DNA of 64,000 bases from Thiomargarita sp. (GTDB lineage Bacteria; Pseudomonadota; Gammaproteobacteria; Beggiatoales; Beggiatoaceae): positions 3,991 through 67,990 of the forward strand of contig DYNP01000012.1 of the NCBI GenBank assembly GCA_020721005.1, written 5' to 3'. The translations under genes and the position numbers were made by a program. Shown piece by piece: positions 1 to 64,000 of this stretch (the stretch's first letter is position 1; every line of letters starts with the position of its first letter). The notes beneath the pieces were generated by a model. That model made no database searches, had not been told where the DNA came from, and saw nothing but the letters and a program-made list of their open reading frames with translations.

Positions 1-1
1 A

Positions 2-88
2 CGCATCAGCGAAGCCCGCAACGAATTTGCTAGGGGCGAGGTCAGGGTTGGCACTGTGGAGGACTTGCTAAAAGAGTTATCCGAATGA
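2..88 (+). CDS. Antitoxin C-terminus (partial, cut by window edge)
   Basis: Only the last 28 codons are visible; the gene begins left of the window. The residues (RISEARNEFARGEVR..., ending LLKELSE) look like the C-terminal tail of a RelB/DinJ-type or similar small antitoxin. Its TGA stop overlaps the ATG of the next gene (ATGA), the usual translational coupling of an antitoxin-toxin operon, and the next gene is a RelE-like toxin. The DNA-binding N-terminus cannot be seen, so the exact antitoxin family is uncertain. Confidence 0.6.
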   Translation, partial: RISEARNEFARGEVRVGTVEDLLKELSE

Positions 89-369
89 GAACCTTAATTT
101 GGGGTAAAACCTTTATCAAGGCGTTTAAACGGACCGTCAAACAATCACCAGCCGTGCGTCAATCGTTGGAAGAGACTCTGCGACTTTTAGAAAGTGAACC
201 ATTTGCACCCTCCTTAGCTACTCATAAACTCAAAGGTAATTTAGCGGGCTTATGGGCTTGTCGTGCTGGATATGATTTGAGAATTATCTTCGAATTTATC
301 AAAACTGAAGATTCCGCAGAAAAGAGTATTTTATTACTGGAAATTGGAACACACGAAGAAGTTTACTGA
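85..369 (+). CDS. RelE/ParE-superfamily toxin (YafQ-like mRNA interferase)
   Basis: This 94-aa protein has the size and pattern of a RelE/YafQ toxin: an N-terminal helix with the Lys/Arg-rich stretch FIKAFKRTVK, a central LATHKLKGNLAGLWACRAGYDLRIIFEF block in which the basic residues and the LRIIFE strand match the RelE fold, and a terminal strand LLLEIGTHEEVY. Family members cleave mRNA in the ribosomal A site and are neutralised by the upstream antitoxin. It overlaps that antitoxin by 4 bp. A ParE-type (gyrase) target cannot be excluded from sequence alone. The gene looks complete. Confidence 0.82.
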   Translation: MRTLIWGKTFIKAFKRTVKQSPAVRQSLEETLRLLESEPFAPSLATHKLKGNLAGLWACRAGYDLRIIFEFIKTEDSAEKSILLLEIGTHEEVY

Positions 370-653
370 AATGAGGTTTGCTTCTCAACAATGTCCTCTT
401 GTTAATTACTGGATTTTATCGGTAAATTCTTTAATTCTGATTCCAACAATTTGTAGCGCGTCTGTTTGCGCCGTAACGCTACTCAATGTCTGAATCAGAA
501 TTTTAGAACTTTCAGAATGGAGGTGGAATTTCATTCGGTTCATTCTATCATTTTGGGGAATTTTGATTCAGACGATTAAATGGACAGTGTAGAATAAATA
601 AACTTTTACCTGCGGATTACTCCTTAAACTCAATTAATGACGAGGTATTTTGA

Positions 654-872
654 ATGTTATTCCATGTCACATTGGAAACTGCCGAAGATGGCTGGATTAT
701 CGCTGAATGTCCGGCCTTCCCAGGTTGTGTTTCCCAGGGACGAGATGAACAAGAAGCACTGGCAAACATTAAAGAAGCCATTACCGCTTGGTTATGGGCG
801 GAAGATCAAAAAAGTTTGCAACATCTCTCCCCTCAACAACTCAAACAACCACCCATTGTAGTGACAGTATAA
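654..872 (+). CDS. hicB: HicB-family antitoxin
   Basis: The 72-aa product carries the compact HicB fold: VTLETAEDGWIIAECPAFPGCVSQGRDEQEALANIKEAI, with the typical CP-x-PGC-x-SQG core. It lacks a C-terminal DNA-binding extension, so this is the short HicB form. It lies 3 bp before hicA, in the hicB-hicA order common to one branch of the family. HicB binds and blocks the HicA ribonuclease. An overlapping longer frame starting at 637 is a shadow. The 284 bp upstream, between the RelE-like gene and this one, contain no convincing gene. Confidence 0.88.
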   Translation: MLFHVTLETAEDGWIIAECPAFPGCVSQGRDEQEALANIKEAITAWLWAEDQKSLQHLSPQQLKQPPIVVTV

Positions 873-875
873 ACG

Positions 876-1205
876 ATGGGACGACTGGCTAATATTTCAG
901 GAAAACAAGCGGTAACAGCTTTTGGGCGGGCAGGTTGGCAATCCATCGGTCAAGTGAGCAGTCATTTAGTCATGGTCAAACCGGGCGTGAATGCTAATTT
1001 ATCGGTACCTCAACACCGAGAATTGTCCGTGGGAACACTGCGCAGTTTGATTAAATATTCTGGTTTAACAGAGGATGAGTTTTTGAAATTACTTAAAAAA
1101 GAGTGTTATGTGTTAGGCACATCTTTTTGCGCCGTAATGCACCTTTATTGGAATTCCCGGTTATTTTTTCGTATCTCACCTTTTCATTATTGCATACTTT
1201 TTTGA
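876..1205 (+). CDS. hicA: HicA-family toxin with an aberrant C-terminal extension
   Basis: The first ~75 residues match HicA, the double-stranded-RNA-binding-fold mRNA interferase: the catalytic-His segment SSHLVM (His about residue 30), the strand LSVPQHRELSVGTLRSLIK and the closing helix SGLTEDEFLKLLKK. HicA proteins normally stop at about this point. Here the frame continues for ~34 residues (ECYVLGTSFCAVM... to CILF) whose DNA contains TTTTTCGTATCTCA and CATTATTGCATACTTTT, resembling the ends of the repeat elements near 20.8, 25.0 and 43.5 kb. The natural stop was probably lost when a repeat inserted or recombined here. Whether the toxin is still active is unknown. Confidence 0.8.
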   Translation: MGRLANISGKQAVTAFGRAGWQSIGQVSSHLVMVKPGVNANLSVPQHRELSVGTLRSLIKYSGLTEDEFLKLLKKECYVLGTSFCAVMHLYWNSRLFFRISPFHYCILF

Positions 1206-1233
1206 GTGGGCAACGATAAACCTGCTGCCCACC
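1204..1233. repeat. Short hairpin repeat between convergent hicA and the WD40 gene
   Basis: The motif GAGTGGGCAACGATAAA is followed by CTGCTGCCCACCC, so GTGGGCA can pair with TGCCCAC. The same GAGTGGGCAACGATAAA string, again followed by a GTTGCCCA arm, occurs at 20705 inside the repeat element before hisB. It lies between two converging genes and could act as a weak terminator, but there is no long T run on either strand. Confidence 0.5.
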
Positions 1234-1260
1234 CTACACGAATTTACCTAAGCAATTTAA

Positions 1261-2142
1261 TTAATTCCCCAACTGATAAAGGACCACGCGCCGCTCTACA
1301 CTGAGGGGTGCAGCAAGCCAACAGCCTTTCAACTCTGTTTGGGACTGCTGAGATGGGCAACGGAAATCAAAGTCCCATACGCTGTCTTTGGCAGAGCTGG
1401 GCAGAGACAAACTGAATAACAAAGTGCGTTGTCTTAGGTCCCAAGCCTTAATCTTATTGTCGCCCCCCACGGTTAACAATTGCTGACCACCGGGGGTAAA
1501 TAAAGCACGAATTACAGTCTCATCATGTCCTGGCAAATAGTAAGGCTCTGATTCCTGTGGATATATTTTGAGTTTAAAATAATCGCCCACCAAAGCAACC
1601 TGCCGATGATCGGGACTCAAAGCACCCCAAAAAGTAGTTTTTCCACTCGAGTATTGACTGATGGCTTGCTGCCAAGAAGGGGATTGCCAGTCTGCCTGAT
1701 TCCACAACTGAGCACCTGTATCTGTGGTGGTCAAAACCCACTGCCCGCTGTCATCCAAAGTCACCGCATTCATCTCCTGATCAGAATAGAGACGCGTGAA
1801 ACTGGGCTGTGGAGTGTCCAAAGTGTCCAACAACAACTGCCCCAGTTGCCCATCATAACTGGCAGTCAACACGCGGCGACCATCCGGTGCAAAAGCCACT
1901 GCATTAACCCCTTTCCCATGAGTCAATGTGCCAAACAACTGCCACTGTTCCCCGGTCTTTTTCCAAACGGTGGCTCGACCGTCCAAACTGGCTGCAGCCA
2001 ACCAATGATCTTCGGGACCAAAAGCCACGCGTTGCACATCCCGATCATGGATGTTACCAAAACTGTGCAACAACTTGCCTTCTGGTAGGGAGCGAATCTC
2101 CAATAGTCCAGTCTCAAATCCAACTGCCACCTGCATGGACAT
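1261..2142 (-). CDS. WD40-repeat protein
   Basis: This 293-aa protein is built of degenerate WD40 blades: recognisable units include VQRVAFGPEDHWLAAASLDGRATVWKK, VNAVAFAPDGRRVLTASYDG, VIRALFTPGGQQLLTVGGDNKIKAWDL and a last VVLYQL strand, giving about seven blades and a single small beta-propeller. No signal peptide or membrane segment is visible, so it is probably cytoplasmic and acts as a protein-protein scaffold. It is the last gene of the minus-strand Hsp70/GrpE-like cassette, starting 57 bp after the GrpE-like gene, which suggests it belongs to that system. Its exact partner is unknown. Confidence 0.8.
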   Translation of the reverse strand: MSMQVAVGFETGLLEIRSLPEGKLLHSFGNIHDRDVQRVAFGPEDHWLAAASLDGRATVWKKTGEQWQLFGTLTHGKGVNAVAFAPDGRRVLTASYDGQLGQLLLDTLDTPQPSFTRLYSDQEMNAVTLDDSGQWVLTTTDTGAQLWNQADWQSPSWQQAISQYSSGKTTFWGALSPDHRQVALVGDYFKLKIYPQESEPYYLPGHDETVIRALFTPGGQQLLTVGGDNKIKAWDLRQRTLLFSLSLPSSAKDSVWDFDFRCPSQQSQTELKGCWLAAPLSVERRVVLYQLGN

Positions 2143-2199
2143 AATTCTTTCTGCAATGGCATTCCATCACCTTATTTGTACAGACCGCAACGTGGCAAA

Positions 2200-3312
2200 T
2201 TATTTCTTAGCGTCTAATGCAGTGAATACCATTGCTTTCTCAAAAATTCGTCTTTTTTTAGGAGTACCTTCGTAAATAGCATAACCCGGAAATACCGTGA
2301 AAGTTATTTTTCCTTCTTCGACACAACCCACCAGTACTTCATGTTCTTCCGAGTTAAACTCAACTCCTGGTTCGTACCACAGAAGTTCTCCTGGTGGAGA
2401 AGCATGAATAATATCATTAACTAACTTCAGCGATCTTTCAGCAATATTTTTGAGAGTTTGCTCAATTTCTTGTGATTCAGATGGGAATCTAGTTTTAACA
2501 TCGGAGCAACCACAACTGCTAAAATACATGATGAATTTACCGTTCACCGATTTAATAAGCTTAGTGGTTTCCACCTCTGCGATATTTCCTTTTTTACAGG
2601 TATCAACACTGCCCATCAGAACAGCTTCCGCAAGTTTAGAGCGAATTGTTGCTGTTTCCTGTTTACGTTCCATCTTAGCGTCAGGGTTACACTGTGTCCG
2701 TAATTTGTAAACTTTGTTGCTGAGTTCTTTGAAAGTTTGATCTTTCAGTTCTTTGAAAGCGGAGTGCAATACCTCAGTTCGCGGAGCATCTTCTCCTCCT
2801 GTTTTCAACATGGCAACCTCTTTTATCAATCGAACACATCTGAGCTCAAGCTCAGTATTCTGTTGTTGAATCGAGGAATAGTTTGCTTCAATCTTTTCCA
2901 GAGCCAGTATTCTGTCTTGTTTCTGTTGTAATTCAGTTGTAAGTTTCCGAACCTCATGTTTTAAATTTTTTACAACTTTGTCATTCCCTGTCAACCAATC
3001 TGTCCAATTTTTTATTTCCTGATTCAAAGTAGATTCAAGGTTGTTAAGCAGCAATATGATGCTGTACGGATATTTCCGAACGAACAACAAGTCATTCTCA
3101 TTTTCTTCTTGTAAACGCTCATGGTTATCTGGTTTGTAATCAGAGTTATTTACCGTAGATGGTTGCTCTGAATCATGAGTAGATGTTTGCCCTTGAGGGA
3201 AACCTGTGAGCGGTGCTGCTGGTGAGTTTTTGGGCAAATTTCCTTCCAAAGGCATTTCTTGCTGGGAATTTTCTATGTCAACTTTACCACTTTGGTTTTG
3301 ATCGTCACTCAT
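2200..3312 (-). CDS. GrpE-like coiled-coil protein, putative exchange factor of the adjacent Hsp70
   Basis: The 370-aa protein has a polar, Asn/Gln/Glu-rich N-terminus (about 1-75), a long predicted coiled coil (about 110-180, LKHEVRKLTTELQQKQDRILALEK...), a middle helical part, and a C-terminal ~60 residues resembling the GrpE beta domain: EPGVEFNSEEHEVLVGCVEEGKITFTVFPGYAIYEG...KAMVFTA, matching the family pattern of a His-Glu followed by a Gly-Tyr and a terminal A-x-V. It is much longer than housekeeping GrpE (~200 aa). Its ribosome site (GAGGAG) is formed by the last codons of the upstream hsp70, so the two are likely translationally coupled. GrpE proteins release ADP from Hsp70; that role here is inferred. 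Confidence 0.65.
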   Translation of the reverse strand: MSDDQNQSGKVDIENSQQEMPLEGNLPKNSPAAPLTGFPQGQTSTHDSEQPSTVNNSDYKPDNHERLQEENENDLLFVRKYPYSIILLLNNLESTLNQEIKNWTDWLTGNDKVVKNLKHEVRKLTTELQQKQDRILALEKIEANYSSIQQQNTELELRCVRLIKEVAMLKTGGEDAPRTEVLHSAFKELKDQTFKELSNKVYKLRTQCNPDAKMERKQETATIRSKLAEAVLMGSVDTCKKGNIAEVETTKLIKSVNGKFIMYFSSCGCSDVKTRFPSESQEIEQTLKNIAERSLKLVNDIIHASPPGELLWYEPGVEFNSEEHEVLVGCVEEGKITFTVFPGYAIYEGTPKKRRIFEKAMVFTALDAKK

Positions 3313-3318
3313 GGATAA

Positions 3319-5049
3319 TTACTCCTCAATTAATTCACGAGAATAAGTTGAAGAAAAACGCAGACTGGTTTTTTCTACCTTCTCGGTTTTGGTATCTTTA
3401 GCGGTTACTTGAATTTCAGTACCTCCAAATTTCATAGTTACTTCTACATTCCAATTAAGCCCACTGGAAGTATCTGAGCGAGTTATGGTTAGTGTTCCAA
3501 GCTCAGTGACTCCTTGTTCATCTGTATATCTAGGGTGTGGTTTTCTACTAGAATAGAATGTGAGCATCATCTCTTTTTCATTTTTATGCAACGGTGAATA
3601 TACACGGGTAACTTTTTCATCTGTTCCAATTTCATCACCAACTTCTACAAAAACGAAGAAGCGATGGTTACATTGGTAACGATTGAAATCTTCTGCCCAA
3701 AATCTCTTTCCAACAGGGTCTTTGCTAGAATCAAATTCTTCACTACAACCTGCTCCGTAAGTCAATCGACTCACCCTCGAACGAATGGACGGATCAATTC
3801 CAAATGCTACTGCTCCTTCAACAATGGCTGCTCCAGGTGCAGGTGGAATCACAATCTTTTTCACCTTGTTATCAAATTCTTGATGAATCCTCTCTTGCAA
3901 TAGAGGAGAAGTCGAAAAACCGCCTACTAGATACATGATGTCACATTTGATGTTTCCTAATCGCTCAAGCTGCTTATGTACTTCGTGAACAAGACCATCT
4001 AAGGTTGATTTGAAAATTTGCTTCATGGTTTCTGGAGAAATATAAATACTTTCATCTTCTCCATCCTGCTCATCAGCAAGTCTTTCTAAAACTTTAGGAT
4101 AGTCTTTCAGTATCCGATAAAGTTTGGTTGGAATAGGAAAGTGACGTTCCTTACGCGGATCGTGATTACATTTGGCATTTTCCCAGTCTCCCATCATTCG
4201 TAAAAAATCTACGGGTTCTTCTTCGTGGTAGCGGGTAATAACCTCGCTAGTTAGCTTATGGACTAAAAAATTTTCTACAAAATATCTATCGACGTAAGTT
4301 GAGCCGTACGCACCACCCGTTCCCTGCACAACTTCTTTTAACTTTTTTCCCTTGATCACTTCATGCACAGTGATATCCACAGTTCCGCCACCAGAATCAA
4401 CCACCATGAAATGTATTCCTTCAGATAATTGGTGTTGATCCTTTTCTTGACAGTACATCGCTGCCGCTTCCGGTTCCAATGCTAAAATCAAGCGTTCTGC
4501 TTCCTCTTCAGAACTGCCAATAATCCCTGCTTTTTGAGCTGCCCGACGCATGATTTGCTTATCCACATCACTCCATATTGCAGGCACGGTTAAACACCAA
4601 CGAATTTCACTTTCTTTCAGGTGACCACTGGTGGCTTTTGTAATATCTGTCCACGCAAATTCTTTAAGAAAATGAAGATAGTCAGCGATAATATCCACGA
4701 CTAGGAATTTTTCACCAGCACTACTCGTAATGCGTTGACCCTCTGAAGTTCTATCTTCACTTTCCCGCAATGCCATCTTAAAGCGTTCAAAAAAGTGATA
4801 GTTCTTTGCTTCATTCGTTTTGCGCTTTTCCGCTAAAACAGCTCTCGCTTCATAACCCCACCATTTTTCCTTACGGTCTGGCGAATAAAGAATCTGCGTT
4901 AGTGTTTTAACATAAGGAATATCCTGTCCAAACCACTGAGTTTTTGGAATAATTTTCTTATCATCCAAAAACGCATACGCATAACCAGAACGAGAGGTTC
5001 CAAAGTCAATACCAACTACAACCTTGATCGATTTGTCATCAAATGCCAT
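3319..5049 (-). CDS. HSPA12-like Hsp70 family ATPase
   Basis: This 576-aa protein has the actin/Hsp70 ATPase signatures: phosphate-1 loop VVGIDFGTSRSGYAYAF (13-28), connect segment LTVPAIWSDVDKQIMRRAA (153-171), phosphate-2 loop VVDSGGGTVDITVHE (216-230), GGAYGSTYVDRYF (245-257) and adenosine loop YLVGGFSTSPLL (373-384). The wording (SGYAYAF, SDVDKQIMR, LEPEAAAMYC, GSTYVDR) is closer to the HSPA12 branch than to DnaK. The C-terminal ~150 residues are beta-rich and unlike a DnaK substrate-binding domain with lid. A ribosome site AGGAAA precedes the ATG. It follows a toxin-antitoxin pair by 24 bp and abuts the GrpE-like gene. The client is unknown. Confidence 0.85.
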   Translation of the reverse strand: MAFDDKSIKVVVGIDFGTSRSGYAYAFLDDKKIIPKTQWFGQDIPYVKTLTQILYSPDRKEKWWGYEARAVLAEKRKTNEAKNYHFFERFKMALRESEDRTSEGQRITSSAGEKFLVVDIIADYLHFLKEFAWTDITKATSGHLKESEIRWCLTVPAIWSDVDKQIMRRAAQKAGIIGSSEEEAERLILALEPEAAAMYCQEKDQHQLSEGIHFMVVDSGGGTVDITVHEVIKGKKLKEVVQGTGGAYGSTYVDRYFVENFLVHKLTSEVITRYHEEEPVDFLRMMGDWENAKCNHDPRKERHFPIPTKLYRILKDYPKVLERLADEQDGEDESIYISPETMKQIFKSTLDGLVHEVHKQLERLGNIKCDIMYLVGGFSTSPLLQERIHQEFDNKVKKIVIPPAPGAAIVEGAVAFGIDPSIRSRVSRLTYGAGCSEEFDSSKDPVGKRFWAEDFNRYQCNHRFFVFVEVGDEIGTDEKVTRVYSPLHKNEKEMMLTFYSSRKPHPRYTDEQGVTELGTLTITRSDTSSGLNWNVEVTMKFGGTEIQVTAKDTKTEKVEKTSLRFSSTYSRELIEE

Positions 5050-5073
5050 ACTCTATTTCCTGTGATTAACCAA

Positions 5074-5562
5074 TTAATCCTGAAAAACTTTATCAAAAAT
5101 TTGTCTTTTCACTCTAAAATTCGCTTTAACTAACTGTAAATATAATGCTTCTTTTCCACTTGCCAATGTTAAATGAGGCATCTTTAAGATAGCTAATGTG
5201 CCTTTCACATTCAATCCCAAATGCAATGCTTCTCTCCGCGCCACGGCATCATCCAGAATCAAATAATCTGTTTGCAATTCTATTCCCAACGCAATCGCTT
5301 CGGACTCACCTTGACCCAAATGCTGACTCAAACTATTCACTAAAGAAATCAATTGAGTAGGCTTAACTTGCAGTAGATCAGAACGTATTAGCTGCATTAT
5401 CTCAATACAAGCCTGATCAGCTTTTGCTTGTATTTCCACTGCAACCGCTTGAGGAAGACAGTGATAATTTTCCTGAGATTGAACAAAATCCTTTAACCAA
5501 CCCAGTCGCGCCAAAAAAATTAAGGGCGAGGTATTGAAAACAATTGTTTTCATGATTACCAT
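5074..5562 (-). CDS. DUF3368-type PIN-domain toxin
   Basis: The 162-aa protein has the PIN/DUF3368 layout: N-terminal IVFNTSPLIFLARLGWL with the first acidic/Asn position, mid-region LGQGESEAIALGIE carrying the conserved Gly-Glu-x-Glu, and YLILDDAVARREALHLGLNVKGTLAIL with the DDAVAR acidic pair. Such proteins are predicted metal-dependent RNases. The start at 5562 overlaps the UPF0175 stop (ATGGTAA); a second ATG at 5553 would avoid overlap and is equally plausible. It sits between the coiled-coil gene and hsp70, where the decayed second cassette has an unrelated toxin pair. Confidence 0.82.
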   Translation of the reverse strand: MVIMKTIVFNTSPLIFLARLGWLKDFVQSQENYHCLPQAVAVEIQAKADQACIEIMQLIRSDLLQVKPTQLISLVNSLSQHLGQGESEAIALGIELQTDYLILDDAVARREALHLGLNVKGTLAILKMPHLTLASGKEALYLQLVKANFRVKRQIFDKVFQD

Positions 5563-5798
5563 CGCTTTTCTAATTCAACATCTTCCTCTGATAAATAAGA
5601 AAATTCTATTCCCATGAGATCAAGTAGCGTGAGTAAAAAATCTGGTTCCAATTTCATCATGTCTGCCGCTTTATGCAAACTGATTAACTTAGCAACCAAT
5701 GCCCCCAGCACAAATAAAAACTGCTCTTTTTGTTCAATTTCATTAAATATTTGTAGTTGAGCTGCAATAGGTTGAGAGACGGTCTGAGTTATCATCAA
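5556..5798 (-). CDS. UPF0175-family antitoxin
   Basis: This 80-aa protein ends with the UPF0175 pattern LVAKLISLHKAADMMKLEPDFLLTLLDLMGIEFSYLSEEDVELE: a helix-turn-helix-like segment followed by a Tyr-Leu-acidic tail that family members use to bind the toxin. UPF0175 genes are regularly paired with DUF3368 PIN toxins, as here, with a 7-bp overlap. It starts 36 bp after the 602-aa coiled-coil gene ends, so the pair is embedded in the cassette rather than flanking it. Confidence 0.8.
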   Translation of the reverse strand: MMITQTVSQPIAAQLQIFNEIEQKEQFLFVLGALVAKLISLHKAADMMKLEPDFLLTLLDLMGIEFSYLSEEDVELEKRW

Positions 5799-5834
5799 AT
5801 TATTTCCATGAAAATGAATAAAGTAGATTATTTA

Positions 5835-7643
5835 TTACCAAGTGATTTCTTTCATTTTAGCACTTCGCCATTGTTCTAAAACCTTTGCAATGTGTTCCGC
5901 TGCATGATTGTTCTCAATGGCAATAAAACATTGATGTAATTGCTTGACATAGTGTTCATCATGCTTCCTATTCCAAAGAGGTTGCATGGTGTTCAATAAA
6001 TCCATTTTTTTATGTGGCTGCACCTTTCGCAACTTCAACCACGCTCGCATCGAACTGTTTAACATCTCTTCAAGCCAGGCTTTATCCACAACATCCGCTA
6101 ATCCGGCTACGATATCCAAACCAAGCTCTGGCAAAAAGGGAGAATCGCAGTCTTTAACCAGTTCATAAAACGACTTGTAATAATCAGTGACCACTGCCAA
6201 CAAAGTCTTTTGTTCATACTTTGGCAAATCAGCAATCAATTCGCTCATTACAGTGGGTAATTGCAATCCAACGTTATAGCGCATGAAATAGTATTCATCG
6301 AGTGCCAATCCAACAAAGATACAATGTAACACCCTAAGATGTTTTACTAATTCTTGAACTGCTTTGGGAGTGATTTTATAATTTAACTGTCCCTCATAGC
6401 CATCCTTGTGCAAACCCTCTTCATGCTCCAAAATTCCCAAATTGAGTTCATCATCGCCGCCGACTTTCTTTAATTCGTCAAGGCTACGTCCTTTTTGTAA
6501 CAGTTTAGCTTTCTGTTCTCGCCACTCGTGGGCATGATTTCTAGCAACATCATACAAAAAATCCGCACAATTGAACTCAGACAAAATAGACTTGTACTTG
6601 TAAATTTCCTGCCCTATGTCCCAAGAAGCCACTCGAAAATTTAAGAAATCACCTTCTATCTCGCATTCAAAAATTAAGGTAGGCACTGAAGAAAACAGTG
6701 AAAACAACAAAGTCACAGCATTTTCACTGTGGCGCGCCTTTGTTTCCCAAATTCCGCCAATGAAATGAGACGGTCTCAAAGAGTCATCAAGTGCATAATT
6801 TTTATCCAAAAAAGTCCGAACATCCTCTGCCAACCGTTTCTCAATCTTCGGCAGAAAAGAGGAAGGCGGATTGATAAATCGATCATATTCGAGCGTTGGT
6901 GGTGACAGGATGACCAAAGGGGGAACTGGACGACGACGGTCTTGGTATTTGCCATAGATTCCCAAAATTGTTGACGGTGGTAATCCCCAAGGATAACGTT
7001 CTAACGTGCGCTTATATTCCTCAGTTTGACGCACTATTTCTCCTTGAATAGCAGACAGTTTTAACTGAAAATTGTGCGCAACTTCACGCATTTCCAAATC
7101 CAATTTCTTACGTTCTTCAAACAAAAATAGATCAAACGTCATTTTTTCCTGCATCATGGCATGATCTAGCTTTTTCATATAGATGGAAAGTTCAGCTTGA
7201 AATTCCCGATTCAACTGATTCTCGTGTGATTGATGTTCTCGATTGAGTTGATTTTCATGAGATTGGTGGGCTTGTGCTTCCAATTGCATGAAATATTGAA
7301 TTTTCAACCGAGTCAGTTCAAATTGTTGACGATTTTCTTCTAGCTGCTGTTGAAACCGTTGCGAATTGGCTTGTAAACTATACTGTAAATCAGCAGTAGC
7401 TTCTAACTGATATTTCAATTTTTCAGCATCAAATTGCATTCTCTCTCTAGAGAGGCTGTGCTGAAAACTTTGAGAACTTTCCTGCAAACGTTGTTGTAAA
7501 TCATAATTCGCTGCAATCTGTCGCTCTATGTTTTCGCGTTGAGCATGTGCTGCGTAAACATTGGGAACAAAAATAGCTTTAAATCCACCTGTTATCTTTT
7601 GCCATAGACTTTTAGGTTGGTTCGGCGGCGGCAATGCTTTCAT
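5835..7643 (-). CDS. Large coiled-coil protein of the Hsp70 cassette, unknown function
   Basis: I do not recognise this 602-aa protein. Residues ~30-220 form a long charged coiled coil rich in Gln, Glu and Arg, with a perfect tandem repeat of SHENQLNRE near 133-155. The C-terminal ~370 residues are a mixed, mostly helical globular region beginning with YPWGLPPSTILGIYG and containing conserved-looking blocks (FIGGIWETKARHSENAVTLLFSLFSSVPTLIFECEIEG; the tail LEQWRSAKMKEITW). No signal peptide or transmembrane segment. A deleted copy of the same gene lies at 9637-10063, showing the gene travels with the cassette. A client, adaptor or scaffold of the Hsp70-like ATPase is a reasonable guess only. 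Confidence 0.7.
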   Translation of the reverse strand: MKALPPPNQPKSLWQKITGGFKAIFVPNVYAAHAQRENIERQIAANYDLQQRLQESSQSFQHSLSRERMQFDAEKLKYQLEATADLQYSLQANSQRFQQQLEENRQQFELTRLKIQYFMQLEAQAHQSHENQLNREHQSHENQLNREFQAELSIYMKKLDHAMMQEKMTFDLFLFEERKKLDLEMREVAHNFQLKLSAIQGEIVRQTEEYKRTLERYPWGLPPSTILGIYGKYQDRRRPVPPLVILSPPTLEYDRFINPPSSFLPKIEKRLAEDVRTFLDKNYALDDSLRPSHFIGGIWETKARHSENAVTLLFSLFSSVPTLIFECEIEGDFLNFRVASWDIGQEIYKYKSILSEFNCADFLYDVARNHAHEWREQKAKLLQKGRSLDELKKVGGDDELNLGILEHEEGLHKDGYEGQLNYKITPKAVQELVKHLRVLHCIFVGLALDEYYFMRYNVGLQLPTVMSELIADLPKYEQKTLLAVVTDYYKSFYELVKDCDSPFLPELGLDIVAGLADVVDKAWLEEMLNSSMRAWLKLRKVQPHKKMDLLNTMQPLWNRKHDEHYVKQLHQCFIAIENNHAAEHIAKVLEQWRSAKMKEITW

Positions 7644-7653
7644 AAGTTTCTCC

Positions 7654-8364
7654 TTAAGCTACATTACCGCCATAAATGGTTAATAAGTAAGCTGCTCCTC
7701 CTACAACTCCAGAAGTAGTATCATAAACATGATGACCAGCACTGTCAAATACTTGCCCCTGATTATCAACCCAACCGATTACTTTATCATGTTCATCATA
7801 CACATTTCCGTCAGTGCCAGCACGTCCTAAATAGTCATTGCGAAGGTTATACACCTTTCCATCATGTACCGTTGCAACCCAATCACCTATTGAATCGTTG
7901 CCAACGTATTTGCGGATATCTCCATTACTTTCCACTGTCGTATAAGGATTGGCATCACTTGAGCTGTGAAAAGTACAAATTTCTGAAGAAGCCAAATGCT
8001 GCAATTTTCCTTCATGAAATGGATGTGTAAAAAAATCATGAGGAGGATGATAATGGGTGTGTGGAATGGAAGGCGGGGTAAAATTAGACGAATTGTTAGA
8101 ATTATCATAGTCTACCCGGGAATTAAAGCCTTGAGTCAGACTGGGATCAGGTGGATTATGAAAAATAGAATCTTGCCAATCCGTTGTTGCGATATTCTGG
8201 TCGGGTGAGTGAGTTGTTTCGGTCAGCAAAGGACCTTCAAGTCGGTTATCAGGGTGATTCTCATAACCAAAATTTGAATCAGACACAGTAGAGTTGAGGC
8301 TGTCTAACGCAGACGGCAATATGCTATTATTTTGTTGTAAACTGTCATCGAACGGATTGTTCAT
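7654..8364 (-). CDS. Low-complexity protein with C-terminal beta-repeats, unknown function
   Basis: The 236-aa protein has a disordered N-terminal half (1-~130; Asn, Ser, Asp, Pro and His rich, including HTHYHPPHDFF) and a C-terminal region of short repeated hairpins: GDWVATVHDGKVYN, LGRAGTDGNVYDEHDKVIGWVDNQGQVFDSAGHHVYDT, then GVVGGAAYLLTIYGG. The recurring G-x-V-x(2-3)-G-x-V-Y/F-D pattern resembles small repeat folds of the beta-flower kind; that assignment is tentative. It lies 10 bp upstream of the coiled-coil gene, so it is the first complete gene of the cassette. No counterpart remains in the decayed second copy. Confidence 0.6.
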   Translation of the reverse strand: MNNPFDDSLQQNNSILPSALDSLNSTVSDSNFGYENHPDNRLEGPLLTETTHSPDQNIATTDWQDSIFHNPPDPSLTQGFNSRVDYDNSNNSSNFTPPSIPHTHYHPPHDFFTHPFHEGKLQHLASSEICTFHSSSDANPYTTVESNGDIRKYVGNDSIGDWVATVHDGKVYNLRNDYLGRAGTDGNVYDEHDKVIGWVDNQGQVFDSAGHHVYDTTSGVVGGAAYLLTIYGGNVA

Positions 8365-8560
8365 AAATTACCAACTCCAAGGTTTATTGTGGTATTTTAT
8401 CCTTAATTCTGCCGATGCGTAACTTCCCATGACAATATTAACAACAATCCCTGAAATTATTGACAATATGAAGAGATCAACTATGGTTTCTTTAAAAAAT
8501 GGTTAATGTTTTAGTTCCCACTTTAAAAATTATGTGAAATTTCAAATTATCTCAATAAAA

Positions 8561-8878
8561 TCAGTAAGTTATTGGAAATGAAGTCCGCGGCAGCCATTTT
8601 TTGTCGACCAACTTTTGTAGATCGATCAGTATGGGATTGCCAGCAAAAACGGACATCGGTTGATAAGGGGATAGAAAATCCCGATTGGGAGTGAGCTTCG
8701 GTACTCTATGCGAGGGATGAACGGGCAACATCTGCCAGACAGACAGATCAGACTCGCTGAGAAAGTCGACAAATCGTTGCGCATGATGACCCAATGATCC
8801 CAGTCCCAGAGTAGAAGGTAGGGAGGTGAGGTGTAATAAAATACCGGCTCGACGTTGATCTAATACGGTGTTGACCAT
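8561..8878 (-). pseudogene. malQ 5' fragment (copy A)
   Basis: The frame encodes the first ~100 residues of a 4-alpha-glucanotransferase (MalQ/amylomaltase): RRAGILLHLTSLPSTLGLGSLG, FVDFL, WQMLPVHP and SPYQPMSVFAGNPILID are the family's N-terminal signatures. MalQ is normally about 500 aa or more; here the frame stops after KWLPRTSFPITY and no continuation follows, so this is a remnant. Some catalytic-core context is already altered (HLTSLPS where HPTSLPG is usual). The 85 bp before its ATG are repeated identically before copy B. In transcription order it stands ahead of the intact Hsp70 cassette. Confidence 0.8.
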
Positions 8879-8965
8879 AAATTAAAGATCCTAAATTGAG
8901 ATGGTAACGTCCTACATCTAAAGATGCGTCGTATGTTAGCAAGTTTTATTTGGGTTGTCAAGCCA
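8879..8965 (-). repeat. Duplicated leader upstream of malQ fragment A
   Basis: These ~87 bp (from ATTAAAGATCCTAAATTGAG to GGGTTGTCAAGCCAA) recur, identical by eye, at 10273-10362 upstream of malQ fragment B. With the adjoining malQ codons they make a direct repeat of about 300 bp. It may be the old malQ promoter region, now preceding each copy of the cassette; I could not identify clear -35 and -10 boxes. Confidence 0.75.
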
Positions 8966-9000
8966 AACCATTTCCGTTTTCTGCATTAGTGTTTTAAGAT

Positions 9001-9042
9001 AATGCCGACGACAACTTTGATCGATTTATCATCAAATGCCAT
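9001..9042 (-). pseudogene. hsp70 remnant: first 14 codons only
   Basis: The minus strand reads ATG and then codons for MAFDDKSIKVVVGI, the same first 14 residues as the intact HSPA12-like gene at 5049, preceded by a ribosome site (GAGGTA). After GGC ATT the homology ends, and the frame hits a stop four codons later. Its start codon lies inside the last codons of the DUF5615 gene. The loss of the rest, while the start is preserved, shows that a second cassette copy once stood here. Confidence 0.88.
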
Positions 9043-9391
9043 ACTTTACCTCAAAGTTAATCTCAATAACTCCTTGTGTTCCTGATTCGACAATTTCAAC
9101 TATTCTTACATAGTTTTGTCGCAATACCTGCTCAATTTCTGATACTCTAGCATTGCCTGTTCTAAGCCAAATAACATGAGGCGGGAAATTTCTTAGGATA
9201 GAAATATCGTTAAAATCAGAATCTTGAGTGACAATAGTAAAATTTTCCCGTTGAGCGAATTCCCAAATTTCAATATCCTGTGCTCGTTCCAAAGCAAGTG
9301 CATTGATATGTTGGGAATTTGGAAATAGATCACTCACACGCTGACAAATTTTATGTGAAATATTCTCATCAAATAGCAACTTTACTGTCAT
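9032..9391 (-). CDS. DUF5615-family PIN-like toxin
   Basis: The 119-aa protein begins MTVKLLFDENISHKICQRVSDLFP and continues with ALERAQDIEIWEFAQRENFTIVTQDSDFNDISILRNFPPHVIWLRTGNARVSEIEQVL, the signature of DUF5615 PIN-like proteins: an N-terminal FDENIS, then VTQDSDF, the acidic residues forming a predicted metal site. They are predicted RNases of toxin-antitoxin pairs. Its start overlaps the DUF433 gene by 23 bp. It occupies the same relative position (between coiled-coil gene and hsp70) as the unrelated DUF3368 toxin in the intact cassette. Confidence 0.88.
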   Translation of the reverse strand: MTVKLLFDENISHKICQRVSDLFPNSQHINALALERAQDIEIWEFAQRENFTIVTQDSDFNDISILRNFPPHVIWLRTGNARVSEIEQVLRQNYVRIVEIVESGTQGVIEINFEVKYGI

Positions 9392-9611
9392 AAATCACCG
9401 CTATCTTACGTTCTTTATCAGCAACATACGCCAAACAAGCTAAAACATCGGCTGAGGTTAATTCAGGAAAATCATCAACAATTTCCACAGTGGTCATGCC
9501 ATTAGCCAACATATTAAGTACGTCATAGACAGTGATTCTTAAGCCACGAATACAGGGTTGCGCAGAACGCTTCCCAACTTCTAAAGTGATATATTTTTGG
9601 TAATTTACCAT
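9369..9611 (-). CDS. DUF433-domain antitoxin
   Basis: The 80-aa product has the DUF433 winged-helix pattern: KRSAQPCIRGLRITVYDVLNMLANGMTTVEIVDDFPELTSADVLACLAYVADKE, with the family's P-x-I-x-G-x-RI-x-V and the IL-DFPEL-DV-A-L-YA helix. DUF433 proteins are the usual partners and likely autorepressors of DUF5615 toxins; the 23-bp overlap with the toxin supports this. It starts 25 bp after the remnant coiled-coil gene. Confidence 0.88.
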   Translation of the reverse strand: MVNYQKYITLEVGKRSAQPCIRGLRITVYDVLNMLANGMTTVEIVDDFPELTSADVLACLAYVADKERKIAVIYDSKVAI

Positions 9612-9636
9612 AAAATTTTTCCTGTTAAAACAAAAA

Positions 9637-10063
9637 TTACCAAGTGATTTCTTTCATTTTAGCACTTCGCCATTGTTCTAAAACTTTGGCAATTTGTTCC
9701 GCTGCATGATTGTTCCCAATGGCAACAAAACATTGATGTAATTGCTTGACATACTGTTCATCCTGCTTCCTATTCCAAAGAGGTTGCATGGTGTTCAATA
9801 AATCCATTTTTTTATGTGGCTGCACCTTTCGCAACTTCAACACAATTGAATTCAGACAAAATAGACTTGTACTTGTAAATTTCTTGCCCTATGTCCCAAG
9901 AAGCCACTCGAAAATTTAAGAAGTCACCTTCTATCTCGCATTCAAAAATTAAGGTAGGCACTGAAGAAAACAGTGAAAACAACAAAGTCACAGCATTTTC
10001 ACTGTGGCGCGCCTTTGTTTCCCAAATTCCGCCAATGAAATGAGAAGGCCTCAAAGGGTCATC
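9637..10063 (-). pseudogene. Deleted copy of the 602-aa coiled-coil gene
   Basis: Two blocks of the gene at 5835-7643 are joined here. 9637-9839 matches 5835-6038 (C-terminal 68 residues; I count about 7 mismatches by eye) and 9840-10063 matches about 6567-6788 (the FIGGIWETKARHSENAV... block). The ~528 bp between them are gone, with a short CAAC/ACAA-like overlap at the joint; the two parts are in different frames. Upstream, the sequence switches abruptly into malQ fragment B at ~10064, so the N-terminal coiled coil is also missing. The gene is dead. Confidence 0.88.
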
Positions 10064-10272
10064 AATAGAAAATCCCGATGGGGAGTGCGCTTCGGTACTC
10101 TATGCAAAGGATGAATGGGCAACATTTGCCAGACAGACAGATCAGACTCGCTGAGAAAGTCGACAAATCGTTGCGCATGACGACCCAATGATCCCAGCCC
10201 CAGAGTAGAATGTAGGGAGGTGAGGTGTAATAAAATACCGGCTCGACGTTGATCTAATACGGTGTTGACCAT
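10064..10272 (-). pseudogene. malQ 5' fragment (copy B)
   Basis: It encodes the first ~68 residues of the same MalQ N-terminus as fragment A (RRAGILLHLTSLHSTLGLGSLGRHAQRFVDFL, WQMLPIHP), with a few substitutions, and then runs directly into the remnant coiled-coil gene. It is shorter than fragment A because the deletion that removed the 236-aa gene and the coiled-coil 5' part ends inside it. Its upstream 90 bp equal those of fragment A. Confidence 0.8.
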
Positions 10273-10362
10273 AAATTAAAGATCCTAAATTGAGATGGTA
10301 ACGTCCTACATCTAAAGATGCGTCGTATGTTAGCAAGTTTTATTTGGGTTGTCAAGCCAATT
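10273..10362 (-). repeat. Duplicated leader upstream of malQ fragment B
   Basis: Second copy of the segment found at 8879-8965, identical by eye up to GGTTGTCAAGCCAA; similarity stops at 10362. The edge marks the right-hand limit of the duplicated unit. Confidence 0.75.
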
Positions 10363-10515
10363 TAAGTCATTGTCCAGTCTATCATTGTTTGGTATTTTAG
10401 GGCATAGTGTCTGAATTGGCATTTGCGGAATGATGGAATTTTCAGAATAAACGCGACAGATGCGCTTCGCAAATCAATGCTCGCGCATCCTACGTGAATT
10501 GCCTTGAGCAGGGAA

Positions 10516-12588
10516 TTAACGGGCCAGATAAATTTTAAAGTCTTCCTCTTGATAAGCCAGTTGGTAAAATTCTCCATTCTCCAGTAAATGACTGTGTGCC
10601 CAAATCGGATCAAATTTGTCGATCAATAAGGCTTTAACTTTGAGGGTGTCGTGCATTTTTTGTAGAGAATCTAATGGGGGATGTGCAGAAAAAACTGACT
10701 TTACCCATTGATATTGTTGTGTATTGAGTTGTGGATCGTAACGGTAGGCAAATACAGTGGCATATTCTATATTAGCGTAAGCAATGGCTCGATCAGCAAA
10801 TAGGGAATAGGGTAAAGTGGCTGGCCAGGGGGTAAGATCGGCATAGCCTTCGGGATTGACTTGTACTCGTTCATTGGGGGCTACATAGTCTCTGACTTTT
10901 TCCCAAGCCCTATGTTGTCGTAAAAATCCTTGGTGCAGCGCCAGTTTTTCTGGGGGAGGTGGAGCATAGCTGGGGTCGGGTAAGTGCCAGACTCGCAGGG
11001 TGCTGAGTCCACCTAGGGTCAGTCCCATAACGGTGATGGGTAATAATGCGGCTCGAAAACGAACCAGTAATGATCGAGGTCGCCAATGTTGTTGTTGTCC
11101 AGCCAATAGTTCCGTGAGTGCGACTGCAGCCCAAATGGACAGCAGCATGACAGGTACTAAAACGGCTCGCCATGCAAAGCTGTTGTTCCAAAAGGTGCTT
11201 TGGAGAAATTGGGTGATGAGGAAATAGCCAATAACCGCGGTTAGGCTGAAGGCGTGTAAAAAACGGGTTTCCGTGAGGGGTAAATTGTTGCCAAAGGGGA
11301 ATTGACGAGCGAGCAGGGCAGTCAGGCCGATGAGGTAAACAATGCCCAGGTTTAGGGGTAAAAATTGGAGCCAAAACAGTAGGATATGAGCCAGTTTGCC
11401 TTCTAGGCTGTCGCGATCAATGAGTCGAGTGGTGGCCAATAGATTCCAGCCAAAGGGCAGAGCGGATTCTTGTAAGGGGGGACCGGAGGCTTGGGAAATC
11501 AGCAGGGGCAGGGAGAATAGGAAGGCGATGCCTAAGGCAAGTCCCAGTGTTTTTAAGGCAGATGAATAATGGCTCACGGGCAGTCGTAAGGCCAGAGCCG
11601 CTAATAGGAGGGCTGGCGAGATGAGAACTAAAGCGATGCCACCGACCCAAGTGGAGGCACCAAAGGCAGCGGCTGCAGAGAGGCCGATGATGATGCCCAA
11701 ACGAGGTTGCCAGGTAGAGTGGAGGGCGCGGCTGATTAGGAATAGAATGATGACGATGCCCAAGGCTGAGAGAACGTGTTGAGGCACCCACATCATTTGT
11801 AACCAGAGCAGTTCCAAGCCGTGACCGGGGGGGATGGTGAGCCACTGTTGCCAACGAGGTCCAAATAAATCAGGGAGTAAGTCGATGGGGAGACCCATAA
11901 AGGCAAATAAGATAACCCAGATTCCGGCCTGAGTTTTTTGGGTGATGCGCATGGCCAAAGCACTGAGAAAGCTGAGGGTGGCAATTGCGGTGAAGGCATT
12001 CATGGCAACTTCAACTTGCCAACCGGTGGCAAAAGTGAGTAATTTGAGTTGAGATGCTAGAAAATGCCAAGTATAATAGTAGATCAGCAGAATGTCTTCG
12101 CCATTGGGAGCATAGTAGGGGTTGATGGGCAGTAATCCTTGACGAGCGATGGCGTCAACCAGGGCCACTTTGGCATGGTCAAAAATGGGAGTGTTGACAA
12201 ACAATCCTTGTTCATATACTGCAGGATAAATGGGTAAGGTGGTCAACAGTGCCCAAAGCAGAGTTCCAAACAGTAACAGGACAGTGCTGGAAACGGTGCT
12301 GGGATAAAAGGGTTCTAAGTTGGATGCGGGGGGAGTTTTCCATAACAGGATGATTTGAAATGTGAGCCAGGAGCCAAGCAAGGTGGTGACAGAATATCCT
12401 ATTAAGGTGGTTATTCCCAATGAGAAGGGACCGAAAGTACAGAGTCCCAAAGCTGGGGCAACTAATAGATTGGGGAATTGTTTAAATCCCAAGTGGCGCA
12501 AGATGAGAATGCCGGGCAAAGTGAACCATATTGCGGCTACCAGGGTGGCCAGTAGGCTGTGCCAAAAGAAGTGAGTGCTAAAGTCCAT
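10516..12588 (-). CDS. Polytopic membrane protein, GT-C-glycosyltransferase-like
   Basis: From the ATG at 12588 (MDFSTHFFWHSLLATLVAAIW) this is a 690-aa protein with about a dozen hydrophobic segments over the first ~530 residues, followed by a soluble C-terminal ~130 residues rich in aromatics (NERVQVNPEGYADLTPWPATLPYSLFADRAIAYANIEYATVFAYRYDP). An in-frame ATG at 12723 would add 45 polar residues; neither start has a good ribosome site. A loop with DHAKVALVDAIARQGLLPINPYYAPNGEDILLIYYYTWH between early membrane segments recalls large integral-membrane glycosyltransferases, but no catalytic motif is certain. It stands alone, convergent with the remnant cassette and divergent from metH. Confidence 0.65.
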   Translation of the reverse strand: MDFSTHFFWHSLLATLVAAIWFTLPGILILRHLGFKQFPNLLVAPALGLCTFGPFSLGITTLIGYSVTTLLGSWLTFQIILLWKTPPASNLEPFYPSTVSSTVLLLFGTLLWALLTTLPIYPAVYEQGLFVNTPIFDHAKVALVDAIARQGLLPINPYYAPNGEDILLIYYYTWHFLASQLKLLTFATGWQVEVAMNAFTAIATLSFLSALAMRITQKTQAGIWVILFAFMGLPIDLLPDLFGPRWQQWLTIPPGHGLELLWLQMMWVPQHVLSALGIVIILFLISRALHSTWQPRLGIIIGLSAAAAFGASTWVGGIALVLISPALLLAALALRLPVSHYSSALKTLGLALGIAFLFSLPLLISQASGPPLQESALPFGWNLLATTRLIDRDSLEGKLAHILLFWLQFLPLNLGIVYLIGLTALLARQFPFGNNLPLTETRFLHAFSLTAVIGYFLITQFLQSTFWNNSFAWRAVLVPVMLLSIWAAVALTELLAGQQQHWRPRSLLVRFRAALLPITVMGLTLGGLSTLRVWHLPDPSYAPPPPEKLALHQGFLRQHRAWEKVRDYVAPNERVQVNPEGYADLTPWPATLPYSLFADRAIAYANIEYATVFAYRYDPQLNTQQYQWVKSVFSAHPPLDSLQKMHDTLKVKALLIDKFDPIWAHSHLLENGEFYQLAYQEEDFKIYLAR

Positions 12589-12705
12589 AATTTCGATAAA
12601 ATAGGAGGTTTGTGAGGAAGGTAAGTTAAATTGGGTTGTGAGACCATAATTGTTGTCTTGTCCAATTATGGGGGAAGAAGTTGATAAACTTTGATTATAA
12701 TGGGG

Positions 12706-12734
12706 TTGACACTCCAAAATCAAGAAAATAGAGC
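12706..12734 (+). promoter_or_regulatory. Possible metH promoter
   Basis: A perfect -35 hexamer TTGACA (12706-12711) is followed after 17 bp by TAGAGC (12729-12734), a poor -10 box. It lies about 70 bp before the metH start. The intergenic space is too short for a cobalamin riboswitch and none of its conserved boxes is seen. Confidence 0.3.
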
Positions 12735-12806
12735 AAAATTAAGATTGTGGGGGATTTTATCCTTTAAAGGGATATTACCCCTGTAACAATTATTTAAGGG
12801 AAAATT

Positions 12807-15800
12807 ATGCCAACCAAAGTGGAAGACCTGTTAAAAGAACGTATTCTCATTTTAGATGGAGCAATGGGGACCATGATTCAACGTCATCGTCTTCAAGAAG
12901 CAGATTATCGGGGGGATCGATTTAAAACTTGGCCAACGGATGTCAAGGGTAACAATGATTTGTTGGTGTTGACTCAACCGCAAATTATTCAAGATATTCA
13001 TGCTCAATACCTGGCAGCAGGTGCTGACATTCTTGAGACCAATACATTTAATGCGACCAGCATTGCTATGGCTGATTATCAAATGCAGGAATTGGTTTAT
13101 GAAATCAATGTGACCGCCACACAATTGGCTCGTCGGGTGGCAGATGAAATGACTGCCAAAACTCCAGAGCGGCCGCGTTTTGTGGCTGGGGTATTGGGAC
13201 CAACCAATCGTACTTGCTCTATTTCCCCAGATGTCAACAATCCCGGACTCCGCAATGTCACCTTTGAAGAATTGGTGACTGCTTACTATGAAGCCACCTC
13301 GGGACTGGTGAATGGGGGCGCCGATCTATTATTGGTAGAAACTATTTTTGACACATTGAATGCCAAGGCCGCGGTATTCGCTATTCAGCGTTATTTCGAT
13401 GAGCACCACTGTCGTTTGCCAATCATGATTTCCGGGACCATCACAGATGCTTCTGGACGGACATTGTCTGGGCAAACTACGGAGGCTTTTTGGAATGCTT
13501 TGCGTCACGCTGAACCGATTTCCATTGGTTTAAATTGTGCTTTGGGGGCTCAACAATTAAGACAGTATGTGGCTGAATTGTCAAGAATTGCCGACACTCA
13601 CGTGTCTGCCCATCCCAATGCTGGTTTGCCCAATGAGTTTGGGGAATATGATGAAAGTCCAGAATTGATGGCTAAAGAAATTGCGGAATGGGCTCAGCGT
13701 GGTTTCTTAAATATTATTGGAGGCTGTTGCGGGACCACTCCTGCCCACATTCAAGCCATCAGTCAAGCAGTGGCGAATTGTCCGCCGCGGGTTATTCCTT
13801 CCATTCCCAAAGCATGTCGATTGGCTGGCTTGGAACCATTCAACATTTTAGCTGACAGTTTATTTGTGAACGTTGGGGAACGAACCAATGTTACGGGTTC
13901 TGCTCGGTTTAAACGTTTGATTCGGGAGCAGAATTATGAGGAGGCGTTGGAAGTTGCTCGACAACAGGTGGACAGTGGGGCTCAGATCATTGATGTGAAC
14001 ATGGATGAGGGATTGTTGGACTCCAAAGTGGAAATGGTCAATTTCTTAAATCTGGTGGCGACAGAGCCCGATATTACTCGGGTTCCCATTATGATTGATT
14101 CTTCCAAATGGGAAATTTTGGAGGCGGGACTGCAATGTATTCAGGGGAAACCGATTGTCAATTCCATCAGTCTCAAAGAAGGGGAAGAAAAATTTATTGC
14201 GCAAGCGAAATTGGTCAGACGTTATGGTGCTGCGGTCATTGTGATGGCATTTGATGAGCAGGGACAGGCTGACAGTCAGGCTCGCAAGGTGGCTATTTGT
14301 GAACGTTGTTATCGAATTCTCACGGAGCAGGTGGGTTTTCCGGCGGAAGATATTATTTTCGATCCGAATATTTTTGCGGTGGCCACTGGGATTGAAGAGC
14401 ATAACAATTATGCGGTGGATTTTATTGAGGCAACCCGAGAGATCAAACAACGTTTGCCCCATGCCTTGATTTCAGGTGGGGTGTCGAATGTCTCATTCTC
14501 ATTTCGTGGGAATGAGCCGCTGCGAGAAGCTATTCATTCGGTATTTCTGTATCATGCGATCCAGGCTGGAATGGATATGGGCATTGTGAATGCGGGACAG
14601 TTGGCTATTTATGAGGAATTGCCGGCAGAATTGCGAGACCGGGTGGAAGATGTGATTTTGAATCGTCATGCTGAGGCCACTGAGCGTTTATTGGAAGTGG
14701 CTGATCGGTATAAAACGGGAGGGGTTTCCCAAGAGGTTCAACAATTGGCATGGCGTGAGGCGCCAGTGGGTAAACGGTTGGAATATGCGTTGGTAAAAGG
14801 CATTGCCGATTATATTGAGCAAGACACTGAGGAGGCTCGGCAGCAGTTTGCAAAACCTTTGCAGGTGATTGAGGGACCGTTGATGGATGGGATGAATGTG
14901 GTGGGCGATTTGTTTGGGGCAGGAAAATTATTTTTGCCTCAAGTGGTGAAATCGGCTCGGGTCATGAAAAAGGCCGTGGCTTATTTGATGCCTTATATTG
15001 AGGAGGAGAAGGCGCAAGGGACTGTTTTGAGCACTCAAGGTAAAATATTATTGGCGACGGTTAAGGGAGATGTGCATGATATTGGTAAGAATATTGTGGG
15101 CGTGGTGTTGCAATGTAATAATTTTGAGATTATTGATTTGGGGGTGATGGTGCCCACTGAGAAAATTTTGAAAACTGCGATTGAAAAAAATTGTGATTTG
15201 ATCGGGTTATCGGGTTTGATCACGCCTTCTTTGGATGAAATGGTGCAGGTGGCGCAAGAGATGCAGCGCTTGCAATTTCAATTGCCGTTGTTGATTGGAG
15301 GCGCCACCACTTCTAAAGTGCATACTGCAGTTAAAATTGCGCCCTGTTATGAGCAGCCGGTGGTTTATGTGCCTGATGCTTCGCGGGCTGTGGGGGTGGC
15401 ACAACGGTTGATTTCTAAAGAGTTGAGACCGGAATATGCTCGGCAGTTGCGTGAGGAATATGCCACGATTCGAGAAAGACGAACTTTGCAGCAGAGTCAA
15501 CGAGACAGTAAGTTGTCTTTGCGAGAGGCTCGAGCCAATAAGTTTTTGATTCACTGGGGAACTGATTATGTGCCGCCGCGACCTGATTTTTTGGGAATCA
15601 AGGTATTTGAGAGTTATCCTTTGTCCGAATTGAGAGATCGTATTGATTGGGGACCATTTTTTAAGGTCTGGGAATTGGCTGGGCGGTTTCCACAGATTTT
15701 GCAAGATGAGAAAGTGGGGGAAGAGGCGCGCAAGTTGTTTGCCGATGCGCAGAGATTGTTGGATAAGATTATTGTGGAGAATCAGTTGGTGGCTAAGGCT

Positions 15801-16490
15801 GTGATTGGATTTTTTCCGGCCAATTCGATTGGGGAAGATGATATTGTGATTTTTGGGGATGAGCGTCGGACAAAGGTGGTAATGAGATTGTCTCATATTC
15901 GGCAGCAGATGTCTAAATCTACGGAGCGTCCAAATTTGTGTTTGGCAGATTGGGTGGCACCGGTGGAGACTGGAATTCCCGATTATTTGGGGGCATTTGC
16001 GGTGACTGCAGGTTTTGGTTTAGAGGAGCAGGTGGCTATTTTTGAAAGCGATCATGATGATTATCACAGTATTTTAATCAAGGCGTTGGCTGATCGTTTG
16101 GCAGAGGCATTGGCTGAGAAAATGCATGAGCGGGTGCGTAAGGAATTTTGGGGATATATTCCCGAGGAAAGTTTGAGTAATGAGGAATTGATTGGGGAGG
16201 CTTATCAGGGAATTCGTCCCGCACCGGGTTATCCAGCGTGTCCAGATCATACGGAGAAAGCCAAGTTATGGTCTTTGTTGGCGCCAGATGAACGCATTGG
16301 TCTCCAATTGACTGAGAATTTTGCAATGTGGCCGGCAGCGGCAGTTTCTGGTTGGTATTTTGCACATCCCAATGCGCAATATTTTGGGACTGGTAAGATT
16401 GAGAAGGATCAGGTGGAAGATTATGCCAAGCGTAAGGGTATGACGGTGGCTGAGGTGGAGAAGTGGTTGGCACCGGTTTTAGCGTATTGA
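12807..16490 (+). CDS. metH: Cobalamin-dependent methionine synthase
   Basis: This 1227-aa protein matches full-length MetH, which transfers a methyl group from 5-methyltetrahydrofolate to homocysteine via methylcobalamin. The modules are complete: homocysteine domain (about 5-325) with zinc ligands C244 (LNCALG) and C307/C308 (GGCCGT); pterin domain (about 345-610, [11 protein letters not shown] and DVNMDEG); cobalamin cap (about 650-740); B12 domain with D755-x-H757-x-x-G760 (DVHDIGKN), H757 being the lower cobalt ligand; and the reactivation domain (about 900-1220) with the [15 protein letters not shown] motif. A ribosome site AAGGGA precedes the ATG. No MetE or MetF neighbour is present. 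Confidence 0.98.
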
Positions 16491-16512
16491 GAATTGGCGC
16501 ACAGTGAATAGT

Positions 16513-16556
16513 ACGTGTAGGATGGGCTGACCTGCGGGAAGCCCATCATTCGTGTT
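16513..16556 (+). terminator. Hairpin after metH
   Basis: GATGGGCT (16521-16528) pairs with AGCCCATC (16540-16547) around an 11-nt loop, and the run GTGTTTTTA follows at 16551. It lies 30 bp after the metH stop, between convergent genes, and may terminate metH. The sequence also looks like a dispersed 'GTAGGATGGGCT...AGCCCATC' repeat, so it may be a repeat acting as terminator. Confidence 0.5.
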
Positions 16557-16579
16557 TTTACAGGAGGGGTTATTGAGAT

Positions 16580-18736
16580 CTATTGCGTGGGAGCGTTTAC
16601 ATAGGCTGGCAGTTTCATGATGAATGTGCTGCCTTGTCCAAATTGGCTTTCTACGGTAATGTCTCCTCCCATGATTTGACAGAATTGTTTGGTGATGGCA
16701 AGGCCAAGGCCGCTGCCCCCATAACGGCGAGTGGGTGAGGCATCGATTTGGGTGAAGGCTCGAAATAGTTTTTTGATTTGGTCATTGGTCATGCCAATGC
16801 CTTGGTCAGTGACTTTGAAGATTATCCAGTCCAGTCCATCGATGCTTTCTCGGAAAACGATGAGGGAGATGGCGCTTTGTTTGGAGAATTTGTTGGCATT
16901 GCTGAGTAAATTGAGGAGGTTTTGGCGCACTTTGGTCAGGTCAGCGGACATGGTGCCCAGGGCGCTGTCACAGTCCAGTTTGAGAATGTTGGATTGTTTT
17001 TCCAGTAAGGGGGTAATAGTGGCCACCACGTCTTGAATCATGGGGGTGATGTCAAAGGTTTCAATGTACAGTTCCAGTTGAGAAGATTCGATGCGGGACA
17101 TGTCAAATAAATTGTTGATCAGGTCCAGCAGGTGGTAACTGGCGCCGTGAATTTTTTGTAGATCGGGAATAAAGTCGTCCTGTCCTCGTTCCTTAGCATC
17201 TTCTTGTAAGATTTCAGTGTAGCCAATGATGGCATTCATGGGGGTACGCAGTTCATGACTCATGTTGGCTAGAAATTGGGCTTTGGCTTGATTGGCGGTG
17301 GTGGCCTGTATTTTGGAACGTTGGGCTTCGAGTTTGTGTTTTTGAATTTCAACTCGGGCTTTTTGGATTTGCAGGCGGGCCTTTTGGGCATCAGCTCGGA
17401 AGTTTTGCAGCTCAGTGTTAAGGCGTTTTAAGTCGGCTTGGGTTTGTTCGACTTGATGATTTTGTTCAATTTGGCTGGTGCGAGAGGTTTGTAGACGTTT
17501 AATACATTCGGCTCGTTCAGTGTTCAATTTGATCATTTTGGCCATGAGTTTGCTAAACACTTCAGCCAAATCAGTCAGTTCCACTGTGGTCCTCATGTCT
17601 AAGCCTACTTTTTCCCCGGGATGTCCAGAGGCTTTTTTGGCCAGTTTGATGAGTTGGGACAGGGGTAAAATGAGTACTTGATGCCAAACCAGTCCCATGA
17701 ATCCCAGTAATCCCAAGACAATTCCAGCCAGTAGGAATAGTCCGGTTAGGTTGAAATCATCGGCTTGTTTAAGTTCCGTGTTTTGTTGATAACTGATCAG
17801 GGTCCAAGGCAGGGATCGTAATTTTTGAGAGGAAACGGTGTAAACTTGACCTTCGGGGGTTTCAAATTCTTGATAGGGAATGTCTTGGTTAAGTAAGTTT
17901 TTCCAATAACCTCTTTCTAAATCATTACTGTATAGGGTAAATGCTTCTCGGCGAGGCGCATTGAGAAATTGGAGTCGATTGTCTTCTTCTCCTATTTTGC
18001 TGAGTAGGATTCCAGATTGGTAGTCAGCCAATAGAAGTCCGCCAGTATCGCCGAAACGTTTTTGTTCAATTTCCTCAAAAAAAGCGTCAACCAAGATACT
18101 GACTCCAACTACTCCCTTAAAAGCGCGATGTTCATACAATCCCTCACTGATGCTGAATACTGCAACATCAGAATAATCCCCTTCTAAGTAAATTGGGGTA
18201 ATTTGGGTACCTTGATTTTGTTTACTCAAGTAGTACCAGGATTTACGGGGATCGTTGGCATAAGCCGCTTCATGATTGGTGCGAGAACGCATATATTGGG
18301 GTTTATTGTACCTAACTGTATCTCGTTGGGCGATGTCTTTATGTACTACTAATAAATAACCTCTTTGGCCAAAATACTGCCTGGCCTTGGAAGGTTCTAA
18401 AGCGAAGTAGTGAGCATAGTGGGAGTTTTCAAATTGTAAATTTTCCATCATCATTTGCTTGAGGAAAGTGGAATTGTCCTCAGTAAATTTGCTGGGGGTA
18501 TCTAGGATGGAAACATATCCCTTTAAACGTCGTACACTTTGTTTGGCAATTTCAATTTCCCGGTCCAGTCTTTGAGCATACTGTTGTGTAGTTTGTTGAA
18601 GTTGAAAAGAGGCCAGTCTGCCTTGCAAAGCATGATGCTGATGTACGTAAAAAAACAGGGTCATGATCAAGACTAAACTGATTATTCCTATGAAAAATAA
18701 TAGGATATTTCTTATACTCAATGCACTATAACTCAT
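16580..18736 (-). CDS. Cache-domain sensor histidine kinase
   Basis: The 718-aa protein has a first transmembrane helix (about 10-30), a ~290-residue periplasmic sensor of Cache type with Tyr-rich segments ([51 protein letters not shown]), a second helix (about 328-350), a HAMP-like linker, a long coiled coil (about 400-485), a HisKA domain with H494 ([12 protein letters not shown]) and a complete HATPase domain ([25 protein letters not shown]). It has no receiver domain and no response regulator gene beside it, so the output partner is elsewhere. Cache sensors usually bind small organic molecules; the ligand here is unknown. It is divergent from creD across 200 bp. Confidence 0.9.
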
Positions 18737-18938
18737 GTGGCATATCCTCTTGAGTATAGTTGATTGTCAAAACGACGTTTTAGAGGGAGGTGATTAGATA
18801 TCATGATTTCCAAAAATCCTATCATAATAGGAGAGACTTGCCGTATAAAACTGACCATGTAAAAACCAAAATTGATTATTTTATCGTAATTAATAACAAT
18901 AACAGTATAACTGATTTCACCTGACTAGAGAGGTCACC

Positions 18939-20291
18939 ATGGCGCTAAATCCTGTCCCCTTAAAAAATCCAGTGCTGCTAAAGCTACTGTTAGTGGGTTT
19001 ATTTACCCTGATCATGCTTATCCCTATCCATAAAGTGGATAACCTCGTTTATGAACGTCAAATGCGTCATGATTCTGTCATTGACGAAATCAGTCAAAAA
19101 TGGGGACGGGCTCAATCCCTCATTGGTCCAGTATTGACCATCCCCTATTATGTGGATTGGAAAGATGACAAGGGTAAAACCCATCATGAACTGCATAAAG
19201 CTTATTTTTTGCCTGATAAATTGACCATTAAAGGTCGTATTCATTCTGAAAAACGTTATCGGGGCATTTTCGAGACCATTGTATATAATTTGGATCTACA
19301 AATTGAAGGTCAATTTTCCCATCCGGATCTGGCTTTCTGGAACATTGCCCCAGAAAATAGTGCATTGGGGGAAGCAATTCTGTCAATGGGCGTTTCTGAT
19401 ACGCGAGGTATTCGAGATATCCTCTATTTACAATGGGATCAACAGCCCCTTGAATTTTCAGCCGGTTCTGGAAATAATGGTTTATTTGACAGCGGGTTAC
19501 ACACTCGATTGCCCTTATCCATGCCTTCAGAAATTCGTTCACATACTTTCAGTCTGACGCTTAGCCTGCATGGCAGTCACCAACTTAACTTTGTACCCGT
19601 AGCCAAAAGCAATCAAGTTGAATTAGAATCGGATTGGCCAGATCCCAGTTTTATTGGGGAATATTTACCCGTAGTTTACGAAAATCACCCACAAGGTTTC
19701 AAGGCCCAATGGGAAGTGTCGCATTTGGGACGCAGTCACCCACAAACTTGGACCACTCAAAATCCACCTCCTCTGAGTTTACAACAATTCTCATTTGGAA
19801 CGGACTTGCTCCTTATGATTGATTTTTATCATAAAACAGAACGGGCGCTGAAATACGCTATCCTTTTCATCTTCCTCACCTTAACCACTTTCTTTCTAAT
19901 AGAAATTCTAAATCCCCTGCGCATTCACCCTCTACAATACCTCATGGTAGCCGCCGGGTTGTGCCTATTTTACCTACTGCTCCTCTCATTTTCTGAACAC
20001 ATCCAATTTTACCTAGCCTATTTAATTGCCAGCATCAGTACTATCCTACTGATAGCCACTTATACGGCTAAAATAACTCATGCCCGATCTCGAGGCTTAC
20101 TCATTGCCGCAGTATTAACCGGTTTGTACAGCTACTTATACGTACTTCTTCATTTGCAAGACTACTCCCTGTTATTCGGCAGTTTAGGATTATTCCTCAC
20201 TTTAGCCACCATCATGTACGTAACTCGCAACGTGGATTGGTATCAATTGCAACTGGCTAAAGATCCCGTAGTTAAAGAACCTATTGCATAA
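18939..20291 (+). CDS. creD: CreD-family inner-membrane protein
   Basis: The 450-aa protein has the CreD layout: an N-terminal membrane helix (about 13-28, VLLKLLLVGLFTLIMLIPI), a large periplasmic domain including VYERQMRHDSVIDEISQKWGRAQSLIGPVLTIPY, which is highly typical of the family, and a C-terminal bundle of about five membrane helices from ~305 on, with LRIHPLQYLMVAAGLCLFYLLLLSFSEH. CreD in enterobacteria is controlled by the CreBC two-component system and affects envelope integrity; no creBC lies here, though a sensor kinase of another type is divergently transcribed. The exact biochemical function is unknown. Confidence 0.92.
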   Translation: MALNPVPLKNPVLLKLLLVGLFTLIMLIPIHKVDNLVYERQMRHDSVIDEISQKWGRAQSLIGPVLTIPYYVDWKDDKGKTHHELHKAYFLPDKLTIKGRIHSEKRYRGIFETIVYNLDLQIEGQFSHPDLAFWNIAPENSALGEAILSMGVSDTRGIRDILYLQWDQQPLEFSAGSGNNGLFDSGLHTRLPLSMPSEIRSHTFSLTLSLHGSHQLNFVPVAKSNQVELESDWPDPSFIGEYLPVVYENHPQGFKAQWEVSHLGRSHPQTWTTQNPPPLSLQQFSFGTDLLLMIDFYHKTERALKYAILFIFLTLTTFFLIEILNPLRIHPLQYLMVAAGLCLFYLLLLSFSEHIQFYLAYLIASISTILLIATYTAKITHARSRGLLIAAVLTGLYSYLYVLLHLQDYSLLFGSLGLFLTLATIMYVTRNVDWYQLQLAKDPVVKEPIA

Positions 20292-20341
20292 CTTTACACT
20301 GATCGGGGGGTATCTTTTGCCCCCGTTCTCCCCCCTTTGAT

Positions 20342-20799
20342 TATACCTCTCGAAAAGGTATGCGATCATGAAAAGATGAGAGTTGCCCACCCTACCATTA
20401 TCTGCCATTCAGTTAAGGTACGTTGGAGTGGAAATTTTAGGAGTGGAGGCTTTAGCCGGCCAGCGGTAGGCGCCTTGCAATTTGTCTGTGTGGAGTGATG
20501 CCTACAACTAACCGGCTAAAGCCTCTATTTCAGTATGGATTTTCCTCACTGATTTGTGTGGGGTGATGCTTACAGCTAACCAGCTAAAGCCTCTATTCCA
20601 GTATTGATTTTCCTCACTGATTTGTGTGGGGTGATGCTTACAGCTAACCGGCTAAGCCTCTATTCCAGTATTGATTTTCCTCACTGAATAGTATGGCTGG
20701 AATTGAGTGGGCAACGATAAAGCAGTTGCCCAACCTATCATTAGATTTTCAGCAATTTTATTTTTTCGTATCGCATCATTTACCTTTACAAGAAGTCTA
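20342..20799. mobile_element. MITE-like repeat element 1, ends just before hisB
   Basis: Left end TATACCTCTCGAAAAGGTATGCGATCATG resembles the inverse of the right end, which reads TAGACTTCTTGTAAAGGTA on the minus strand and ends 20 bp before the hisB ATG. Inside are one inward arm GGAGTGGAGGCTTTAGCCGG (from ~20440), outward arms CCGGCTAAAGCCTC in three tandem copies of a ~75-bp unit, and the GAGTGGGCAACGATAAA motif at 20705. No transposase frame is present. The ends match those of the elements at 24.4 and 43.5 kb. Confidence 0.65.
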
Positions 20800-20819
20800 T
20801 TAACCTTTTTGGAAAAACT

Positions 20820-21413
20820 ATGTCTTCTCGCAGTGCTCATATTATTCGTCATACTTTAGAAACACAAATCGCGGTCACACTCAATTTGGATGGGCATGCC
20901 AACGGCCATTTAGACACCGGCATTCCCTTTTTGGAACACATGTTAGACCAAGTGGTTCGGCATAGCCTGATCGACCTTAATGTGGTAGCCATAGGAGACC
21001 TGCACATTGATGCTCATCACACTACAGAAGATATCGGCATCACTCTGGGACAAGCTTTTAAACAGGCGCTGGGAGACAAAAAGGGAATTTATCGTTATGG
21101 CCACGCCTATGTTCCTTTGGACGAAGCTCTGTCCCGGGTGGTCATCGATCTTTCCGGTCGCCCTCATTTGACCTTTCAAGTCCAATTCCCCACCGCTCAA
21201 ATTGGGCAATTTCCAGTTGAACTGTTTAGAGAATTCTTCCAAGGCTTTGTCAACCATGCAGGAATTACATTGCATATCGACAATCTTAGAGGAAGTAACA
21301 GTCATCATATTGCCGAAACACTTTTCAAAGCATTTGGCCGCGCCTTATACATGTCGATCAGCTATCATCCCGCTTTACAAGACAAAATTCCTTCCACAAA
21401 AGGCTGTTTATAA
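20820..21413 (+). CDS. hisB: Imidazoleglycerol-phosphate dehydratase
   Basis: The 197-aa single-domain HisB catalyses the sixth step of histidine synthesis (IGP to imidazole-acetol phosphate). All manganese-binding motifs are visible: FLEHMLDQ (37-44), DAHHTTED (64-71), the [16 protein letters not shown] block (100-114) and SHHIAE (161-166). It lacks the phosphatase domain found in the bifunctional enterobacterial HisB. No other his gene is nearby; only a repeat element precedes it, ending 20 bp before the start, and the ribosome site is weak. Confidence 0.96.
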
Positions 21414-21553
21414 ATTCCCAGTCCAAAACTCATCACTCCGAAGATAAATCGTTGGGTCAGTAACCCAACCTACGCTTACTCTATTTTCCCCTTCTTTCCT
21501 CACCTAGACTGAAAATATTTACTCTGAATTATAAAATACAGGACCACAATTCC

Positions 21554-22885
21554 ATGCAACACGTTGACACCCTCATCTATGCGGGTTGGGTGATTCCCGT
21601 TGAACCGGACAACCTCATCTATGAACAACATGCCATTGCCATTCAAGAAGGTAAAATTCTTGCCATACTTCCTAATAACGAAGCCGTGGGACGCTTTTCC
21701 GCCCGCATCACTCACCGTCTACCCACCCATCTGCTGATTCCCGGTCTCATCAATACTCACACTCATGCAGCCATGGCCTTGCTGAGAGGATTTGCCGATG
21801 ACCTGTCCTTAGAAGACTGGTTAAATACCCGTATTTGGCCAGCGGAACAAGCATTTGTCAATCCAGAATTTATCATTGATGGCACCAAACTGGCCATTGC
21901 TGAAATGTTACGCAGTGGTATCACCTGTTTCAACGACATGTACTTTTTTCCAGATACTCAAGCAGAACTCATTGATCACATTGGAATTCGAGCCACCATT
22001 GGACTTATTCTCCTGGATTTCCCCACCGCTTGGGGCAAAGATTCTGAAGATTATCTTGATAAGGCTAAACAAGTGCATCAGCAATTCAAGGATCACCCGC
22101 TCATTCGTTTGGCTCTTGCGCCTCATGCTCCTTACACCGTTTCTGACACCTCCTTTTTGCGAGGTAAAGAAGTCGCTGGGGAATTGAATTTGCCGATTCA
22201 CATTCATGTGCATGAAACATTGACTGAAATAGAAAATGCCCTTAACCAGTCAGGGCAACGTCCACTTGCCCGCTTGGCCAAACTGGGATTGCTGTCCCCC
22301 AAACTGATGGCAGTCCATGCCACTCATCTTAACCAGGAAGATATCAATTTATTGGCTGAGACTGGGACTCATATCATCCACTGTCCAGAATCCAATCTTA
22401 AATTGGCCAGTGGTTTCTGTCCAGTCACAAAATTACTTAAAGAAGGCATCAATGTGGCATTGGGAACTGATGGAGCAGCCAGCAATGATGATCTGGACTT
22501 ATTAGGAGAAATGCGCACTGCCGCCCTCATTGCCAAAGGCTTAAGTAAAGACGCTCGCAGTTTACCCACATCCATGGCTTTACGTATGGCCACTCTCAAC
22601 GGGGCTAAAGCTTTGGGCATTGACCACCTCACAGGCTCCCTGGTCCCCGGCAAATCAGCTGATATCACTGCCATTGAAATGCACGATATTGAAACTCAAC
22701 CCATTTATAATCCACTGTCTCAACTGGTCTATTCAGTGGGTCGGGACAAAGTGACCGATGTTTGGGTGGCTGGCAAACATTTGTTAAAATCGCGAACTTT
22801 GACCACTTTGGATATTCACGAGATTCGAGCCAAAACTTATCTGTGGCGTGATAAAATTGCGGGACTTTTAAAAAATAATTCCTAG
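21554..22885 (+). CDS. mtaD: MTA/SAH deaminase-like amidohydrolase (TRZ/ATZ family)
   Basis: The 443-aa protein is a metal-dependent amidohydrolase: the H69-T-H71 metal pair in LINTHTHAAM, the GFADDLSLEDWLNTRIWPAE segment typical of methylthioadenosine/S-adenosylhomocysteine deaminases, HIHVHET and AVHATHL carrying further metal His residues, and the Asp motif GTDGAASNDDLDLLGEMR. Members deaminate MTA, SAH or adenosine-related compounds; some act on s-triazines, so the exact substrate is not proven. A SAM-recycling role would fit with metH in the same window. It is separated from hisB by 140 bp. Confidence 0.88.
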   Translation: MQHVDTLIYAGWVIPVEPDNLIYEQHAIAIQEGKILAILPNNEAVGRFSARITHRLPTHLLIPGLINTHTHAAMALLRGFADDLSLEDWLNTRIWPAEQAFVNPEFIIDGTKLAIAEMLRSGITCFNDMYFFPDTQAELIDHIGIRATIGLILLDFPTAWGKDSEDYLDKAKQVHQQFKDHPLIRLALAPHAPYTVSDTSFLRGKEVAGELNLPIHIHVHETLTEIENALNQSGQRPLARLAKLGLLSPKLMAVHATHLNQEDINLLAETGTHIIHCPESNLKLASGFCPVTKLLKEGINVALGTDGAASNDDLDLLGEMRTAALIAKGLSKDARSLPTSMALRMATLNGAKALGIDHLTGSLVPGKSADITAIEMHDIETQPIYNPLSQLVYSVGRDKVTDVWVAGKHLLKSRTLTTLDIHEIRAKTYLWRDKIAGLLKNNS

Positions 22886-22941
22886 AAATACAGCGTCATT
22901 CAATCCTTATCATTAACAAGCAAAAAAAAGCCCCGGTTAGC

Positions 22942-23106
22942 AATATAGGGCGCAATAGCGTTAGCGTATTGCGCCGTACGGAAACACGATAGACCAGGCA
23001 ATTCCCCCAATCCTCGTTTTGTTATGGGTGAACGAGATTAAGAGAGTGACCGTAAATTTGGGGCCAACATGCGGCGCAATACGCTAACACTATTGCGCCC
23101 TATATT
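22942..23106. repeat. 165-bp double-hairpin inverted-repeat element
   Basis: The two ~35-bp ends are inverted copies with one mismatch (left 22942-22976, right 23072-23106), beginning AATATAGGGCGCAATA. Each end is itself palindromic: GGCGCAATA ... TATTGCGCC around GCGTTAGCG. The 95-bp interior has no gene. It resembles a non-autonomous MITE or paired REP unit and sits between the convergent mtaD and gph genes, where it may stop transcription from both sides. Confidence 0.75.
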
Positions 23107-23129
23107 AACTATAAAAACGTTTTTTCCAA

Positions 23130-23786
23130 TTATTGCAATCCCTGTAACCAAGTGGGCAACAAAGCCAGATTGTCTAAACAAACTTTGGGGTGACAGTTGG
23201 ACAATTCAACTTTGGAATGGGCGCCATAAGTGACTGCCACGGCATCTACCCCGGCGGCTTGAGCCATCTGCAAGTCATAAGTGGTGTCTCCTATCATCAC
23301 TGTCTCAGGGGGTAATGTTGCCAGTTCATCCATGATCTCATGTAACATTTGAGGATGGGGTTTCGCCTGAGTTTCCTCAGCACACCGGGTGCTGTCAAAC
23401 AAGGTTTGCAATTGGGTTTCTGCCAAATCTCGATTTAACCCAATGCGACTTTTCCCAGTGGCTATTGCCAATTGATAACCTTGTTGATGTAAAGTGTGTA
23501 AAGTTTCTGCCACATTGGGGAATAATGTCGTGGCAAAAGGATTTTTGTGCAAAAAATGTTCTCGATAACGATTGGCCAACTCAATTCGTTGTTGTTCAGT
23601 GGCTTCGGGATAAAGTTGTTTGATCAAATTGGGTAAACTTAATCCGATCAAATAACTGATATGTTCCTGAGCCCGAGGTTCCAAACCCACTTCAATACTG
23701 GCAGCTTGAAAACTGGAAACAATGCGATTTTGGGAATTCATCAGGGTGCCATCCCAATCAAAAATAAGCAGTTTGTAAGTTTTCAT
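23130..23786 (-). CDS. HAD-family phosphatase, phosphoglycolate-phosphatase-like
   Basis: The 218-aa protein has the HAD motifs in order: I, FDWDGTLMNSQ with nucleophile D10 and D12; II, IATGKS; III, a Lys in EETQAKPHPQM; IV, MIGDTTYDLQMAQAAG. The helical cap after motif I is of the Gph/pyrophosphatase type. Likely substrates are phosphoglycolate or other small phosphoesters or pyrophosphate; the family member is not certain. Its ATG overlaps the stop of the RDD gene (ATGA), so the two are co-translated. Confidence 0.85.
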   Translation of the reverse strand: MKTYKLLIFDWDGTLMNSQNRIVSSFQAASIEVGLEPRAQEHISYLIGLSLPNLIKQLYPEATEQQRIELANRYREHFLHKNPFATTLFPNVAETLHTLHQQGYQLAIATGKSRIGLNRDLAETQLQTLFDSTRCAEETQAKPHPQMLHEIMDELATLPPETVMIGDTTYDLQMAQAAGVDAVAVTYGAHSKVELSNCHPKVCLDNLALLPTWLQGLQ

Positions 23787-24292
23787 ACGAGTAAATTATA
23801 CTCCTTATAACGAATGACCAGGGTGTTGGCTAACTTGTCGTGCCAGCCTTGTTTTTTGGGGTCAAAGGCTACCCAAATAATGCCCAATCCAAATGGGATA
23901 ACAGAGATGATATAGCCCAAATAGCGAATAACGTATTGACGCATAGTGGGTTTGCCTCCGGTGCTTGCATCTACAATTTTAGCGGAGAATATCATTTTAC
24001 CGGGAGTTGCAGAATAGTAGACCCAAAAGACGATGATGACAATTGCCATAGTCAAATCAAACAATAGACCGGAAAGACTATTTTCCAGTAAAATCAAGAG
24101 GGGAATTTCTCCAGTTTCAGAATCGGCAAAGGGAATGAGCAGCAGTACAATGATGAGTAAAATGAGCAGAGAATCAATAATATTGGCTAAGGCTCTCGTC
24201 CAAAAACCCACGTATTCGTAGTCTATTCCCTGTTCTAAAGGAGATGGTCCTAGGGAAGAAGTGGGGGCTTTATAAAAATTAGGTTCAGTCAT
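23783..24292 (-). CDS. RDD-family membrane protein
   Basis: The 169-aa protein carries the RDD pattern: YVGFWTRALANIIDSLLILLIIVLLL (Arg and Asp inside the first membrane segment), a second hydrophobic stretch LTMAIVIIVFWVYYSATPGKMIFSAKIVDASTGGKPT, then YVIRYLGYIISVIPFGLGIIWVAFDPKKQGWHDKLANTLVI, whose W-HDKLA ending is typical. RDD proteins are small membrane proteins of unclear function; a few act in ion transport. It overlaps the HAD phosphatase gene downstream by 4 bp. Confidence 0.88.
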   Translation of the reverse strand: MTEPNFYKAPTSSLGPSPLEQGIDYEYVGFWTRALANIIDSLLILLIIVLLLIPFADSETGEIPLLILLENSLSGLLFDLTMAIVIIVFWVYYSATPGKMIFSAKIVDASTGGKPTMRQYVIRYLGYIISVIPFGLGIIWVAFDPKKQGWHDKLANTLVIRYKEYNLLV

Positions 24293-24371
24293 AGTAGGTT
24301 ATGGGGTAAAAGTGAAGTTTTTCATGTTTTTATATCCGATTAAAGCGTAGTAAATCGTTTTTAATTCTCAT

Positions 24372-25066
24372 TAGACTTCTTGCAAAAGTATGCGATCATG
24401 AAAAAATGAGAGTTGCCCCTCAGTTAAGAAACGTTGGAGTAGAGGCTTTAGCCGGCCAGCGGTAGACCCTTGGAGTGGAGGCTTTAGCCGGCCAGCGGTA
24501 GGTCCTTGGAGTGGAGGCTTTAGCCGGCCAGCGGTAGACCCTTGGAGTGGAGGCTTTAGCCGGCCAGCGATAGGTCCTTGGAGTGGAGGCTTTAGCCGGC
24601 CAGCGGTAGGTCCTTGGAGTGGAGGCTTTAGCCGGCCAGCAGTAGACCCTTGGAGTGGAGGCTTTAGCCGGCCAGCGATAGGTCCTTGCAATTTGTGTAT
24701 GTGGGGTGATGCCTACGGCTGACCGGCTAAAGCCTCTACTCCAAGGTACTTTCTAGAGCTTCTACTCCGCTTAAAGCCTCTACTCCGGCTAAAGCCTCCA
24801 CTCCAAGGTACTTTCTAGAGCTTCTACTCCGCTTAAAGCCTCTACTCCGGCTAAAGCCTCTATTCCAAGGTACTTTTTAGAGCTTCTACTCCGCTTAAAG
24901 CCTCTACTCCGGCTAAAGCCTCTATTCCAAGGTACTTTCTAGAGCTTCTACTCCGCTTAAAGCTTCTACTCCGGCTAAAGCCTCTATTCCAAGGTACTTT
25001 CTAGAACCTCCACTTTCGTATCTCATCTTTATTGAAGAAATTTGAATATCTTCCTACACAAGTCTG
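24372..25066. mobile_element. MITE-like repeat element 2 with a 36-bp array
   Basis: The left end TAGACTTCTTGCAAAAGTAT (24372) is followed by GCGATCATG as in the other elements. From ~24433 a unit of 36 bp beginning GGAGTGGAGGCTTTAGCCGG is repeated head to tail seven times, then a 'TTGCAATTTGTGTATGTGG' spacer leads to inverted arms (CCGGCTAAAGCCTC) and five copies of a ~60-bp unit with GGTACTTTCTAGAGCTTC. The right end is degenerate (CTTTCGTATCTCATC..., CACAAGTCT near 25060), so that border is approximate. The element abuts the 3' end of cysS. Confidence 0.65.
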
Positions 25067-25069
25067 CAG

Positions 25070-26449
25070 TTAAATTTTTCGCCAAGTGGTCTGTTGCCCA
25101 CTGTCTTCAAGTACTATTCCTTGGGCTTTTAAGTAGTCTCGAATGCGATCGGCTTCTGCCCAGTTGCGTTGTTGTCTGGCAATATTTCGATCAGTAATCA
25201 GTTGCTCAATTTCTTCCACCGCTTGGCCTTGTTGAAAAAATTGTTCGGGGTCAGTTTGTAAGAGTCCCAGAATATGTGCCAAGTGAGATAATTCTTGACC
25301 TCTTTGATTGGCTTGGTTGGGATCGGTATTTTTTAGGCGATTGATTTCTTTGGCTAAGTCAAAGAGAACAGCCAGGGCTTCTGGGGTGTTAAAATCATCA
25401 TCCATCGCGGCCAGAAAACTTTGTTGATAAGGGGACTCCGCCATAGGAAAGAAGCCGGGACCTAAGATGCTCAGTCCTCGCAGGGCTGTGTATAAACGGG
25501 TGAGGGCTTGGCGAGCCAATTCTAGGTTTTGTTCTGAGTAATTTAAGGGACTGCGGTAGTGGCTGGTTAAAATAAAGTAACGAATGACTTCTGGAGCATA
25601 GCGTTGTAATACTTCCCGAACGGTGAAAAAGTTGCCCAGAGATTTGGACATTTTTTCTTCATTGATGCGCACAAATCCGTTGTGCATCCAGAGGTTGACA
25701 AAGGGTTCCCCGGTGGCGCCTTCCGATTGGGCAATTTCATTTTCATGGTGTGGGAATTGTAAGTCCATGCCTCCCCCGTGAATGTCGAAGTGATTCCCTA
25801 GGCAGTGGGTGGACATGGCTGAGCATTCAATATGCCAGCCGGGTCGACCCGGTCCCCAGGGGGATTGCCAGTTGGGTTCCCCAGGTTTGGCGGCTTTCCA
25901 AAGGACAAAGTCCAAAGGGTCTTGTTTGGTGGTATTGATTTCAACTCGTTCCCCAGCACGCAATTCTTCCAAGTGTTTGCCTGACAGTTTTCCATAGTCT
26001 TGAAAGCGATTGACTGCGTAACAGATATCGCCTTGTTCAGTGAGATAGGCGTAATGATTATCCAATAATCGTTGAATCATAGCAAGAATTTGGGGAATAA
26101 ATTCGGTGGCCCGGGGCTCTAAATCGGGGCGTAATACTCCTAAAGCATCGGTGTCCTGATACATGGCTTGGATAAAGCGTTGGGTCAGTTGGGTGATGTC
26201 TTCTCGATTTTCTTGGGCGCGGTGGATGATTTTGTCATCGATGTCAGTAATATTACGCACATAGATTACTTCATAGCCTAAATGGCGTAGGTAACGGACG
26301 ACGGTGTCAAATACGACCATGACTCGTGCATGTCCGATATGACAATGGTCGTATACAGTCATACCACAGACATAAAGTCGGACTTTACCAGGCTCTATTG
26401 GGGTAAAAAGTGTTTTTTGTTTGGTCAAGCTGTTGTAAATCACCAACAT
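25070..26449 (-). CDS. cysS: Cysteinyl-tRNA synthetase
   Basis: Starting at 26449 ([12 protein letters not shown], the family's standard N-terminus) the protein is 459 aa; an in-frame ATG at 26512 would add 21 atypical residues. It charges tRNA-Cys. Visible motifs: zinc ligand C28 in [14 protein letters not shown] at 37-40, the [10 protein letters not shown] and [19 protein letters not shown] zinc and cysteine-binding segments, and the KMSKS loop ([12 protein letters not shown]). The C-terminal anticodon domain is complete. It is divergent from the lipoprotein gene. Confidence 0.97.
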
Positions 26450-26578
26450 ATCTTCTATCCTAGTTAAATTAAATGGTGTTAGGTTTGCATGAGTTGTGAA
26501 TGGAAATGGCATTTAGCCATTGTTTTTATCATGCCGCCTGATGTGGGCAAACAATTGACTTTACACGAGACAATCAGT

Positions 26579-27037
26579 ATGCGAACGCTCATTTTATGCA
26601 CATTATGCACGGTGACAGTTATACTGTTACAAGGGTGTATGCCCTCCAGTCGTTCTGGGGCAGTTTACGATCGTGATCAAGCTCGACAGGTACAAACCGT
26701 TGAAATGGGTACAGTGGAAAGTGTACGCGGTGTTCAAATCGAAGGTGTTCAAAGCGGGGTGGGTTCCGTTGGAGGTGCAGTTATTGGGGCTATTGCCGGC
26801 AGTGGAGTCGGTGGGGGTCGCGGATCTGCCATTGCGAGTACTGTCGGAGCAATTGCCGGTGGACTTGTCGGCAGTGCCATTGAGGAAGGCACCACCCGTA
26901 AGGATGCACTGGAAATTACCGTCCGTTTGGACAGTGGGCGGATTATTTCCTTGGTACAAGAAGCAGATGTGAGTTTTCAAACTGGTCAAAGAGTGCGAGT
27001 TTTAACCAGTCCCACAGCGACCCGAGTCTCTAATTGA
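26579..27037 (+). CDS. Glycine-zipper outer-membrane lipoprotein (SlyB-like)
   Basis: From the ATG at 26579 the 152-aa protein has a lipoprotein signal peptide (MRTLILCTLCTVTVILLQGC, lipobox LQGC with lipidated C20) and a glycine-zipper core GGAVIGAIAGSGVGGGRGSAIASTVGAIAGGLVGSAIEEG, followed by a short beta tail VRLDSGRIISLVQEAD and VRVL, as in SlyB/Pcp/OmpA-associated lipoproteins. It probably sits in the outer membrane and affects envelope integrity. A longer frame from 26489 lacks signal-peptide logic. Its stop overlaps the start of rsmJ. Confidence 0.88.
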   Translation: MRTLILCTLCTVTVILLQGCMPSSRSGAVYDRDQARQVQTVEMGTVESVRGVQIEGVQSGVGSVGGAVIGAIAGSGVGGGRGSAIASTVGAIAGGLVGSAIEEGTTRKDALEITVRLDSGRIISLVQEADVSFQTGQRVRVLTSPTATRVSN

Positions 27038-27816
27038 TTCCCATTATACCTGCCAATTTTGAATTGACCAAAACCGCTGAGACTTTAGCAGCTGACTTTC
27101 AACTTCCCCTGTTAGATTGGCAAGCGGTTGACCTTCCTCATTTTATACTTCGATTAAGTTCTGAACGTTTGGAATTGCAAGATACTCAAACGGGTTTAGG
27201 TTGTTTGTCCACAGAATTTGTGAATGGACCTTTGGGTTATCGACTTCGGCATGGGGGAGGTTATCAACAACCCTTGGCCAAGGCGGTGGGGGTCAAAGCC
27301 AATCGGCATCCTTTTGTATTGGATCTCACTGCCGGCTTAGGGAGAGAAGCCTTTGTGTTGGCAGGGTTGGGATGTCAAGTAGAGATGGTGGAACGTTGTT
27401 CCGCAATTGCCGCCTTATTGGGAGAAGGTTTGCAGCGGGCAGCCCAGGATGCAAGGAGTGCTGAAATTGTGAATACTCGATTGCATTTAATTCACGGCGA
27501 GGCGCAAACTCAATTGTCTTGGTTGCAGCAGGGGGCAAACTCTGATATTTTGGGACCGGAGGTTATTTATTTAGATCCCATGTATCCTGAGAGGAAGAAG
27601 TCCGCGAAGGTAAAAAAGGAGATGCGCATGTTACAAGCCATTGTTGGAATGGATGAAGATGGGGGACAATTATTGGAACAGGCATTGTCCTGTCCGGTGA
27701 AAAGAGTGGTGGTTAAACGTCCCCGGTATGCTCCCTGTTTAAACAGAATTCAGCCTGATTTTTCAGTGGGGACTGAAAATACCCGGTATGATGTTTACAG
27801 TAATTTTAAGCAGTAG
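27034..27816 (+). CDS. rsmJ: 16S rRNA m2G1516 methyltransferase
   Basis: The 260-aa protein matches RsmJ (YhiQ): SAM motif FVLDLTAGLGREAFVLAGLG, VERCSAIAALLGEGLQRA, the catalytic DPMYPERKKSAKVKKEM, and the VKRPRYAP block near the end. No ATG is available at the N-terminus; translation likely begins at TTG 27034, which overlaps the preceding stop (TTGA), consistent with coupling to the lipoprotein gene. Its role is to methylate G1516 in the small ribosomal subunit. Confidence 0.95.
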   Translation: MIPIIPANFELTKTAETLAADFQLPLLDWQAVDLPHFILRLSSERLELQDTQTGLGCLSTEFVNGPLGYRLRHGGGYQQPLAKAVGVKANRHPFVLDLTAGLGREAFVLAGLGCQVEMVERCSAIAALLGEGLQRAAQDARSAEIVNTRLHLIHGEAQTQLSWLQQGANSDILGPEVIYLDPMYPERKKSAKVKKEMRMLQAIVGMDEDGGQLLEQALSCPVKRVVVKRPRYAPCLNRIQPDFSVGTENTRYDVYSNFKQ

Positions 27817-27892
27817 GACGAACCGGCAATAAGAAGCTCATTCTGAAAACCTACCCAGTTTTTGAAAATCGGGCAAGTCTGCTGATACCATA

Positions 27893-27917
27893 GAAAACCC
27901 TCCTTAAAAAGGAGGGC
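27893..27917 (-). terminator. Intrinsic terminator of the FlgO-like gene
   Basis: On the minus strand CCCTCCTT (27916-27909) pairs with AAGGAGGG (27905-27898) around a 3-nt loop and is followed by TTTT. It lies 14 bp past the stop of the FlgO-like gene; on the plus strand it could also stop transcription from rsmJ. Confidence 0.75.
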
Positions 27918-27930
27918 AAGTAACAAAGAA

Positions 27931-28473
27931 TCAACGTCGAGGGGCAGCTTGTAGCATTTTCTTGGTATCTTTTCCAATGGGCAAAACATAATCGTAAGAG
28001 CCCAGAATAATATTGTCTTTGGTACGGATGACTTTGGCAGTGACGTAAACTACTTCGGCGGCTTTGGCATAGGTCCCGACAACTACTGCATGTGCATCAT
28101 ACTGTAGACTGATATCCTGTAGTTCTCGGGAAAGCATGAATTCTCCCTCATTTTCATTTTCTGAACCTCTCACGAATAAGCTGTTGGTCCGTAATTTAAC
28201 TTCAATGATTTTATGTCCGCGTTGAGCAATACGAGAACCCATTTGTTCGGCAATAATGCGTCCAAATGTGGAAGAGACTTGTACATTGTCAATATCCACA
28301 AAGCTGGCGACCAGGATTGGTTTTCCAGGGTAAAGATGAACTTCTTTGGCTTTATCGAGTAGAGCGTCGGCAGCCCTATAACTGGAACGGACCAGATTGG
28401 AGTCTCTAACTTCTAATAGACTACAAGCCGTGATGAAAATGAGGAGAAAGAGAGGTAAAGCGGTTTTGACCAT
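27931..28473 (-). CDS. FlgO-family lipoprotein
   Basis: The 180-aa protein has a lipoprotein signal (MVKTALPLFLLIFITAC, lipobox ITAC with C17) and a FlgO-like domain: SSYRAADALLDKAKEVHLYPGKPILVASFVDIDNVQVSSTFGRIIAEQMGSRIAQRGHKIIEVKLRT, then REL...YDAHAVVVGTYAKAAEVVYVTAKVIRTKDNIILGSYDYVLPIG. FlgO in Vibrio is an outer-membrane flagellar protein; related proteins are widespread in non-flagellated bacteria, and no flagellar gene is near. It is preceded by a second lipoprotein gene on the same strand. Confidence 0.85.
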   Translation of the reverse strand: MVKTALPLFLLIFITACSLLEVRDSNLVRSSYRAADALLDKAKEVHLYPGKPILVASFVDIDNVQVSSTFGRIIAEQMGSRIAQRGHKIIEVKLRTNSLFVRGSENENEGEFMLSRELQDISLQYDAHAVVVGTYAKAAEVVYVTAKVIRTKDNIILGSYDYVLPIGKDTKKMLQAAPRR

Positions 28474-28619
28474 GAATATGCCTTTTGGGTAAGGACACGG
28501 TGCCCGTGCCCCTACTATAAATGATAAGTTGTGTCATGACAGGGAACGCATTGCGAGCCCTGACTGTGATGATATGCCCTGACCATGGCGATGGGCCTTT
28601 ATGATGAGAATTGAGCGAA

Positions 28620-29330
28620 TTAATAACGGCAGAGATTGTGTTGCGGACAACCCACCACCTGATAAGTTTTTGTTTGATTCTCATAATGATCATCATCCCT
28701 GGTATTGATATAGTAAATATTGGTACTGCCAAAGATGGTTTGTTGTCCCATAGTCACTGTGGTTGTGATAATCACCTCACTGTTGGTTTCCCCGGGAAGA
28801 AAATGTTCTACTGCTGAGTAGATATCAGCACCTATACCCAAGGGCAATACGGCTAATCCTCGTTCTCCCCAACTGTCAACGCCGTGGGCTACCAGCCAAA
28901 ATAAACTTCCCATCCCAGTATAAGTTCCGGGAGGTGGATAGAATTTTCGACGATCTTTATGATGGATAACTTGCATATCATAATCTAAAATGAGCACATT
29001 GCTATACTCTGCACTATTGACCACCACCAGACCTTTTTCTACCAATCGACTGGTCAGCAGATGAAAGAACGCTTTTCCAAAAGGAATTTTTTCATGCTCT
29101 TGCGTGTAACGGAGGAACAAAGCCGGCTTGACAACGGCATTGGGAAAAGTCAGATCCAAAGTTTCTGCCAAACGACCCGCTACATGGTCAGCCAACACCT
29201 CCCAATGGTGAGCTGCTTGCATTTTAGGTTGAGTAGTTATGGGGTAAGAAGTGGCTAAGGGGATATTTCTTTGTACACACCCCACTACCGAAAAAAGCAG
29301 TAGGGTTATGATCACTAAGTTTCCTTTCAT
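28620..29330 (-). CDS. Putative lipoprotein, unknown function
   Basis: From the ATG at 29330 (MKGNLVIITLLLFSVVGC) the 236-aa protein has a clear lipobox VVGC with C18; a start at 29351 would add 7 residues. The mature part shows a FlgO-like flavour (HWEVLADHVAGRLAETL; ALFLRY; FHLLTSRLVEKGLVVVNSAEYSNVLILDYDMQVIHHKD), a Gly-rich hydrophobic middle and a beta-type tail. It is read in the same direction as the FlgO-like gene, 146 bp upstream, and the two probably work together at the outer membrane. I do not recognise a named family. Confidence 0.7.
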   Translation of the reverse strand: MKGNLVIITLLLFSVVGCVQRNIPLATSYPITTQPKMQAAHHWEVLADHVAGRLAETLDLTFPNAVVKPALFLRYTQEHEKIPFGKAFFHLLTSRLVEKGLVVVNSAEYSNVLILDYDMQVIHHKDRRKFYPPPGTYTGMGSLFWLVAHGVDSWGERGLAVLPLGIGADIYSAVEHFLPGETNSEVIITTTVTMGQQTIFGSTNIYYINTRDDDHYENQTKTYQVVGCPQHNLCRY

Positions 29331-29589
29331 GTTTGAAAAACTCCCAAGCATGGTAAAAGACCCTGTTGATTGAACAGGCTATGATGTTTTTTTAATAGTC
29401 AACTTGAACTATGTGCGCTATTTTAATGTTATTGATAAGGTATCGTCTAGTGGCCCCCACTATTTTATCTGTGGGAGTAGGGTGTTTCAATCTGACTCCC
29501 GGCAAAATTCACTGGATTGGCTGATCCACTGAATTCAGCGATTACACTGAATTGACTGGTTAGAAGTGTCATCGAATTGTGATTAAACC

Positions 29590-30330
29590 ATGATAAGATC
29601 AGAGGTTGCATTATTGGCGGATAAAGTCCCCATTCCCCCATCCGGTTGGTTAGCCCTAAATGGAGGATTTTTGGTTGCCTTGGAACTCTTTCGTTGTCCA
29701 GAAACGCCCTGGCTTGCCCATTTTGGGGTAACTCTGATTCATGAAACCGGGCACTGGATCAGTGGCTGGCTATTTGGTTACCCCTCTTTTTTATACTTTG
29801 ATGACCAATTCACGCAAGGGATGACTGTACATAGCCCGTTTAATGAAAGTATTCTAATGGGCATCTACCTGATTATGGGGGGAAGTATAGGACTACCTCA
29901 CCACCCACTGCTCACCCGTCTGAAATGGATTTTAGTAATTGTCGTATACAGCCTGATTGTATTCAGTGACCTCTCCAAATCCGTCATTTTAAGCATGGGA
30001 CATGGCGCAGAATTAGCGCTGGCGGGAGGCCTATTGTATCTAACGGTGACCAATCCTCGTTTTTGGATCTGCCTGATCTGCGCAACTCTGGGCTTTTACC
30101 TGATCATGGTTAATCTATCCTTAGCTCATCAACTGCTCTACGATGACTATTATCAAGTACTGTACCTTTATCAAGGCAAACATGATCTGGCCCAACTTGC
30201 CTACCGCCATTTTCATGGTCAATTAACGCCGGTAGCCACACTCCTATTCTGGTCCTGTTTTTTACCCCTCAGTACTGTCATTATTAAAATTATGAGTGTA
30301 GCACTGGGGAATAAAACTAAACATCGGTAG
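29590..30330 (+). CDS. Integral membrane protein with HETGH motif, possible M50-like protease
   Basis: The 246-aa protein is strongly hydrophobic with about five or six membrane segments. In an early one the sequence TLIHETGHWISGWLFGYP carries HExxH, the zinc-binding motif of metallopeptidases; intramembrane M50 proteases place it inside a helix in this way. A later segment has SMGHGAELALAGGLLYL, with a His, Glu and Gly-rich stretch that could complete the site. The NPDG-type third-ligand motif of classic site-2 proteases is absent. Function is therefore unproven. No operon partner; the upstream 238 bp have no gene. Confidence 0.6.
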   Translation: MIRSEVALLADKVPIPPSGWLALNGGFLVALELFRCPETPWLAHFGVTLIHETGHWISGWLFGYPSFLYFDDQFTQGMTVHSPFNESILMGIYLIMGGSIGLPHHPLLTRLKWILVIVVYSLIVFSDLSKSVILSMGHGAELALAGGLLYLTVTNPRFWICLICATLGFYLIMVNLSLAHQLLYDDYYQVLYLYQGKHDLAQLAYRHFHGQLTPVATLLFWSCFLPLSTVIIKIMSVALGNKTKHR

Positions 30331-30412
30331 AGACGCGATTAATTGTCCTGTTGGTAAGAGACGCGATTACCGGTAGATTGGAATGGAGGCTTTAGCCGGA
30401 TCGCGTCTCTAC
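30326..30412. repeat. Nested repeat: GTAGAGACGCGATT palindrome containing a 36-bp-family unit
   Basis: The ends GTAGAGACGCGATT (30327) and ATCGCGTCTCTAC (30400-30412) form the palindrome seen whole at 63023. Between them lie a second AAGAGACGCGATTACC copy and the string TGGAATGGAGGCTTTAGCCGG of the other repeat family, so one family has inserted into, or recombined with, the other. It precedes the CYTH-CHAD gene by about 40 bp. Confidence 0.7.
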
Positions 30413-30450
30413 TCACATCTATTTAAAACAAAAAACTAAAGAACCCTACA

Positions 30451-31992
30451 ATGACAACAGAAACTGAATTAAAATTACGAATTGCCCCTGAGGATGTTAA
30501 GAAACTGCTCAAGCATCCTCTGTTGAAAAGTACAACACTCAAAAATTACCCTATTTACAACACTTATTTCGACACCGAAGATCACCGATTGCTACAGGAA
30601 GGCATGGGGTTGAGAATCCGCCATATTGGAGATAAACGCGTGCAAACCCTGAAGACTCGAGGACTTGCCATCTCCGGATTACATCACCGTCAAGAATGGG
30701 AGGATGAAGTCAATACTGACTTTCCCAACTGTCTCGACTGGACCGTCGACAATCTACCCTCTATTTGCAGAGATCCGGAAATCATCACCCAGCTCAAACC
30801 TCTGTTTTCCACAGAGTTTACCCGACTCATTGCTAATCTGGAGTTAGAGGATCATACCCATATTGAACTCGCACTCGATCAAGGCTACATTAAAACCGTC
30901 GATAAATCGCTACCTCTTTGCGAAGTTGAGCTCGAATTGAAAGCAGGATCCCCCGATCGACTCTTTCAAACTGCCCTCACCCTCCAGAAAAAAATACCCT
31001 TGTGGGTAGAAAATCACACCAAAGCCGCCCGAGGCTATCAACTCTGCCGAGACATACCCCTCAGCTATCACAAGGCCGGTCGTCCCCCGGTTTTTCAACC
31101 CGATTGTTCTACCGAGGAAGCCTTCATCAAAATTGTCCAGCATTGCATAGAACATTGGCAAGCCAATGAAGAAATTGTTTTAAAGGATGGCGACGTGGAA
31201 GGCATTCATCAAATGCGGGTTGCCTTGCGACGGCTGCGATCTGTTTTATCCGCCTTCAATAACATCATTCCCAACAAAGCCCACACCCGCATTCGTCAGG
31301 ACTTAAAACACTTGGCTCGACTCTTAGGCACTGTTCGGGATTTGGACGTATTTGAATTATCCCTGTCCACAATCCCACAACGCTTGAACAGTAAACTCCC
31401 CTGTGACTTGGAAACCCCACTCAAACAGCAACGCCAAACCAATTTATCTGCCGTTCAACAATTCTTGCAGGACACTCGCTACAGCAGATTATTACTGTTA
31501 CTCGGCAAATGGTTGACTCGACGCAGTTGGCGTTATCACCTTCAACCCGCCCAACTCTCCCTATTGGAGCAACCAATTAGCGGATTTGCTTATAACTCCT
31601 TAACAACTCTTTATAAAAAGGTCATTGCAGAACAGCGGGATCTCCAGCAATTGTCCTACGAGGAGCGGCATGCCTTACGCATCCGCATCAAAAAACTATC
31701 CTATGGGCTCCGTTTCTTCGGCAATCTCTACTCCAGGCAACGGATGTCTACCTTTACCCAATCATTGTCCACACTACAAGAAGTATTGGGATCCCTCAAT
31801 GATATCTGGAATGCCCTTAAAATAATTGAACAATTAGAAATTCAGAACCAGCCACCTGGACCCGGCTTCCTCCAAGGTTGGTACTCTTCTCAAGAAGTTA
31901 GTCTTCTGTCCCACCTACAGACCGCTTGGACAGACTGGTTAGCCCAGTCCCCCTTTTGGCAAGAACAAAATCAAGCTGAGGAAGAAGTTTAA
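30451..31992 (+). CDS. CYTH and CHAD domain protein (inorganic triphosphatase-like)
   Basis: The 513-aa protein begins with a CYTH domain (about 1-200): the metal-binding ExExK motif in METELKL-type form (TETELKLRI), YFDTEDHRLLQEGMGLRIR, QTLKTRG, and IELALDQG with CEVELELKAG. Residues ~225-505 form a CHAD domain with its Arg/His-rich helices (GIHQMRVALRRLRSVLSAF, LGTVRDLDVFE, ALRIRIKKLSYGLRFF). CYTH proteins of this kind hydrolyse inorganic tripolyphosphate, and CHAD domains bind polyphosphate granules. Its stop overlaps the thiO start (TAATG), so the genes are co-translated. Confidence 0.92.
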   Translation: MTTETELKLRIAPEDVKKLLKHPLLKSTTLKNYPIYNTYFDTEDHRLLQEGMGLRIRHIGDKRVQTLKTRGLAISGLHHRQEWEDEVNTDFPNCLDWTVDNLPSICRDPEIITQLKPLFSTEFTRLIANLELEDHTHIELALDQGYIKTVDKSLPLCEVELELKAGSPDRLFQTALTLQKKIPLWVENHTKAARGYQLCRDIPLSYHKAGRPPVFQPDCSTEEAFIKIVQHCIEHWQANEEIVLKDGDVEGIHQMRVALRRLRSVLSAFNNIIPNKAHTRIRQDLKHLARLLGTVRDLDVFELSLSTIPQRLNSKLPCDLETPLKQQRQTNLSAVQQFLQDTRYSRLLLLLGKWLTRRSWRYHLQPAQLSLLEQPISGFAYNSLTTLYKKVIAEQRDLQQLSYEERHALRIRIKKLSYGLRFFGNLYSRQRMSTFTQSLSTLQEVLGSLNDIWNALKIIEQLEIQNQPPGPGFLQGWYSSQEVSLLSHLQTAWTDWLAQSPFWQEQNQAEEEV

Positions 31993-33212
31993 TGAAAGAT
32001 TGCTTGATCATCGGCGCGGGAATCTCTGGATTACTTGCCGCCTGGTATCTGCGTCGTGCCGGATTTTCAGTCACACTCATGGACCAAGGACCTGCCGGTC
32101 GGGAATCATCATGGGCAGGTGGCGGGATTCTATCTCCACTCTATCCTTGGCGAGCTCCAGAACCCATCACCCAACTCGCTCGCTGGAGTCAAACTCATTA
32201 TAGGGATGAAGCACTCCATTGGGCACAACTCACCGGACTCGACCCAGAATATACTCAAAGTGGCATGTTGGTCCTCGAAACTGAAGAATATGGACCCGCT
32301 CAAGCCTGGGCAACTGAGCATGGGATCGCTTTGGAATCTCTATCCGGCAAGGACTTGAAGAACTGCGAACCTGAATTAGAGGGGTATGATCAAGCCCTTT
32401 GGCTTCCCGAAGTGGCTCAGATACGCAATCCACGCTTATTAAAAACCCTTAAAGCAGCTATGTCCAATATTGGGGTGGAGCTGATCGAACACGCAGCAGT
32501 GCGCAAACTTGAAGTAACTAGGAATGGGGATAGCGACCTGTTCAAGATATCGGGTGCTCATTGGGGGACTAGAAATTTTATGTCTGCCGAAAAAGTTATA
32601 CTCACTGCAGGTGCTTGGACCTCTCAAATTTTGGGTACCCTTGAACCAGTTCTACCTGTATGTCCAGTTAAGGGACAAATGATTCTCTACAAAACCCAAC
32701 CGGGTCTATTCTCCAGAATCGTACTTTCCAATGATCGGTATGTAATTCCACGTATAGATGGACATATACTGGTTGGAAGTACTTTGGAGGACAGCGGATT
32801 TGACAAGTCAATAACTGCAGAAGCGCTTGAAGATTTAAAGTATGCGGCTCTAAATCTATTTCCTAAACTTTCTGAATATCCAGTGATTGGGCATTGGGCA
32901 GGTTTACGTCCATCTACTCCAGATGGTATTCCCATCATCGGAGAACACCCATTCGTATCGGGACTCTTTTTAAACGCTGGCCACTATCGGAATGGAGTAG
33001 TCTTGGGCTTAGCCTCAGCACAACTTTTGACCAATTTAGTCACTGGAACTCCTCCAATATTGGATCCTACCCCTTACAAACTGCTGGTTCAAAGAAGCAA
33101 TTATTCTACTGCTGAATCCTTAACTGAGCAGGAGGAAAAACCAACAGAAACACCATTTAACATAGAAAGGCAAACTATCCTTCCTCTTTTTACCGAAACA
33201 GGAGAGAGATAA
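31992..33212 (+). CDS. thiO: Glycine oxidase-like FAD-dependent oxidoreductase
   Basis: The 406-aa protein has the N-terminal FAD-binding LIIGAGISGLLAAWYLRRAGFSVTLMDQG, the ThiO-typical GRESSWAGGGILSPLYPWR, a DAO fold middle (PVKGQMILY, LSNDRYVIPRIDGHILVGSTLEDSGFDKS) and the C-terminal GLRPSTPDGIPIIGEHP with NAGHYRNGVVLGLASAQL. ThiO oxidises glycine to the imine needed for the thiazole part of thiamine. The last ~45 residues are a polar tail beyond the usual end. It overlaps the genes on both sides by 1 bp. Confidence 0.9.
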   Translation: MKDCLIIGAGISGLLAAWYLRRAGFSVTLMDQGPAGRESSWAGGGILSPLYPWRAPEPITQLARWSQTHYRDEALHWAQLTGLDPEYTQSGMLVLETEEYGPAQAWATEHGIALESLSGKDLKNCEPELEGYDQALWLPEVAQIRNPRLLKTLKAAMSNIGVELIEHAAVRKLEVTRNGDSDLFKISGAHWGTRNFMSAEKVILTAGAWTSQILGTLEPVLPVCPVKGQMILYKTQPGLFSRIVLSNDRYVIPRIDGHILVGSTLEDSGFDKSITAEALEDLKYAALNLFPKLSEYPVIGHWAGLRPSTPDGIPIIGEHPFVSGLFLNAGHYRNGVVLGLASAQLLTNLVTGTPPILDPTPYKLLVQRSNYSTAESLTEQEEKPTETPFNIERQTILPLFTETGER

Positions 33213-34273
33213 TGAACCCTTTCATGCATTGGCTGGTATTGACCGGAATACTGTTGGGATTATTTTCCTCCGAAGTCCTTCCTGCTCCAGCGGCAAAAAA
33301 GGGAGGAAAAATCAGCTTCCACTTACACAACACTCTGATTGGACCCTCTCACTCAGCAGTATTAAGTGTAGTTTTTAACAAACATGACTCTCGACAACTC
33401 ATCACTGGCCTGGCCAATGGGACTATTTTAATTTGGGATATAACTTCCAACCAAGTAGTAGTTTCCTTTAAAGCCCATGACAGACCAGTAACCACCCTGG
33501 GCATCTCAACTGAAGGTTTATTGATCTCTGGGAGCCGAGAAGAAAAGTATGCCCTCAAACTGTGGAGAATTCCAGAAGGAGTCCCCTTACTCTCCTTAGC
33601 TGTCAGTCAAATTTCAAGTTCCTCTCTATCAGAGGAAGGTCATATTGTGGCTGCCGGGAGTTGGAATAACGACGTCACTCTGTATAACCTTCCCGAAGGA
33701 CAACCCTTTTATACCCTAAAAGGTAAAAGAAAGCAATTTTTTAACCTACTCAAAAGTGGACAAGGACATCACAACTCTGTGCAAGCAGTGGCAATATCCG
33801 CTGATGGCACTCAGTTAGCCACAGGAGGCTTTGATCAACAAGTAAGGTTATGGGAACTGAGCAATGGTCAACCATTACTCCCTAACAAAGAGAAACCCTC
33901 CTGGGGGAAACATGAAGACTGGGTGCTGGCGGTAGCTTTCAGTCCCCAAGGTCAACTTTTAGCTTCCAGCAGCTATGATAGGACTTTGAAATCATGGAAT
34001 TTGAAATCGGGTGAAGTAAAATCTGTGCAAGCCCATGCTCAAGCCATTAGCTGTCTAGCCTTTCATCCTACTCTTAACCTTCTAGTCTCTGGCAGCTTTG
34101 ACAATACCATTGAACTTTGGGAATCTACTCAACTGGGATCATTAGGCTCTCTAACAGGTCACTCCGACTATATAAATGCAGTAGACTTCAATGCCGATGG
34201 CAGCCTTTTGGCTTCTGCCAGTGGAGATGGGACGGTCAAACTCTGGAAACAAGATGACCAAGACCGGCCCTAA
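33212..34273 (+). CDS. Secreted WD40-repeat protein
   Basis: The 353-aa protein has an N-terminal signal peptide (MNPFMHWLVLTGILLGLFSSEVLPAPA) followed by seven WD40 blades with recognisable ends ILIWDI, LKLWRI, VTLYNL, VRLWEL, LKSWNL, IELWES and VKLWK, each preceded by an A-x-SG/AS-x-D turn. One propeller is expected. Export of a WD40 propeller is uncommon. Its start overlaps the thiO stop (TAATG) after a GGAGAG ribosome site, so it shares the thiO transcript. A similar protein follows 300 bp downstream. Confidence 0.88.
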   Translation: MNPFMHWLVLTGILLGLFSSEVLPAPAAKKGGKISFHLHNTLIGPSHSAVLSVVFNKHDSRQLITGLANGTILIWDITSNQVVVSFKAHDRPVTTLGISTEGLLISGSREEKYALKLWRIPEGVPLLSLAVSQISSSSLSEEGHIVAAGSWNNDVTLYNLPEGQPFYTLKGKRKQFFNLLKSGQGHHNSVQAVAISADGTQLATGGFDQQVRLWELSNGQPLLPNKEKPSWGKHEDWVLAVAFSPQGQLLASSSYDRTLKSWNLKSGEVKSVQAHAQAISCLAFHPTLNLLVSGSFDNTIELWESTQLGSLGSLTGHSDYINAVDFNADGSLLASASGDGTVKLWKQDDQDRP

Positions 34274-34574
34274 CCCCCATTCGTACTATAGCACAGCCCA
34301 TCAATTGAAAGGAGGGGAATTTGTTGACTGGCAACAAACGCTGTTCTCATTCCCACGCTTCGTGTGGGAATGCGTGCTGTGACGCCCTGCCTCACAATTT
34401 AAGCAAACAACTCAACTCTTCAACAAAACCAGGAGGGGAAAAAGTCCCCCCTCTTTAAAAATAAAAACAAGATAAAAAAATTCTCCTCCCTTTCAAGGAA
34501 GAGTTAGGGGTAGTTCCCCGTTCCCACATAAAAATTGAGAACGAAGAACTCACTTTTTTTCCATAACCACTTTT
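34274..34574. other. Intergenic stretch between two WD40 genes
   Basis: No credible gene is present. It holds the hairpin at 34348-34372 and a second stem (GAGGGG...CCCCTC, about 34432-34456) that may be a rho-independent-like stop for the thiO transcript, then an A/T-rich stretch and the likely promoter of the next gene, whose boxes I could not define. Confidence 0.5.
34348..34372. repeat. Hairpin repeat CATTCCCACGC...GTGGGAATG
   Basis: CATTCCCACGC pairs with the mirror arm GTGTGGGAATG. A near-identical palindrome (CGTTCCCACGC...GTGGGAACG) lies at 58457-58481, so this is a dispersed repeat family in this genome. Confidence 0.75.
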
Positions 34575-35558
34575 ATGAGACCTTCCAAAATGTTATATCC
34601 CATATTCTTATTAGTTACTCTACTGAGCCTGATGTGGACTCAACCCTCTCTATCGGCAGACGAAACTGTTAAAAAACTGCCCACTGACCTATTGCAATCT
34701 TTAACCGGACATGAACGAGACATTACCGCAATTGCTTTCAGTCCAGACAGTCGGATTCTAGCCTCTGGCAGTGAGGACAAAACCATTCGTCTTTGGGAGG
34801 TAGAAACCGGTAAAGAAGTACGAACTTTCAAAGACAATGAATTTTGGATAACCTCAGTTGCCTTCAGTCCCAATGGTAAATTACTTGCTTCAGGAAGTCA
34901 TGACAAATCCATCAGTTTGTGGGACGTTAACACCGGTATGGAAATTCGACGTTTGGTTGGGCATGAGAATTCAGTCACATCAGTGATCTTTAGTCCCGAC
35001 GGTCTACAACTGGCCTCTGCCAGTTGGGACCGTTCCATCAGAATTTGGCAAGTCAGTACTGGAAAAGAATTGCATGTTTTGAAAGATCACAAACGCAACG
35101 TCCCTTCCTTAGCCTTCAACTACAATGGTTCCCTATTGGCATCAGCCAGTTGGGACAAAACTATTGCCGTATGGGAAGTCAGCAAAGGGGAAAAATTATA
35201 CACCCTAAAAGGACACCGAGGCTGGTTGAACTCCGTAGTTTTCAGCCCCGATGGCAGCATTCTAGCCTCCGGCAGCTTAGATCGCAGTATTCGACTTTGG
35301 GAAGTGACCACCGGTAAAAAACTCCGCACCCTAAAAGGACATAAATCCGCTATCATGTCGGTAGCCTTTAACCCAGAAGGAACAGTCATCGCCTCAGGAA
35401 GCCTAGACAAAACCATCAAACTTTGGGAAGCGCAATCGGGCAAACTGCTCGGTACCCTAAAAGAACATTTTGGACATGTGATCTGTGTGACCTTCAGTCC
35501 CAATGGTAAATACTTAGCCTCGGCTGGAGAAGATAAAACCATCAAAATTTGGGAATAA
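34575..35558 (+). CDS. Secreted WD40-repeat protein
   Basis: The 327-aa protein has a signal peptide (MRPSKMLYPIFLLVTLLSLMWTQPSLSA) and seven very regular WD40 blades of the type AFSPDSRILASGSEDKTIRLWEVETGKEVRTF, ending with IKIWE at the stop. Blade-to-blade similarity is far higher than in the preceding WD40 protein, pointing to recent internal duplication of blades. The last blade ends the protein at once, so ring closure must use the N-terminal strand (LLQSLTGHERDITAIAFSP). It is 20 bp from the speA start and likely on the same transcript. Confidence 0.9.
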   Translation: MRPSKMLYPIFLLVTLLSLMWTQPSLSADETVKKLPTDLLQSLTGHERDITAIAFSPDSRILASGSEDKTIRLWEVETGKEVRTFKDNEFWITSVAFSPNGKLLASGSHDKSISLWDVNTGMEIRRLVGHENSVTSVIFSPDGLQLASASWDRSIRIWQVSTGKELHVLKDHKRNVPSLAFNYNGSLLASASWDKTIAVWEVSKGEKLYTLKGHRGWLNSVVFSPDGSILASGSLDRSIRLWEVTTGKKLRTLKGHKSAIMSVAFNPEGTVIASGSLDKTIKLWEAQSGKLLGTLKEHFGHVICVTFSPNGKYLASAGEDKTIKIWE

Positions 35559-35578
35559 CCTATCACCTTGATACAACT

Positions 35579-37477
35579 ATGAACACTCATCACTGGGACA
35601 TTACCCAATCCCGCACTCTGTACAATATAAACCACTGGGGAGACGGTTACTTTGATATCAATTCTCAAGGAGAAGTCACTGTTTCCCCTGCCCCTTCCAC
35701 TCCCAATCAGATCAATCTTTTTGAACTGGCGCAAAACTTTACCGCCCAAGGTCTTTCCTTACCAGTTTTAGTTCGATTTCCAGACATCTTACATGATCGA
35801 GTCCGCCAATTATGTGAAGCCTTTAAACAAGCCATGGAAGAAGAATGCTACCAAGCCAGTTATACCGCTATTTACCCGATCAAAGTCAATCAGCAACACC
35901 ATGTTATCAAAGAAATTCTCAATTCCGGGCAAAAACAGGTGGGGCTAGAAGCGGGGAGTAAATCAGAATTAATGGCCATCATCGCCTTAGCCCCTCATGA
36001 TCAAACCATACTTATTTGCAATGGTTACAAAGATCGGGAATATATTCGGCTGGCCCTGATAGCACAACAAATGAATTTGCAACCTTACTTGGTCATAGAA
36101 AAATTATCAGAGTTGCAACTGATTGTTGAAGAAAGTCAACGATTTGGAGTCACTCCTCATTTGGGAATTCGAGTGCGATTAGCCTCGGTTGCCAGCGGCA
36201 AATGGCAAAATTCTGGAGGGGAAAAGTCTAAATTTGGTCTTTCAGCAGCTCAAGTTTTACAAGCAGTTGAGCACTTACAAAAAACCAATCTACTCAGTGC
36301 ATTACAACTTATGCACTTTCATATTGGTTCTCAAGTTGCCAATATACGAGATGTTCAAAATGCTTTACGCGAGGCAGCTCGTTACTACATGGAATTGCAA
36401 CAGTTGAAAGTGCCCATTCAATATGTTGATGTGGGAGGAGGATTGGGCGTGGATTATGAAGGGACTGGTTCTCGCAATCCCTGTTCAATCAATTACAGTA
36501 TACAAGAATATGCCAATAATATTGTACATGAATTCAGCGTCTTATGTCATGCCCATCAACTTCCCTATCCCAACTTAATGACAGAATCAGGTCGAGCCAT
36601 GACGGCCCACCATGCGGTCCTTATTACCAATGTGATCGATGTGGAAGCCGCTCCCGGCCATCAAGTTCCAGAGCCAGTGTTGGAAGATGAACCTGCGATC
36701 ATACGAGATTTGGGTTATGGATTGATTCATCTCGATCAACGCTCTGCCTTGGAAGCTTATCATGACGCGATCTATTGGCTCAGTGAAGCCCATACAATGT
36801 TCATACATGGGGTCTTGAATTTGACTGAAAAGGCACGGGCTGAACAACTTTATTATGCCACTCTCCAAAAAGTCTATTCCCTGCTACAATCTCAGTCTCA
36901 TTCACGCAATTATCGGGAAGTGATTGATGATATTCAACAAAAATTGGCAAACAAGTATTATTGCAATTTTTCTCTATTCCAATCTGCCCCAGATGCTTGG
37001 GCGATTGACCAATTGTTCCCGATCATGCCCTTACACCGACTCAATGAAAAGCCGGAATATCGAGCAACTTTGCAAGATCTGACTTGCGATTCAGATGGCC
37101 AGTTTGAACACTATGTAGATGGGGAAGGGGTGGGCAGCAGTCTCCCTCTACACAAACCACTTTTAGAGCAACCTTACTTGTTGGGAATATTTTTAGTGGG
37201 TGCTTATCAAGAAATCTTGGGCGACATGCACAATTTATTTGGAGATACCTGCTCAGTGAATGTTCATCTTACAAAGGAGGGAGGATATGAATGGATTGAA
37301 CCCTTGGAAGGTGATACAGTACAAACTATGCTGCATTACGTGAATATTGACACTCGTTTTTTGCGCAATGCTTATCGTAAACGACTCCAGGCCGCTCCTT
37401 TAACCTCAGACCAACGTCAAAGCTATCTCCGAGAATTAGAAGCCGGGTTAGTCGGTTATACCTATTTGGAATCTTGA
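35579..37477 (+). CDS. speA: Biosynthetic arginine decarboxylase
   Basis: From the ATG at 35579 (MNTHHWDITQSRTLYNI) the protein is 632 aa, the usual SpeA length. It decarboxylates arginine to agmatine for polyamine synthesis, using PLP bound at K102 (YPIKVNQQ). Other family blocks are GLEAGSKSELMAIIAL, MHFHIGSQVANIRD, VDVGGGLGVDYEGTGS, TESGRAMTAHHAVLITNV, and the C-terminal LFQSAPDAWAIDQLFPIMPLHRLNEKP and LVGAYQEILGDMHNLFGDT. A longer frame from 35549 overlaps the WD40 gene and is less likely. Confidence 0.97.
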   Translation: MNTHHWDITQSRTLYNINHWGDGYFDINSQGEVTVSPAPSTPNQINLFELAQNFTAQGLSLPVLVRFPDILHDRVRQLCEAFKQAMEEECYQASYTAIYPIKVNQQHHVIKEILNSGQKQVGLEAGSKSELMAIIALAPHDQTILICNGYKDREYIRLALIAQQMNLQPYLVIEKLSELQLIVEESQRFGVTPHLGIRVRLASVASGKWQNSGGEKSKFGLSAAQVLQAVEHLQKTNLLSALQLMHFHIGSQVANIRDVQNALREAARYYMELQQLKVPIQYVDVGGGLGVDYEGTGSRNPCSINYSIQEYANNIVHEFSVLCHAHQLPYPNLMTESGRAMTAHHAVLITNVIDVEAAPGHQVPEPVLEDEPAIIRDLGYGLIHLDQRSALEAYHDAIYWLSEAHTMFIHGVLNLTEKARAEQLYYATLQKVYSLLQSQSHSRNYREVIDDIQQKLANKYYCNFSLFQSAPDAWAIDQLFPIMPLHRLNEKPEYRATLQDLTCDSDGQFEHYVDGEGVGSSLPLHKPLLEQPYLLGIFLVGAYQEILGDMHNLFGDTCSVNVHLTKEGGYEWIEPLEGDTVQTMLHYVNIDTRFLRNAYRKRLQAAPLTSDQRQSYLRELEAGLVGYTYLES

Positions 37478-37543
37478 ATTCAACGTCATGCCTGCTGAAT
37501 ACCCCCTAATCCTTCCTTATTCTTCAGTGAGGAAGAATTCCCA

Positions 37544-38125
37544 TTGGAGTGGAGGTTTTTTGGAGTGGAGGCTTTAGCCGGTAGATTGGAATAGAGGCTT
37601 TAGCCGGTAGATTGGAATGGAGGCTTTAGCCGGCCAGCGGTAGGCCCTTGCAATTTGTGTATGTGGAGTGATGCCTACCGCCGGCCGGCTAAAGCCTCCA
37701 CTCCAATTGAGTATGTGGAGTGATGCCTACCGCTGGCCGGCTAAAGCCTCCACTCCAATTGGGTATGTGGGGTGATGCCTACGGCTGACCGGCTAAAGCC
37801 TCCACTCCAATTGGGTGTGTGGAGTGATGCCTACCGCCGGCCGGCTAAAGCCTCCACTCCAATTGGGTGCGTGGGGTGATGCCTACCGCTGGCCGGCTAA
37901 AGCCTCCACTCCAATTGGGTGTGTGGAGTGATGCCTACCGCTGGCCGGCTAAAGCCTCTACTCCAAGGTACTTTCTAGAGCATCCACTCCAATTGGGTGT
38001 GTGGGGTGATGCCTACCGCCGGCCGGCTAAAGCCTCCACTCCAGCATACCTTAACTGGATGGCAGATAATAACAGGGTGGGCAATCCCCCTCTTTTCATT
38101 ACCCCATACTTTTGCAAGAGTTCTA
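37544..38125. mobile_element. MITE-like repeat element 3 with ~60-bp array
   Basis: Two or three forward arms (GGAGTGGAGGCTTTAGCCGG, GGAATGGAGGCTTTAGCCGG) are followed, after a TTGCAATTTGTGTATGTGG spacer, by about seven copies of a ~60-bp unit combining CCGGCTAAAGCCTCCACTCC with TTGGGTGTGTGGAGTGATGCC. The right flank (GGCAGATAATAACAGGGTGGGCAA, then CATACTTTTGCAAGAGTTCTA ending at 38125) is the same as in the other elements, inverted. I could not find a matching left terminus, so that border is uncertain. The flanking 37478-37543 and 38126-38227 hold no gene. Confidence 0.6.
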
Positions 38126-38227
38126 CCATTAAATCGGCTTCCATAGGTCAGTCCATCCTACCACTATCGCGGTAAATCTTTCAATCTATTCCCCTATTCA
38201 ACTGATGAATCTGTTTTGGGATCAATA

Positions 38228-41200
38228 ATGTCTTCCCACAACCCGCAAAATACGTTTTCCGCTTTACAAGAGCGCCTGCTGGATCAAGTGCTGCTATTGG
38301 TGGCTCTGGTCTTAACTCCGAGTAGCCTCTTGTTGATAACACGCAGCTCAATGATAGGCTGGTCTCTAAACAGCACTTTACAACTTACCCTATACATTAC
38401 CTACTTGATTCTACTCTTAAAACGCAGAAAATTCAGTTATTTGGGTCGAACCTATCTATTGCTTACCCTACTTTGGCTTTCTGGAACCTTAAGTCTATTC
38501 TTAGTGGGACCTTTGCTGGAAAATAAAAGTTTACTCTTTGTGCTCACTTTATTTTCCATGCTATTTTTACCCACAGTTTTAGCTTGGCTCATGGTCGGAT
38601 TGGGGTCCTTGCTCGTTATCACCGTTGGCATCCTAGTATTTTGGTATGACTGGCACTTTTTAGAACCTCTAACTTTTTTCCAACATCCCATCACCTGGTT
38701 ACTGGGTGCCTATCATTACATTGCCTTATCTGCCATTTCTGCCTACATCATTTGGCAAATGGTCAACAATTTACGATCCAACTTAGAACATACCCAACTA
38801 CAATCCGAATCCTTACATTTTGCCCTGTCCCGACAACAAGCCATTTTCTCCAGCAGCAACGCGGCCATTGCCATCATCAAAGCTCGCCGATTTGTAGAAA
38901 TCAATACTTACCTTGCCAGTTTATTGGGATATTCTAAAGAAGAATTAATTAACCAACCCACTCGTTTACTCTATCATTCCGATCAAGACTACGAACGATT
39001 TGGGCAACAAGTGTATCAACACTTGGCTTCTCATGGCAATTTTACCACTGAATATCCCTTTCGACATAAATCGGGTAAAGAAATATGGACCTATCTCAGC
39101 GTCAGCCTGCTCCCTTCGGGAAAAGACACCCTTAGCACTGAAATCGTCTTATTAGCCATCGATATCTCCCATCGTAAACAAGTAGAATCTGCTTTACAAG
39201 AAAGTGAGTTACGCTTTCGCCAATTTGCGGATAATACTGACGCTGTATTCTGGATTCGTACCCCGGACAAAATTCTCTATATCAATCAAGCCTATGAAAA
39301 ACTTTGGGGACGCAGCAGAGAAAGCTTATACCTCTCTCCAAACTCATTTATCGAAACTATACACCCTGATGATCGTCTTCGGATCATACAAGCCAGCCAA
39401 ATCCAAGCCGAATATTCCTCCTCATTTGATGAAGTTTATCGCATCGTGCGTCCCAATGGAGACATTCGCTGGATCCATGCTCGCGGCTACCCAGTTCCTG
39501 GTCCCGAACTTCGCTTTACAGGAATTGCCAATGACATTACACAACGAAAAGTAGCAGAATTACACCTTAAAGCCAGTGAACAACGTTTAAAACGCCTGGG
39601 AGATAACCTACCAGAAGGTGCAATTCACCAACTTGTGCATTCTGCCGAAGGCAAAGCCTCTTTCACCTACATAAGTGCCGGTATCGAACGTATATTGGGT
39701 ATTACCCCGGAACGGGTACTTACTGATCCCATGCACCTGTACAAACTCATTCATCCTGAAGATTTAAACCAAGTATTGGCTGCAGAATTGGAATCCAAAC
39801 GCCAACTGACCCCATTTGATCAAGTAGTTCGTCATTACACCATAAATGGAGAATTGCGTTGGCTATATATCCGTTCCACTCCCTACCGAAAAGAAGATGG
39901 AAGCACCTGGTGGGATGGCTTTGCCATGGACATTACCCGCCAAAAACAAATTGAACGAGAACTGATCCAAGCTCGCGAATCTGCTGAAACAGCCAATCGG
40001 GCTAAAAGTGCCTTCATTGCCAACATGAGTCATGAATTGCGCACTCCACTGAATGCAATATTGGGTTTTGCCCAAATTCTCATGCAAGACAGCAATTTAA
40101 ACGAAATTCAACGCAACCAAGTGCACAGCATTCAACGAGGAGGGGAATATCTCTTAACCCTGATCAGCGACATTCTGGACCTTGCTAAAATCGAAGCGGG
40201 CTATTTTGACCTATTCCCAGAGACTTGTGACACCCACAGCCTATTCCATGAACTCAATTACATGTTTGAAATTCGAGCCACCCAAAAAAGCCTCTATTTT
40301 CAATATGAAACTGCCACCCCATTACCCTATGCCATATGCTGTGACAACAAGAGACTGCGCCAAATTCTCCTCAACCTATTAAGCAACGCCATAAAATTTA
40401 CCGAATGTGGCACCGTTACCCTACGTACAGGCTATTCCAAACACCCAATTCTTTCCAATCAGAGCACAGAAACGGAAATAAACCTCCCCACTGACCAACT
40501 GTGGATAGAAGTAACAGACAGCGGCATTGGCATCGCTCCCGAAGACATTGACAAAATTTTTCAACCTTTTCAACAAACTGGCAGCACTCGTTATCGAGCC
40601 CAAGGCACCGGATTGGGACTTTCCATCACCTACCGCTTGGTAGAAGCCATGGGAGGAAAATTGCAAGTCAACAGCACTCTTGGTAAGGGAAGTACTTTTC
40701 GTGTGGAAATTCCCGTATCTGAAGTCATCACTGATCCTCAGTCCCTTCCTTCGCCCACCCAACTCAACATTATAGGCTATCAGTGCCCAACTCGAAACAT
40801 TCCCCTCTGCATTTTAGAAGTTGATGATGAAACCGACAACCGACTGGTCCTGCGTTACCTATTGGAACCCCTGGGTTTCACCCTTATTGATGCCGAAAAT
40901 GGACAACGTTGTTTAGAACTCCTACAAGAAGAAAACTGCCAACCGGATATCATTCTCATGGATCTGCGCATGCCCAAATTAGACGGTCTACAAACCACTC
41001 GAATCTTACGGTCCCGAGGATTTAATCTTCCCATCATAGTGCTCAGCGCGGCTAACTTTGCGGAAGATCGAGCAGCCAGTTCCGCGGCAGGCAGCAATGC
41101 TCACCTTGCCAAACCTGTTCATCTACCGGAACTGCTCAACACCTTACAACAACTGTTGCCCCTAGAATGGGAATATTCTTCCCCCTTGCCCCAAACAGAC

Positions 41201-41407
41201 GCCTCCACCCCAGAAGTGTTAAACCCAGAACAACTCACACAATTTTTATATCTCACCGAGATAGGAGATATGGATGGCTTAGAAATCTTTGCTCAACAAC
41301 TCAGGATCAGTCACCCCTACTTTTCCAAGAAATTGAGCCTGTTAGCCAATGCATTTGAACTGGGGAAAATTTACGAATTGGCCAGGGAATATGGGAGCAC
41401 ACTTTAA
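38228..41407 (+). CDS. Multi-PAS hybrid sensor histidine kinase
   Basis: From the ATG at 38228 (a TTG lies 12 bp earlier) the protein is 1059 aa. It has about five membrane helices (first ~175 residues, no large periplasmic domain), three PAS/PAC modules (about 200-325, 330-450 and 455-585), HisKA with H602 ([14 protein letters not shown]), a full HATPase (NLLSNAIKF, VTDSGIGI, GTGLGLSI), and a receiver with D912 (IILMDLRMPKLDG) and a KP Lys, plus ~110 residues after it. It probably senses a redox or small-molecule cue internally and passes phosphate to a separate regulator. No response-regulator gene is adjacent. Confidence 0.92.
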   Translation: MSSHNPQNTFSALQERLLDQVLLLVALVLTPSSLLLITRSSMIGWSLNSTLQLTLYITYLILLLKRRKFSYLGRTYLLLTLLWLSGTLSLFLVGPLLENKSLLFVLTLFSMLFLPTVLAWLMVGLGSLLVITVGILVFWYDWHFLEPLTFFQHPITWLLGAYHYIALSAISAYIIWQMVNNLRSNLEHTQLQSESLHFALSRQQAIFSSSNAAIAIIKARRFVEINTYLASLLGYSKEELINQPTRLLYHSDQDYERFGQQVYQHLASHGNFTTEYPFRHKSGKEIWTYLSVSLLPSGKDTLSTEIVLLAIDISHRKQVESALQESELRFRQFADNTDAVFWIRTPDKILYINQAYEKLWGRSRESLYLSPNSFIETIHPDDRLRIIQASQIQAEYSSSFDEVYRIVRPNGDIRWIHARGYPVPGPELRFTGIANDITQRKVAELHLKASEQRLKRLGDNLPEGAIHQLVHSAEGKASFTYISAGIERILGITPERVLTDPMHLYKLIHPEDLNQVLAAELESKRQLTPFDQVVRHYTINGELRWLYIRSTPYRKEDGSTWWDGFAMDITRQKQIERELIQARESAETANRAKSAFIANMSHELRTPLNAILGFAQILMQDSNLNEIQRNQVHSIQRGGEYLLTLISDILDLAKIEAGYFDLFPETCDTHSLFHELNYMFEIRATQKSLYFQYETATPLPYAICCDNKRLRQILLNLLSNAIKFTECGTVTLRTGYSKHPILSNQSTETEINLPTDQLWIEVTDSGIGIAPEDIDKIFQPFQQTGSTRYRAQGTGLGLSITYRLVEAMGGKLQVNSTLGKGSTFRVEIPVSEVITDPQSLPSPTQLNIIGYQCPTRNIPLCILEVDDETDNRLVLRYLLEPLGFTLIDAENGQRCLELLQEENCQPDIILMDLRMPKLDGLQTTRILRSRGFNLPIIVLSAANFAEDRAASSAAGSNAHLAKPVHLPELLNTLQQLLPLEWEYSSPLPQTDASTPEVLNPEQLTQFLYLTEIGDMDGLEIFAQQLRISHPYFSKKLSLLANAFELGKIYELAREYGSTL

Positions 41408-41608
41408 TTCACCCCCTAAACCCCCTCATAAAGAAAAGCCAAAGTGGAGTGGACAACTTTTTTTCGTCGCCCACCATCTGATTACTGAAAACAACAATGC
41501 AAACAGGGGGGCTCCCCACCATTCTGAGAATTCTGACTCAGACAAAAAAGAACCCTGCCCCCAATGAAGAAAAGCAAGGAAAATTAAGGCGGTTTCTCCC
41601 CCCAATTT

Positions 41609-43198
41609 TTAATGAGGTATGACTTTAACTAACTGAAAACTCAAAGGTTCTCGATCAGGTATCAAATTCAGAAGTACTTCATATAACAAGGGACCGCCTT
41701 CCACTAATACCTCAACGCTTGGCAAATACAATAAGCCATTTTCCAAAGCAAAATGAGCACAACTGCCATTGACAGTTCCCTCATCTAACAAAATTGCCTG
41801 TTCCAAACTAAAAATCATCTCCTCAGCTGAGGATAAACTTAAGCGGGCTTCAAACAGTCCCAACCCCGGTACTTGCACCGTTGGTAGATACAAACTTCCC
41901 GTAGCCATTTCAAATTGCACTTCCTGTTCAACAATTTGGCTCACAAATACATCAAACGCCTGATTATCTTCCCCTTTTACCAATTTGGGATCAAGGGAAC
42001 TGAAGGCAATGGCACATCCTTGCTCTGCAATCGCCGACCCAGTTGCAAATGGTCCCCAAGTCGTTTCCAAACCTTGCCAATCCAAATTAACCCGTCTTAC
42101 TTCCTGAGTTTGTTGATCATAACGAAACACATCCACCAGTCCATTCCCATCTTCACTTAGCCAAGGCTGGGCAGATTCAAAATTGAGATAACGACCATTT
42201 TGGGAAATGGTAACTTGGGAAGTGGTTTGACCGGTTTCTATCCCTGAATCAGGCGGAATTATCTCAGTACTTTGAACCACTTGCATGTCTCGCATGATAA
42301 CCCCCGAACTTGGAGGAGATTTTTCATCCAAAGAATCATTCCACAGCGATTCAAATACCACATAACGTCCATCTCCAGAAATTCGTGGCGCAAAGGCCGA
42401 TCGCTTGGCCACTTGGCCGGTAGAATCTACACTGACTAATTGCGTTTCTCCAGTTGACAAATTATATCGATAAATGTTTGAATAACCGAAGGTATCTTCG
42501 GCAGTCAATTGAGCCAAGGATTCGAAAACCGCAAACTGTCCATCAGCCGACATCATGGGTCGTCGGGCTTCCAAATCGTTGGGCTTACCTTGAACAGAGA
42601 GACTGATTAATTGGATTGTGCCAGTGAAATTGTCGTGTACAAAAATCCTAGGGACTGCTTGTTTTAAACCAGCGACTAAGTTTGTAGCCGTGGATTCAAA
42701 GACGATATAACGTCCATCTCCAGAAATGCTTGGGGCACTGGAATTTCCATTACCTTCTTCTCCTTGGGAACTGAGACTGATTCTAGATAAAGTTTCCGTT
42801 GACCATTCATAACGGAAAATGTCAGCAACCTGATTGTTATCCCCAGCCACCAAATTACTCGCAGATGAGCTAAATACCAAATAACGACCTTCAGCTGATA
42901 ATGTGGGACTGTCACTGTCTCCATTGCCAATAATTGGCAAATAAATAAGATTTTTCAACCAGTTGTCATAGACATAAACATCCAATGACATCGGATTATC
43001 TCCGGCCATTAAATTACTGGCAAAACTGTAAAAACTAATATAACGACCATTGGCAGAAATCCCACCGACAAAACTGTCTGCATTGCCCGCCAATCCTTGA
43101 GCATTTACACTGATATTTCGGATAAAGCCCAAACTTTGTAAAGGCCAAACGGTGATTAACCAACTACCTAAAATAACAACATTTACTAAAAATTTCAT
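41609..43198 (-). CDS. Secreted TolB/PD40-type beta-propeller protein
   Basis: The 529-aa protein starts with a signal peptide (MKFLVNVVILGSWLITVWP) followed by about seven repeats of ~50-60 residues with the consensus 'S-x-DGRYIVFES-A-NLVAGD-N-x-DIFRYD-T', as in TolB-like PD40 propellers. The last ~110 residues are a different, beta-rich region with two similar halves (ATGSLYLPTVQVPGLGLFEARL and ENGLLYLPSVEVLVEGGPLLYEVLL). It is probably periplasmic or surface-exposed and may bind calcium or a ligand at the Asp-rich turns. Function unknown; it stands alone, convergent with the hybrid kinase gene. Confidence 0.82.
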   Translation of the reverse strand: MKFLVNVVILGSWLITVWPLQSLGFIRNISVNAQGLAGNADSFVGGISANGRYISFYSFASNLMAGDNPMSLDVYVYDNWLKNLIYLPIIGNGDSDSPTLSAEGRYLVFSSSASNLVAGDNNQVADIFRYEWSTETLSRISLSSQGEEGNGNSSAPSISGDGRYIVFESTATNLVAGLKQAVPRIFVHDNFTGTIQLISLSVQGKPNDLEARRPMMSADGQFAVFESLAQLTAEDTFGYSNIYRYNLSTGETQLVSVDSTGQVAKRSAFAPRISGDGRYVVFESLWNDSLDEKSPPSSGVIMRDMQVVQSTEIIPPDSGIETGQTTSQVTISQNGRYLNFESAQPWLSEDGNGLVDVFRYDQQTQEVRRVNLDWQGLETTWGPFATGSAIAEQGCAIAFSSLDPKLVKGEDNQAFDVFVSQIVEQEVQFEMATGSLYLPTVQVPGLGLFEARLSLSSAEEMIFSLEQAILLDEGTVNGSCAHFALENGLLYLPSVEVLVEGGPLLYEVLLNLIPDREPLSFQLVKVIPH

Positions 43199-43462
43199 TT
43201 CAATACCCTATTCGCTTTTAACCATTCATCCCCATCATAAACAACCTGACAAAATTTGTCCAGATACCTTATGATCTTCTCATTCCCCTTAAAAAGCGGA
43301 AATTGGGGCACCTCCTCTCTTTCCGGAGAACAATTTTCCTCTTTTTCTACGCTGAAAATCAATACTTCTTCGCCTATTTTTCCTTTTCAAGGAGGAACAG
43401 AGTGCCATTTTCCGCTATTTCTTCTTATTTCAGTCATCAAACAAATATATTCAAACATGCAT

Positions 43463-43965
43463 TAGACCTCTTGCAAAAGTACATGATGCGATAAGGATAA
43501 GATACGAAAAAATAAAAGGGAAATCCCCGTTGGAGTGGAGTTGGAATAGAGGCTTTAACCGGAGTGGAGGCTCTAGAAAGTACGTTGGAATAGAGGCTTT
43601 AACCGGAGTGGAGGCTCTAGAAAGTACGTTGGAATAGAGGCTTTAGCCGGTCAGCCGTAGGCATCACCCCACGTACGCAAATTGCAAGATCCTACCACTG
43701 GCCGGCTAAAGCCTCCACTCCAAGGACCTATCGCTGGCCGGCTAAAGCCTCCACTCCAAGGACCTACCACTGGCCGGCTAAAGCCTCTACTCCAAGAACC
43801 TACCACTGGACGGCTAAAGCCTCTACTCCAAGGACCTATCGCTGACCGGCTAAAGCCTCTACTCCAAGGACCTATCGCTGGCCGGCTAAAGCCTCCACTC
43901 CAACGTTTCTTAACTGAGCGACAACTCTCATTTTTTCATGATCGCATACTTTTGCAAGAGATCTA
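43463..43965. mobile_element. MITE-like repeat element 4, complete with inverted ends
   Basis: The left end TAGACCTCTTGCAAAAGTA (43463) and the right end, which reads TAGATCTCTTGCAAAAGTAT on the minus strand (ending 43965), are inverted copies with one mismatch over 19 bp. This is the clearest member of the family. Inside are two GGAGTGGAGGCTCTAGAAAGTAC units, a GTAGGCATCACCCCACGTACGC turn, and six CCGGCTAAAGCCTC units spaced 36 bp. No transposase is encoded, so mobilisation would need a related IS elsewhere. It ends 25 to 58 bp before the next kinase gene. Confidence 0.75.
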
Positions 43966-44022
43966 TTTATTAACAGACAATTTTATCTTATGATAACTCA
44001 TTGTCTAAACTCAGAGGCCGTT

Positions 44023-46089
44023 ATGAAAAACAACGTTAAGGTACTGCTTTTCAAGGATGACCCCAATTTCAGTCTTGAAGTACAATTGAAGATATCCTTA
44101 CCAATTATAGAGTTTTTGGAAACTCATTTGGAAGAAGAATTTTTCAATCACTTAGCCCACCAACCCATTGAGTTAATCATTTTAAATACCCACAATCTTC
44201 ACTTTCTTCAAACCCTACTGGCCACACCTAATCTCTCCTTTCCAAGTATAAGTGTCCATGACGAAATTCGTCAAACAACCACTCCAATTCCCATCTTGGC
44301 TCTAAAAGTGACCGGTACTGGTACTGATTTATTCTACCAAGATGCAGGTATTCAATCTTTTGAATTGCCGGCATTGGAAAAACTACTTAAATTATGTCTG
44401 CCTATCTTGGAGCACAAACAGCATGCCCAACAAGTTTTACAACAGACCTTAGAGAATAGCAACCTCTCTAAAAGTCAATTTTTAGCCAATATGAGTCATG
44501 AACTGCGCACCCCTTTAAATGCTATCATTGGATACAGCGATATGTTAAAAGAAGAGGCTGAAGACACTGGAAATCAGGATTATGTCAGTGATTTACAAAA
44601 AATCAGCCTGGCGGGTAAACATTTATTGAATATTATCAATGATATATTGGAATTGGCTAAAATAGAAGGCGGCAAAGTCGATTTGTTCCTAGAAACCCTG
44701 TCCTTATCTGACTTGCTCTCTGAAATTATAGATATCGTTCGTCCTCTAATGACGAAGAAAGAAAACAGTTTAGAAATTATTTTTTCAGACACTTTGAGCG
44801 CCCCAAAAACTCAAGCAACCGGTCTTGGCGATGAGGATAGACCTACTTTTTTGGACATCAATGCCGCTTGTTCTCAAGCGGTTAAATTGCACACTGATAA
44901 GAAGAAATTACAACAAATATTACTGAATTTACTCAGCAATGCCGCAAAATTCACAGAAAGAGGCCACATTTGTTTTGAAATTGATTGTTTTACACGTCAA
45001 ACCGAAACTTGGATGAAATTTTGTGTGATTGACAATGGCATTGGCATGACTGAGGAACAACAAGACAATTTATTTAAACCCTTTGTACAAGCCGATTCGT
45101 CAACTACTCGTCGTTATGGAGGAACTGGATTGGGACTGACCATTACTCAACGATTTGCCAAAATGATGGGGGGTCAACTGCAGGTAAAAAGTGAATTTGG
45201 GCAAGGCAGTCATTTTTCCCTATTGCTTCCCACTCATATTAAAACCAAACAAATTTACACCAATGCTGAAGCCCTCCAAAAAGCACAAACTTATTTAAGA
45301 GGCGATGGTATTATTCTGGTTGTGACTGACAAGGGGGAAGCGCGCAAACTGTTAAAATCCGAACTGAGTCAACTTGGCTATGCTGTGGCAGTGGCGATTT
45401 CAGGTAAAAGTGGAGGCAACTTGGCGAAAAAATTGAGACCGGATGCTATTCTCATTGACGTCAATATGCCCCAAATGGAAGGGTGGCGTCTCATATCTGC
45501 TTTAAAAGGAGACTGGTTATTGGCTGATATTCCTGTGATCATGTTTTCCATGGAAGAAGAAGATAAAAAGGGATATGCCATGAATGCCAATGACTATTTG
45601 ATCAAACCTATTGCGCGGGAACAATTGGTCTCCTTATTGGACAAATATCAAACTCAAGAAAACCAAAACAAATTGGTCATGTTGGTCGATGACGATCTTG
45701 GCATTCGATTAAGTATGAGAGCTATTCTGGAATTGGAAGGTTGGGAAGTGATAGAGGCAGAAAATGGTTTGATAGCCCTGGAAAAGTTAAGTCAGCACAC
45801 TCCCGATTTGATTCTATTGGACTTGAATATGCCAGTCATGAATGGATTTGAATTTATTGCCAGTTTACAAGGCAACCAAAGTTGGCGGGCTCTTCCGGTC
45901 GTTGTTTTAACTGCGGAAAATTTGACAGCAGATGACTATGCCTACTTAAACCAATATGTAGAAACCATTTTCAAAAAAGAATCTTTTAATCAGGCAGCCC
46001 TGATCTTACATATTCACAAATTAATTTCAGAATCCCCGGGACTTTCAGAAACCAATCCTGCCGGGCCCCTACCTTATTTTATACCCTGA
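44023..46089 (+). CDS. Soluble hybrid histidine kinase with two receiver domains
   Basis: The ATG at 44023 ([10 protein letters not shown]) is preceded by AGAGG and preferred over 43990. The 688-aa protein has no membrane helix. A receiver-like N-terminal domain (about 1-130) seems to lack the phosphoacceptor Asp (LIILNTHNL in its place). Then come HisKA with H159 ([14 protein letters not shown]), HATPase ([25 protein letters not shown]), REC1 with D479 ([13 protein letters not shown]) and REC2 with D600 ([14 protein letters not shown]). The tail ends PLPYFIP. It is followed 13 bp later by another hybrid kinase, so the two form an operon and may share a phosphorelay. Confidence 0.9.
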
Positions 46090-46102
46090 TGTTTATCTGT
46101 CT

Positions 46103-48937
46103 GTGGAGAATGATATCGTGAAATTGTTGATTACCCACTCATCCTTTAAACAGATCGTCATTTATTTGTTGATCGGATTGGTCATCTGCACATTAATTGC
46201 TATGGATTATTGGCTACAACTATTGCAATATGACATGTTGGAAACTGTGGCGGTAACTCATTCTACTGTAGAACATCTTGTCTTCAAATTTAGACTGTTG
46301 ACGGGTACAATCACCTGTTTAATTTTGCTTCTCATTGGCATGCAAATTCGAACCATTAGAAGGCAACACCATTCTGAAGAATTGGTATTGAAAAGAAATT
46401 TGGAGTGGCAATTGGCTATTTTTAACAACAGCACGGTAGGTATTTTGGTGGTCACTGGTGATCGAATTATTACCGAAGTCAATGACCAATTTCTAGATAT
46501 GTTTGGCTATAAGCGCGCCGATTTGATAGGTCAGTCAGCTAAAATCTTGCATATTTCTCAAGAAAGTTTTTTAAAATTTGGTCGGGAAATTTACAACAAA
46601 ACCATTGAACAAACAGTTTATGACTTTGAATTTCCATTAAAACATCAAAATGGGGAAACTTTGTGGTGTCACATCAATGGCAGCTGTTTGGACAAATCAA
46701 ACATCAAAAAAGGAGTGATTTGGATAATCATGGATGTCACTCGCAAAAAATGGATCGAGAATGAATTGGCTAAGCTGGGTCAAGTCACTGAACAACTGCT
46801 AAAAATGCCTCTCATTTTATATCGAGTGAACGTGAAAGGTGGCATCATAGAAGCCAAAGGGGCAGGCCTTCAAGTCATTGGAATTTGTGACCAACAACCT
46901 TTTGAGAAGATCAATATATTTGAGTTATTTCCTGATCACAGTTGTTACTTTATGAAAACTTTAGCCACTGGCCAACCGGGTCGATTTACCATTGTTCAAA
47001 GTTGTAATAACCGGTTGATAGGACTGGATAATTTAATTATTAAAGATATAAAAAACGAAGAAATTTTGGGTATTGCTTTGGATGTGACCGAACAAATTTT
47101 GGCTGACCGAGCTTTGCGAGCAAGTGAACATTATCGACGCATTTTGATCGAAGAAGCCCAGATTGGGTTAGGTCTTTTTAACCTGCGAGGCACAATTGTG
47201 GAAGCCAACTCAGCATTTGCCAAATTAATTGGTTATTCTGTGGAAGAAATGATTTATCATTTGAATTATCGAGATTTGACGCCCAAAGCCTATTTGCGAT
47301 TTGACCGGGAACAACTTAACTTATTGAAACGCAATGGTCGATTTGGACCTTATGAAAAAGAATTAATTCACAAATCAGGTTATTTAACTCCGGTGCGACT
47401 TTCTGGAGTTAAAATAGAATACAATCGTTCCCATTTTATATGGGTGAATGTTGAAAATATCAGTTTCCAAAAACAAACGGAACAAGCTTTGCAGCAAGCT
47501 AAGGAATTGGCAGAGGCGGCTAATCATGCCAAGACTTTATTTTTGGCCAACATGAGTCATGAATTGAGAACTCCTTTAAATGGCATTTTGGGATATACGC
47601 AAATTTTGAAACGGGACAAAAGTTTGACCCGAGAGCAGCAAAAAGGCGTGGCCGTTATTCATCGCAATGGAGAATGTTTGTTAAACTTGGTGAATGATAT
47701 TTTGGAGTTGTCCAATGTAGAAATTCATCTTGATGAATTACAACCAATTGATTTTAATTTAAATTATTTTCTAAATGAATTGGCAAGGACGGTGCAAACC
47801 CGCGCGGAACAAAAAGGGATCAGTTTCTGTTATGAGCCTCTTTCCCATTTGCCAGAATGGGTATGTACTGATCAGCGAAGATTGCGACAAATTTTGTTGA
47901 GTTTGTTGGGGAATGCTATTAAATTGACGGAACGAGGCGGAGTTCTTTTTAAAGTGGGACTGCATCACAGTAAAATTCGTTTCCAAATAGAAGATACAGG
48001 GACTGGGCTTACTCCGGAAGAAATGGAGCGCTTATTTTTGCCTTTTGAAACTGTTGGGGAAAATTATCAGTCCCAAGGATCAAGGATTGGTTTGTCGATT
48101 ACCAAGCGTCTACTTGAAATTATGGGAGGAAAATTGCATGTGGAAAGTCGGTTAGGGCAGGGCAGTTTATTTTGGTTTGCTTTATTGCTGCCAGAAGTGG
48201 TGGGGAAACCATTACAGAAGTCAGTGGCCAGTGTGGTGGGGTTTGAGGGTCCACAACGTAAGATTTTGATTGTAGACGATTCCCGGGAAAATAGGATTAT
48301 ACTCAAGCATTTGTTAGAACCTTTGGGATTTGTAATGGAGGAAGCTGAGAATGGTTTAGAAGCTTTGCGAAAAGTGCGGGAGTTTTTACCGAATTTGGTG
48401 TTGATGGATTTGGTGATGTCAGTATTGGATGGTTTTGAATCCACTCGACAAATTAGAAAGGAATTTACATTTTTGCAGTTGCCTATTGTGGCCACTTCAG
48501 CCAGTGTATTTGATTATCATCAGCAGCAAAGTACAGAGGTGGGATGTAATGATTTTATTGCAAAACCTTTTTGTATGGAGATATTGTTGGAGGTTTTACA
48601 GAAGCATTTGGAGTTGACATGGATTTATGGGGAAAAAATGCCTTTAAAATCAGTGAATTTTGAACAGTTGCCTCCCGAAAATCTTCCTAGGAATAAAATG
48701 AGTCGGAATCGGAAAATGCCTTTTTGGCCGGTATTGCCTTCTGCTGAATATGCCCGGGATATTTATTTGCTTTCCTTAGTTGGCGATATTCAAGGTATTA
48801 TGGATTATTTGAATAGTTTGGAGGATTCAAATCCAGAACTGATTGAATTTATTCAAGAAGTTCGCCAGTTGGCAGAAGAAATTGAGGATGAGAAGATTCG
48901 ATTGTTGTTGGAAGATTATTTGAAAAGTAGTGATTGA
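46103..48937 (+). CDS. PAS hybrid histidine kinase with atypical ATP lid
   Basis: Translation probably starts at GTG 46103; no ATG is in frame nearby. The 944-aa protein has two membrane helices (about 15-35 and 60-80), three PAS-type modules (about 105-220, a divergent 225-335, 345-460), HisKA with H486 ([14 protein letters not shown]), HATPase, and a receiver with D769 (LVLMDLVMSVLDGF). The ATP-lid G2 box reads QGSRIGLSI (R661) where its three neighbours in the window have GTGLGL or GSGLGL, and the receiver has MSVLDG rather than MPVLDG. Catalytic activity may be reduced. It lies 13 bp after the soluble hybrid kinase gene. Confidence 0.88.
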   Translation: MENDIVKLLITHSSFKQIVIYLLIGLVICTLIAMDYWLQLLQYDMLETVAVTHSTVEHLVFKFRLLTGTITCLILLLIGMQIRTIRRQHHSEELVLKRNLEWQLAIFNNSTVGILVVTGDRIITEVNDQFLDMFGYKRADLIGQSAKILHISQESFLKFGREIYNKTIEQTVYDFEFPLKHQNGETLWCHINGSCLDKSNIKKGVIWIIMDVTRKKWIENELAKLGQVTEQLLKMPLILYRVNVKGGIIEAKGAGLQVIGICDQQPFEKINIFELFPDHSCYFMKTLATGQPGRFTIVQSCNNRLIGLDNLIIKDIKNEEILGIALDVTEQILADRALRASEHYRRILIEEAQIGLGLFNLRGTIVEANSAFAKLIGYSVEEMIYHLNYRDLTPKAYLRFDREQLNLLKRNGRFGPYEKELIHKSGYLTPVRLSGVKIEYNRSHFIWVNVENISFQKQTEQALQQAKELAEAANHAKTLFLANMSHELRTPLNGILGYTQILKRDKSLTREQQKGVAVIHRNGECLLNLVNDILELSNVEIHLDELQPIDFNLNYFLNELARTVQTRAEQKGISFCYEPLSHLPEWVCTDQRRLRQILLSLLGNAIKLTERGGVLFKVGLHHSKIRFQIEDTGTGLTPEEMERLFLPFETVGENYQSQGSRIGLSITKRLLEIMGGKLHVESRLGQGSLFWFALLLPEVVGKPLQKSVASVVGFEGPQRKILIVDDSRENRIILKHLLEPLGFVMEEAENGLEALRKVREFLPNLVLMDLVMSVLDGFESTRQIRKEFTFLQLPIVATSASVFDYHQQQSTEVGCNDFIAKPFCMEILLEVLQKHLELTWIYGEKMPLKSVNFEQLPPENLPRNKMSRNRKMPFWPVLPSAEYARDIYLLSLVGDIQGIMDYLNSLEDSNPELIEFIQEVRQLAEEIEDEKIRLLLEDYLKSSD

Positions 48938-49036
48938 GGAATAATAAATAGTTGTTGTTGGCAGTCACGGTTGGGTTACAGGTTCCCTAGAGATGCGAAT
49001 TAGCATTTCCAGGGAAAAATGGGAGTTAAATTAGGT

Positions 49037-50002
49037 CTAAATGACTGCTGCGCGTTCCTGTTCCAATTCTTGTTGGGTTAGAGTCAGGTAGCGACGACTG
49101 GTTTCGTCGATGGTTAGGTTTTGTACGATGCTATATTCTCCTTGAGAATTGATGGTTATCGGGAAGGAATAGATCAGACCTTCTGGAATTCCATAGCTGC
49201 CGTCACTGGGAATGCCCATGCTGATCCAGGCGGGGTTGCCTTGTACCCAGTCTCGCATGTGGGCGAGGGCGGCAAAGGCTGCAGAGGCTGCGCTGGATTT
49301 GCCGCGCGCTTTGATGATGGCAGCTCCTCGTTGTTGAACGGTGGGCATGAATTCTTTTTCTATCCACTCTTGAGTTACAAGAGATTTGGCCGGTTGGCCG
49401 TTGACTGTGGCATAGCTGAGGTCAGGATATTGGGTGGAGGAATGGTTGCCCCAGACTACCATGTTTTGAATGGCGGTTATGGGAACTTTTAGTTTTTGGG
49501 CAAGTTGACTTAAGGCACGATTGTGGTCCAGGCGCATCATGGAGGTGAATTGGGTGGGGGGCAAATCTGGAGCAGAGCGCATGGCAATGTAGGCATTGGT
49601 GTTGGCAGGGTTGCCGACGACCAGGACTTTGACTCCACGTTGCGCATGTTCATTTAAGGCTCGGCCTTGGATACGAAAAATATCAGCGTTGATTTTGAGC
49701 AGGTCGTTTCTTTCCATGCCCGGTCCACGAGGGGTAGCACCCACCAGTAAAGCGTAATTCACTTGGTTGAAGCCCACTGCTATGTTGTCGGTTATAACTA
49801 TGTCTTGAAGGAGTGGATACGCACAGTCCTCTAATTCCATGGCCACTCCCGATAATGCAGGAAGGGCTGCTGGGATTTCCAGTAAGTGTAGGATCACGGG
49901 TTGATCGGTGCCTAACATTTCGCCCGAGGCAATTCTAAAGGCAAGAGAGTACGCAATTTGTCCGGCTGCTCCGGTTATGGCCACTCTGACAGGTTTTTTC
50001 AT
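49037..50002 (-). CDS. mdh: Malate dehydrogenase (NAD type)
   Basis: The 321-aa protein converts malate to oxaloacetate in the TCA cycle. It belongs to the malate dehydrogenase type resembling cytosolic enzymes: NAD-binding [34 protein letters not shown], the active loop [38 protein letters not shown] and the catalytic His in [13 protein letters not shown] good ribosome site AAGGAG precedes the ATG. It is divergent from sucA, another TCA gene, across 230 bp, so the two could share regulation. Confidence 0.97.
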
Positions 50003-50232
50003 GAGATGAACTCCTTAAGATGGGGTGAATTGAGTTGCTTATTATGACACAGTGCACCAATTCTAGCAGCAGGGGCCAGTCATTTTTCTCTTAACTCTTT
50101 GCAGTGCTAACTTTAAATCAGTTAAATCCAAAAGGGTAGAGTGGGGGAAATTTGAAAAAACAGTTATCTTTTGCCGATAGGATTGAGTATAATTTGGGCC
50201 ATAAACATGAACATTGGAAAAAGAGAATTCGC

Positions 50233-53031
50233 ATGACAGACCATTCTTATTTGTACAATACGGCATTTATCGATCAGCTTTATGAGACTTATTTGCTCAA
50301 TCCCACGCAATTGAGTGAGGAATGGCGGGATTATTTTGTGCAGTTGCAACAAGAAATGCCGAGTATTCAACCGGAGATTCCACATACTCCTATTAGAGAG
50401 CGATTTGCATTTGCCCGGTCTCCAGTTAAGAGCAATGGGGCGGATTTGCACTCTATTACCCTATTTGCAGATAAACAGGTTAAAGTACTGCAATTGATCA
50501 ATGCGTATCGGTTTCGAGGTCACCAGAAAGCGCACTTAGATCCGTTGGAGTTATATCCTCGACCAGAGGTACCAGAGTTGCATCCAGAGTTTTATGGTCT
50601 TACCCAGGCGGATATGCGTACGGTGTTTAATACAGGTTCTCTGTATGGGGTGGAGTCTCTTTCGTTGGCTGATATTCTCAAGCGATTGGAGAAGATTTAT
50701 TGTGGGACTATCGGTGCTGAATATATGCATATTACGGAGACGAAACAGAAACGTTGGATTCAGCAGCGTTTAGAAGGTACGTTGTCCGCGCCCAATTTTT
50801 TGATCAGCACTAAACTTAATATTTTGGAGCGATTGACTGCAGCTCAAGGGATTGAGGAATTGTTACATTCTCAATATGTGGGACAAAAACGCTTTTCTTT
50901 GGAAGGGGCGGAAAGTTTAATTCCTTTGTTGGATGAATTGGTTCGCCATTCTGGGGGTCAAGGCATTCAGGAGATTGTATTGGGCATGGCTCATCGGGGT
51001 CGTTTGAATGTGCTGATCAATATTTTGGGCAAACGTCCTAAGGATTTGTTTTCTGAGTTTGAAGGTACTCACCAATATCAAGGTTCTGGAGATGTCAAAT
51101 ATCATCAGGGGTTTTCCTGTGATGTCATCAGTAAAAAAGGGCCCATGCACTTGGCTTTGGCTTTCAATCCTTCTCATCTAGAAATTATTTGCCCGGTGGT
51201 GGAAGGGGCCGTTCGAGCTCGTCAAGAACGTATTGGTGACAAACAACAAGAACAGGTTTTGCCCGTATTGATCCATGGAGATGCTGCTTTTGCCGGTCAA
51301 GGGGTAGTGATGGAGACTTTTAACTTTTCTCAAACCCGAGGTTATACGACTGGGGGCACATTGCACATTGTGATCAACAATCAGATTGGATTTACCACCA
51401 GTGATCCTTTGGATTCTCGCTCTGCCTTGTATTGTACAGATGTGGCAAAAATGGTTCAGGCCCCCATTTTTCATGTCAATGGCGATGATCCTGAAGCTGT
51501 GTTGTATGTTGCTAAATTGGCTCTTAAATTTCGCATGGAATTTCATAAAGATGTTGTGATTGATATGGTGTGTTATCGTCGCCATGGTCACAATGAATCG
51601 GATGATCCCGTGCCTACGCAACCTCTGATGTATCGCAAAATTGCTCAACATCCTAAGGTGCAAACGATCTATTCTCAACGTTTGGTGGAAGAGGAAGTGA
51701 TTGAACCGGAGGAAAGTGAACTGTTGTTGCAGCAATACAAGGCGGCTTTAAAAACTAAGGATCGAGTGGCGCCCTATGCTTCTAAGGAAGGTCTGTTTAA
51801 GCATGGGATCAATTGGAAACCTTATATTGGCACGCATTGGACTGTGGCCACTGATACCCAAATTGAATCAGGAACTTTGCATAGGCTTATGCAAAAATTG
51901 GTGACTTTTCCACCCGATTTTACTTTGGCTCGCAGTGTTGAAAAAGTGATTGAAAGTCGGCAAAAAATGATCACCGGGGAATTGCCATTTGATTGGGGAG
52001 GTGCTGAAATTTTAGCTTATGCCAGTTTATTAGAGGAAGGTTATCCAGTGCGCCTTTCCGGTCAAGACAGTGGGCGGGGTACTTTTGCGCATCGACATGC
52101 GATTCTCCATGATCAATCGACTGGGAAAGTTTATTTACCTTTGCAACATCTCTCAGATAAACAAGCGCCTTTTTTGGTGATTAATTCCACTCTTTCAGAA
52201 GAAGCGGTATTGGCTTTTGAATATGGTTACAGTGCTTCTGATCCCGATACTCTGGTCCTATGGGAAGCTCAATTTGGAGACTTTGCAAATGGGGCGCAAG
52301 TGGTCATCGATCAATTCATCAGTTCTTCTGAAGCCAAATGGCAACGTTATTGTGGGTTGGTCATGTTGTTACCCCATGGTTATGATGGTCAGGGACCGGA
52401 ACATTCTTCAGCCCGTTTGGAACGTTATTTACAATTGTGTGCAGAAGACAATATTCAGGTGTGTGTGCCCAGCACCCCGGCTCAATTTTTTCATCTCTTG
52501 CGACGCCAAATGCGACGACCTTATCGTAAACCGTTGATTGTGATGACGCCTAAGAGTTTATTGCGTCATAAACGAGCTGTCTCTGAAATTCGGGAATTTA
52601 CACAAAGTGGGTTTCAAACGGTGATTGATGAGGTTGCAGATATTCCTCGAGAACGGGTCAAACGTTTGCTATTTTGCAGCGGAAAAGTGTATTTTGATTT
52701 GGTTGAGGCTCGTGAGAAACAGGGAAGAGAAGATGTGGCCATTATTCGTCTTGAACAATTGTATCCTTATCCTAAAGTTAAAGTGGCGGAAATTTTAGAA
52801 AGTTATCCTCATGTGCAACAGAGACTCTGGGTTCAGGAAGAGCCGCGTAATCAGGGGGCTTGGTGGTACATGCGGGCCCACATGGATATCAATTTGAGTC
52901 ACCAGGAAGGAGGACGTTTGGAATATGCGGGCCGTCCCTCTTCTGCCTCTCCAGCGGCCGGCTCCTATTCTTTACATCGACAGCAGTTAGAAACCTTTCT
53001 TGCTGAGGCTTTGGGTAATCTAGTCACGTAA
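50233..53031 (+). CDS. sucA: 2-oxoglutarate dehydrogenase E1 component
   Basis: From the ATG at 50233 (MTDHSYLYNTAFIDQLYETYLLNP, the typical SucA N-terminus) the protein is 932 aa. It decarboxylates 2-oxoglutarate with thiamine diphosphate. Visible blocks: YRFRGHQKAHLDPL, LGMAHRGRLNVLINILGK, HGDAAFAGQGVVMETFNFSQTRGYTTGGTLH, the ThDP/Mg site INNQIGFTTS, VDMVCYRRHGHNESDDP, and the C-terminal LSGQDSGRGTFAHRHA and WVQEEPRNQGAWWYM. Unlike the usual sucAB arrangement, no sucB or lpd follows; tsaC is next. The frame from 50152 is longer but begins with unlikely residues. Confidence 0.97.
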   Translation: MTDHSYLYNTAFIDQLYETYLLNPTQLSEEWRDYFVQLQQEMPSIQPEIPHTPIRERFAFARSPVKSNGADLHSITLFADKQVKVLQLINAYRFRGHQKAHLDPLELYPRPEVPELHPEFYGLTQADMRTVFNTGSLYGVESLSLADILKRLEKIYCGTIGAEYMHITETKQKRWIQQRLEGTLSAPNFLISTKLNILERLTAAQGIEELLHSQYVGQKRFSLEGAESLIPLLDELVRHSGGQGIQEIVLGMAHRGRLNVLINILGKRPKDLFSEFEGTHQYQGSGDVKYHQGFSCDVISKKGPMHLALAFNPSHLEIICPVVEGAVRARQERIGDKQQEQVLPVLIHGDAAFAGQGVVMETFNFSQTRGYTTGGTLHIVINNQIGFTTSDPLDSRSALYCTDVAKMVQAPIFHVNGDDPEAVLYVAKLALKFRMEFHKDVVIDMVCYRRHGHNESDDPVPTQPLMYRKIAQHPKVQTIYSQRLVEEEVIEPEESELLLQQYKAALKTKDRVAPYASKEGLFKHGINWKPYIGTHWTVATDTQIESGTLHRLMQKLVTFPPDFTLARSVEKVIESRQKMITGELPFDWGGAEILAYASLLEEGYPVRLSGQDSGRGTFAHRHAILHDQSTGKVYLPLQHLSDKQAPFLVINSTLSEEAVLAFEYGYSASDPDTLVLWEAQFGDFANGAQVVIDQFISSSEAKWQRYCGLVMLLPHGYDGQGPEHSSARLERYLQLCAEDNIQVCVPSTPAQFFHLLRRQMRRPYRKPLIVMTPKSLLRHKRAVSEIREFTQSGFQTVIDEVADIPRERVKRLLFCSGKVYFDLVEAREKQGREDVAIIRLEQLYPYPKVKVAEILESYPHVQQRLWVQEEPRNQGAWWYMRAHMDINLSHQEGGRLEYAGRPSSASPAAGSYSLHRQQLETFLAEALGNLVT

Positions 53032-53032
53032 A

Positions 53033-53059
53033 AGACCTGGCAGGTCTGCTTGCAGATTT
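53033..53059 (+). terminator. Small hairpin after sucA
   Basis: AGACCT (53033-53038) pairs with AGGTCT (53042-53047) around GGC, and GCTTGCAGATTTT follows. It lies directly after the sucA stop. The stem is short, and the sequence may instead be a dispersed repeat; termination is possible only. Confidence 0.35.
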
Positions 53060-53113
53060 TCAGGTATTAAAAAGAACTATTTCATGAATACGGGTGAAGG
53101 TTAAGAGGCAGTC

Positions 53114-53683
53114 ATGAAATCTGTAATGAGTTGTCGGTGGTCGGTTAGGCAGGCGGTTAAATATTTGAAGCAAGGTCAGATCATTGCTTATCCCACTGAA
53201 GCGGTTTATGGTTTGGGTTGCAATCCTCTCGATGAATTGGCAGTGCGGCAATTGTTGGTGTTGAAGGATCGGCCTTGGCAGAAAGGAGTCATATTGATTG
53301 CAGCCGACTTGAGGCAGATGACAGATTACTTACAACCTTTGTCCGATGAATGGTCGGCAAAAATACAAGCTCCTCAACCTCATCCTACCACCTGGTTAGT
53401 TCCGGCTCGTCCCAGCGTTCCCTATTGGTTGCGTGGGAATTCCACTTTTTTAGCAGTGCGAATTACTCAGCATGCGTTAGCTGCAGAACTATGTCGTTGC
53501 TGGGGCATGCCTGTGGTGTCTACCAGTGCCAACCCCAGTGGACGAACTCCCGCTCGAACCATTCTTAAAGTGCGATCTTATTTTGGTGACCAACTTGCCT
53601 ATGTGTTGCCAGGCCAGGTGGGAAGTTATACTCAGCCCAGTCAGATCCGTTATCTTTTTACCGATGATCTGGTACGGGCTTAG
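53114..53683 (+). CDS. tsaC: Threonylcarbamoyl-AMP synthase (Sua5/YrdC family)
   Basis: The 189-aa protein matches the short TsaC form, which makes threonylcarbamoyl-AMP for the t6A modification of tRNAs. Motifs: QIIAYPTEAVYGLGCNPLDE with the ATP-binding PTE, LKDRPWQKGVILIAAD for the KxRP region (here KDRPWQKG), the TWLVPA strand, and the STSANPSGRTPAR motif near residues 135-148. The ATG at 53114 has AAGAGG in front of it; an alternative ATG lies 12 bp later. It ends 6 bp before the convergent nadB stop. Confidence 0.95.
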   Translation: MKSVMSCRWSVRQAVKYLKQGQIIAYPTEAVYGLGCNPLDELAVRQLLVLKDRPWQKGVILIAADLRQMTDYLQPLSDEWSAKIQAPQPHPTTWLVPARPSVPYWLRGNSTFLAVRITQHALAAELCRCWGMPVVSTSANPSGRTPARTILKVRSYFGDQLAYVLPGQVGSYTQPSQIRYLFTDDLVRA

Positions 53684-53689
53684 TTGAGT

Positions 53690-55336
53690 TTATCCTGAAT
53701 TCGTTGTTCTCAAAGTTGTGAAAAATGAGTTATCATTGGGAGTCAAGATGGTATTTTCAGCTTTGTCCAATTGATGAGGGTAGTCGAGAATATAATGAAG
53801 TCCACGGCTTTCCTTACGAGACAACGCAGAATCGATGATCAACTCCGCGACCATAGCAAGATTGCGTAATTCGATGAGATCCGAAGTGACACGAAAGTGT
53901 CCGTAGTATTCTTCTATCTCACCTTGCAAGAGAACAATCCGCCTTTTAGCCCGTTGTAAACGTTTGGTGGTGCGTACAATTCCCACATAATCCCACATAA
54001 ATCGGCGCAATTCATCCCAATTGTGGGCAACCACAACTTCCTCATCTGAGTCAGTGACGCGACTTTCATCCCAGGGGGGCAGTTCCGGAGGAAGCGGCAC
54101 TTCATTTAATTGGGGAAGGATATCTAAAGCCGCGCTGTGAGCATAAACTAAACATTCCAATAAAGAATTGCTGGCCATGCGATTTGCCCCGTGTAACCCC
54201 GTATGAGCCACTTCTCCAACCGCATAGAGTCCGTCTATATCCGTAGCTCCCTGTTGGTTGGTCATAACTCCGCCACAGGTATAATGGGCAGAAGGTACGA
54301 CCGGTATAGGTTGAGAAACCATATCGTAACCCAATTGGAGGCAACGCTGGTAGATGGTCGGGAAATGAGAGGTGATAAAACTGCTGGATTGGTGACTGAT
54401 GTCCAAAAATACGCAATCACAACCCAATCTTTTCATTTCGTGGTCTATGGCGCGGGCTACGATGTCTCGGGGAGCCAACTCTTCTCTGGGATCAAAGCGG
54501 TGCATGAACGGGCTACCGTCCGGCAGTCGTAATTTTCCACCTTCTCCTCGTACGGCTTCGCTGATGAGAAAAGATTGATGTTGGCGATCGGGGTAGTAGA
54601 GACAGGTGGGATGAAATTGGATGAATTCCAAGTTGGCCACTCGACAACCCGCTCGCCACGCCATGGCAATGCCGTCACCAGTGGCGACTTCTGGATTACT
54701 GGAGTATAAATAAACTTTGCCCGCTCCTCCAGTGGCTAGAAGAGTGAATCGGGCTCGAAAAGTTTCTACTTGCCCGGTGTCTTTATTGAGGATATAGGCG
54801 CCTAAACAGCGGGTTATGGGTATATTTAGTTTGGCTCCGGTGATGAGATCAACGGCAATACGGCGTTCTAATAACTTAATACGGGGATGTGCCTTGACCT
54901 TGGCGGCCAGTGTACTTACAATAGCTCGACCTGTGGCATCTTCTGCATGAATAACACGTCGATGACTATGTCCTCCTTCTCGGGTCAAATGGTACTGTAA
55001 TTGACCTTTGTTATCCACTTGTTGGGTGAAGGGAACTCCTTGCTCGATCAACCAAGCAATCCGAGAGGGACCTTCAGATACTACAAATTCCACAGTGTCT
55101 GGATCTCCCAAACCGGCTCCGGCAATTAGAGTATCATCAATGTGGGAGGCTAGGGAATCTTCATCATCCAAAACAACAGAAATACCTCCTTGAGCATATT
55201 GAGTGCTACTGGAATCAAAAGCAGCTTTGGACAATAAGGTGACCGAAGCATGTTCTGCCAGTTCCAAAGCTATACTTAGACCAGCAGCACCACTGCCAAT
55301 AATAAGTACATCAGTAGAAATTGATAGCGGGGACAT
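53690..55336 (-). CDS. nadB: L-aspartate oxidase
   Basis: The 548-aa flavoprotein oxidises L-aspartate to iminoaspartate, the first step of NAD synthesis. Visible: FAD-binding [75 protein letters not shown], the substrate region [13 protein letters not shown] and [20 protein letters not shown], and [34 protein letters not shown], with the helical C-terminal domain. It is complete and shows no nadA or nadC neighbour. Confidence 0.97.
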
Positions 55337-55866
55337 AGAATTATCTCTTTTTCGTTTATGGTTGAACCTGAAGTGTAGCGGACAATTCCCCTCCTTGTCA
55401 AGAAAGGGTTAGGAACAATCATCCTTATCAATAGAATTTAAGGTGTGTCATCAAATGACGGCATTTTCAGGACTGCCACTCCTTTAAGTCCGCGTAGGAT
55501 GGATAACGCCCTCCTCAACCAAATATTCTGACCTTATAAAGTTCCTTATCATATTCAAACTGATATTTACGATTCTTTTAAACTGCCAATTTATATCATC
55601 TTTTGACGACACTGTCTATGACGATTCAGAAAATAATTGACGTATTTACTGAAATGAGTTGGCTATTCTGTTTGTATAAATCCTGATAAGTACAATCTCT
55701 ATAAAGTATATCCCTCCCAAATTCACCCCCTAAGTCCTGAGAAAGGCAATTTCTACCCCCTTTCTCAAAAATTCACCTCTCTCAATCCGAAATTATGATC
55801 TGTTTTTTGTGGAAAAGATCAGATAAAATCAAAACCTGGACCTTGGCTCACCCCTTAAATAACCTT
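55337..55866. other. Gene-free stretch of ~530 bp
   Basis: I see no gene, RNA or clear repeat. It is A/T-rich with several C-runs, and contains a short imperfect stem CCCTCCTTGTCAAGAAAGGG at 55389. It must hold the nadB promoter at its left end and the promoter of the small genes at its right end. Confidence 0.5.
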
Positions 55867-56229
55867 ATGACCAAAATAATATCCCTTATCATCGTATTAG
55901 CACTCCTCCCTAGCACTCAAGCTCAGGAGTTACAAAACCAAGCTGACCGCCTCCCCGGTCTAGTTCAACTCTTAAACTCCAAAATGTTCCAACAAGGACT
56001 GACCATTTGCTCCACCCATCCTTGGCGGGGAGTAGAATACACGCAAAATTTGCAACTCGAATACCTACAATGGGTGTTAAATACCTCCATGGACAACAAT
56101 GACGCGGCCTTTCGCAAACAAGTGGCCCAACTGATTATCAAGGCAGGGGAGGATCTGCAACTGATCAGAAAACAATGTTTGGCTCTCGAACAAACATCTC
56201 CCCCCTCAACGAACAAAGAAACCCCTTAA
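55867..56229 (+). CDS. Small exported protein of unknown function
   Basis: From the ATG at 55867 the 120-aa protein has a signal peptide (MTKIISLIIVLALLPSTQAQ, cleavage probably after TQA) and a helical mature part with two Cys residues (ICSTHPW and RKQCLAL) that may form a disulfide. A start at 55795 would place 24 polar residues before the signal and is less likely. I recognise no family. It is the first of three small same-strand genes. Confidence 0.65.
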   Translation: MTKIISLIIVLALLPSTQAQELQNQADRLPGLVQLLNSKMFQQGLTICSTHPWRGVEYTQNLQLEYLQWVLNTSMDNNDAAFRKQVAQLIIKAGEDLQLIRKQCLALEQTSPPSTNKETP

Positions 56230-56333
56230 TTTCCTCAAACTTGAGAATGAAATTTGTACCTCCTATTTCATTCTCCCCAACTCCCCTGCTGATTAAAATA
56301 CAGGCAACCTTAAAATACCTCAGGACCTCTGAC

Positions 56334-56849
56334 ATGGCCAGACCAAAATATCATCATGACGATCTTCCCACCTCAACTTCATCCGAAGAATTTGAAGAAG
56401 TGTCCTCGTTAGAAGAACGACAAACCAATTATGTTGTGTGCCCACATTGCAATTTCATGTTTCATGCAACCCATGTTGGTAATATACAATGTCCCCAATG
56501 TACGGAAGAATTCCAAATCAATGAATATGGAGAAATTATCTCCATTTATGAGTATGAAGAAGCAGACACCATGATCCAAGAAACCGGCAAAGATGAATTT
56601 GAATATGAAGAAATCGGAGAATTAGAACTGTCGCAAGAATTACTGGAAGACTTTGAATATGAAGAAGAAAATGATGATGATGATGGGGAAGAAGAATTTT
56701 TAGACGAAGAATGGGAAGAAGAAGCAGAAGACCTGGAAAGTTGGGAACTTGAGCCGGATGAATATGAAGTAGAAAATGATGAAGAAGAATTGGAATTTGA
56801 AGATGACCCAGATTATGAATCTCTTTTGGACGAAAAAAATTCCCCTTAA
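56334..56849 (+). CDS. Acidic protein with N-terminal zinc ribbon
   Basis: From the ATG at 56334 the 171-aa protein carries a four-Cys zinc ribbon (VVCPHCNFMFHATHVGNIQCPQCTEEF, CxxC-x15-CxxC) near residues 36-62, similar in form to MJ0042/zinc-ribbon domains. The rest (about 75-171) is almost entirely Glu, Asp and Tyr with repeated YE and EEE strings, an intrinsically disordered, strongly negative tail. Such tails can bind basic proteins, metals or nucleic-acid-binding sites; no role is proven. It follows the exported 120-aa protein by 104 bp. Confidence 0.75.
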   Translation: MARPKYHHDDLPTSTSSEEFEEVSSLEERQTNYVVCPHCNFMFHATHVGNIQCPQCTEEFQINEYGEIISIYEYEEADTMIQETGKDEFEYEEIGELELSQELLEDFEYEEENDDDDGEEEFLDEEWEEEAEDLESWELEPDEYEVENDEEELEFEDDPDYESLLDEKNSP

Positions 56850-56910
56850 ACCCCATTTATTTTAAATCCCGTTCATTGGAAATCACAATTTCCAGTCCCA
56901 TGTTCTCTTT

Positions 56911-57471
56911 ATGGCAACTCGCACCATCAAAACGCTTGAGGGCAAACAATATCAGGGAGATTCCCGCAACTTCATTGAACAAGAAGAATATATCGAATAC
57001 CGTGTTGCTTCTGGATCTTCTGTCAAAATTCCCAATTCCACAATTGCCATTGACTCGCAAACTAAACACCTGACTGATTTTTTCCCCCTCACCTACCTAA
57101 CTCCTTTTTTGGGACTCGGTGGCTTGATCCTGCTGGGTGGACTCGTTTATTCCCTCAACTTTCCCCTCTCAGACCCCCTTCCTCCCCCCCTAGACACTTG
57201 GAAATTCATCACCCCTGCTGACCATCCTTGTCCTCAACTGCCTACCCTATTTGCCCAACCTTACATAGACCCTTTAACCAACTATATTCAAACCCACGCC
57301 TCCCAATTTCTGCTCAGCCATTGTGTCGCTCAAGTTGATCAGGAACGCCTTAAACGCTGCCAACATTTGAAACAACGTTATAAACCTTTCTCCACTATTC
57401 AACTCCGGAAACTGCAAAAACATTACACTCACTCCTGCCCGGAACTGATCAAAGAATTAACCTCCCCCTGA
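56911..57471 (+). CDS. Single-pass membrane protein of unknown function
   Basis: The 186-aa protein has a polar N-terminus (1-~62), one membrane helix (about 68-90, YLTPFLGLGGLILLGGLVYSL), a Pro-rich linker (PLSDPLPPPLD) and a Cys-containing C-terminal part (DHPCPQL, LSHCVAQ, KRCQHLK, HSCPEL), probably periplasmic with disulfides. I do not recognise it. Its 3' end overlaps the convergent folK 3' end by 43 bp. The minus-strand frame at 56857-57069 is a shadow. Confidence 0.65.
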   Translation: MATRTIKTLEGKQYQGDSRNFIEQEEYIEYRVASGSSVKIPNSTIAIDSQTKHLTDFFPLTYLTPFLGLGGLILLGGLVYSLNFPLSDPLPPPLDTWKFITPADHPCPQLPTLFAQPYIDPLTNYIQTHASQFLLSHCVAQVDQERLKRCQHLKQRYKPFSTIQLRKLQKHYTHSCPELIKELTSP

Positions 57472-57992
57472 CCGTTATTGATTCTCAGATCATCGATCGT
57501 GGCAATCTCCACTTTATGCAACCATTGCGCAGATTGATCAAATTCTTCCCACAATTGGGCACAAGTTTTTCCCAATACCGGATGCACTAAATAAGGGGCA
57601 ATTTCTGCCAAAGGTAATAAAACAAAGGCATATTTAACAATATCTTCCCGCGGCAATTTCAAAGACTCATCGACTATGGTCCCATACAACAACAAATCCA
57701 AATCCAAACTGCGGGCATCAAAACCCTTCCCCTGCCTTTTCCGTCCTCTGCTCACCTCTATAGCATGCAACTGACTGATCAAATGCTTCGGGGGGGCTGT
57801 GGTCACAAAACTCACCACCAGATTATAAAAATTCTCCCCTGCAAAACCCACCGCTGCACTTTCATAAACTGAAGAAATATGCAAATGCTCATCCATGCGT
57901 TGCAGTTCCCACAAGGCTGCAAGAATATTTTCCACTGGCTCAATATTGCTGCCGAGACTGACATAAACTCGTTCCATATCAACTTCTTCCAT
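57429..57992 (-). CDS. folK: Hydroxymethyl-dihydropterin pyrophosphokinase
   Basis: The 187-aa protein transfers pyrophosphate from ATP to 6-hydroxymethyl-dihydropterin in folate synthesis. It has VYVSLGSNIEPVENILAALWEL, SSVYESAAVGFAGENFYNLVVSF, EVSRGRKRQGKGFDARSLDLDLLLYG (the RxxxxxFxxRxLDLDLLLYG signature) and FVLLPLAEIAP. The ATG at 57992 is chosen because AGGAG sits 5 bp before it; it begins 1 bp after the folB stop, so the two are coupled. The C-terminus is slightly longer than usual and runs across the neighbouring gene's 3' end. Confidence 0.93.
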   Translation of the reverse strand: MEEVDMERVYVSLGSNIEPVENILAALWELQRMDEHLHISSVYESAAVGFAGENFYNLVVSFVTTAPPKHLISQLHAIEVSRGRKRQGKGFDARSLDLDLLLYGTIVDESLKLPREDIVKYAFVLLPLAEIAPYLVHPVLGKTCAQLWEEFDQSAQWLHKVEIATIDDLRINNGQGEVNSLISSGQE

Positions 57993-57993
57993 A

Positions 57994-58350
57994 TCAACTC
58001 CTAACTCCGCGTTCAATGATCACACCCACATCTTGAGCCCCGCGCAATGCACCCTTTTTGTTCAATCTTAAGCGCACCCAAGGTACGGTAAATTCGGTCA
58101 AAATAATTTCGGCAATTCTCTCAGCCAAGGTCTCAACCAATTGAAATTCACTGTGACTGACAAACTCGATTAAACGCTTAGTCACCGCTTTATAATCCAA
58201 AGTGTGTGCAATATTATCTTCTCTAGCCGCTCGCCTGATATCTGTGCCCATTTCCAAATCCAAGAGGACGATCTGTTTAACTTGGCGTTCCCAAGGAAAT
58301 ATACCGATGACAGTCTCTATTTTCAAATCCCTAACGTAAATAATATCCAT
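57994..58350 (-). CDS. folB: Dihydroneopterin aldolase
   Basis: From the ATG at 58350, with a good AAGGAG ribosome site, the protein is 118 aa. It shows MDIIYVRDLKIETVIGIFPWERQVKQ, the family start IY-x-LK-x-x-T-x-IGI-x-WE, DYKAVTKRLIEFV, QLVETLAERIAEIIL with the catalytic Glu region, and VRLRLNKKGALRGAQDVGVIIER. It makes 6-hydroxymethyl-dihydropterin, the direct substrate of the FolK encoded next. The longer frame from 58512 runs through a hairpin repeat and is rejected. Confidence 0.94.
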   Translation of the reverse strand: MDIIYVRDLKIETVIGIFPWERQVKQIVLLDLEMGTDIRRAAREDNIAHTLDYKAVTKRLIEFVSHSEFQLVETLAERIAEIILTEFTVPWVRLRLNKKGALRGAQDVGVIIERGVRS

Positions 58351-58456
58351 GGCAAAAACTCCTTGTGATAACTGAGGTCTATTGATATTTTCACTATTGA
58401 CGCTGAATTCTGTCGATGCTGAACTTGACCCACTCAATTTTTTCGTTAAACTTTCT

Positions 58457-58481
58457 CGTTCCCACGCTCTTTGTGGGAACG
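58457..58481. repeat. Hairpin repeat CGTTCCCACGC...GTGGGAACG
   Basis: A 9-bp perfect stem (CGTTCCCAC / GTGGGAACG) around a 7-nt loop. It is the same family as the palindrome at 34348. It lies 40 bp past the stop of the methyltransferase gene and upstream of folB, both on the minus strand, so it may attenuate read-through. Confidence 0.75.
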
Positions 58482-58519
58482 AATTCTGGCAGCAAGGGTA
58501 TCGATACATCAATGCTCTT

Positions 58520-60007
58520 TTACTTCACCAACAATCCTTGTCGACTCATCTCCAACAACACTTGTTCCAACAAAAATTCATCATTGAATGCCTTGTCTTT
58601 GGGAGTGGCTTGCATTTTTTTTAATACCTGTTTTAGTAATTTAACCAATTGTTTAAACTCATTTTTTCCATTTAAATGAGGCAACATAGCCACACATATC
58701 GGATCCAATTGAATGAATTCACAACGCAAATTGATCAGCGGGTATTGTTGATTTAAAACCTGCCAACGAGCCAAGGGACTGGCCAGGGGACAAGAGTTGA
58801 TTTTAACAGTTAAAGCACTGGGATATAAATTCCATTCCAGCATTTCTTGATAATGTAACTCCAACAATTTTTCCACCAATTTTTCCTTAGAAATCGATAA
58901 TTGGGTGAGCAACTGTTCAAAGGCAATTCGTTGGGGATAAATTGGCGCCAACTGCTTTAAAATCTGTTGAGTCAATTCATCTTTGATTTCAACAGTATTT
59001 TCCAACTTAGTCCACAGTGCCTGAGTTGAATTATCAGCCGGTTGCCAATCAGTTCCCAAATACCCTAAGGGAATTACTTGCTTTTTTACTGTTTCTGTGT
59101 AGTCAGGGACCCTCTTGGACAATAAACTTCTGCGCAGGGTTCGATTGTAGAAAAAGTCCAAATATTGCTCTTGTTTTAAAAAATCCCCCTGAAACAGCTC
59201 TTCCAGAACTTCTTGCACTGAAGTGGGAAATTGTTGTAGACAATAATGACGAAATTCAATGTCTGTAACATAGTGCAAACCCTGTTGTTTAAGCCGCTCT
59301 ACAAATTGGTAAAAATAAACAGGATGATTATCTTCTTCCAAAAAATCATGGTAGAAATAACCTTCTGGAACAGTTTGTAGTTGTTGCCATTTTTCCACAA
59401 TCAGTTGATCAAAAGCACTTTTTCCTTCCGTTCTCAATTGCGCTAAAAAGCGCAAAATTCCCTTGGCCTGACCTAAGACCACTTCTGCGGATAAATTGGT
59501 TGGCAATTGTTGTACATGATAAATCATCATATCTCGCACCACTGTTTCCAAATGCCAGCCGGGATACACATTATAACTTAAGTAGGCGATGCCGTGCTCT
59601 GTCAAATAGCCTTGACATAGATCCAATAAACTTTCTTGTAACGAGGGGGTTATCCAAGAATATAAACCGTGAGCAATGATATAATCGAACAATCCAATTG
59701 TGGGAGTTATTTTTGTAAAATCAAGCACTGATAACTTGATATTTTTAAGTCCCAAATGTTCAATCAGGTGTTGGCCACGACGGATTTGTTTTTCAGAGGC
59801 ATCGATGCCTAAAAATTGCACCTTAGGCAAGGTTTGCGCCATGGCAATTAAATTGGTCCCATCTGCACAGCCCAGTTCCAACACTTGACAACCTGTGGAC
59901 AATGGGGGAGGTTGGAGACCAAACAAGGCTGCTAAACTGGCCAATTGACTGGGGTGAGTGTCGGCATAAACTAGGGAAGGGTAAGGAAGTTGATCATACT
60001 GGTTCAT
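58520..60007 (-). CDS. SAM-dependent methyltransferase with methyltransferase-regulatory domain
   Basis: The 495-aa protein has an N-terminal class I methyltransferase: motif I CQVLELGCADGTNLIAMAQTLP (about 40-61), FLGIDASEKQIRRGQ, DYIIAHGLYSWI, and AYLSYNVYPGWHLETVVRDMM. The region ~210-320 (FYHDFLEEDNHPVYFYQFVERLKQQGLHYVTDIEFRHY...) matches the regulatory domain found after such methyltransferases, and the C-terminal ~170 residues are helical with winged-helix character. The substrate is unknown; a protein-lysine target is possible for this type. It stands alone, divergent from ygiQ. Confidence 0.85.
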   Translation of the reverse strand: MNQYDQLPYPSLVYADTHPSQLASLAALFGLQPPPLSTGCQVLELGCADGTNLIAMAQTLPKVQFLGIDASEKQIRRGQHLIEHLGLKNIKLSVLDFTKITPTIGLFDYIIAHGLYSWITPSLQESLLDLCQGYLTEHGIAYLSYNVYPGWHLETVVRDMMIYHVQQLPTNLSAEVVLGQAKGILRFLAQLRTEGKSAFDQLIVEKWQQLQTVPEGYFYHDFLEEDNHPVYFYQFVERLKQQGLHYVTDIEFRHYCLQQFPTSVQEVLEELFQGDFLKQEQYLDFFYNRTLRRSLLSKRVPDYTETVKKQVIPLGYLGTDWQPADNSTQALWTKLENTVEIKDELTQQILKQLAPIYPQRIAFEQLLTQLSISKEKLVEKLLELHYQEMLEWNLYPSALTVKINSCPLASPLARWQVLNQQYPLINLRCEFIQLDPICVAMLPHLNGKNEFKQLVKLLKQVLKKMQATPKDKAFNDEFLLEQVLLEMSRQGLLVK

Positions 60008-60200
60008 AAACTTGAGTTAGGTGCGGTGAGTTTAGGAATAGGGGTCATCGGGACAATAAACAACTTGTTTAAAACAGGAGAATATGTTATTATGCCGGAT
60101 TGACAGCGGTTGGCTGCTGAGGTTTGTCCAACCAAACTCCGATATTAAAGTAATTGGGTCGGAGAAAAGGTTAGTATAGCATTTTTTGGTGAATATACCA

Positions 60201-62222
60201 ATGATCCCACGCAATTCCAAAAGGTTTAAACACTTGCTCATGAGCCCCCATTATCTTATTCGTCCCAATGAAGTTCCTCCCAATATTTTTTCTTATCGAC
60301 GTTATTGGGCACATCGTTTTGGGACTGCAGCAGTTTTGCCCATGTCCAGAGCGGAAATGACTGCTTTGGGTTGGGACAGTTGTGATATTATTCTGGTCAC
60401 TGGGGATGCTTATGTCGATCATCCCAGTTTTGGTATGGCCTTGATTGGGCGTTTGTTGGAAGCCCAAGGGTTTCGAGTGGGAATTATTGCGCAACCTGAT
60501 TGGCACAGTGTCCAATCGTTTCAGCACCTGGGGCGGCCCAATTTATTCTTTGGCGTCACCGCTGGGAATATGGATTCCATGGTCAATCATTACACTGCGG
60601 ATAAAAAAATTCGCCACAACGATGCTTATACTCCTGGTGGCGAAGCTGGGAAACGTCCGGACCGGGCAGTATTGGTCTATTCCCAACGTTGTCGAGAAGC
60701 TTATAAGGACGTGCCCATTGTGTTAGGGGGTATTGAAGCCAGTTTACGGCGTATTTCTCACTATGATTACTGGTCAGATAAGGTGCGGCGTAGCTTGATT
60801 TTAGATGCCAAAGCGGATTTGTTGATCTATGGGAATGCTGAACGGGCAGTGGTGGCCTTAGCTCATCGCCTGGCTAGGGGGGAAACGATTGAACAGATCC
60901 ATGATTTGCGGGGCACTGCTTTTGTTTGTCAAGTTCCCTTGCCCGATCATGTCGTGTTGGATGCCACTCATTGGCAACATCGCATCTTGAGAACTCGGGA
61001 TTTGGCAGTGCTCAAATTACCCTCTTTTGAACAAGTCAGTCAAGATCCAGTGTTGTATGCCCATGCTTCACGGTGGCTGCATTTGGAATCCAATCCTTAT
61101 AATGCCCGGGCTTTGTTGCAAGTCCATGGTCAACAAGCAGTGTGGGTAACGCCGCCGCCATTCCCTTTGAGCACTGAAGAAATGGACGGTGTATATGAAT
61201 TGCCTTATTCTCGGCGTCCTCATCCCAGTTATGCTCCGCGAATTATTCCCGCTCATGACATGATCAAGCATTCCATCACCATTGTACGCGGCTGCTTTGG
61301 TGGCTGCACATTTTGTTCATTGACTGAACATGAGGGGCGCATTATTCAAAATCGTTCCCCCAATTCTGTGTTACAGGAAATGGCCGTGATTCGAGACAAC
61401 GGTCCCGATTTTACCGGCGTGATTTCTGACCTCGGGGGACCGACTGCCAATATGTATCAACTGCGTTGTGTATCGCCCACGATTCAGGCTGCTTGCCGGC
61501 GTCTTTCTTGTTTACATCCAATGATTTGTCACCGTTTGATCACTGATCATCGACCCTTGTTGCAGTTGTATCGACAAGCCCGAGCAGTGCCGGGAGTCAA
61601 GAAAGTTTTGATTGCCTCGGGACTGCGTTATGACTTGGCGGTGCGTTATCCAGACTATATTAGGGAACTGGTTTCTGAACATGTGGGAGGATATTTGAAA
61701 GTGGCCCCAGAGCATTGTGAAGAAACGGTGTTGGCTACGATGATGAAGCCGGGAATTGCAGTGTATGAACAATTTGAGACCTTATTTTATCGATTTGCTC
61801 AACAAGCTAAGAAGGAGTATTATTTGATTCCCTATTTTATTGCGGCCCATCCTGGGACCACTGATGATGATATGTTGAAACTGGCGTTGTGGTTAAAGCA
61901 ACATCATTTCCGATTGGAACAAGTGCAGACCTTTTTGCCCTCGCCGTTGGCCTTGGCCACCACCATGTATCATACCGGCAAAAATCCATTACATCCGGTT
62001 TCTAGGGATAGCGAGACTGTAGCTGTGGCTAAGGGGGCGCGGGTGCGGCGATTGCATAAAGCATTTTTGCGCTATCATGATCCGGAGAATTGGCCACTGT
62101 TGCGAGAAGCGTTGCGGAGAATGGGGCGTCCCGATTTGATTGGGAATCGGAAGCATCAGTTAGTGCCGAGTTTTCAGCCTTCGTCAGTTAAAATTAATCA
62201 AGTGGGGAATCGTCAACGATGA
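60201..62222 (+). CDS. ygiQ: YgiQ-family radical SAM protein
   Basis: About 673 aa. The N-terminal part has the YgiQ-specific [43 protein letters not shown], then [15 protein letters not shown] and [18 protein letters not shown]; the radical SAM 4Fe-4S cluster is held by C365, C369 and C372 ([11 protein letters not shown]), followed by [11 protein letters not shown] and VAPEH. The C-terminal block with [19 protein letters not shown] is present. The family's reaction is not known. Starts at 60186 (GTG) and 60240 are possible. Its stop overlaps the rlmB ATG (ATGA). Confidence 0.93.
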
Positions 62223-62995
62223 GTCAATCGGTATTGGTGTTTGGACATCATGCAGTTCGGCAACGGCTAGAAACTGATCCTCAATCGGTGTTGGAAATAT
62301 GGGTGCAAATCGGTCAGGAAGAAGGGAAATGGCAGGCGGTGGTGGCGTTGGCCGAGCAGCAGGGTTGGGCCGTGCATTGGGTGGAGCGTAAGACCTTGGA
62401 TAAATTAAGCGGTGGGGGGCATCATCAAGGAGGAATAGTGCGTTGTCGAGAGCGAGAGGGAACGATGAATTTGGAGCAGATATTTGCTCAGTTGAGCAGT
62501 CAGGCTTTGTTACTTGTGTTGGATGGAGTGCAGGATCCGCATAATTTGGGAGCCTGTTTGCGTACGGCTGATGCCATGGGAGTGCAGGCGGTGATTATAC
62601 CTAAGGATCGGGCTTGTACAGTGTCGCCCACGGTGCGGAAGGTGGCCAGTGGGGCGGCAGAGACGGTACCAGTGATTGCGGTGACGAATTTAGTACGGAG
62701 TTTGGAATGGTTGCAGCGTCAGGGAGTGTGGGTGGTGGGAGCTGATCAGGAGAGTGAGCGGGCGGTATCTGCCACGTCTTTGCTGGGTCCGATTGCGTTG
62801 GTATTGGGGGCAGAAGGGAGTGGATTGCGGCGGTTGACGCGGGAACAATGCGATGAGCGGGTGAGTTTGCGGATGTTGGGGAGGATTGAGAGTTTGAATG
62901 TGTCAGTAGCGGCGGGGATTTTGTTGTATGAGATCGTTCAGCAAAGGATGGGCCGGGGGGTATTTGGGGGGACAGTTCTCCATTCTCCTTTATGA
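62219..62995 (+). CDS. rlmB: 23S rRNA Gm2251 2'-O-methyltransferase
   Basis: The 258-aa SpoU-family (trefoil-knot) enzyme has the N-terminal substrate domain ([17 protein letters not shown]) and the three SpoU motifs: [56 protein letters not shown] and [20 protein letters not shown]. It methylates G2251 in the 23S rRNA peptidyl-transferase region. It overlaps ygiQ by 4 bp, so translation is coupled. Confidence 0.95.
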
Positions 62996-63022
62996 AGAAG
63001 GGAACAGGACTCAATGTTGTAA

Positions 63023-63074
63023 GTAGAGACGCGATTAATCGCGTCTCTACCAGGGTCAATCGCGTCTCTACCAG
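63023..63074. repeat. GTAGAGACGCGATT palindrome, one and a half copies
   Basis: A perfect 28-bp palindrome (arms GTAGAGACGCGATT, 63023-63050) is followed by another half ending TCGCGTCTCTAC at 63074. The same family appears at 30326-30412. Placed 28 bp after rlmB and between convergent genes, it can fold as a strong hairpin. Similar palindromes are, from general knowledge, frequent in filamentous cyanobacteria. Confidence 0.8.
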
Positions 63075-63158
63075 AGGCAAAGCAGGATTATGTTCTCTTG
63101 ATATCCGGTTGAGGGGTGTGGAGTTGTGAATGATCCGTCTGTAAAAGTTGTCCTATGT

Positions 63159-64000
63159 CTACGGGTGAGCACCACTTCCTAAAGAAGGATAATAGGCGAA
63201 GCCAATAAATACCCAGGCAATGGAGATTAGGGAAAATACTACTAACAGGGTCAGTGTATAAGCGGTTCGGGACTGTTTGTCTTGTTGATGTTTTAGGGGT
63301 TGCAGTCCCCAGTAGACAAAAAATCCGGCAAATAGAGCCCAGACCAAGGTGCTGACGCTGGTGAATTCCTGTTGAAACCAACCGTACCCAATGTAGTGGG
63401 CCAACGCTCCGGCATAGTATGACGCAAAAAATACTTCCAACCATTCAATTTTGCGCTGCATGGTCACCAATTGTTGCAAGTGTGCTCCATTTTGCTGGGT
63501 TGATTGTCGTTGATCAGCCGCAAACCGCCATTGATCGACGTCATGAAGGGCTTGCCGCACCACTGTAAATGATTCTTCTACTCGCGAACCAGTTCTTGCG
63601 AGCGTGTAATATTGGTTGATGACTTCTCGACTGCTGATCTCAGTGAAGTAACCATGGAGCATAAAATTCAACATATGCTCGTGTAAATTGCCGACATTTT
63701 CATTTTGTTGCCAGCCTTGTTGAGTTTGTTGCAAAATCTGCTGAAAGGTTAAACGTTGACTCAGTGCCAATAGGTAGGGCAAAAAGTATTTGTTGGCCAC
63801 AATCGGTAGGCGCTGACTGTTAAACGCGATTTCCTGTCCTTGGTCAGCAATAAAATGCACCGCCCCCAAACTGCCAACAGCTGCCCAGTGTCGATTGTTA
63901 AGCACTTGATTTTGGATTTGTAAACTGCCGGCATGATTGGGCTCTTCCACATGACCCAAACCCACCAGCAGCGGCAACATCTTTTCCTGCATTTGGGAGT
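63159..64000 (-). CDS. Membrane protein, start probably outside the window
   Basis: The frame remains open to the window edge, with a Met at 63992 that may or may not be the start; 280 codons are visible. The N-terminal ~190 residues are soluble (including FQQILQQTQQGWQQNENVGNLHEHMLNFMLHGYFTEISSREVINQYYTLA), then come a coiled-coil stretch and two or three C-terminal membrane helices (about 190-270, ending FGYP-type IGFAYYPSLGSG). Because it opens in mid-domain style (LPLLVGLGHVEEPNHAGSLQIQNQVL), it is likely a C-terminal fragment of a longer gene. Not recognised. Confidence 0.6.
   Translation of the reverse strand, partial: SQMQEKMLPLLVGLGHVEEPNHAGSLQIQNQVLNNRHWAAVGSLGAVHFIADQGQEIAFNSQRLPIVANKYFLPYLLALSQRLTFQQILQQTQQGWQQNENVGNLHEHMLNFMLHGYFTEISSREVINQYYTLARTGSRVEESFTVVRQALHDVDQWRFAADQRQSTQQNGAHLQQLVTMQRKIEWLEVFFASYYAGALAHYIGYGWFQQEFTSVSTLVWALFAGFFVYWGLQPLKHQQDKQSRTAYTLTLLVVFSLISIAWVFIGFAYYPSLGSGAHP

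Follow-up and report, generated by a model that had tools for sequence, protein, structure and literature searches.

The 64,000-nucleotide stretch of Thiomargarita sp. DNA analysed here (the window) contains four members of a repeat family that is, in our judgement, very probably an IS5-family MITE with an ANT target duplication, which has captured a REP-like palindrome and whose arms drive inversion of the loop and local amplification. Two features go beyond an ordinary MITE: each arm has its own local tandem array, and the central loop is found facing either way. In bacteria, long inverted repeats tend to be unstable. The single genome studied here keeps about 1,200 arms, many of which belong to nested palindromes that reach 788 bp and differ in their arrays and in the orientation of the loop; it opens palindrome-driven duplication and inversion to study from sequence alone.

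Elements in the window

The initial annotation assigned four loci of the window to one family. All four are present, and the same family was found throughout the host genome; the loci stand, but their starts had to be moved, because the first bases of the element are AGAC and the T that precedes them is the last base of the ANT duplication. The features, with the analyses that define them, are as follows.

20343..20798, minus strand: element A, with a degenerate R end on the left, one plus arm, the loop, three 68-bp repeats with minus arms and a degenerate L end on the right; ATT duplication at 20340-20342 and 20799-20801 (sequence reading, tandem-repeat search, genome cluster C76:24335-24788, flank check).
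24373..25031 (right border approximate), minus strand: element B, with an R end on the left (24373), seven plus arms at 36 bp, the loop, minus arms at 62 bp and an L end truncated near 25031; ATT precedes 24373 (sequence, tandem-repeat and cluster analysis, flank check).
30380..30399, plus strand: a lone arm with one mismatch and no MITE ends, within a different palindrome with arms AGAGACGCGAT / ATCGCGTCTCT.
37523..38124 (left border approximate), plus strand: element C, with an L end truncated near 37523 on the left, three plus arms at 26 bp, the loop, minus arms mostly at 52 bp and an R end that stops at 38124, where the next bases are ACC (sequence, tandem-repeat and cluster analysis, flank check).
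43464..43964, plus strand: element D, complete, 501 bp, with an L end, three plus arms at 44 bp, a reversed loop, six minus arms at 36 bp and an R end; ATT duplication at 43461-43463 and 43965-43967 (sequence, cluster, flank, loop and fold analyses).

At up to three mismatches the arm, GGAGTGGAGGCTTTAGCCGG, has 38 matches in the window, and 100 dinucleotide shuffles gave no match. Within the window by itself, the end motif is only weakly above chance at the same threshold (6 seen against 1.63 expected, with 2 of 100 shuffles reaching 6); its weight comes from the whole-genome count given below. The sole open reading frames overlapping elements B and D, of 103-106 amino acids, fall in the arrays, and an Rfam search of the window returned nothing at gathering scores.

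Ends and target duplication

When genomic copies were collected, as had been proposed, the 4.05-Mb host genome yielded 230 matches to the end motif at up to two mismatches, with none for a reversed control, and 1,228 matches to the arm. The ends fall into two subterminal sequence types, L and R, with TATGCGATCATGAAAA / GAGAGTTGCC forming part of R. Two ends were present in 48 of 102 sampled clusters, and every one of these 48 copies pairs one L with one R end (L/R or R/L). The two-ended copies measure 221-788 bp and are composed of arms, loop and ends, with no transposase inside.

A search for target-site duplications was another suggested check. In 29 of the 37 copies that could be measured the two 3-bp flanks are identical, and in 28 of these they read ANT, while 10,000 shuffled pairings of flanks gave a mean of 12.05 and a maximum of 22; the flanks of the other eight are unequal, and these copies have no equal duplication. 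Together with the common borders, this bears out the MITE-like nature that had been offered as a possibility. The duplication frames TA and TNA were considered on the copy flanks and dropped, since at the third place outward both sides have the same base, a match that ANT accounts for.

A sample of clusters not selected by their ends included 15 of 36 without a recognisable end, so that many arms either came without a MITE or are no longer part of one. The order of plus arms followed by minus arms is broken in 24 of 102 clusters.

A probable IS5-family source

The terminal sequences identify the source type as an insertion sequence of the IS5 family. Genome G033, from the same bacterial family, has the identical 17-bp end on three contigs, right after C-terminal codons ...RYRNRRKRFSLRFNLIAAIHNLELQFTS-stop, and in G019 the identical 17-bp end is followed by MKYEKAKELKKDDFKR at offset 32; the insertion sequence (IS) with this exact end is seen as fragments only, in these two genomes. 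A third genome, G021, has 44 matches of the RYRNRRKRFSLRFNLIAAIHNLELQFTS-type C-terminus, and among the 24 loci inspected there ANT follows 19 of the 22 visible right ends. The multicopy relative in G021 includes one complete 898-bp copy with inverted ends and ACT on both sides; its ends share 15 bp with the host MITE end and then differ, and a stop lies within its reading frame. A second spanning copy (L240) has the unequal flanks ATT/ACC. One fragment from G021 has matches to DDE_Tnp_1, DDE_Tnp_4 and an IS5 NCBIfam model (1.7e-24, under that model's full-length cut-off). The IS5-like source proposed as one possibility in the initial annotation is thus matched by ends common to IS5-family elements of the same bacterial family. 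The ANT duplication would place the element in the ISL2 group.

No complete transposase with these ends, and no intact source, was found in the host, nor a complete copy with the exact 17-bp end in any genome examined. When transposase loci from six genomes were scanned for the end, with up to five mismatches allowed, one locus (L193) was positive; it was rejected as the source because its end belongs to a neighbouring MITE. The host's PF01609 gene (L198) has no such end at the same threshold. Related ends, GAGCCTCTTGCAAAA, flank a broken IS on both sides at L207, and the ends at L206, L221 and L225 read AGACATCTTTCC.

Roughly 50 bp are left of each IS end. The host L consensus reads MRYEKIK from offset 33, and the opening codons of the transposase gene appear to survive in the L end. 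We propose a non-autonomous transposon that consists of both ends of an IS from the IS5 family, one that duplicates a 3-bp ANT target. A single capture event would have placed a REP-like palindrome between these ends, IS5 transposase acting in trans would then have spread the composite, and the source IS may have been lost or may lie outside the assembly.

The palindrome outside the MITE

The interior is, judging from its distribution, a separate REP-like palindromic repeat that is also present without MITE ends. Genome G007, of the same bacterial family, contains 1,523 arms and no MITE end at up to one mismatch, and the palindrome is patchy in Chloroflexota. Element D is unmatched among plasmids, and the arm and the R end are unmatched among viral contigs. 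A search of the text of open-licence papers found no account of the family, and the papers that matched pieces of the arm sequence concern other subjects, judged by their titles and the openings of their abstracts.

The existence of the free palindrome in G007 could suggest that the whole family consists of REP/BIME-type repeats moved single-stranded by a Y1 (RAYT) transposase, with the ends merely conserved flanks. The high copy number, intergenic location and hairpin formation would fit, and there are Y1 genes, two in the host and one in G007; one host gene (L261) is flanked by palindromes with GGCTTTAGCC and GGCTGAAGCC, ten bases (nearly) common to the arm. Yet no arm occurs at up to four mismatches within the three Y1 loci of the two genomes, the G007 gene is flanked by a different palindrome, GTAGGGTGGATTAAGCG..., and the family has an ANT duplication and fixed L and R ends, neither of which single-strand REP transposition is known to produce. 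We consider this account highly improbable, on evidence that concerns the MITE composite and not the movement of the free palindrome.

Arrays, loop and hairpins

The initial annotation saw the arrays as growing by tandem duplication of one arm. Tandem growth holds, but it affects both arms, each with its own period: the periods of the two arms differ in 14 of 15 double-array clusters. Spacers of one array are 0.88-0.97 identical to each other; for spacers from different arrays of equal period the value is 0.59-0.70. The periods and spacers show that the arrays formed locally, in either arm. There are 1 to 12 arms per side. A point against the proposed model is that, among the three common array types, only the 44-bp type is clearly tied to an end (9:1), the 26-bp type leaning toward one loop side (14:6).

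The loop is reversed in 25 of the 48 two-ended copies, forward in 21 and unclear in two. On a tree of the ends its orientation changes 16 times, as compared with a mean of 15.4 for shuffled labels, and it shows no relation to this tree. The tree itself is weak, with stars on 6 of its 43 branches and a bootstrap that had not settled, and the lack of clustering is partly a lack of resolution. Amplification of old subfamilies, two or a few in number, whose loops face opposite ways, without ongoing inversion, would accommodate such a tree, on which the starred branches force only five changes. Against this, both orientations occur in both main end groups (9 and 6; 16 and 15), the number of changes (15-17 in bootstrap trees) is the same as for shuffled labels, and L/L or R/R copies, which exchange between oppositely oriented copies would produce, are absent among the 48. 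We regard old subfamilies as a rather unlikely, though serious, alternative to repeated inversion, in which the inverted arms would flip the loop through recombination or hairpin intermediates, while slippage or template switching inside an arm may multiply that arm.

The very long stem foreseen for each element is recovered, element D having a fold z of -11.1 as DNA. Such stable folds might indicate that the palindrome is retained for a host function, as a two-way transcription terminator or mRNA stabiliser, with the MITE secondary. The locations would agree, as 89 of 90 classified clusters are intergenic, convergent genes flanking 24 of them and divergent genes 11, but the orientation background comes from crude calls on 47 window intervals, 9 convergent and 8 divergent. 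The inner stem in G007 shows covariation in 23 cells, above the shuffled maximum of 16 (mean 8.2), whereas 39 host hairpins show none (6 cells against a shuffled mean of 12.3; pairing 0.795 against 0.815), palindrome repair could produce covariation without function, and the number of arms is highly variable. A conserved RNA function was dropped because the host hairpins lack covariation, and we hold retention for a host function to be highly improbable. Under the preferred reading, an IS5-family MITE with a captured palindrome, the elements would have no selected host function, their strong hairpins may impede read-through, and copies would persist mainly between genes.

Three observations have no counterpart in the initial annotation: the palindrome without MITE ends, the loop lying both ways round and the apparent retention of the transposase-gene start in the L end.

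A wider interpretation is offered tentatively, as one that may well prove wrong: an IS5 MITE would have taken up a palindrome that is abundant in a small number of unrelated lineages (Beggiatoaceae, Chloroflexota). In this host the palindrome would be continually rearranging, by loop inversion through its own arms and by separate tandem arrays in each arm, and its hundreds of loci would preserve, in a living bacterium, a natural history of palindrome instability.

Comparison with known systems

RUP of Streptococcus pneumoniae, a proposed MITE of IS630-Spn1 as presented in the cited account, resembles the host element in being short, transposase-less and intergenic in many copies, with IS-like ends and a duplication of fixed type (PMC2229807). 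In contrast to RUP, with its TA target and IS630 parentage as given there, the host element has an ANT target, IS5-family ends and a large variable palindrome array inside. Among IS5-family elements (NF033581/NF033580), those of the ISL2 group are put at about 0.9-1.0 kb in the cited passage (PMC3196728); the G021 relative shares the features of the IS5 family, being 898 bp long and bounded by inverted ends, with an ANT duplication of 3 bp and a transposase of IS5 type, while the host element differs in having no transposase.

The MITEs of Candidatus Thiomargarita nelsonii are likewise abundant and hairpin-forming elements of Beggiatoaceae, whose parent IS is not identified in the cited passages (PMC4853749); the present analysis supplies a parent type for one MITE family of these bacteria. 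According to the same passages, the hupL MITE has 10-bp direct and 19-bp inverted repeats and the dsrA MITE a TATAG direct repeat (PMC4853749), unlike the 3-bp ANT duplication of the host element, a distinction drawn from the published description.

GTAG REPs are reported from Proteobacteria and Chloroflexi (PMC3733652; PMC2817692; PMC3116915). As in REP and BIME sequences so described, the host palindromes are intergenic, present in high copy and built of oppositely oriented arms. When arm and stem were read, no GTAG (or CGTC) tag was found at the end of the palindrome; unlike in those repeats, GTAG lies inside the stem and not at the foot of the arm. The long, variable arm arrays and carriage by a DDE-type MITE also set the host family apart, and a REP-like repeat would thereby gain a new route of spread, riding within a MITE moved by a DDE transposase.

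Copy number and anatomy of the elements

The initial annotation had described four related loci in the window (20342, 24372, 37544 and 43463), and the window sequence confirms that they exist, as members of a MITE family with L and R ends:
20343-20798, element A
24373-25031, element B (L end truncated, right border approximate)
37523-38124, element C (L end truncated, left border approximate)
43464-43964, element D

Each carries a palindrome of 20-base arms, in plus and minus orientation, around a central loop. Allowing up to 3 mismatches, the window has 38 matches to the arm versus 0 in 100 shuffles; the 18-base end is only modestly above chance there (6 observed versus 1.63 expected). The host genome (4,053,091 bases, 133 contigs) contains 584 exact arms (280 + 304), 1,228 arms with up to 2 mismatches (632 + 596), and 230 matches to the 18-base end at up to 2 mismatches, with 0 for the reversed control.

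Stretches around ends and arms among the matches listed (66 stretches included) were parsed into 102 clusters, the end-chosen part of this sample being biased toward intact ends. The models of the two end types, L (AGACCTCTTGCAAAAGTAAATGATGCGATAAAGATGAGATACGAAAAAATAAAAGGGAAA) and R (AGACCTCTTGCAAAAGTATGCGATCATGAAAAAATGAGAGTTGCCCCTCAGTTAAGATACGTTGGAGTGG), are built on 53 and 50 sequences. Both ends are present in 48 of the 102 clusters (27 L/R, 21 R/L, 0 L/L and 0 R/R), one end in 34 and no end in 20. Plus arms precede minus arms in 78 clusters; among the 24 that depart from this simple order are clusters that were cut, single arms and repeated hairpins. Selected independently of ends, 98 of the first 100 exact arms listed fell into 36 clusters, of which nine have an end as both first and last feature, 12 have an end without having one at both borders, and 15 have none, a count that ends under the E-value limit would escape. 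Given this split, a good part of the arms lies outside recognisable MITEs.

Target duplication and the source of the ends

Flanks were compared in 37 two-ended copies whose terminus alignments start at model position 1 or 2. The outer 3 bases are equal on both sides in 29 copies (28 ANT, 1 AAG), versus a mean of 12.05 and a maximum of 22 in 10,000 shuffled flank pairings; element A, not among the 37, has ATT at both borders. These flanks are direct evidence that MITE copies were inserted with a 3-bp stagger, and they supply the target-site duplications that the initial annotation had suggested seeking. It had also suggested looking for an IS whose ends match.

Candidates for such an IS are fragments carrying the identical 17-bp end and a multicopy IS5-family relative with similar ends, both in other genomes of the family. 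The end occurs at up to 1 mismatch in 7 of 42 genomes of the family, host included, where several end-bearing loci are short inverted-repeat elements or fragments. Three contigs of one relative (G033) start within an IS whose final codons, FRILKERYRNRRKRFSLRFNLIAAIHNLELQFTS and a stop, are followed by the identical 17-bp end, and in another (G019) that end is followed by MKYEKAKELKKDDFKR at offset 32. Since the host L consensus has MRYEKIK at offset 33, we infer that the L end keeps a transposase start. The C-terminus of the G033 IS is matched in 5 of the 42 genomes, with 44 matches in G021 and 0 in the host. At 22 of 24 G021 loci inspected, the right end (AGACCTCTTGCAAAATAAG and variants) is visible, followed by ANT in 19 of the 22. 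One 898-bp G021 copy (L248, 730-1627), starting with MNYEKLKVLSNERFKR and containing an in-frame stop, has ACT on either side; a second spanning copy (L240) has unequal flanks, ATT and ACC. A G021 fragment scores 5.9e-16 for DDE_Tnp_1, 6.4e-16 for DDE_Tnp_4, and 1.7e-24 (86.7 bits; full-length cut-off 140) for the IS5 family model NF033581. The source may belong to the ISL2 subgroup. The host has four IS5 fragments, one PF01609 gene lacking ends of this type, and 0 matches to PF13359.

Arm arrays and loop orientation

Equally spaced runs of at least 3 arms number 66 in 49 clusters, with 18 periods, chiefly 26, 36 and 44. Four periods (26, 36, 43 and 44) are represented by at least 3 arrays each, and for these spacer identity is 0.88-0.97 inside one array versus 0.59-0.70 across arrays. 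The proposal that arrays grow by tandem duplication of one arm holds for the local tandem growth, but both arms are affected, their periods being unequal in 14 of the 15 clusters in which each arm has an array; the remaining cluster is a 99-bp repeat of alternating type. The arrays arose locally and separately in each arm.

Some clusters are organised otherwise. L270 (host C20:113040-113682), an array of five arms that alternate between plus and minus every 99 bp and have no MITE ends, is the only cluster with a common period in its two arm arrays. Whole hairpin units recur at 200 bp in L014 (C44:156832-157471), where each is followed by an R end, and at 192 bp in L150 (C111:6560-7339), forming a higher-order tandem repeat.

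When the 48 two-ended copies are read from L to R, 21 have a forward loop, 25 a reverse loop and 2 an unclear one; where one reading fits, the opposite does not, even with 10 mismatches allowed. A tree of joined ends from 46 copies, weak in that 6 of 43 inner branches are starred and the bootstrap is not settled, gives 16 changes of loop orientation versus a mean of 15.4 for shuffled labels. A value as low is reached by 370 of 500 shuffles for one label and by 345 of 500 for the other, and 5 changes are required when only starred branches are counted. Exchange between copies is unlikely as the main cause of loop orientation because L/L and R/R copies are absent. Array types were placed by end and by loop side in 43 nested copies. 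The ratios are 9:1 (toward the L side) and 4:6 for the 44-bp type, 4:9 and 8:5 for the 36-bp type, and 11:9 and 14:6 for the 26-bp type. Only the 9:1 ratio differs from even at p < 0.05 (0.021, uncorrected for six tests). This fits loop inversion at the innermost arms for the 44-bp type; the 36-bp and 26-bp types may or may not behave likewise.

The palindrome as a separate repeat

A set of 57 genomes treated as relatives contains two with the arm, the host and G007. In G007 the arm count is 760 + 763, and the MITE end is absent when up to 1 mismatch is allowed. G007 hairpins consist of GGAGTGGAGGCTTTAGCCGGCCGGCGGTAGGC, a loop of ~25 and the complementary sequence; TGCCATTAAGTTAAGG...TACGTT often lies on the outer side. 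The host R end contains CAGTTAAGATACGTTGG, resembling this outer motif, and the L end contains, further inward, GGGAAATCCCCGTTGG, resembling the motif of the other side; from these likenesses the composite looks like a palindrome inserted into an internally deleted IS. Among the matches listed, the exact arm also occurs in Thiomargarita sp. SulCav and in MAGs titled Chloroflexi, Chloroflexia, Anaerolineae or Caldilineales. Five of these MAGs have 13-243 arms each at up to 2 mismatches, as pairs, arrays or single arms. A draw of 301 genomes from the phylum to which one of the five belongs gave 3 with the arm at up to 1 mismatch, that MAG included. The distribution is patchy, with high copy numbers; it may reflect transfer, common ancestry followed by loss, convergence or binning errors, none being favoured.

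Genomic location and folding

Of the 90 clusters classified (the remaining 12 being 6 with short flanks and 6 without assignment), 89 are intergenic, the neighbouring predicted genes being tandem for 54, convergent for 24 and divergent for 11; the sole exception, within a gene, is a single weak match to the arm. By crude ORF calling, the 47 window intervals are 30 tandem, 9 convergent and 8 divergent. Predicted folds are highly stable (z = -11.1, -11.9 and -6.7). Inner-stem covariation reaches 23 cells in 33 G007 hairpins versus a shuffled mean of 8.2 and maximum of 16, and is not above shuffles in 39 host hairpins (6 cells versus a mean of 12.3). We find no grounds for assigning the palindrome a conserved RNA function; as a side effect, its hairpins may plausibly hinder transcription.

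Comparison with known systems

Genes for Y1 (RAYT-type) transposases number two in the host and one in G007, and no arm at up to 4 mismatches lies within any of these three loci. One host gene (L261, contig C67) has adjoining palindromes at 1830-1920, AACGGCTTTAGCCGTTAC and ACGGCTGAAGCCGTT, holding GGCTTTAGCC and GGCTGAAGCC; GGCTTTAGCC is shared with the arm, a likeness of ten bases that may or may not be meaningful, and the free palindrome may derive from a REP.

Other palindromes occur as well. The G007 Y1 gene (L260) is flanked (708-1281 and 1877-1973) by a 49-bp tandem array, in both orientations, of another palindrome, GTAGGGTGGATTAAGCGAAGCGTATCCACC. A palindrome at window 30330-30415 (GTAGAGACGCGATTA...ATCGCGTCTCTAC), partly doubled and interrupted by one arm of the MITE family, resembles a GTAG-tagged REP. 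A further inverted repeat (TATAGGGCGCAATAGCGTTAGCGTATTGCGCC ... GGCGCAATACGCTAACACTATTGCGCCCTATA) lies between two genes at 22945-23110, and a MITE copy elsewhere (L125) adjoins sequence resembling it.

The open-licence literature searched yielded no description of this MITE and palindrome family. Earlier reports record GTAG-tagged REPs from Proteobacteria and Chloroflexi (PMC3733652) and abundant MITEs of unknown parent in Thiomargarita (PMC4853749). A MITE with IS ends is already known from RUP and IS630-Spn1 (PMC2229807), and the MITE described here is like RUP in carrying the ends of an IS.
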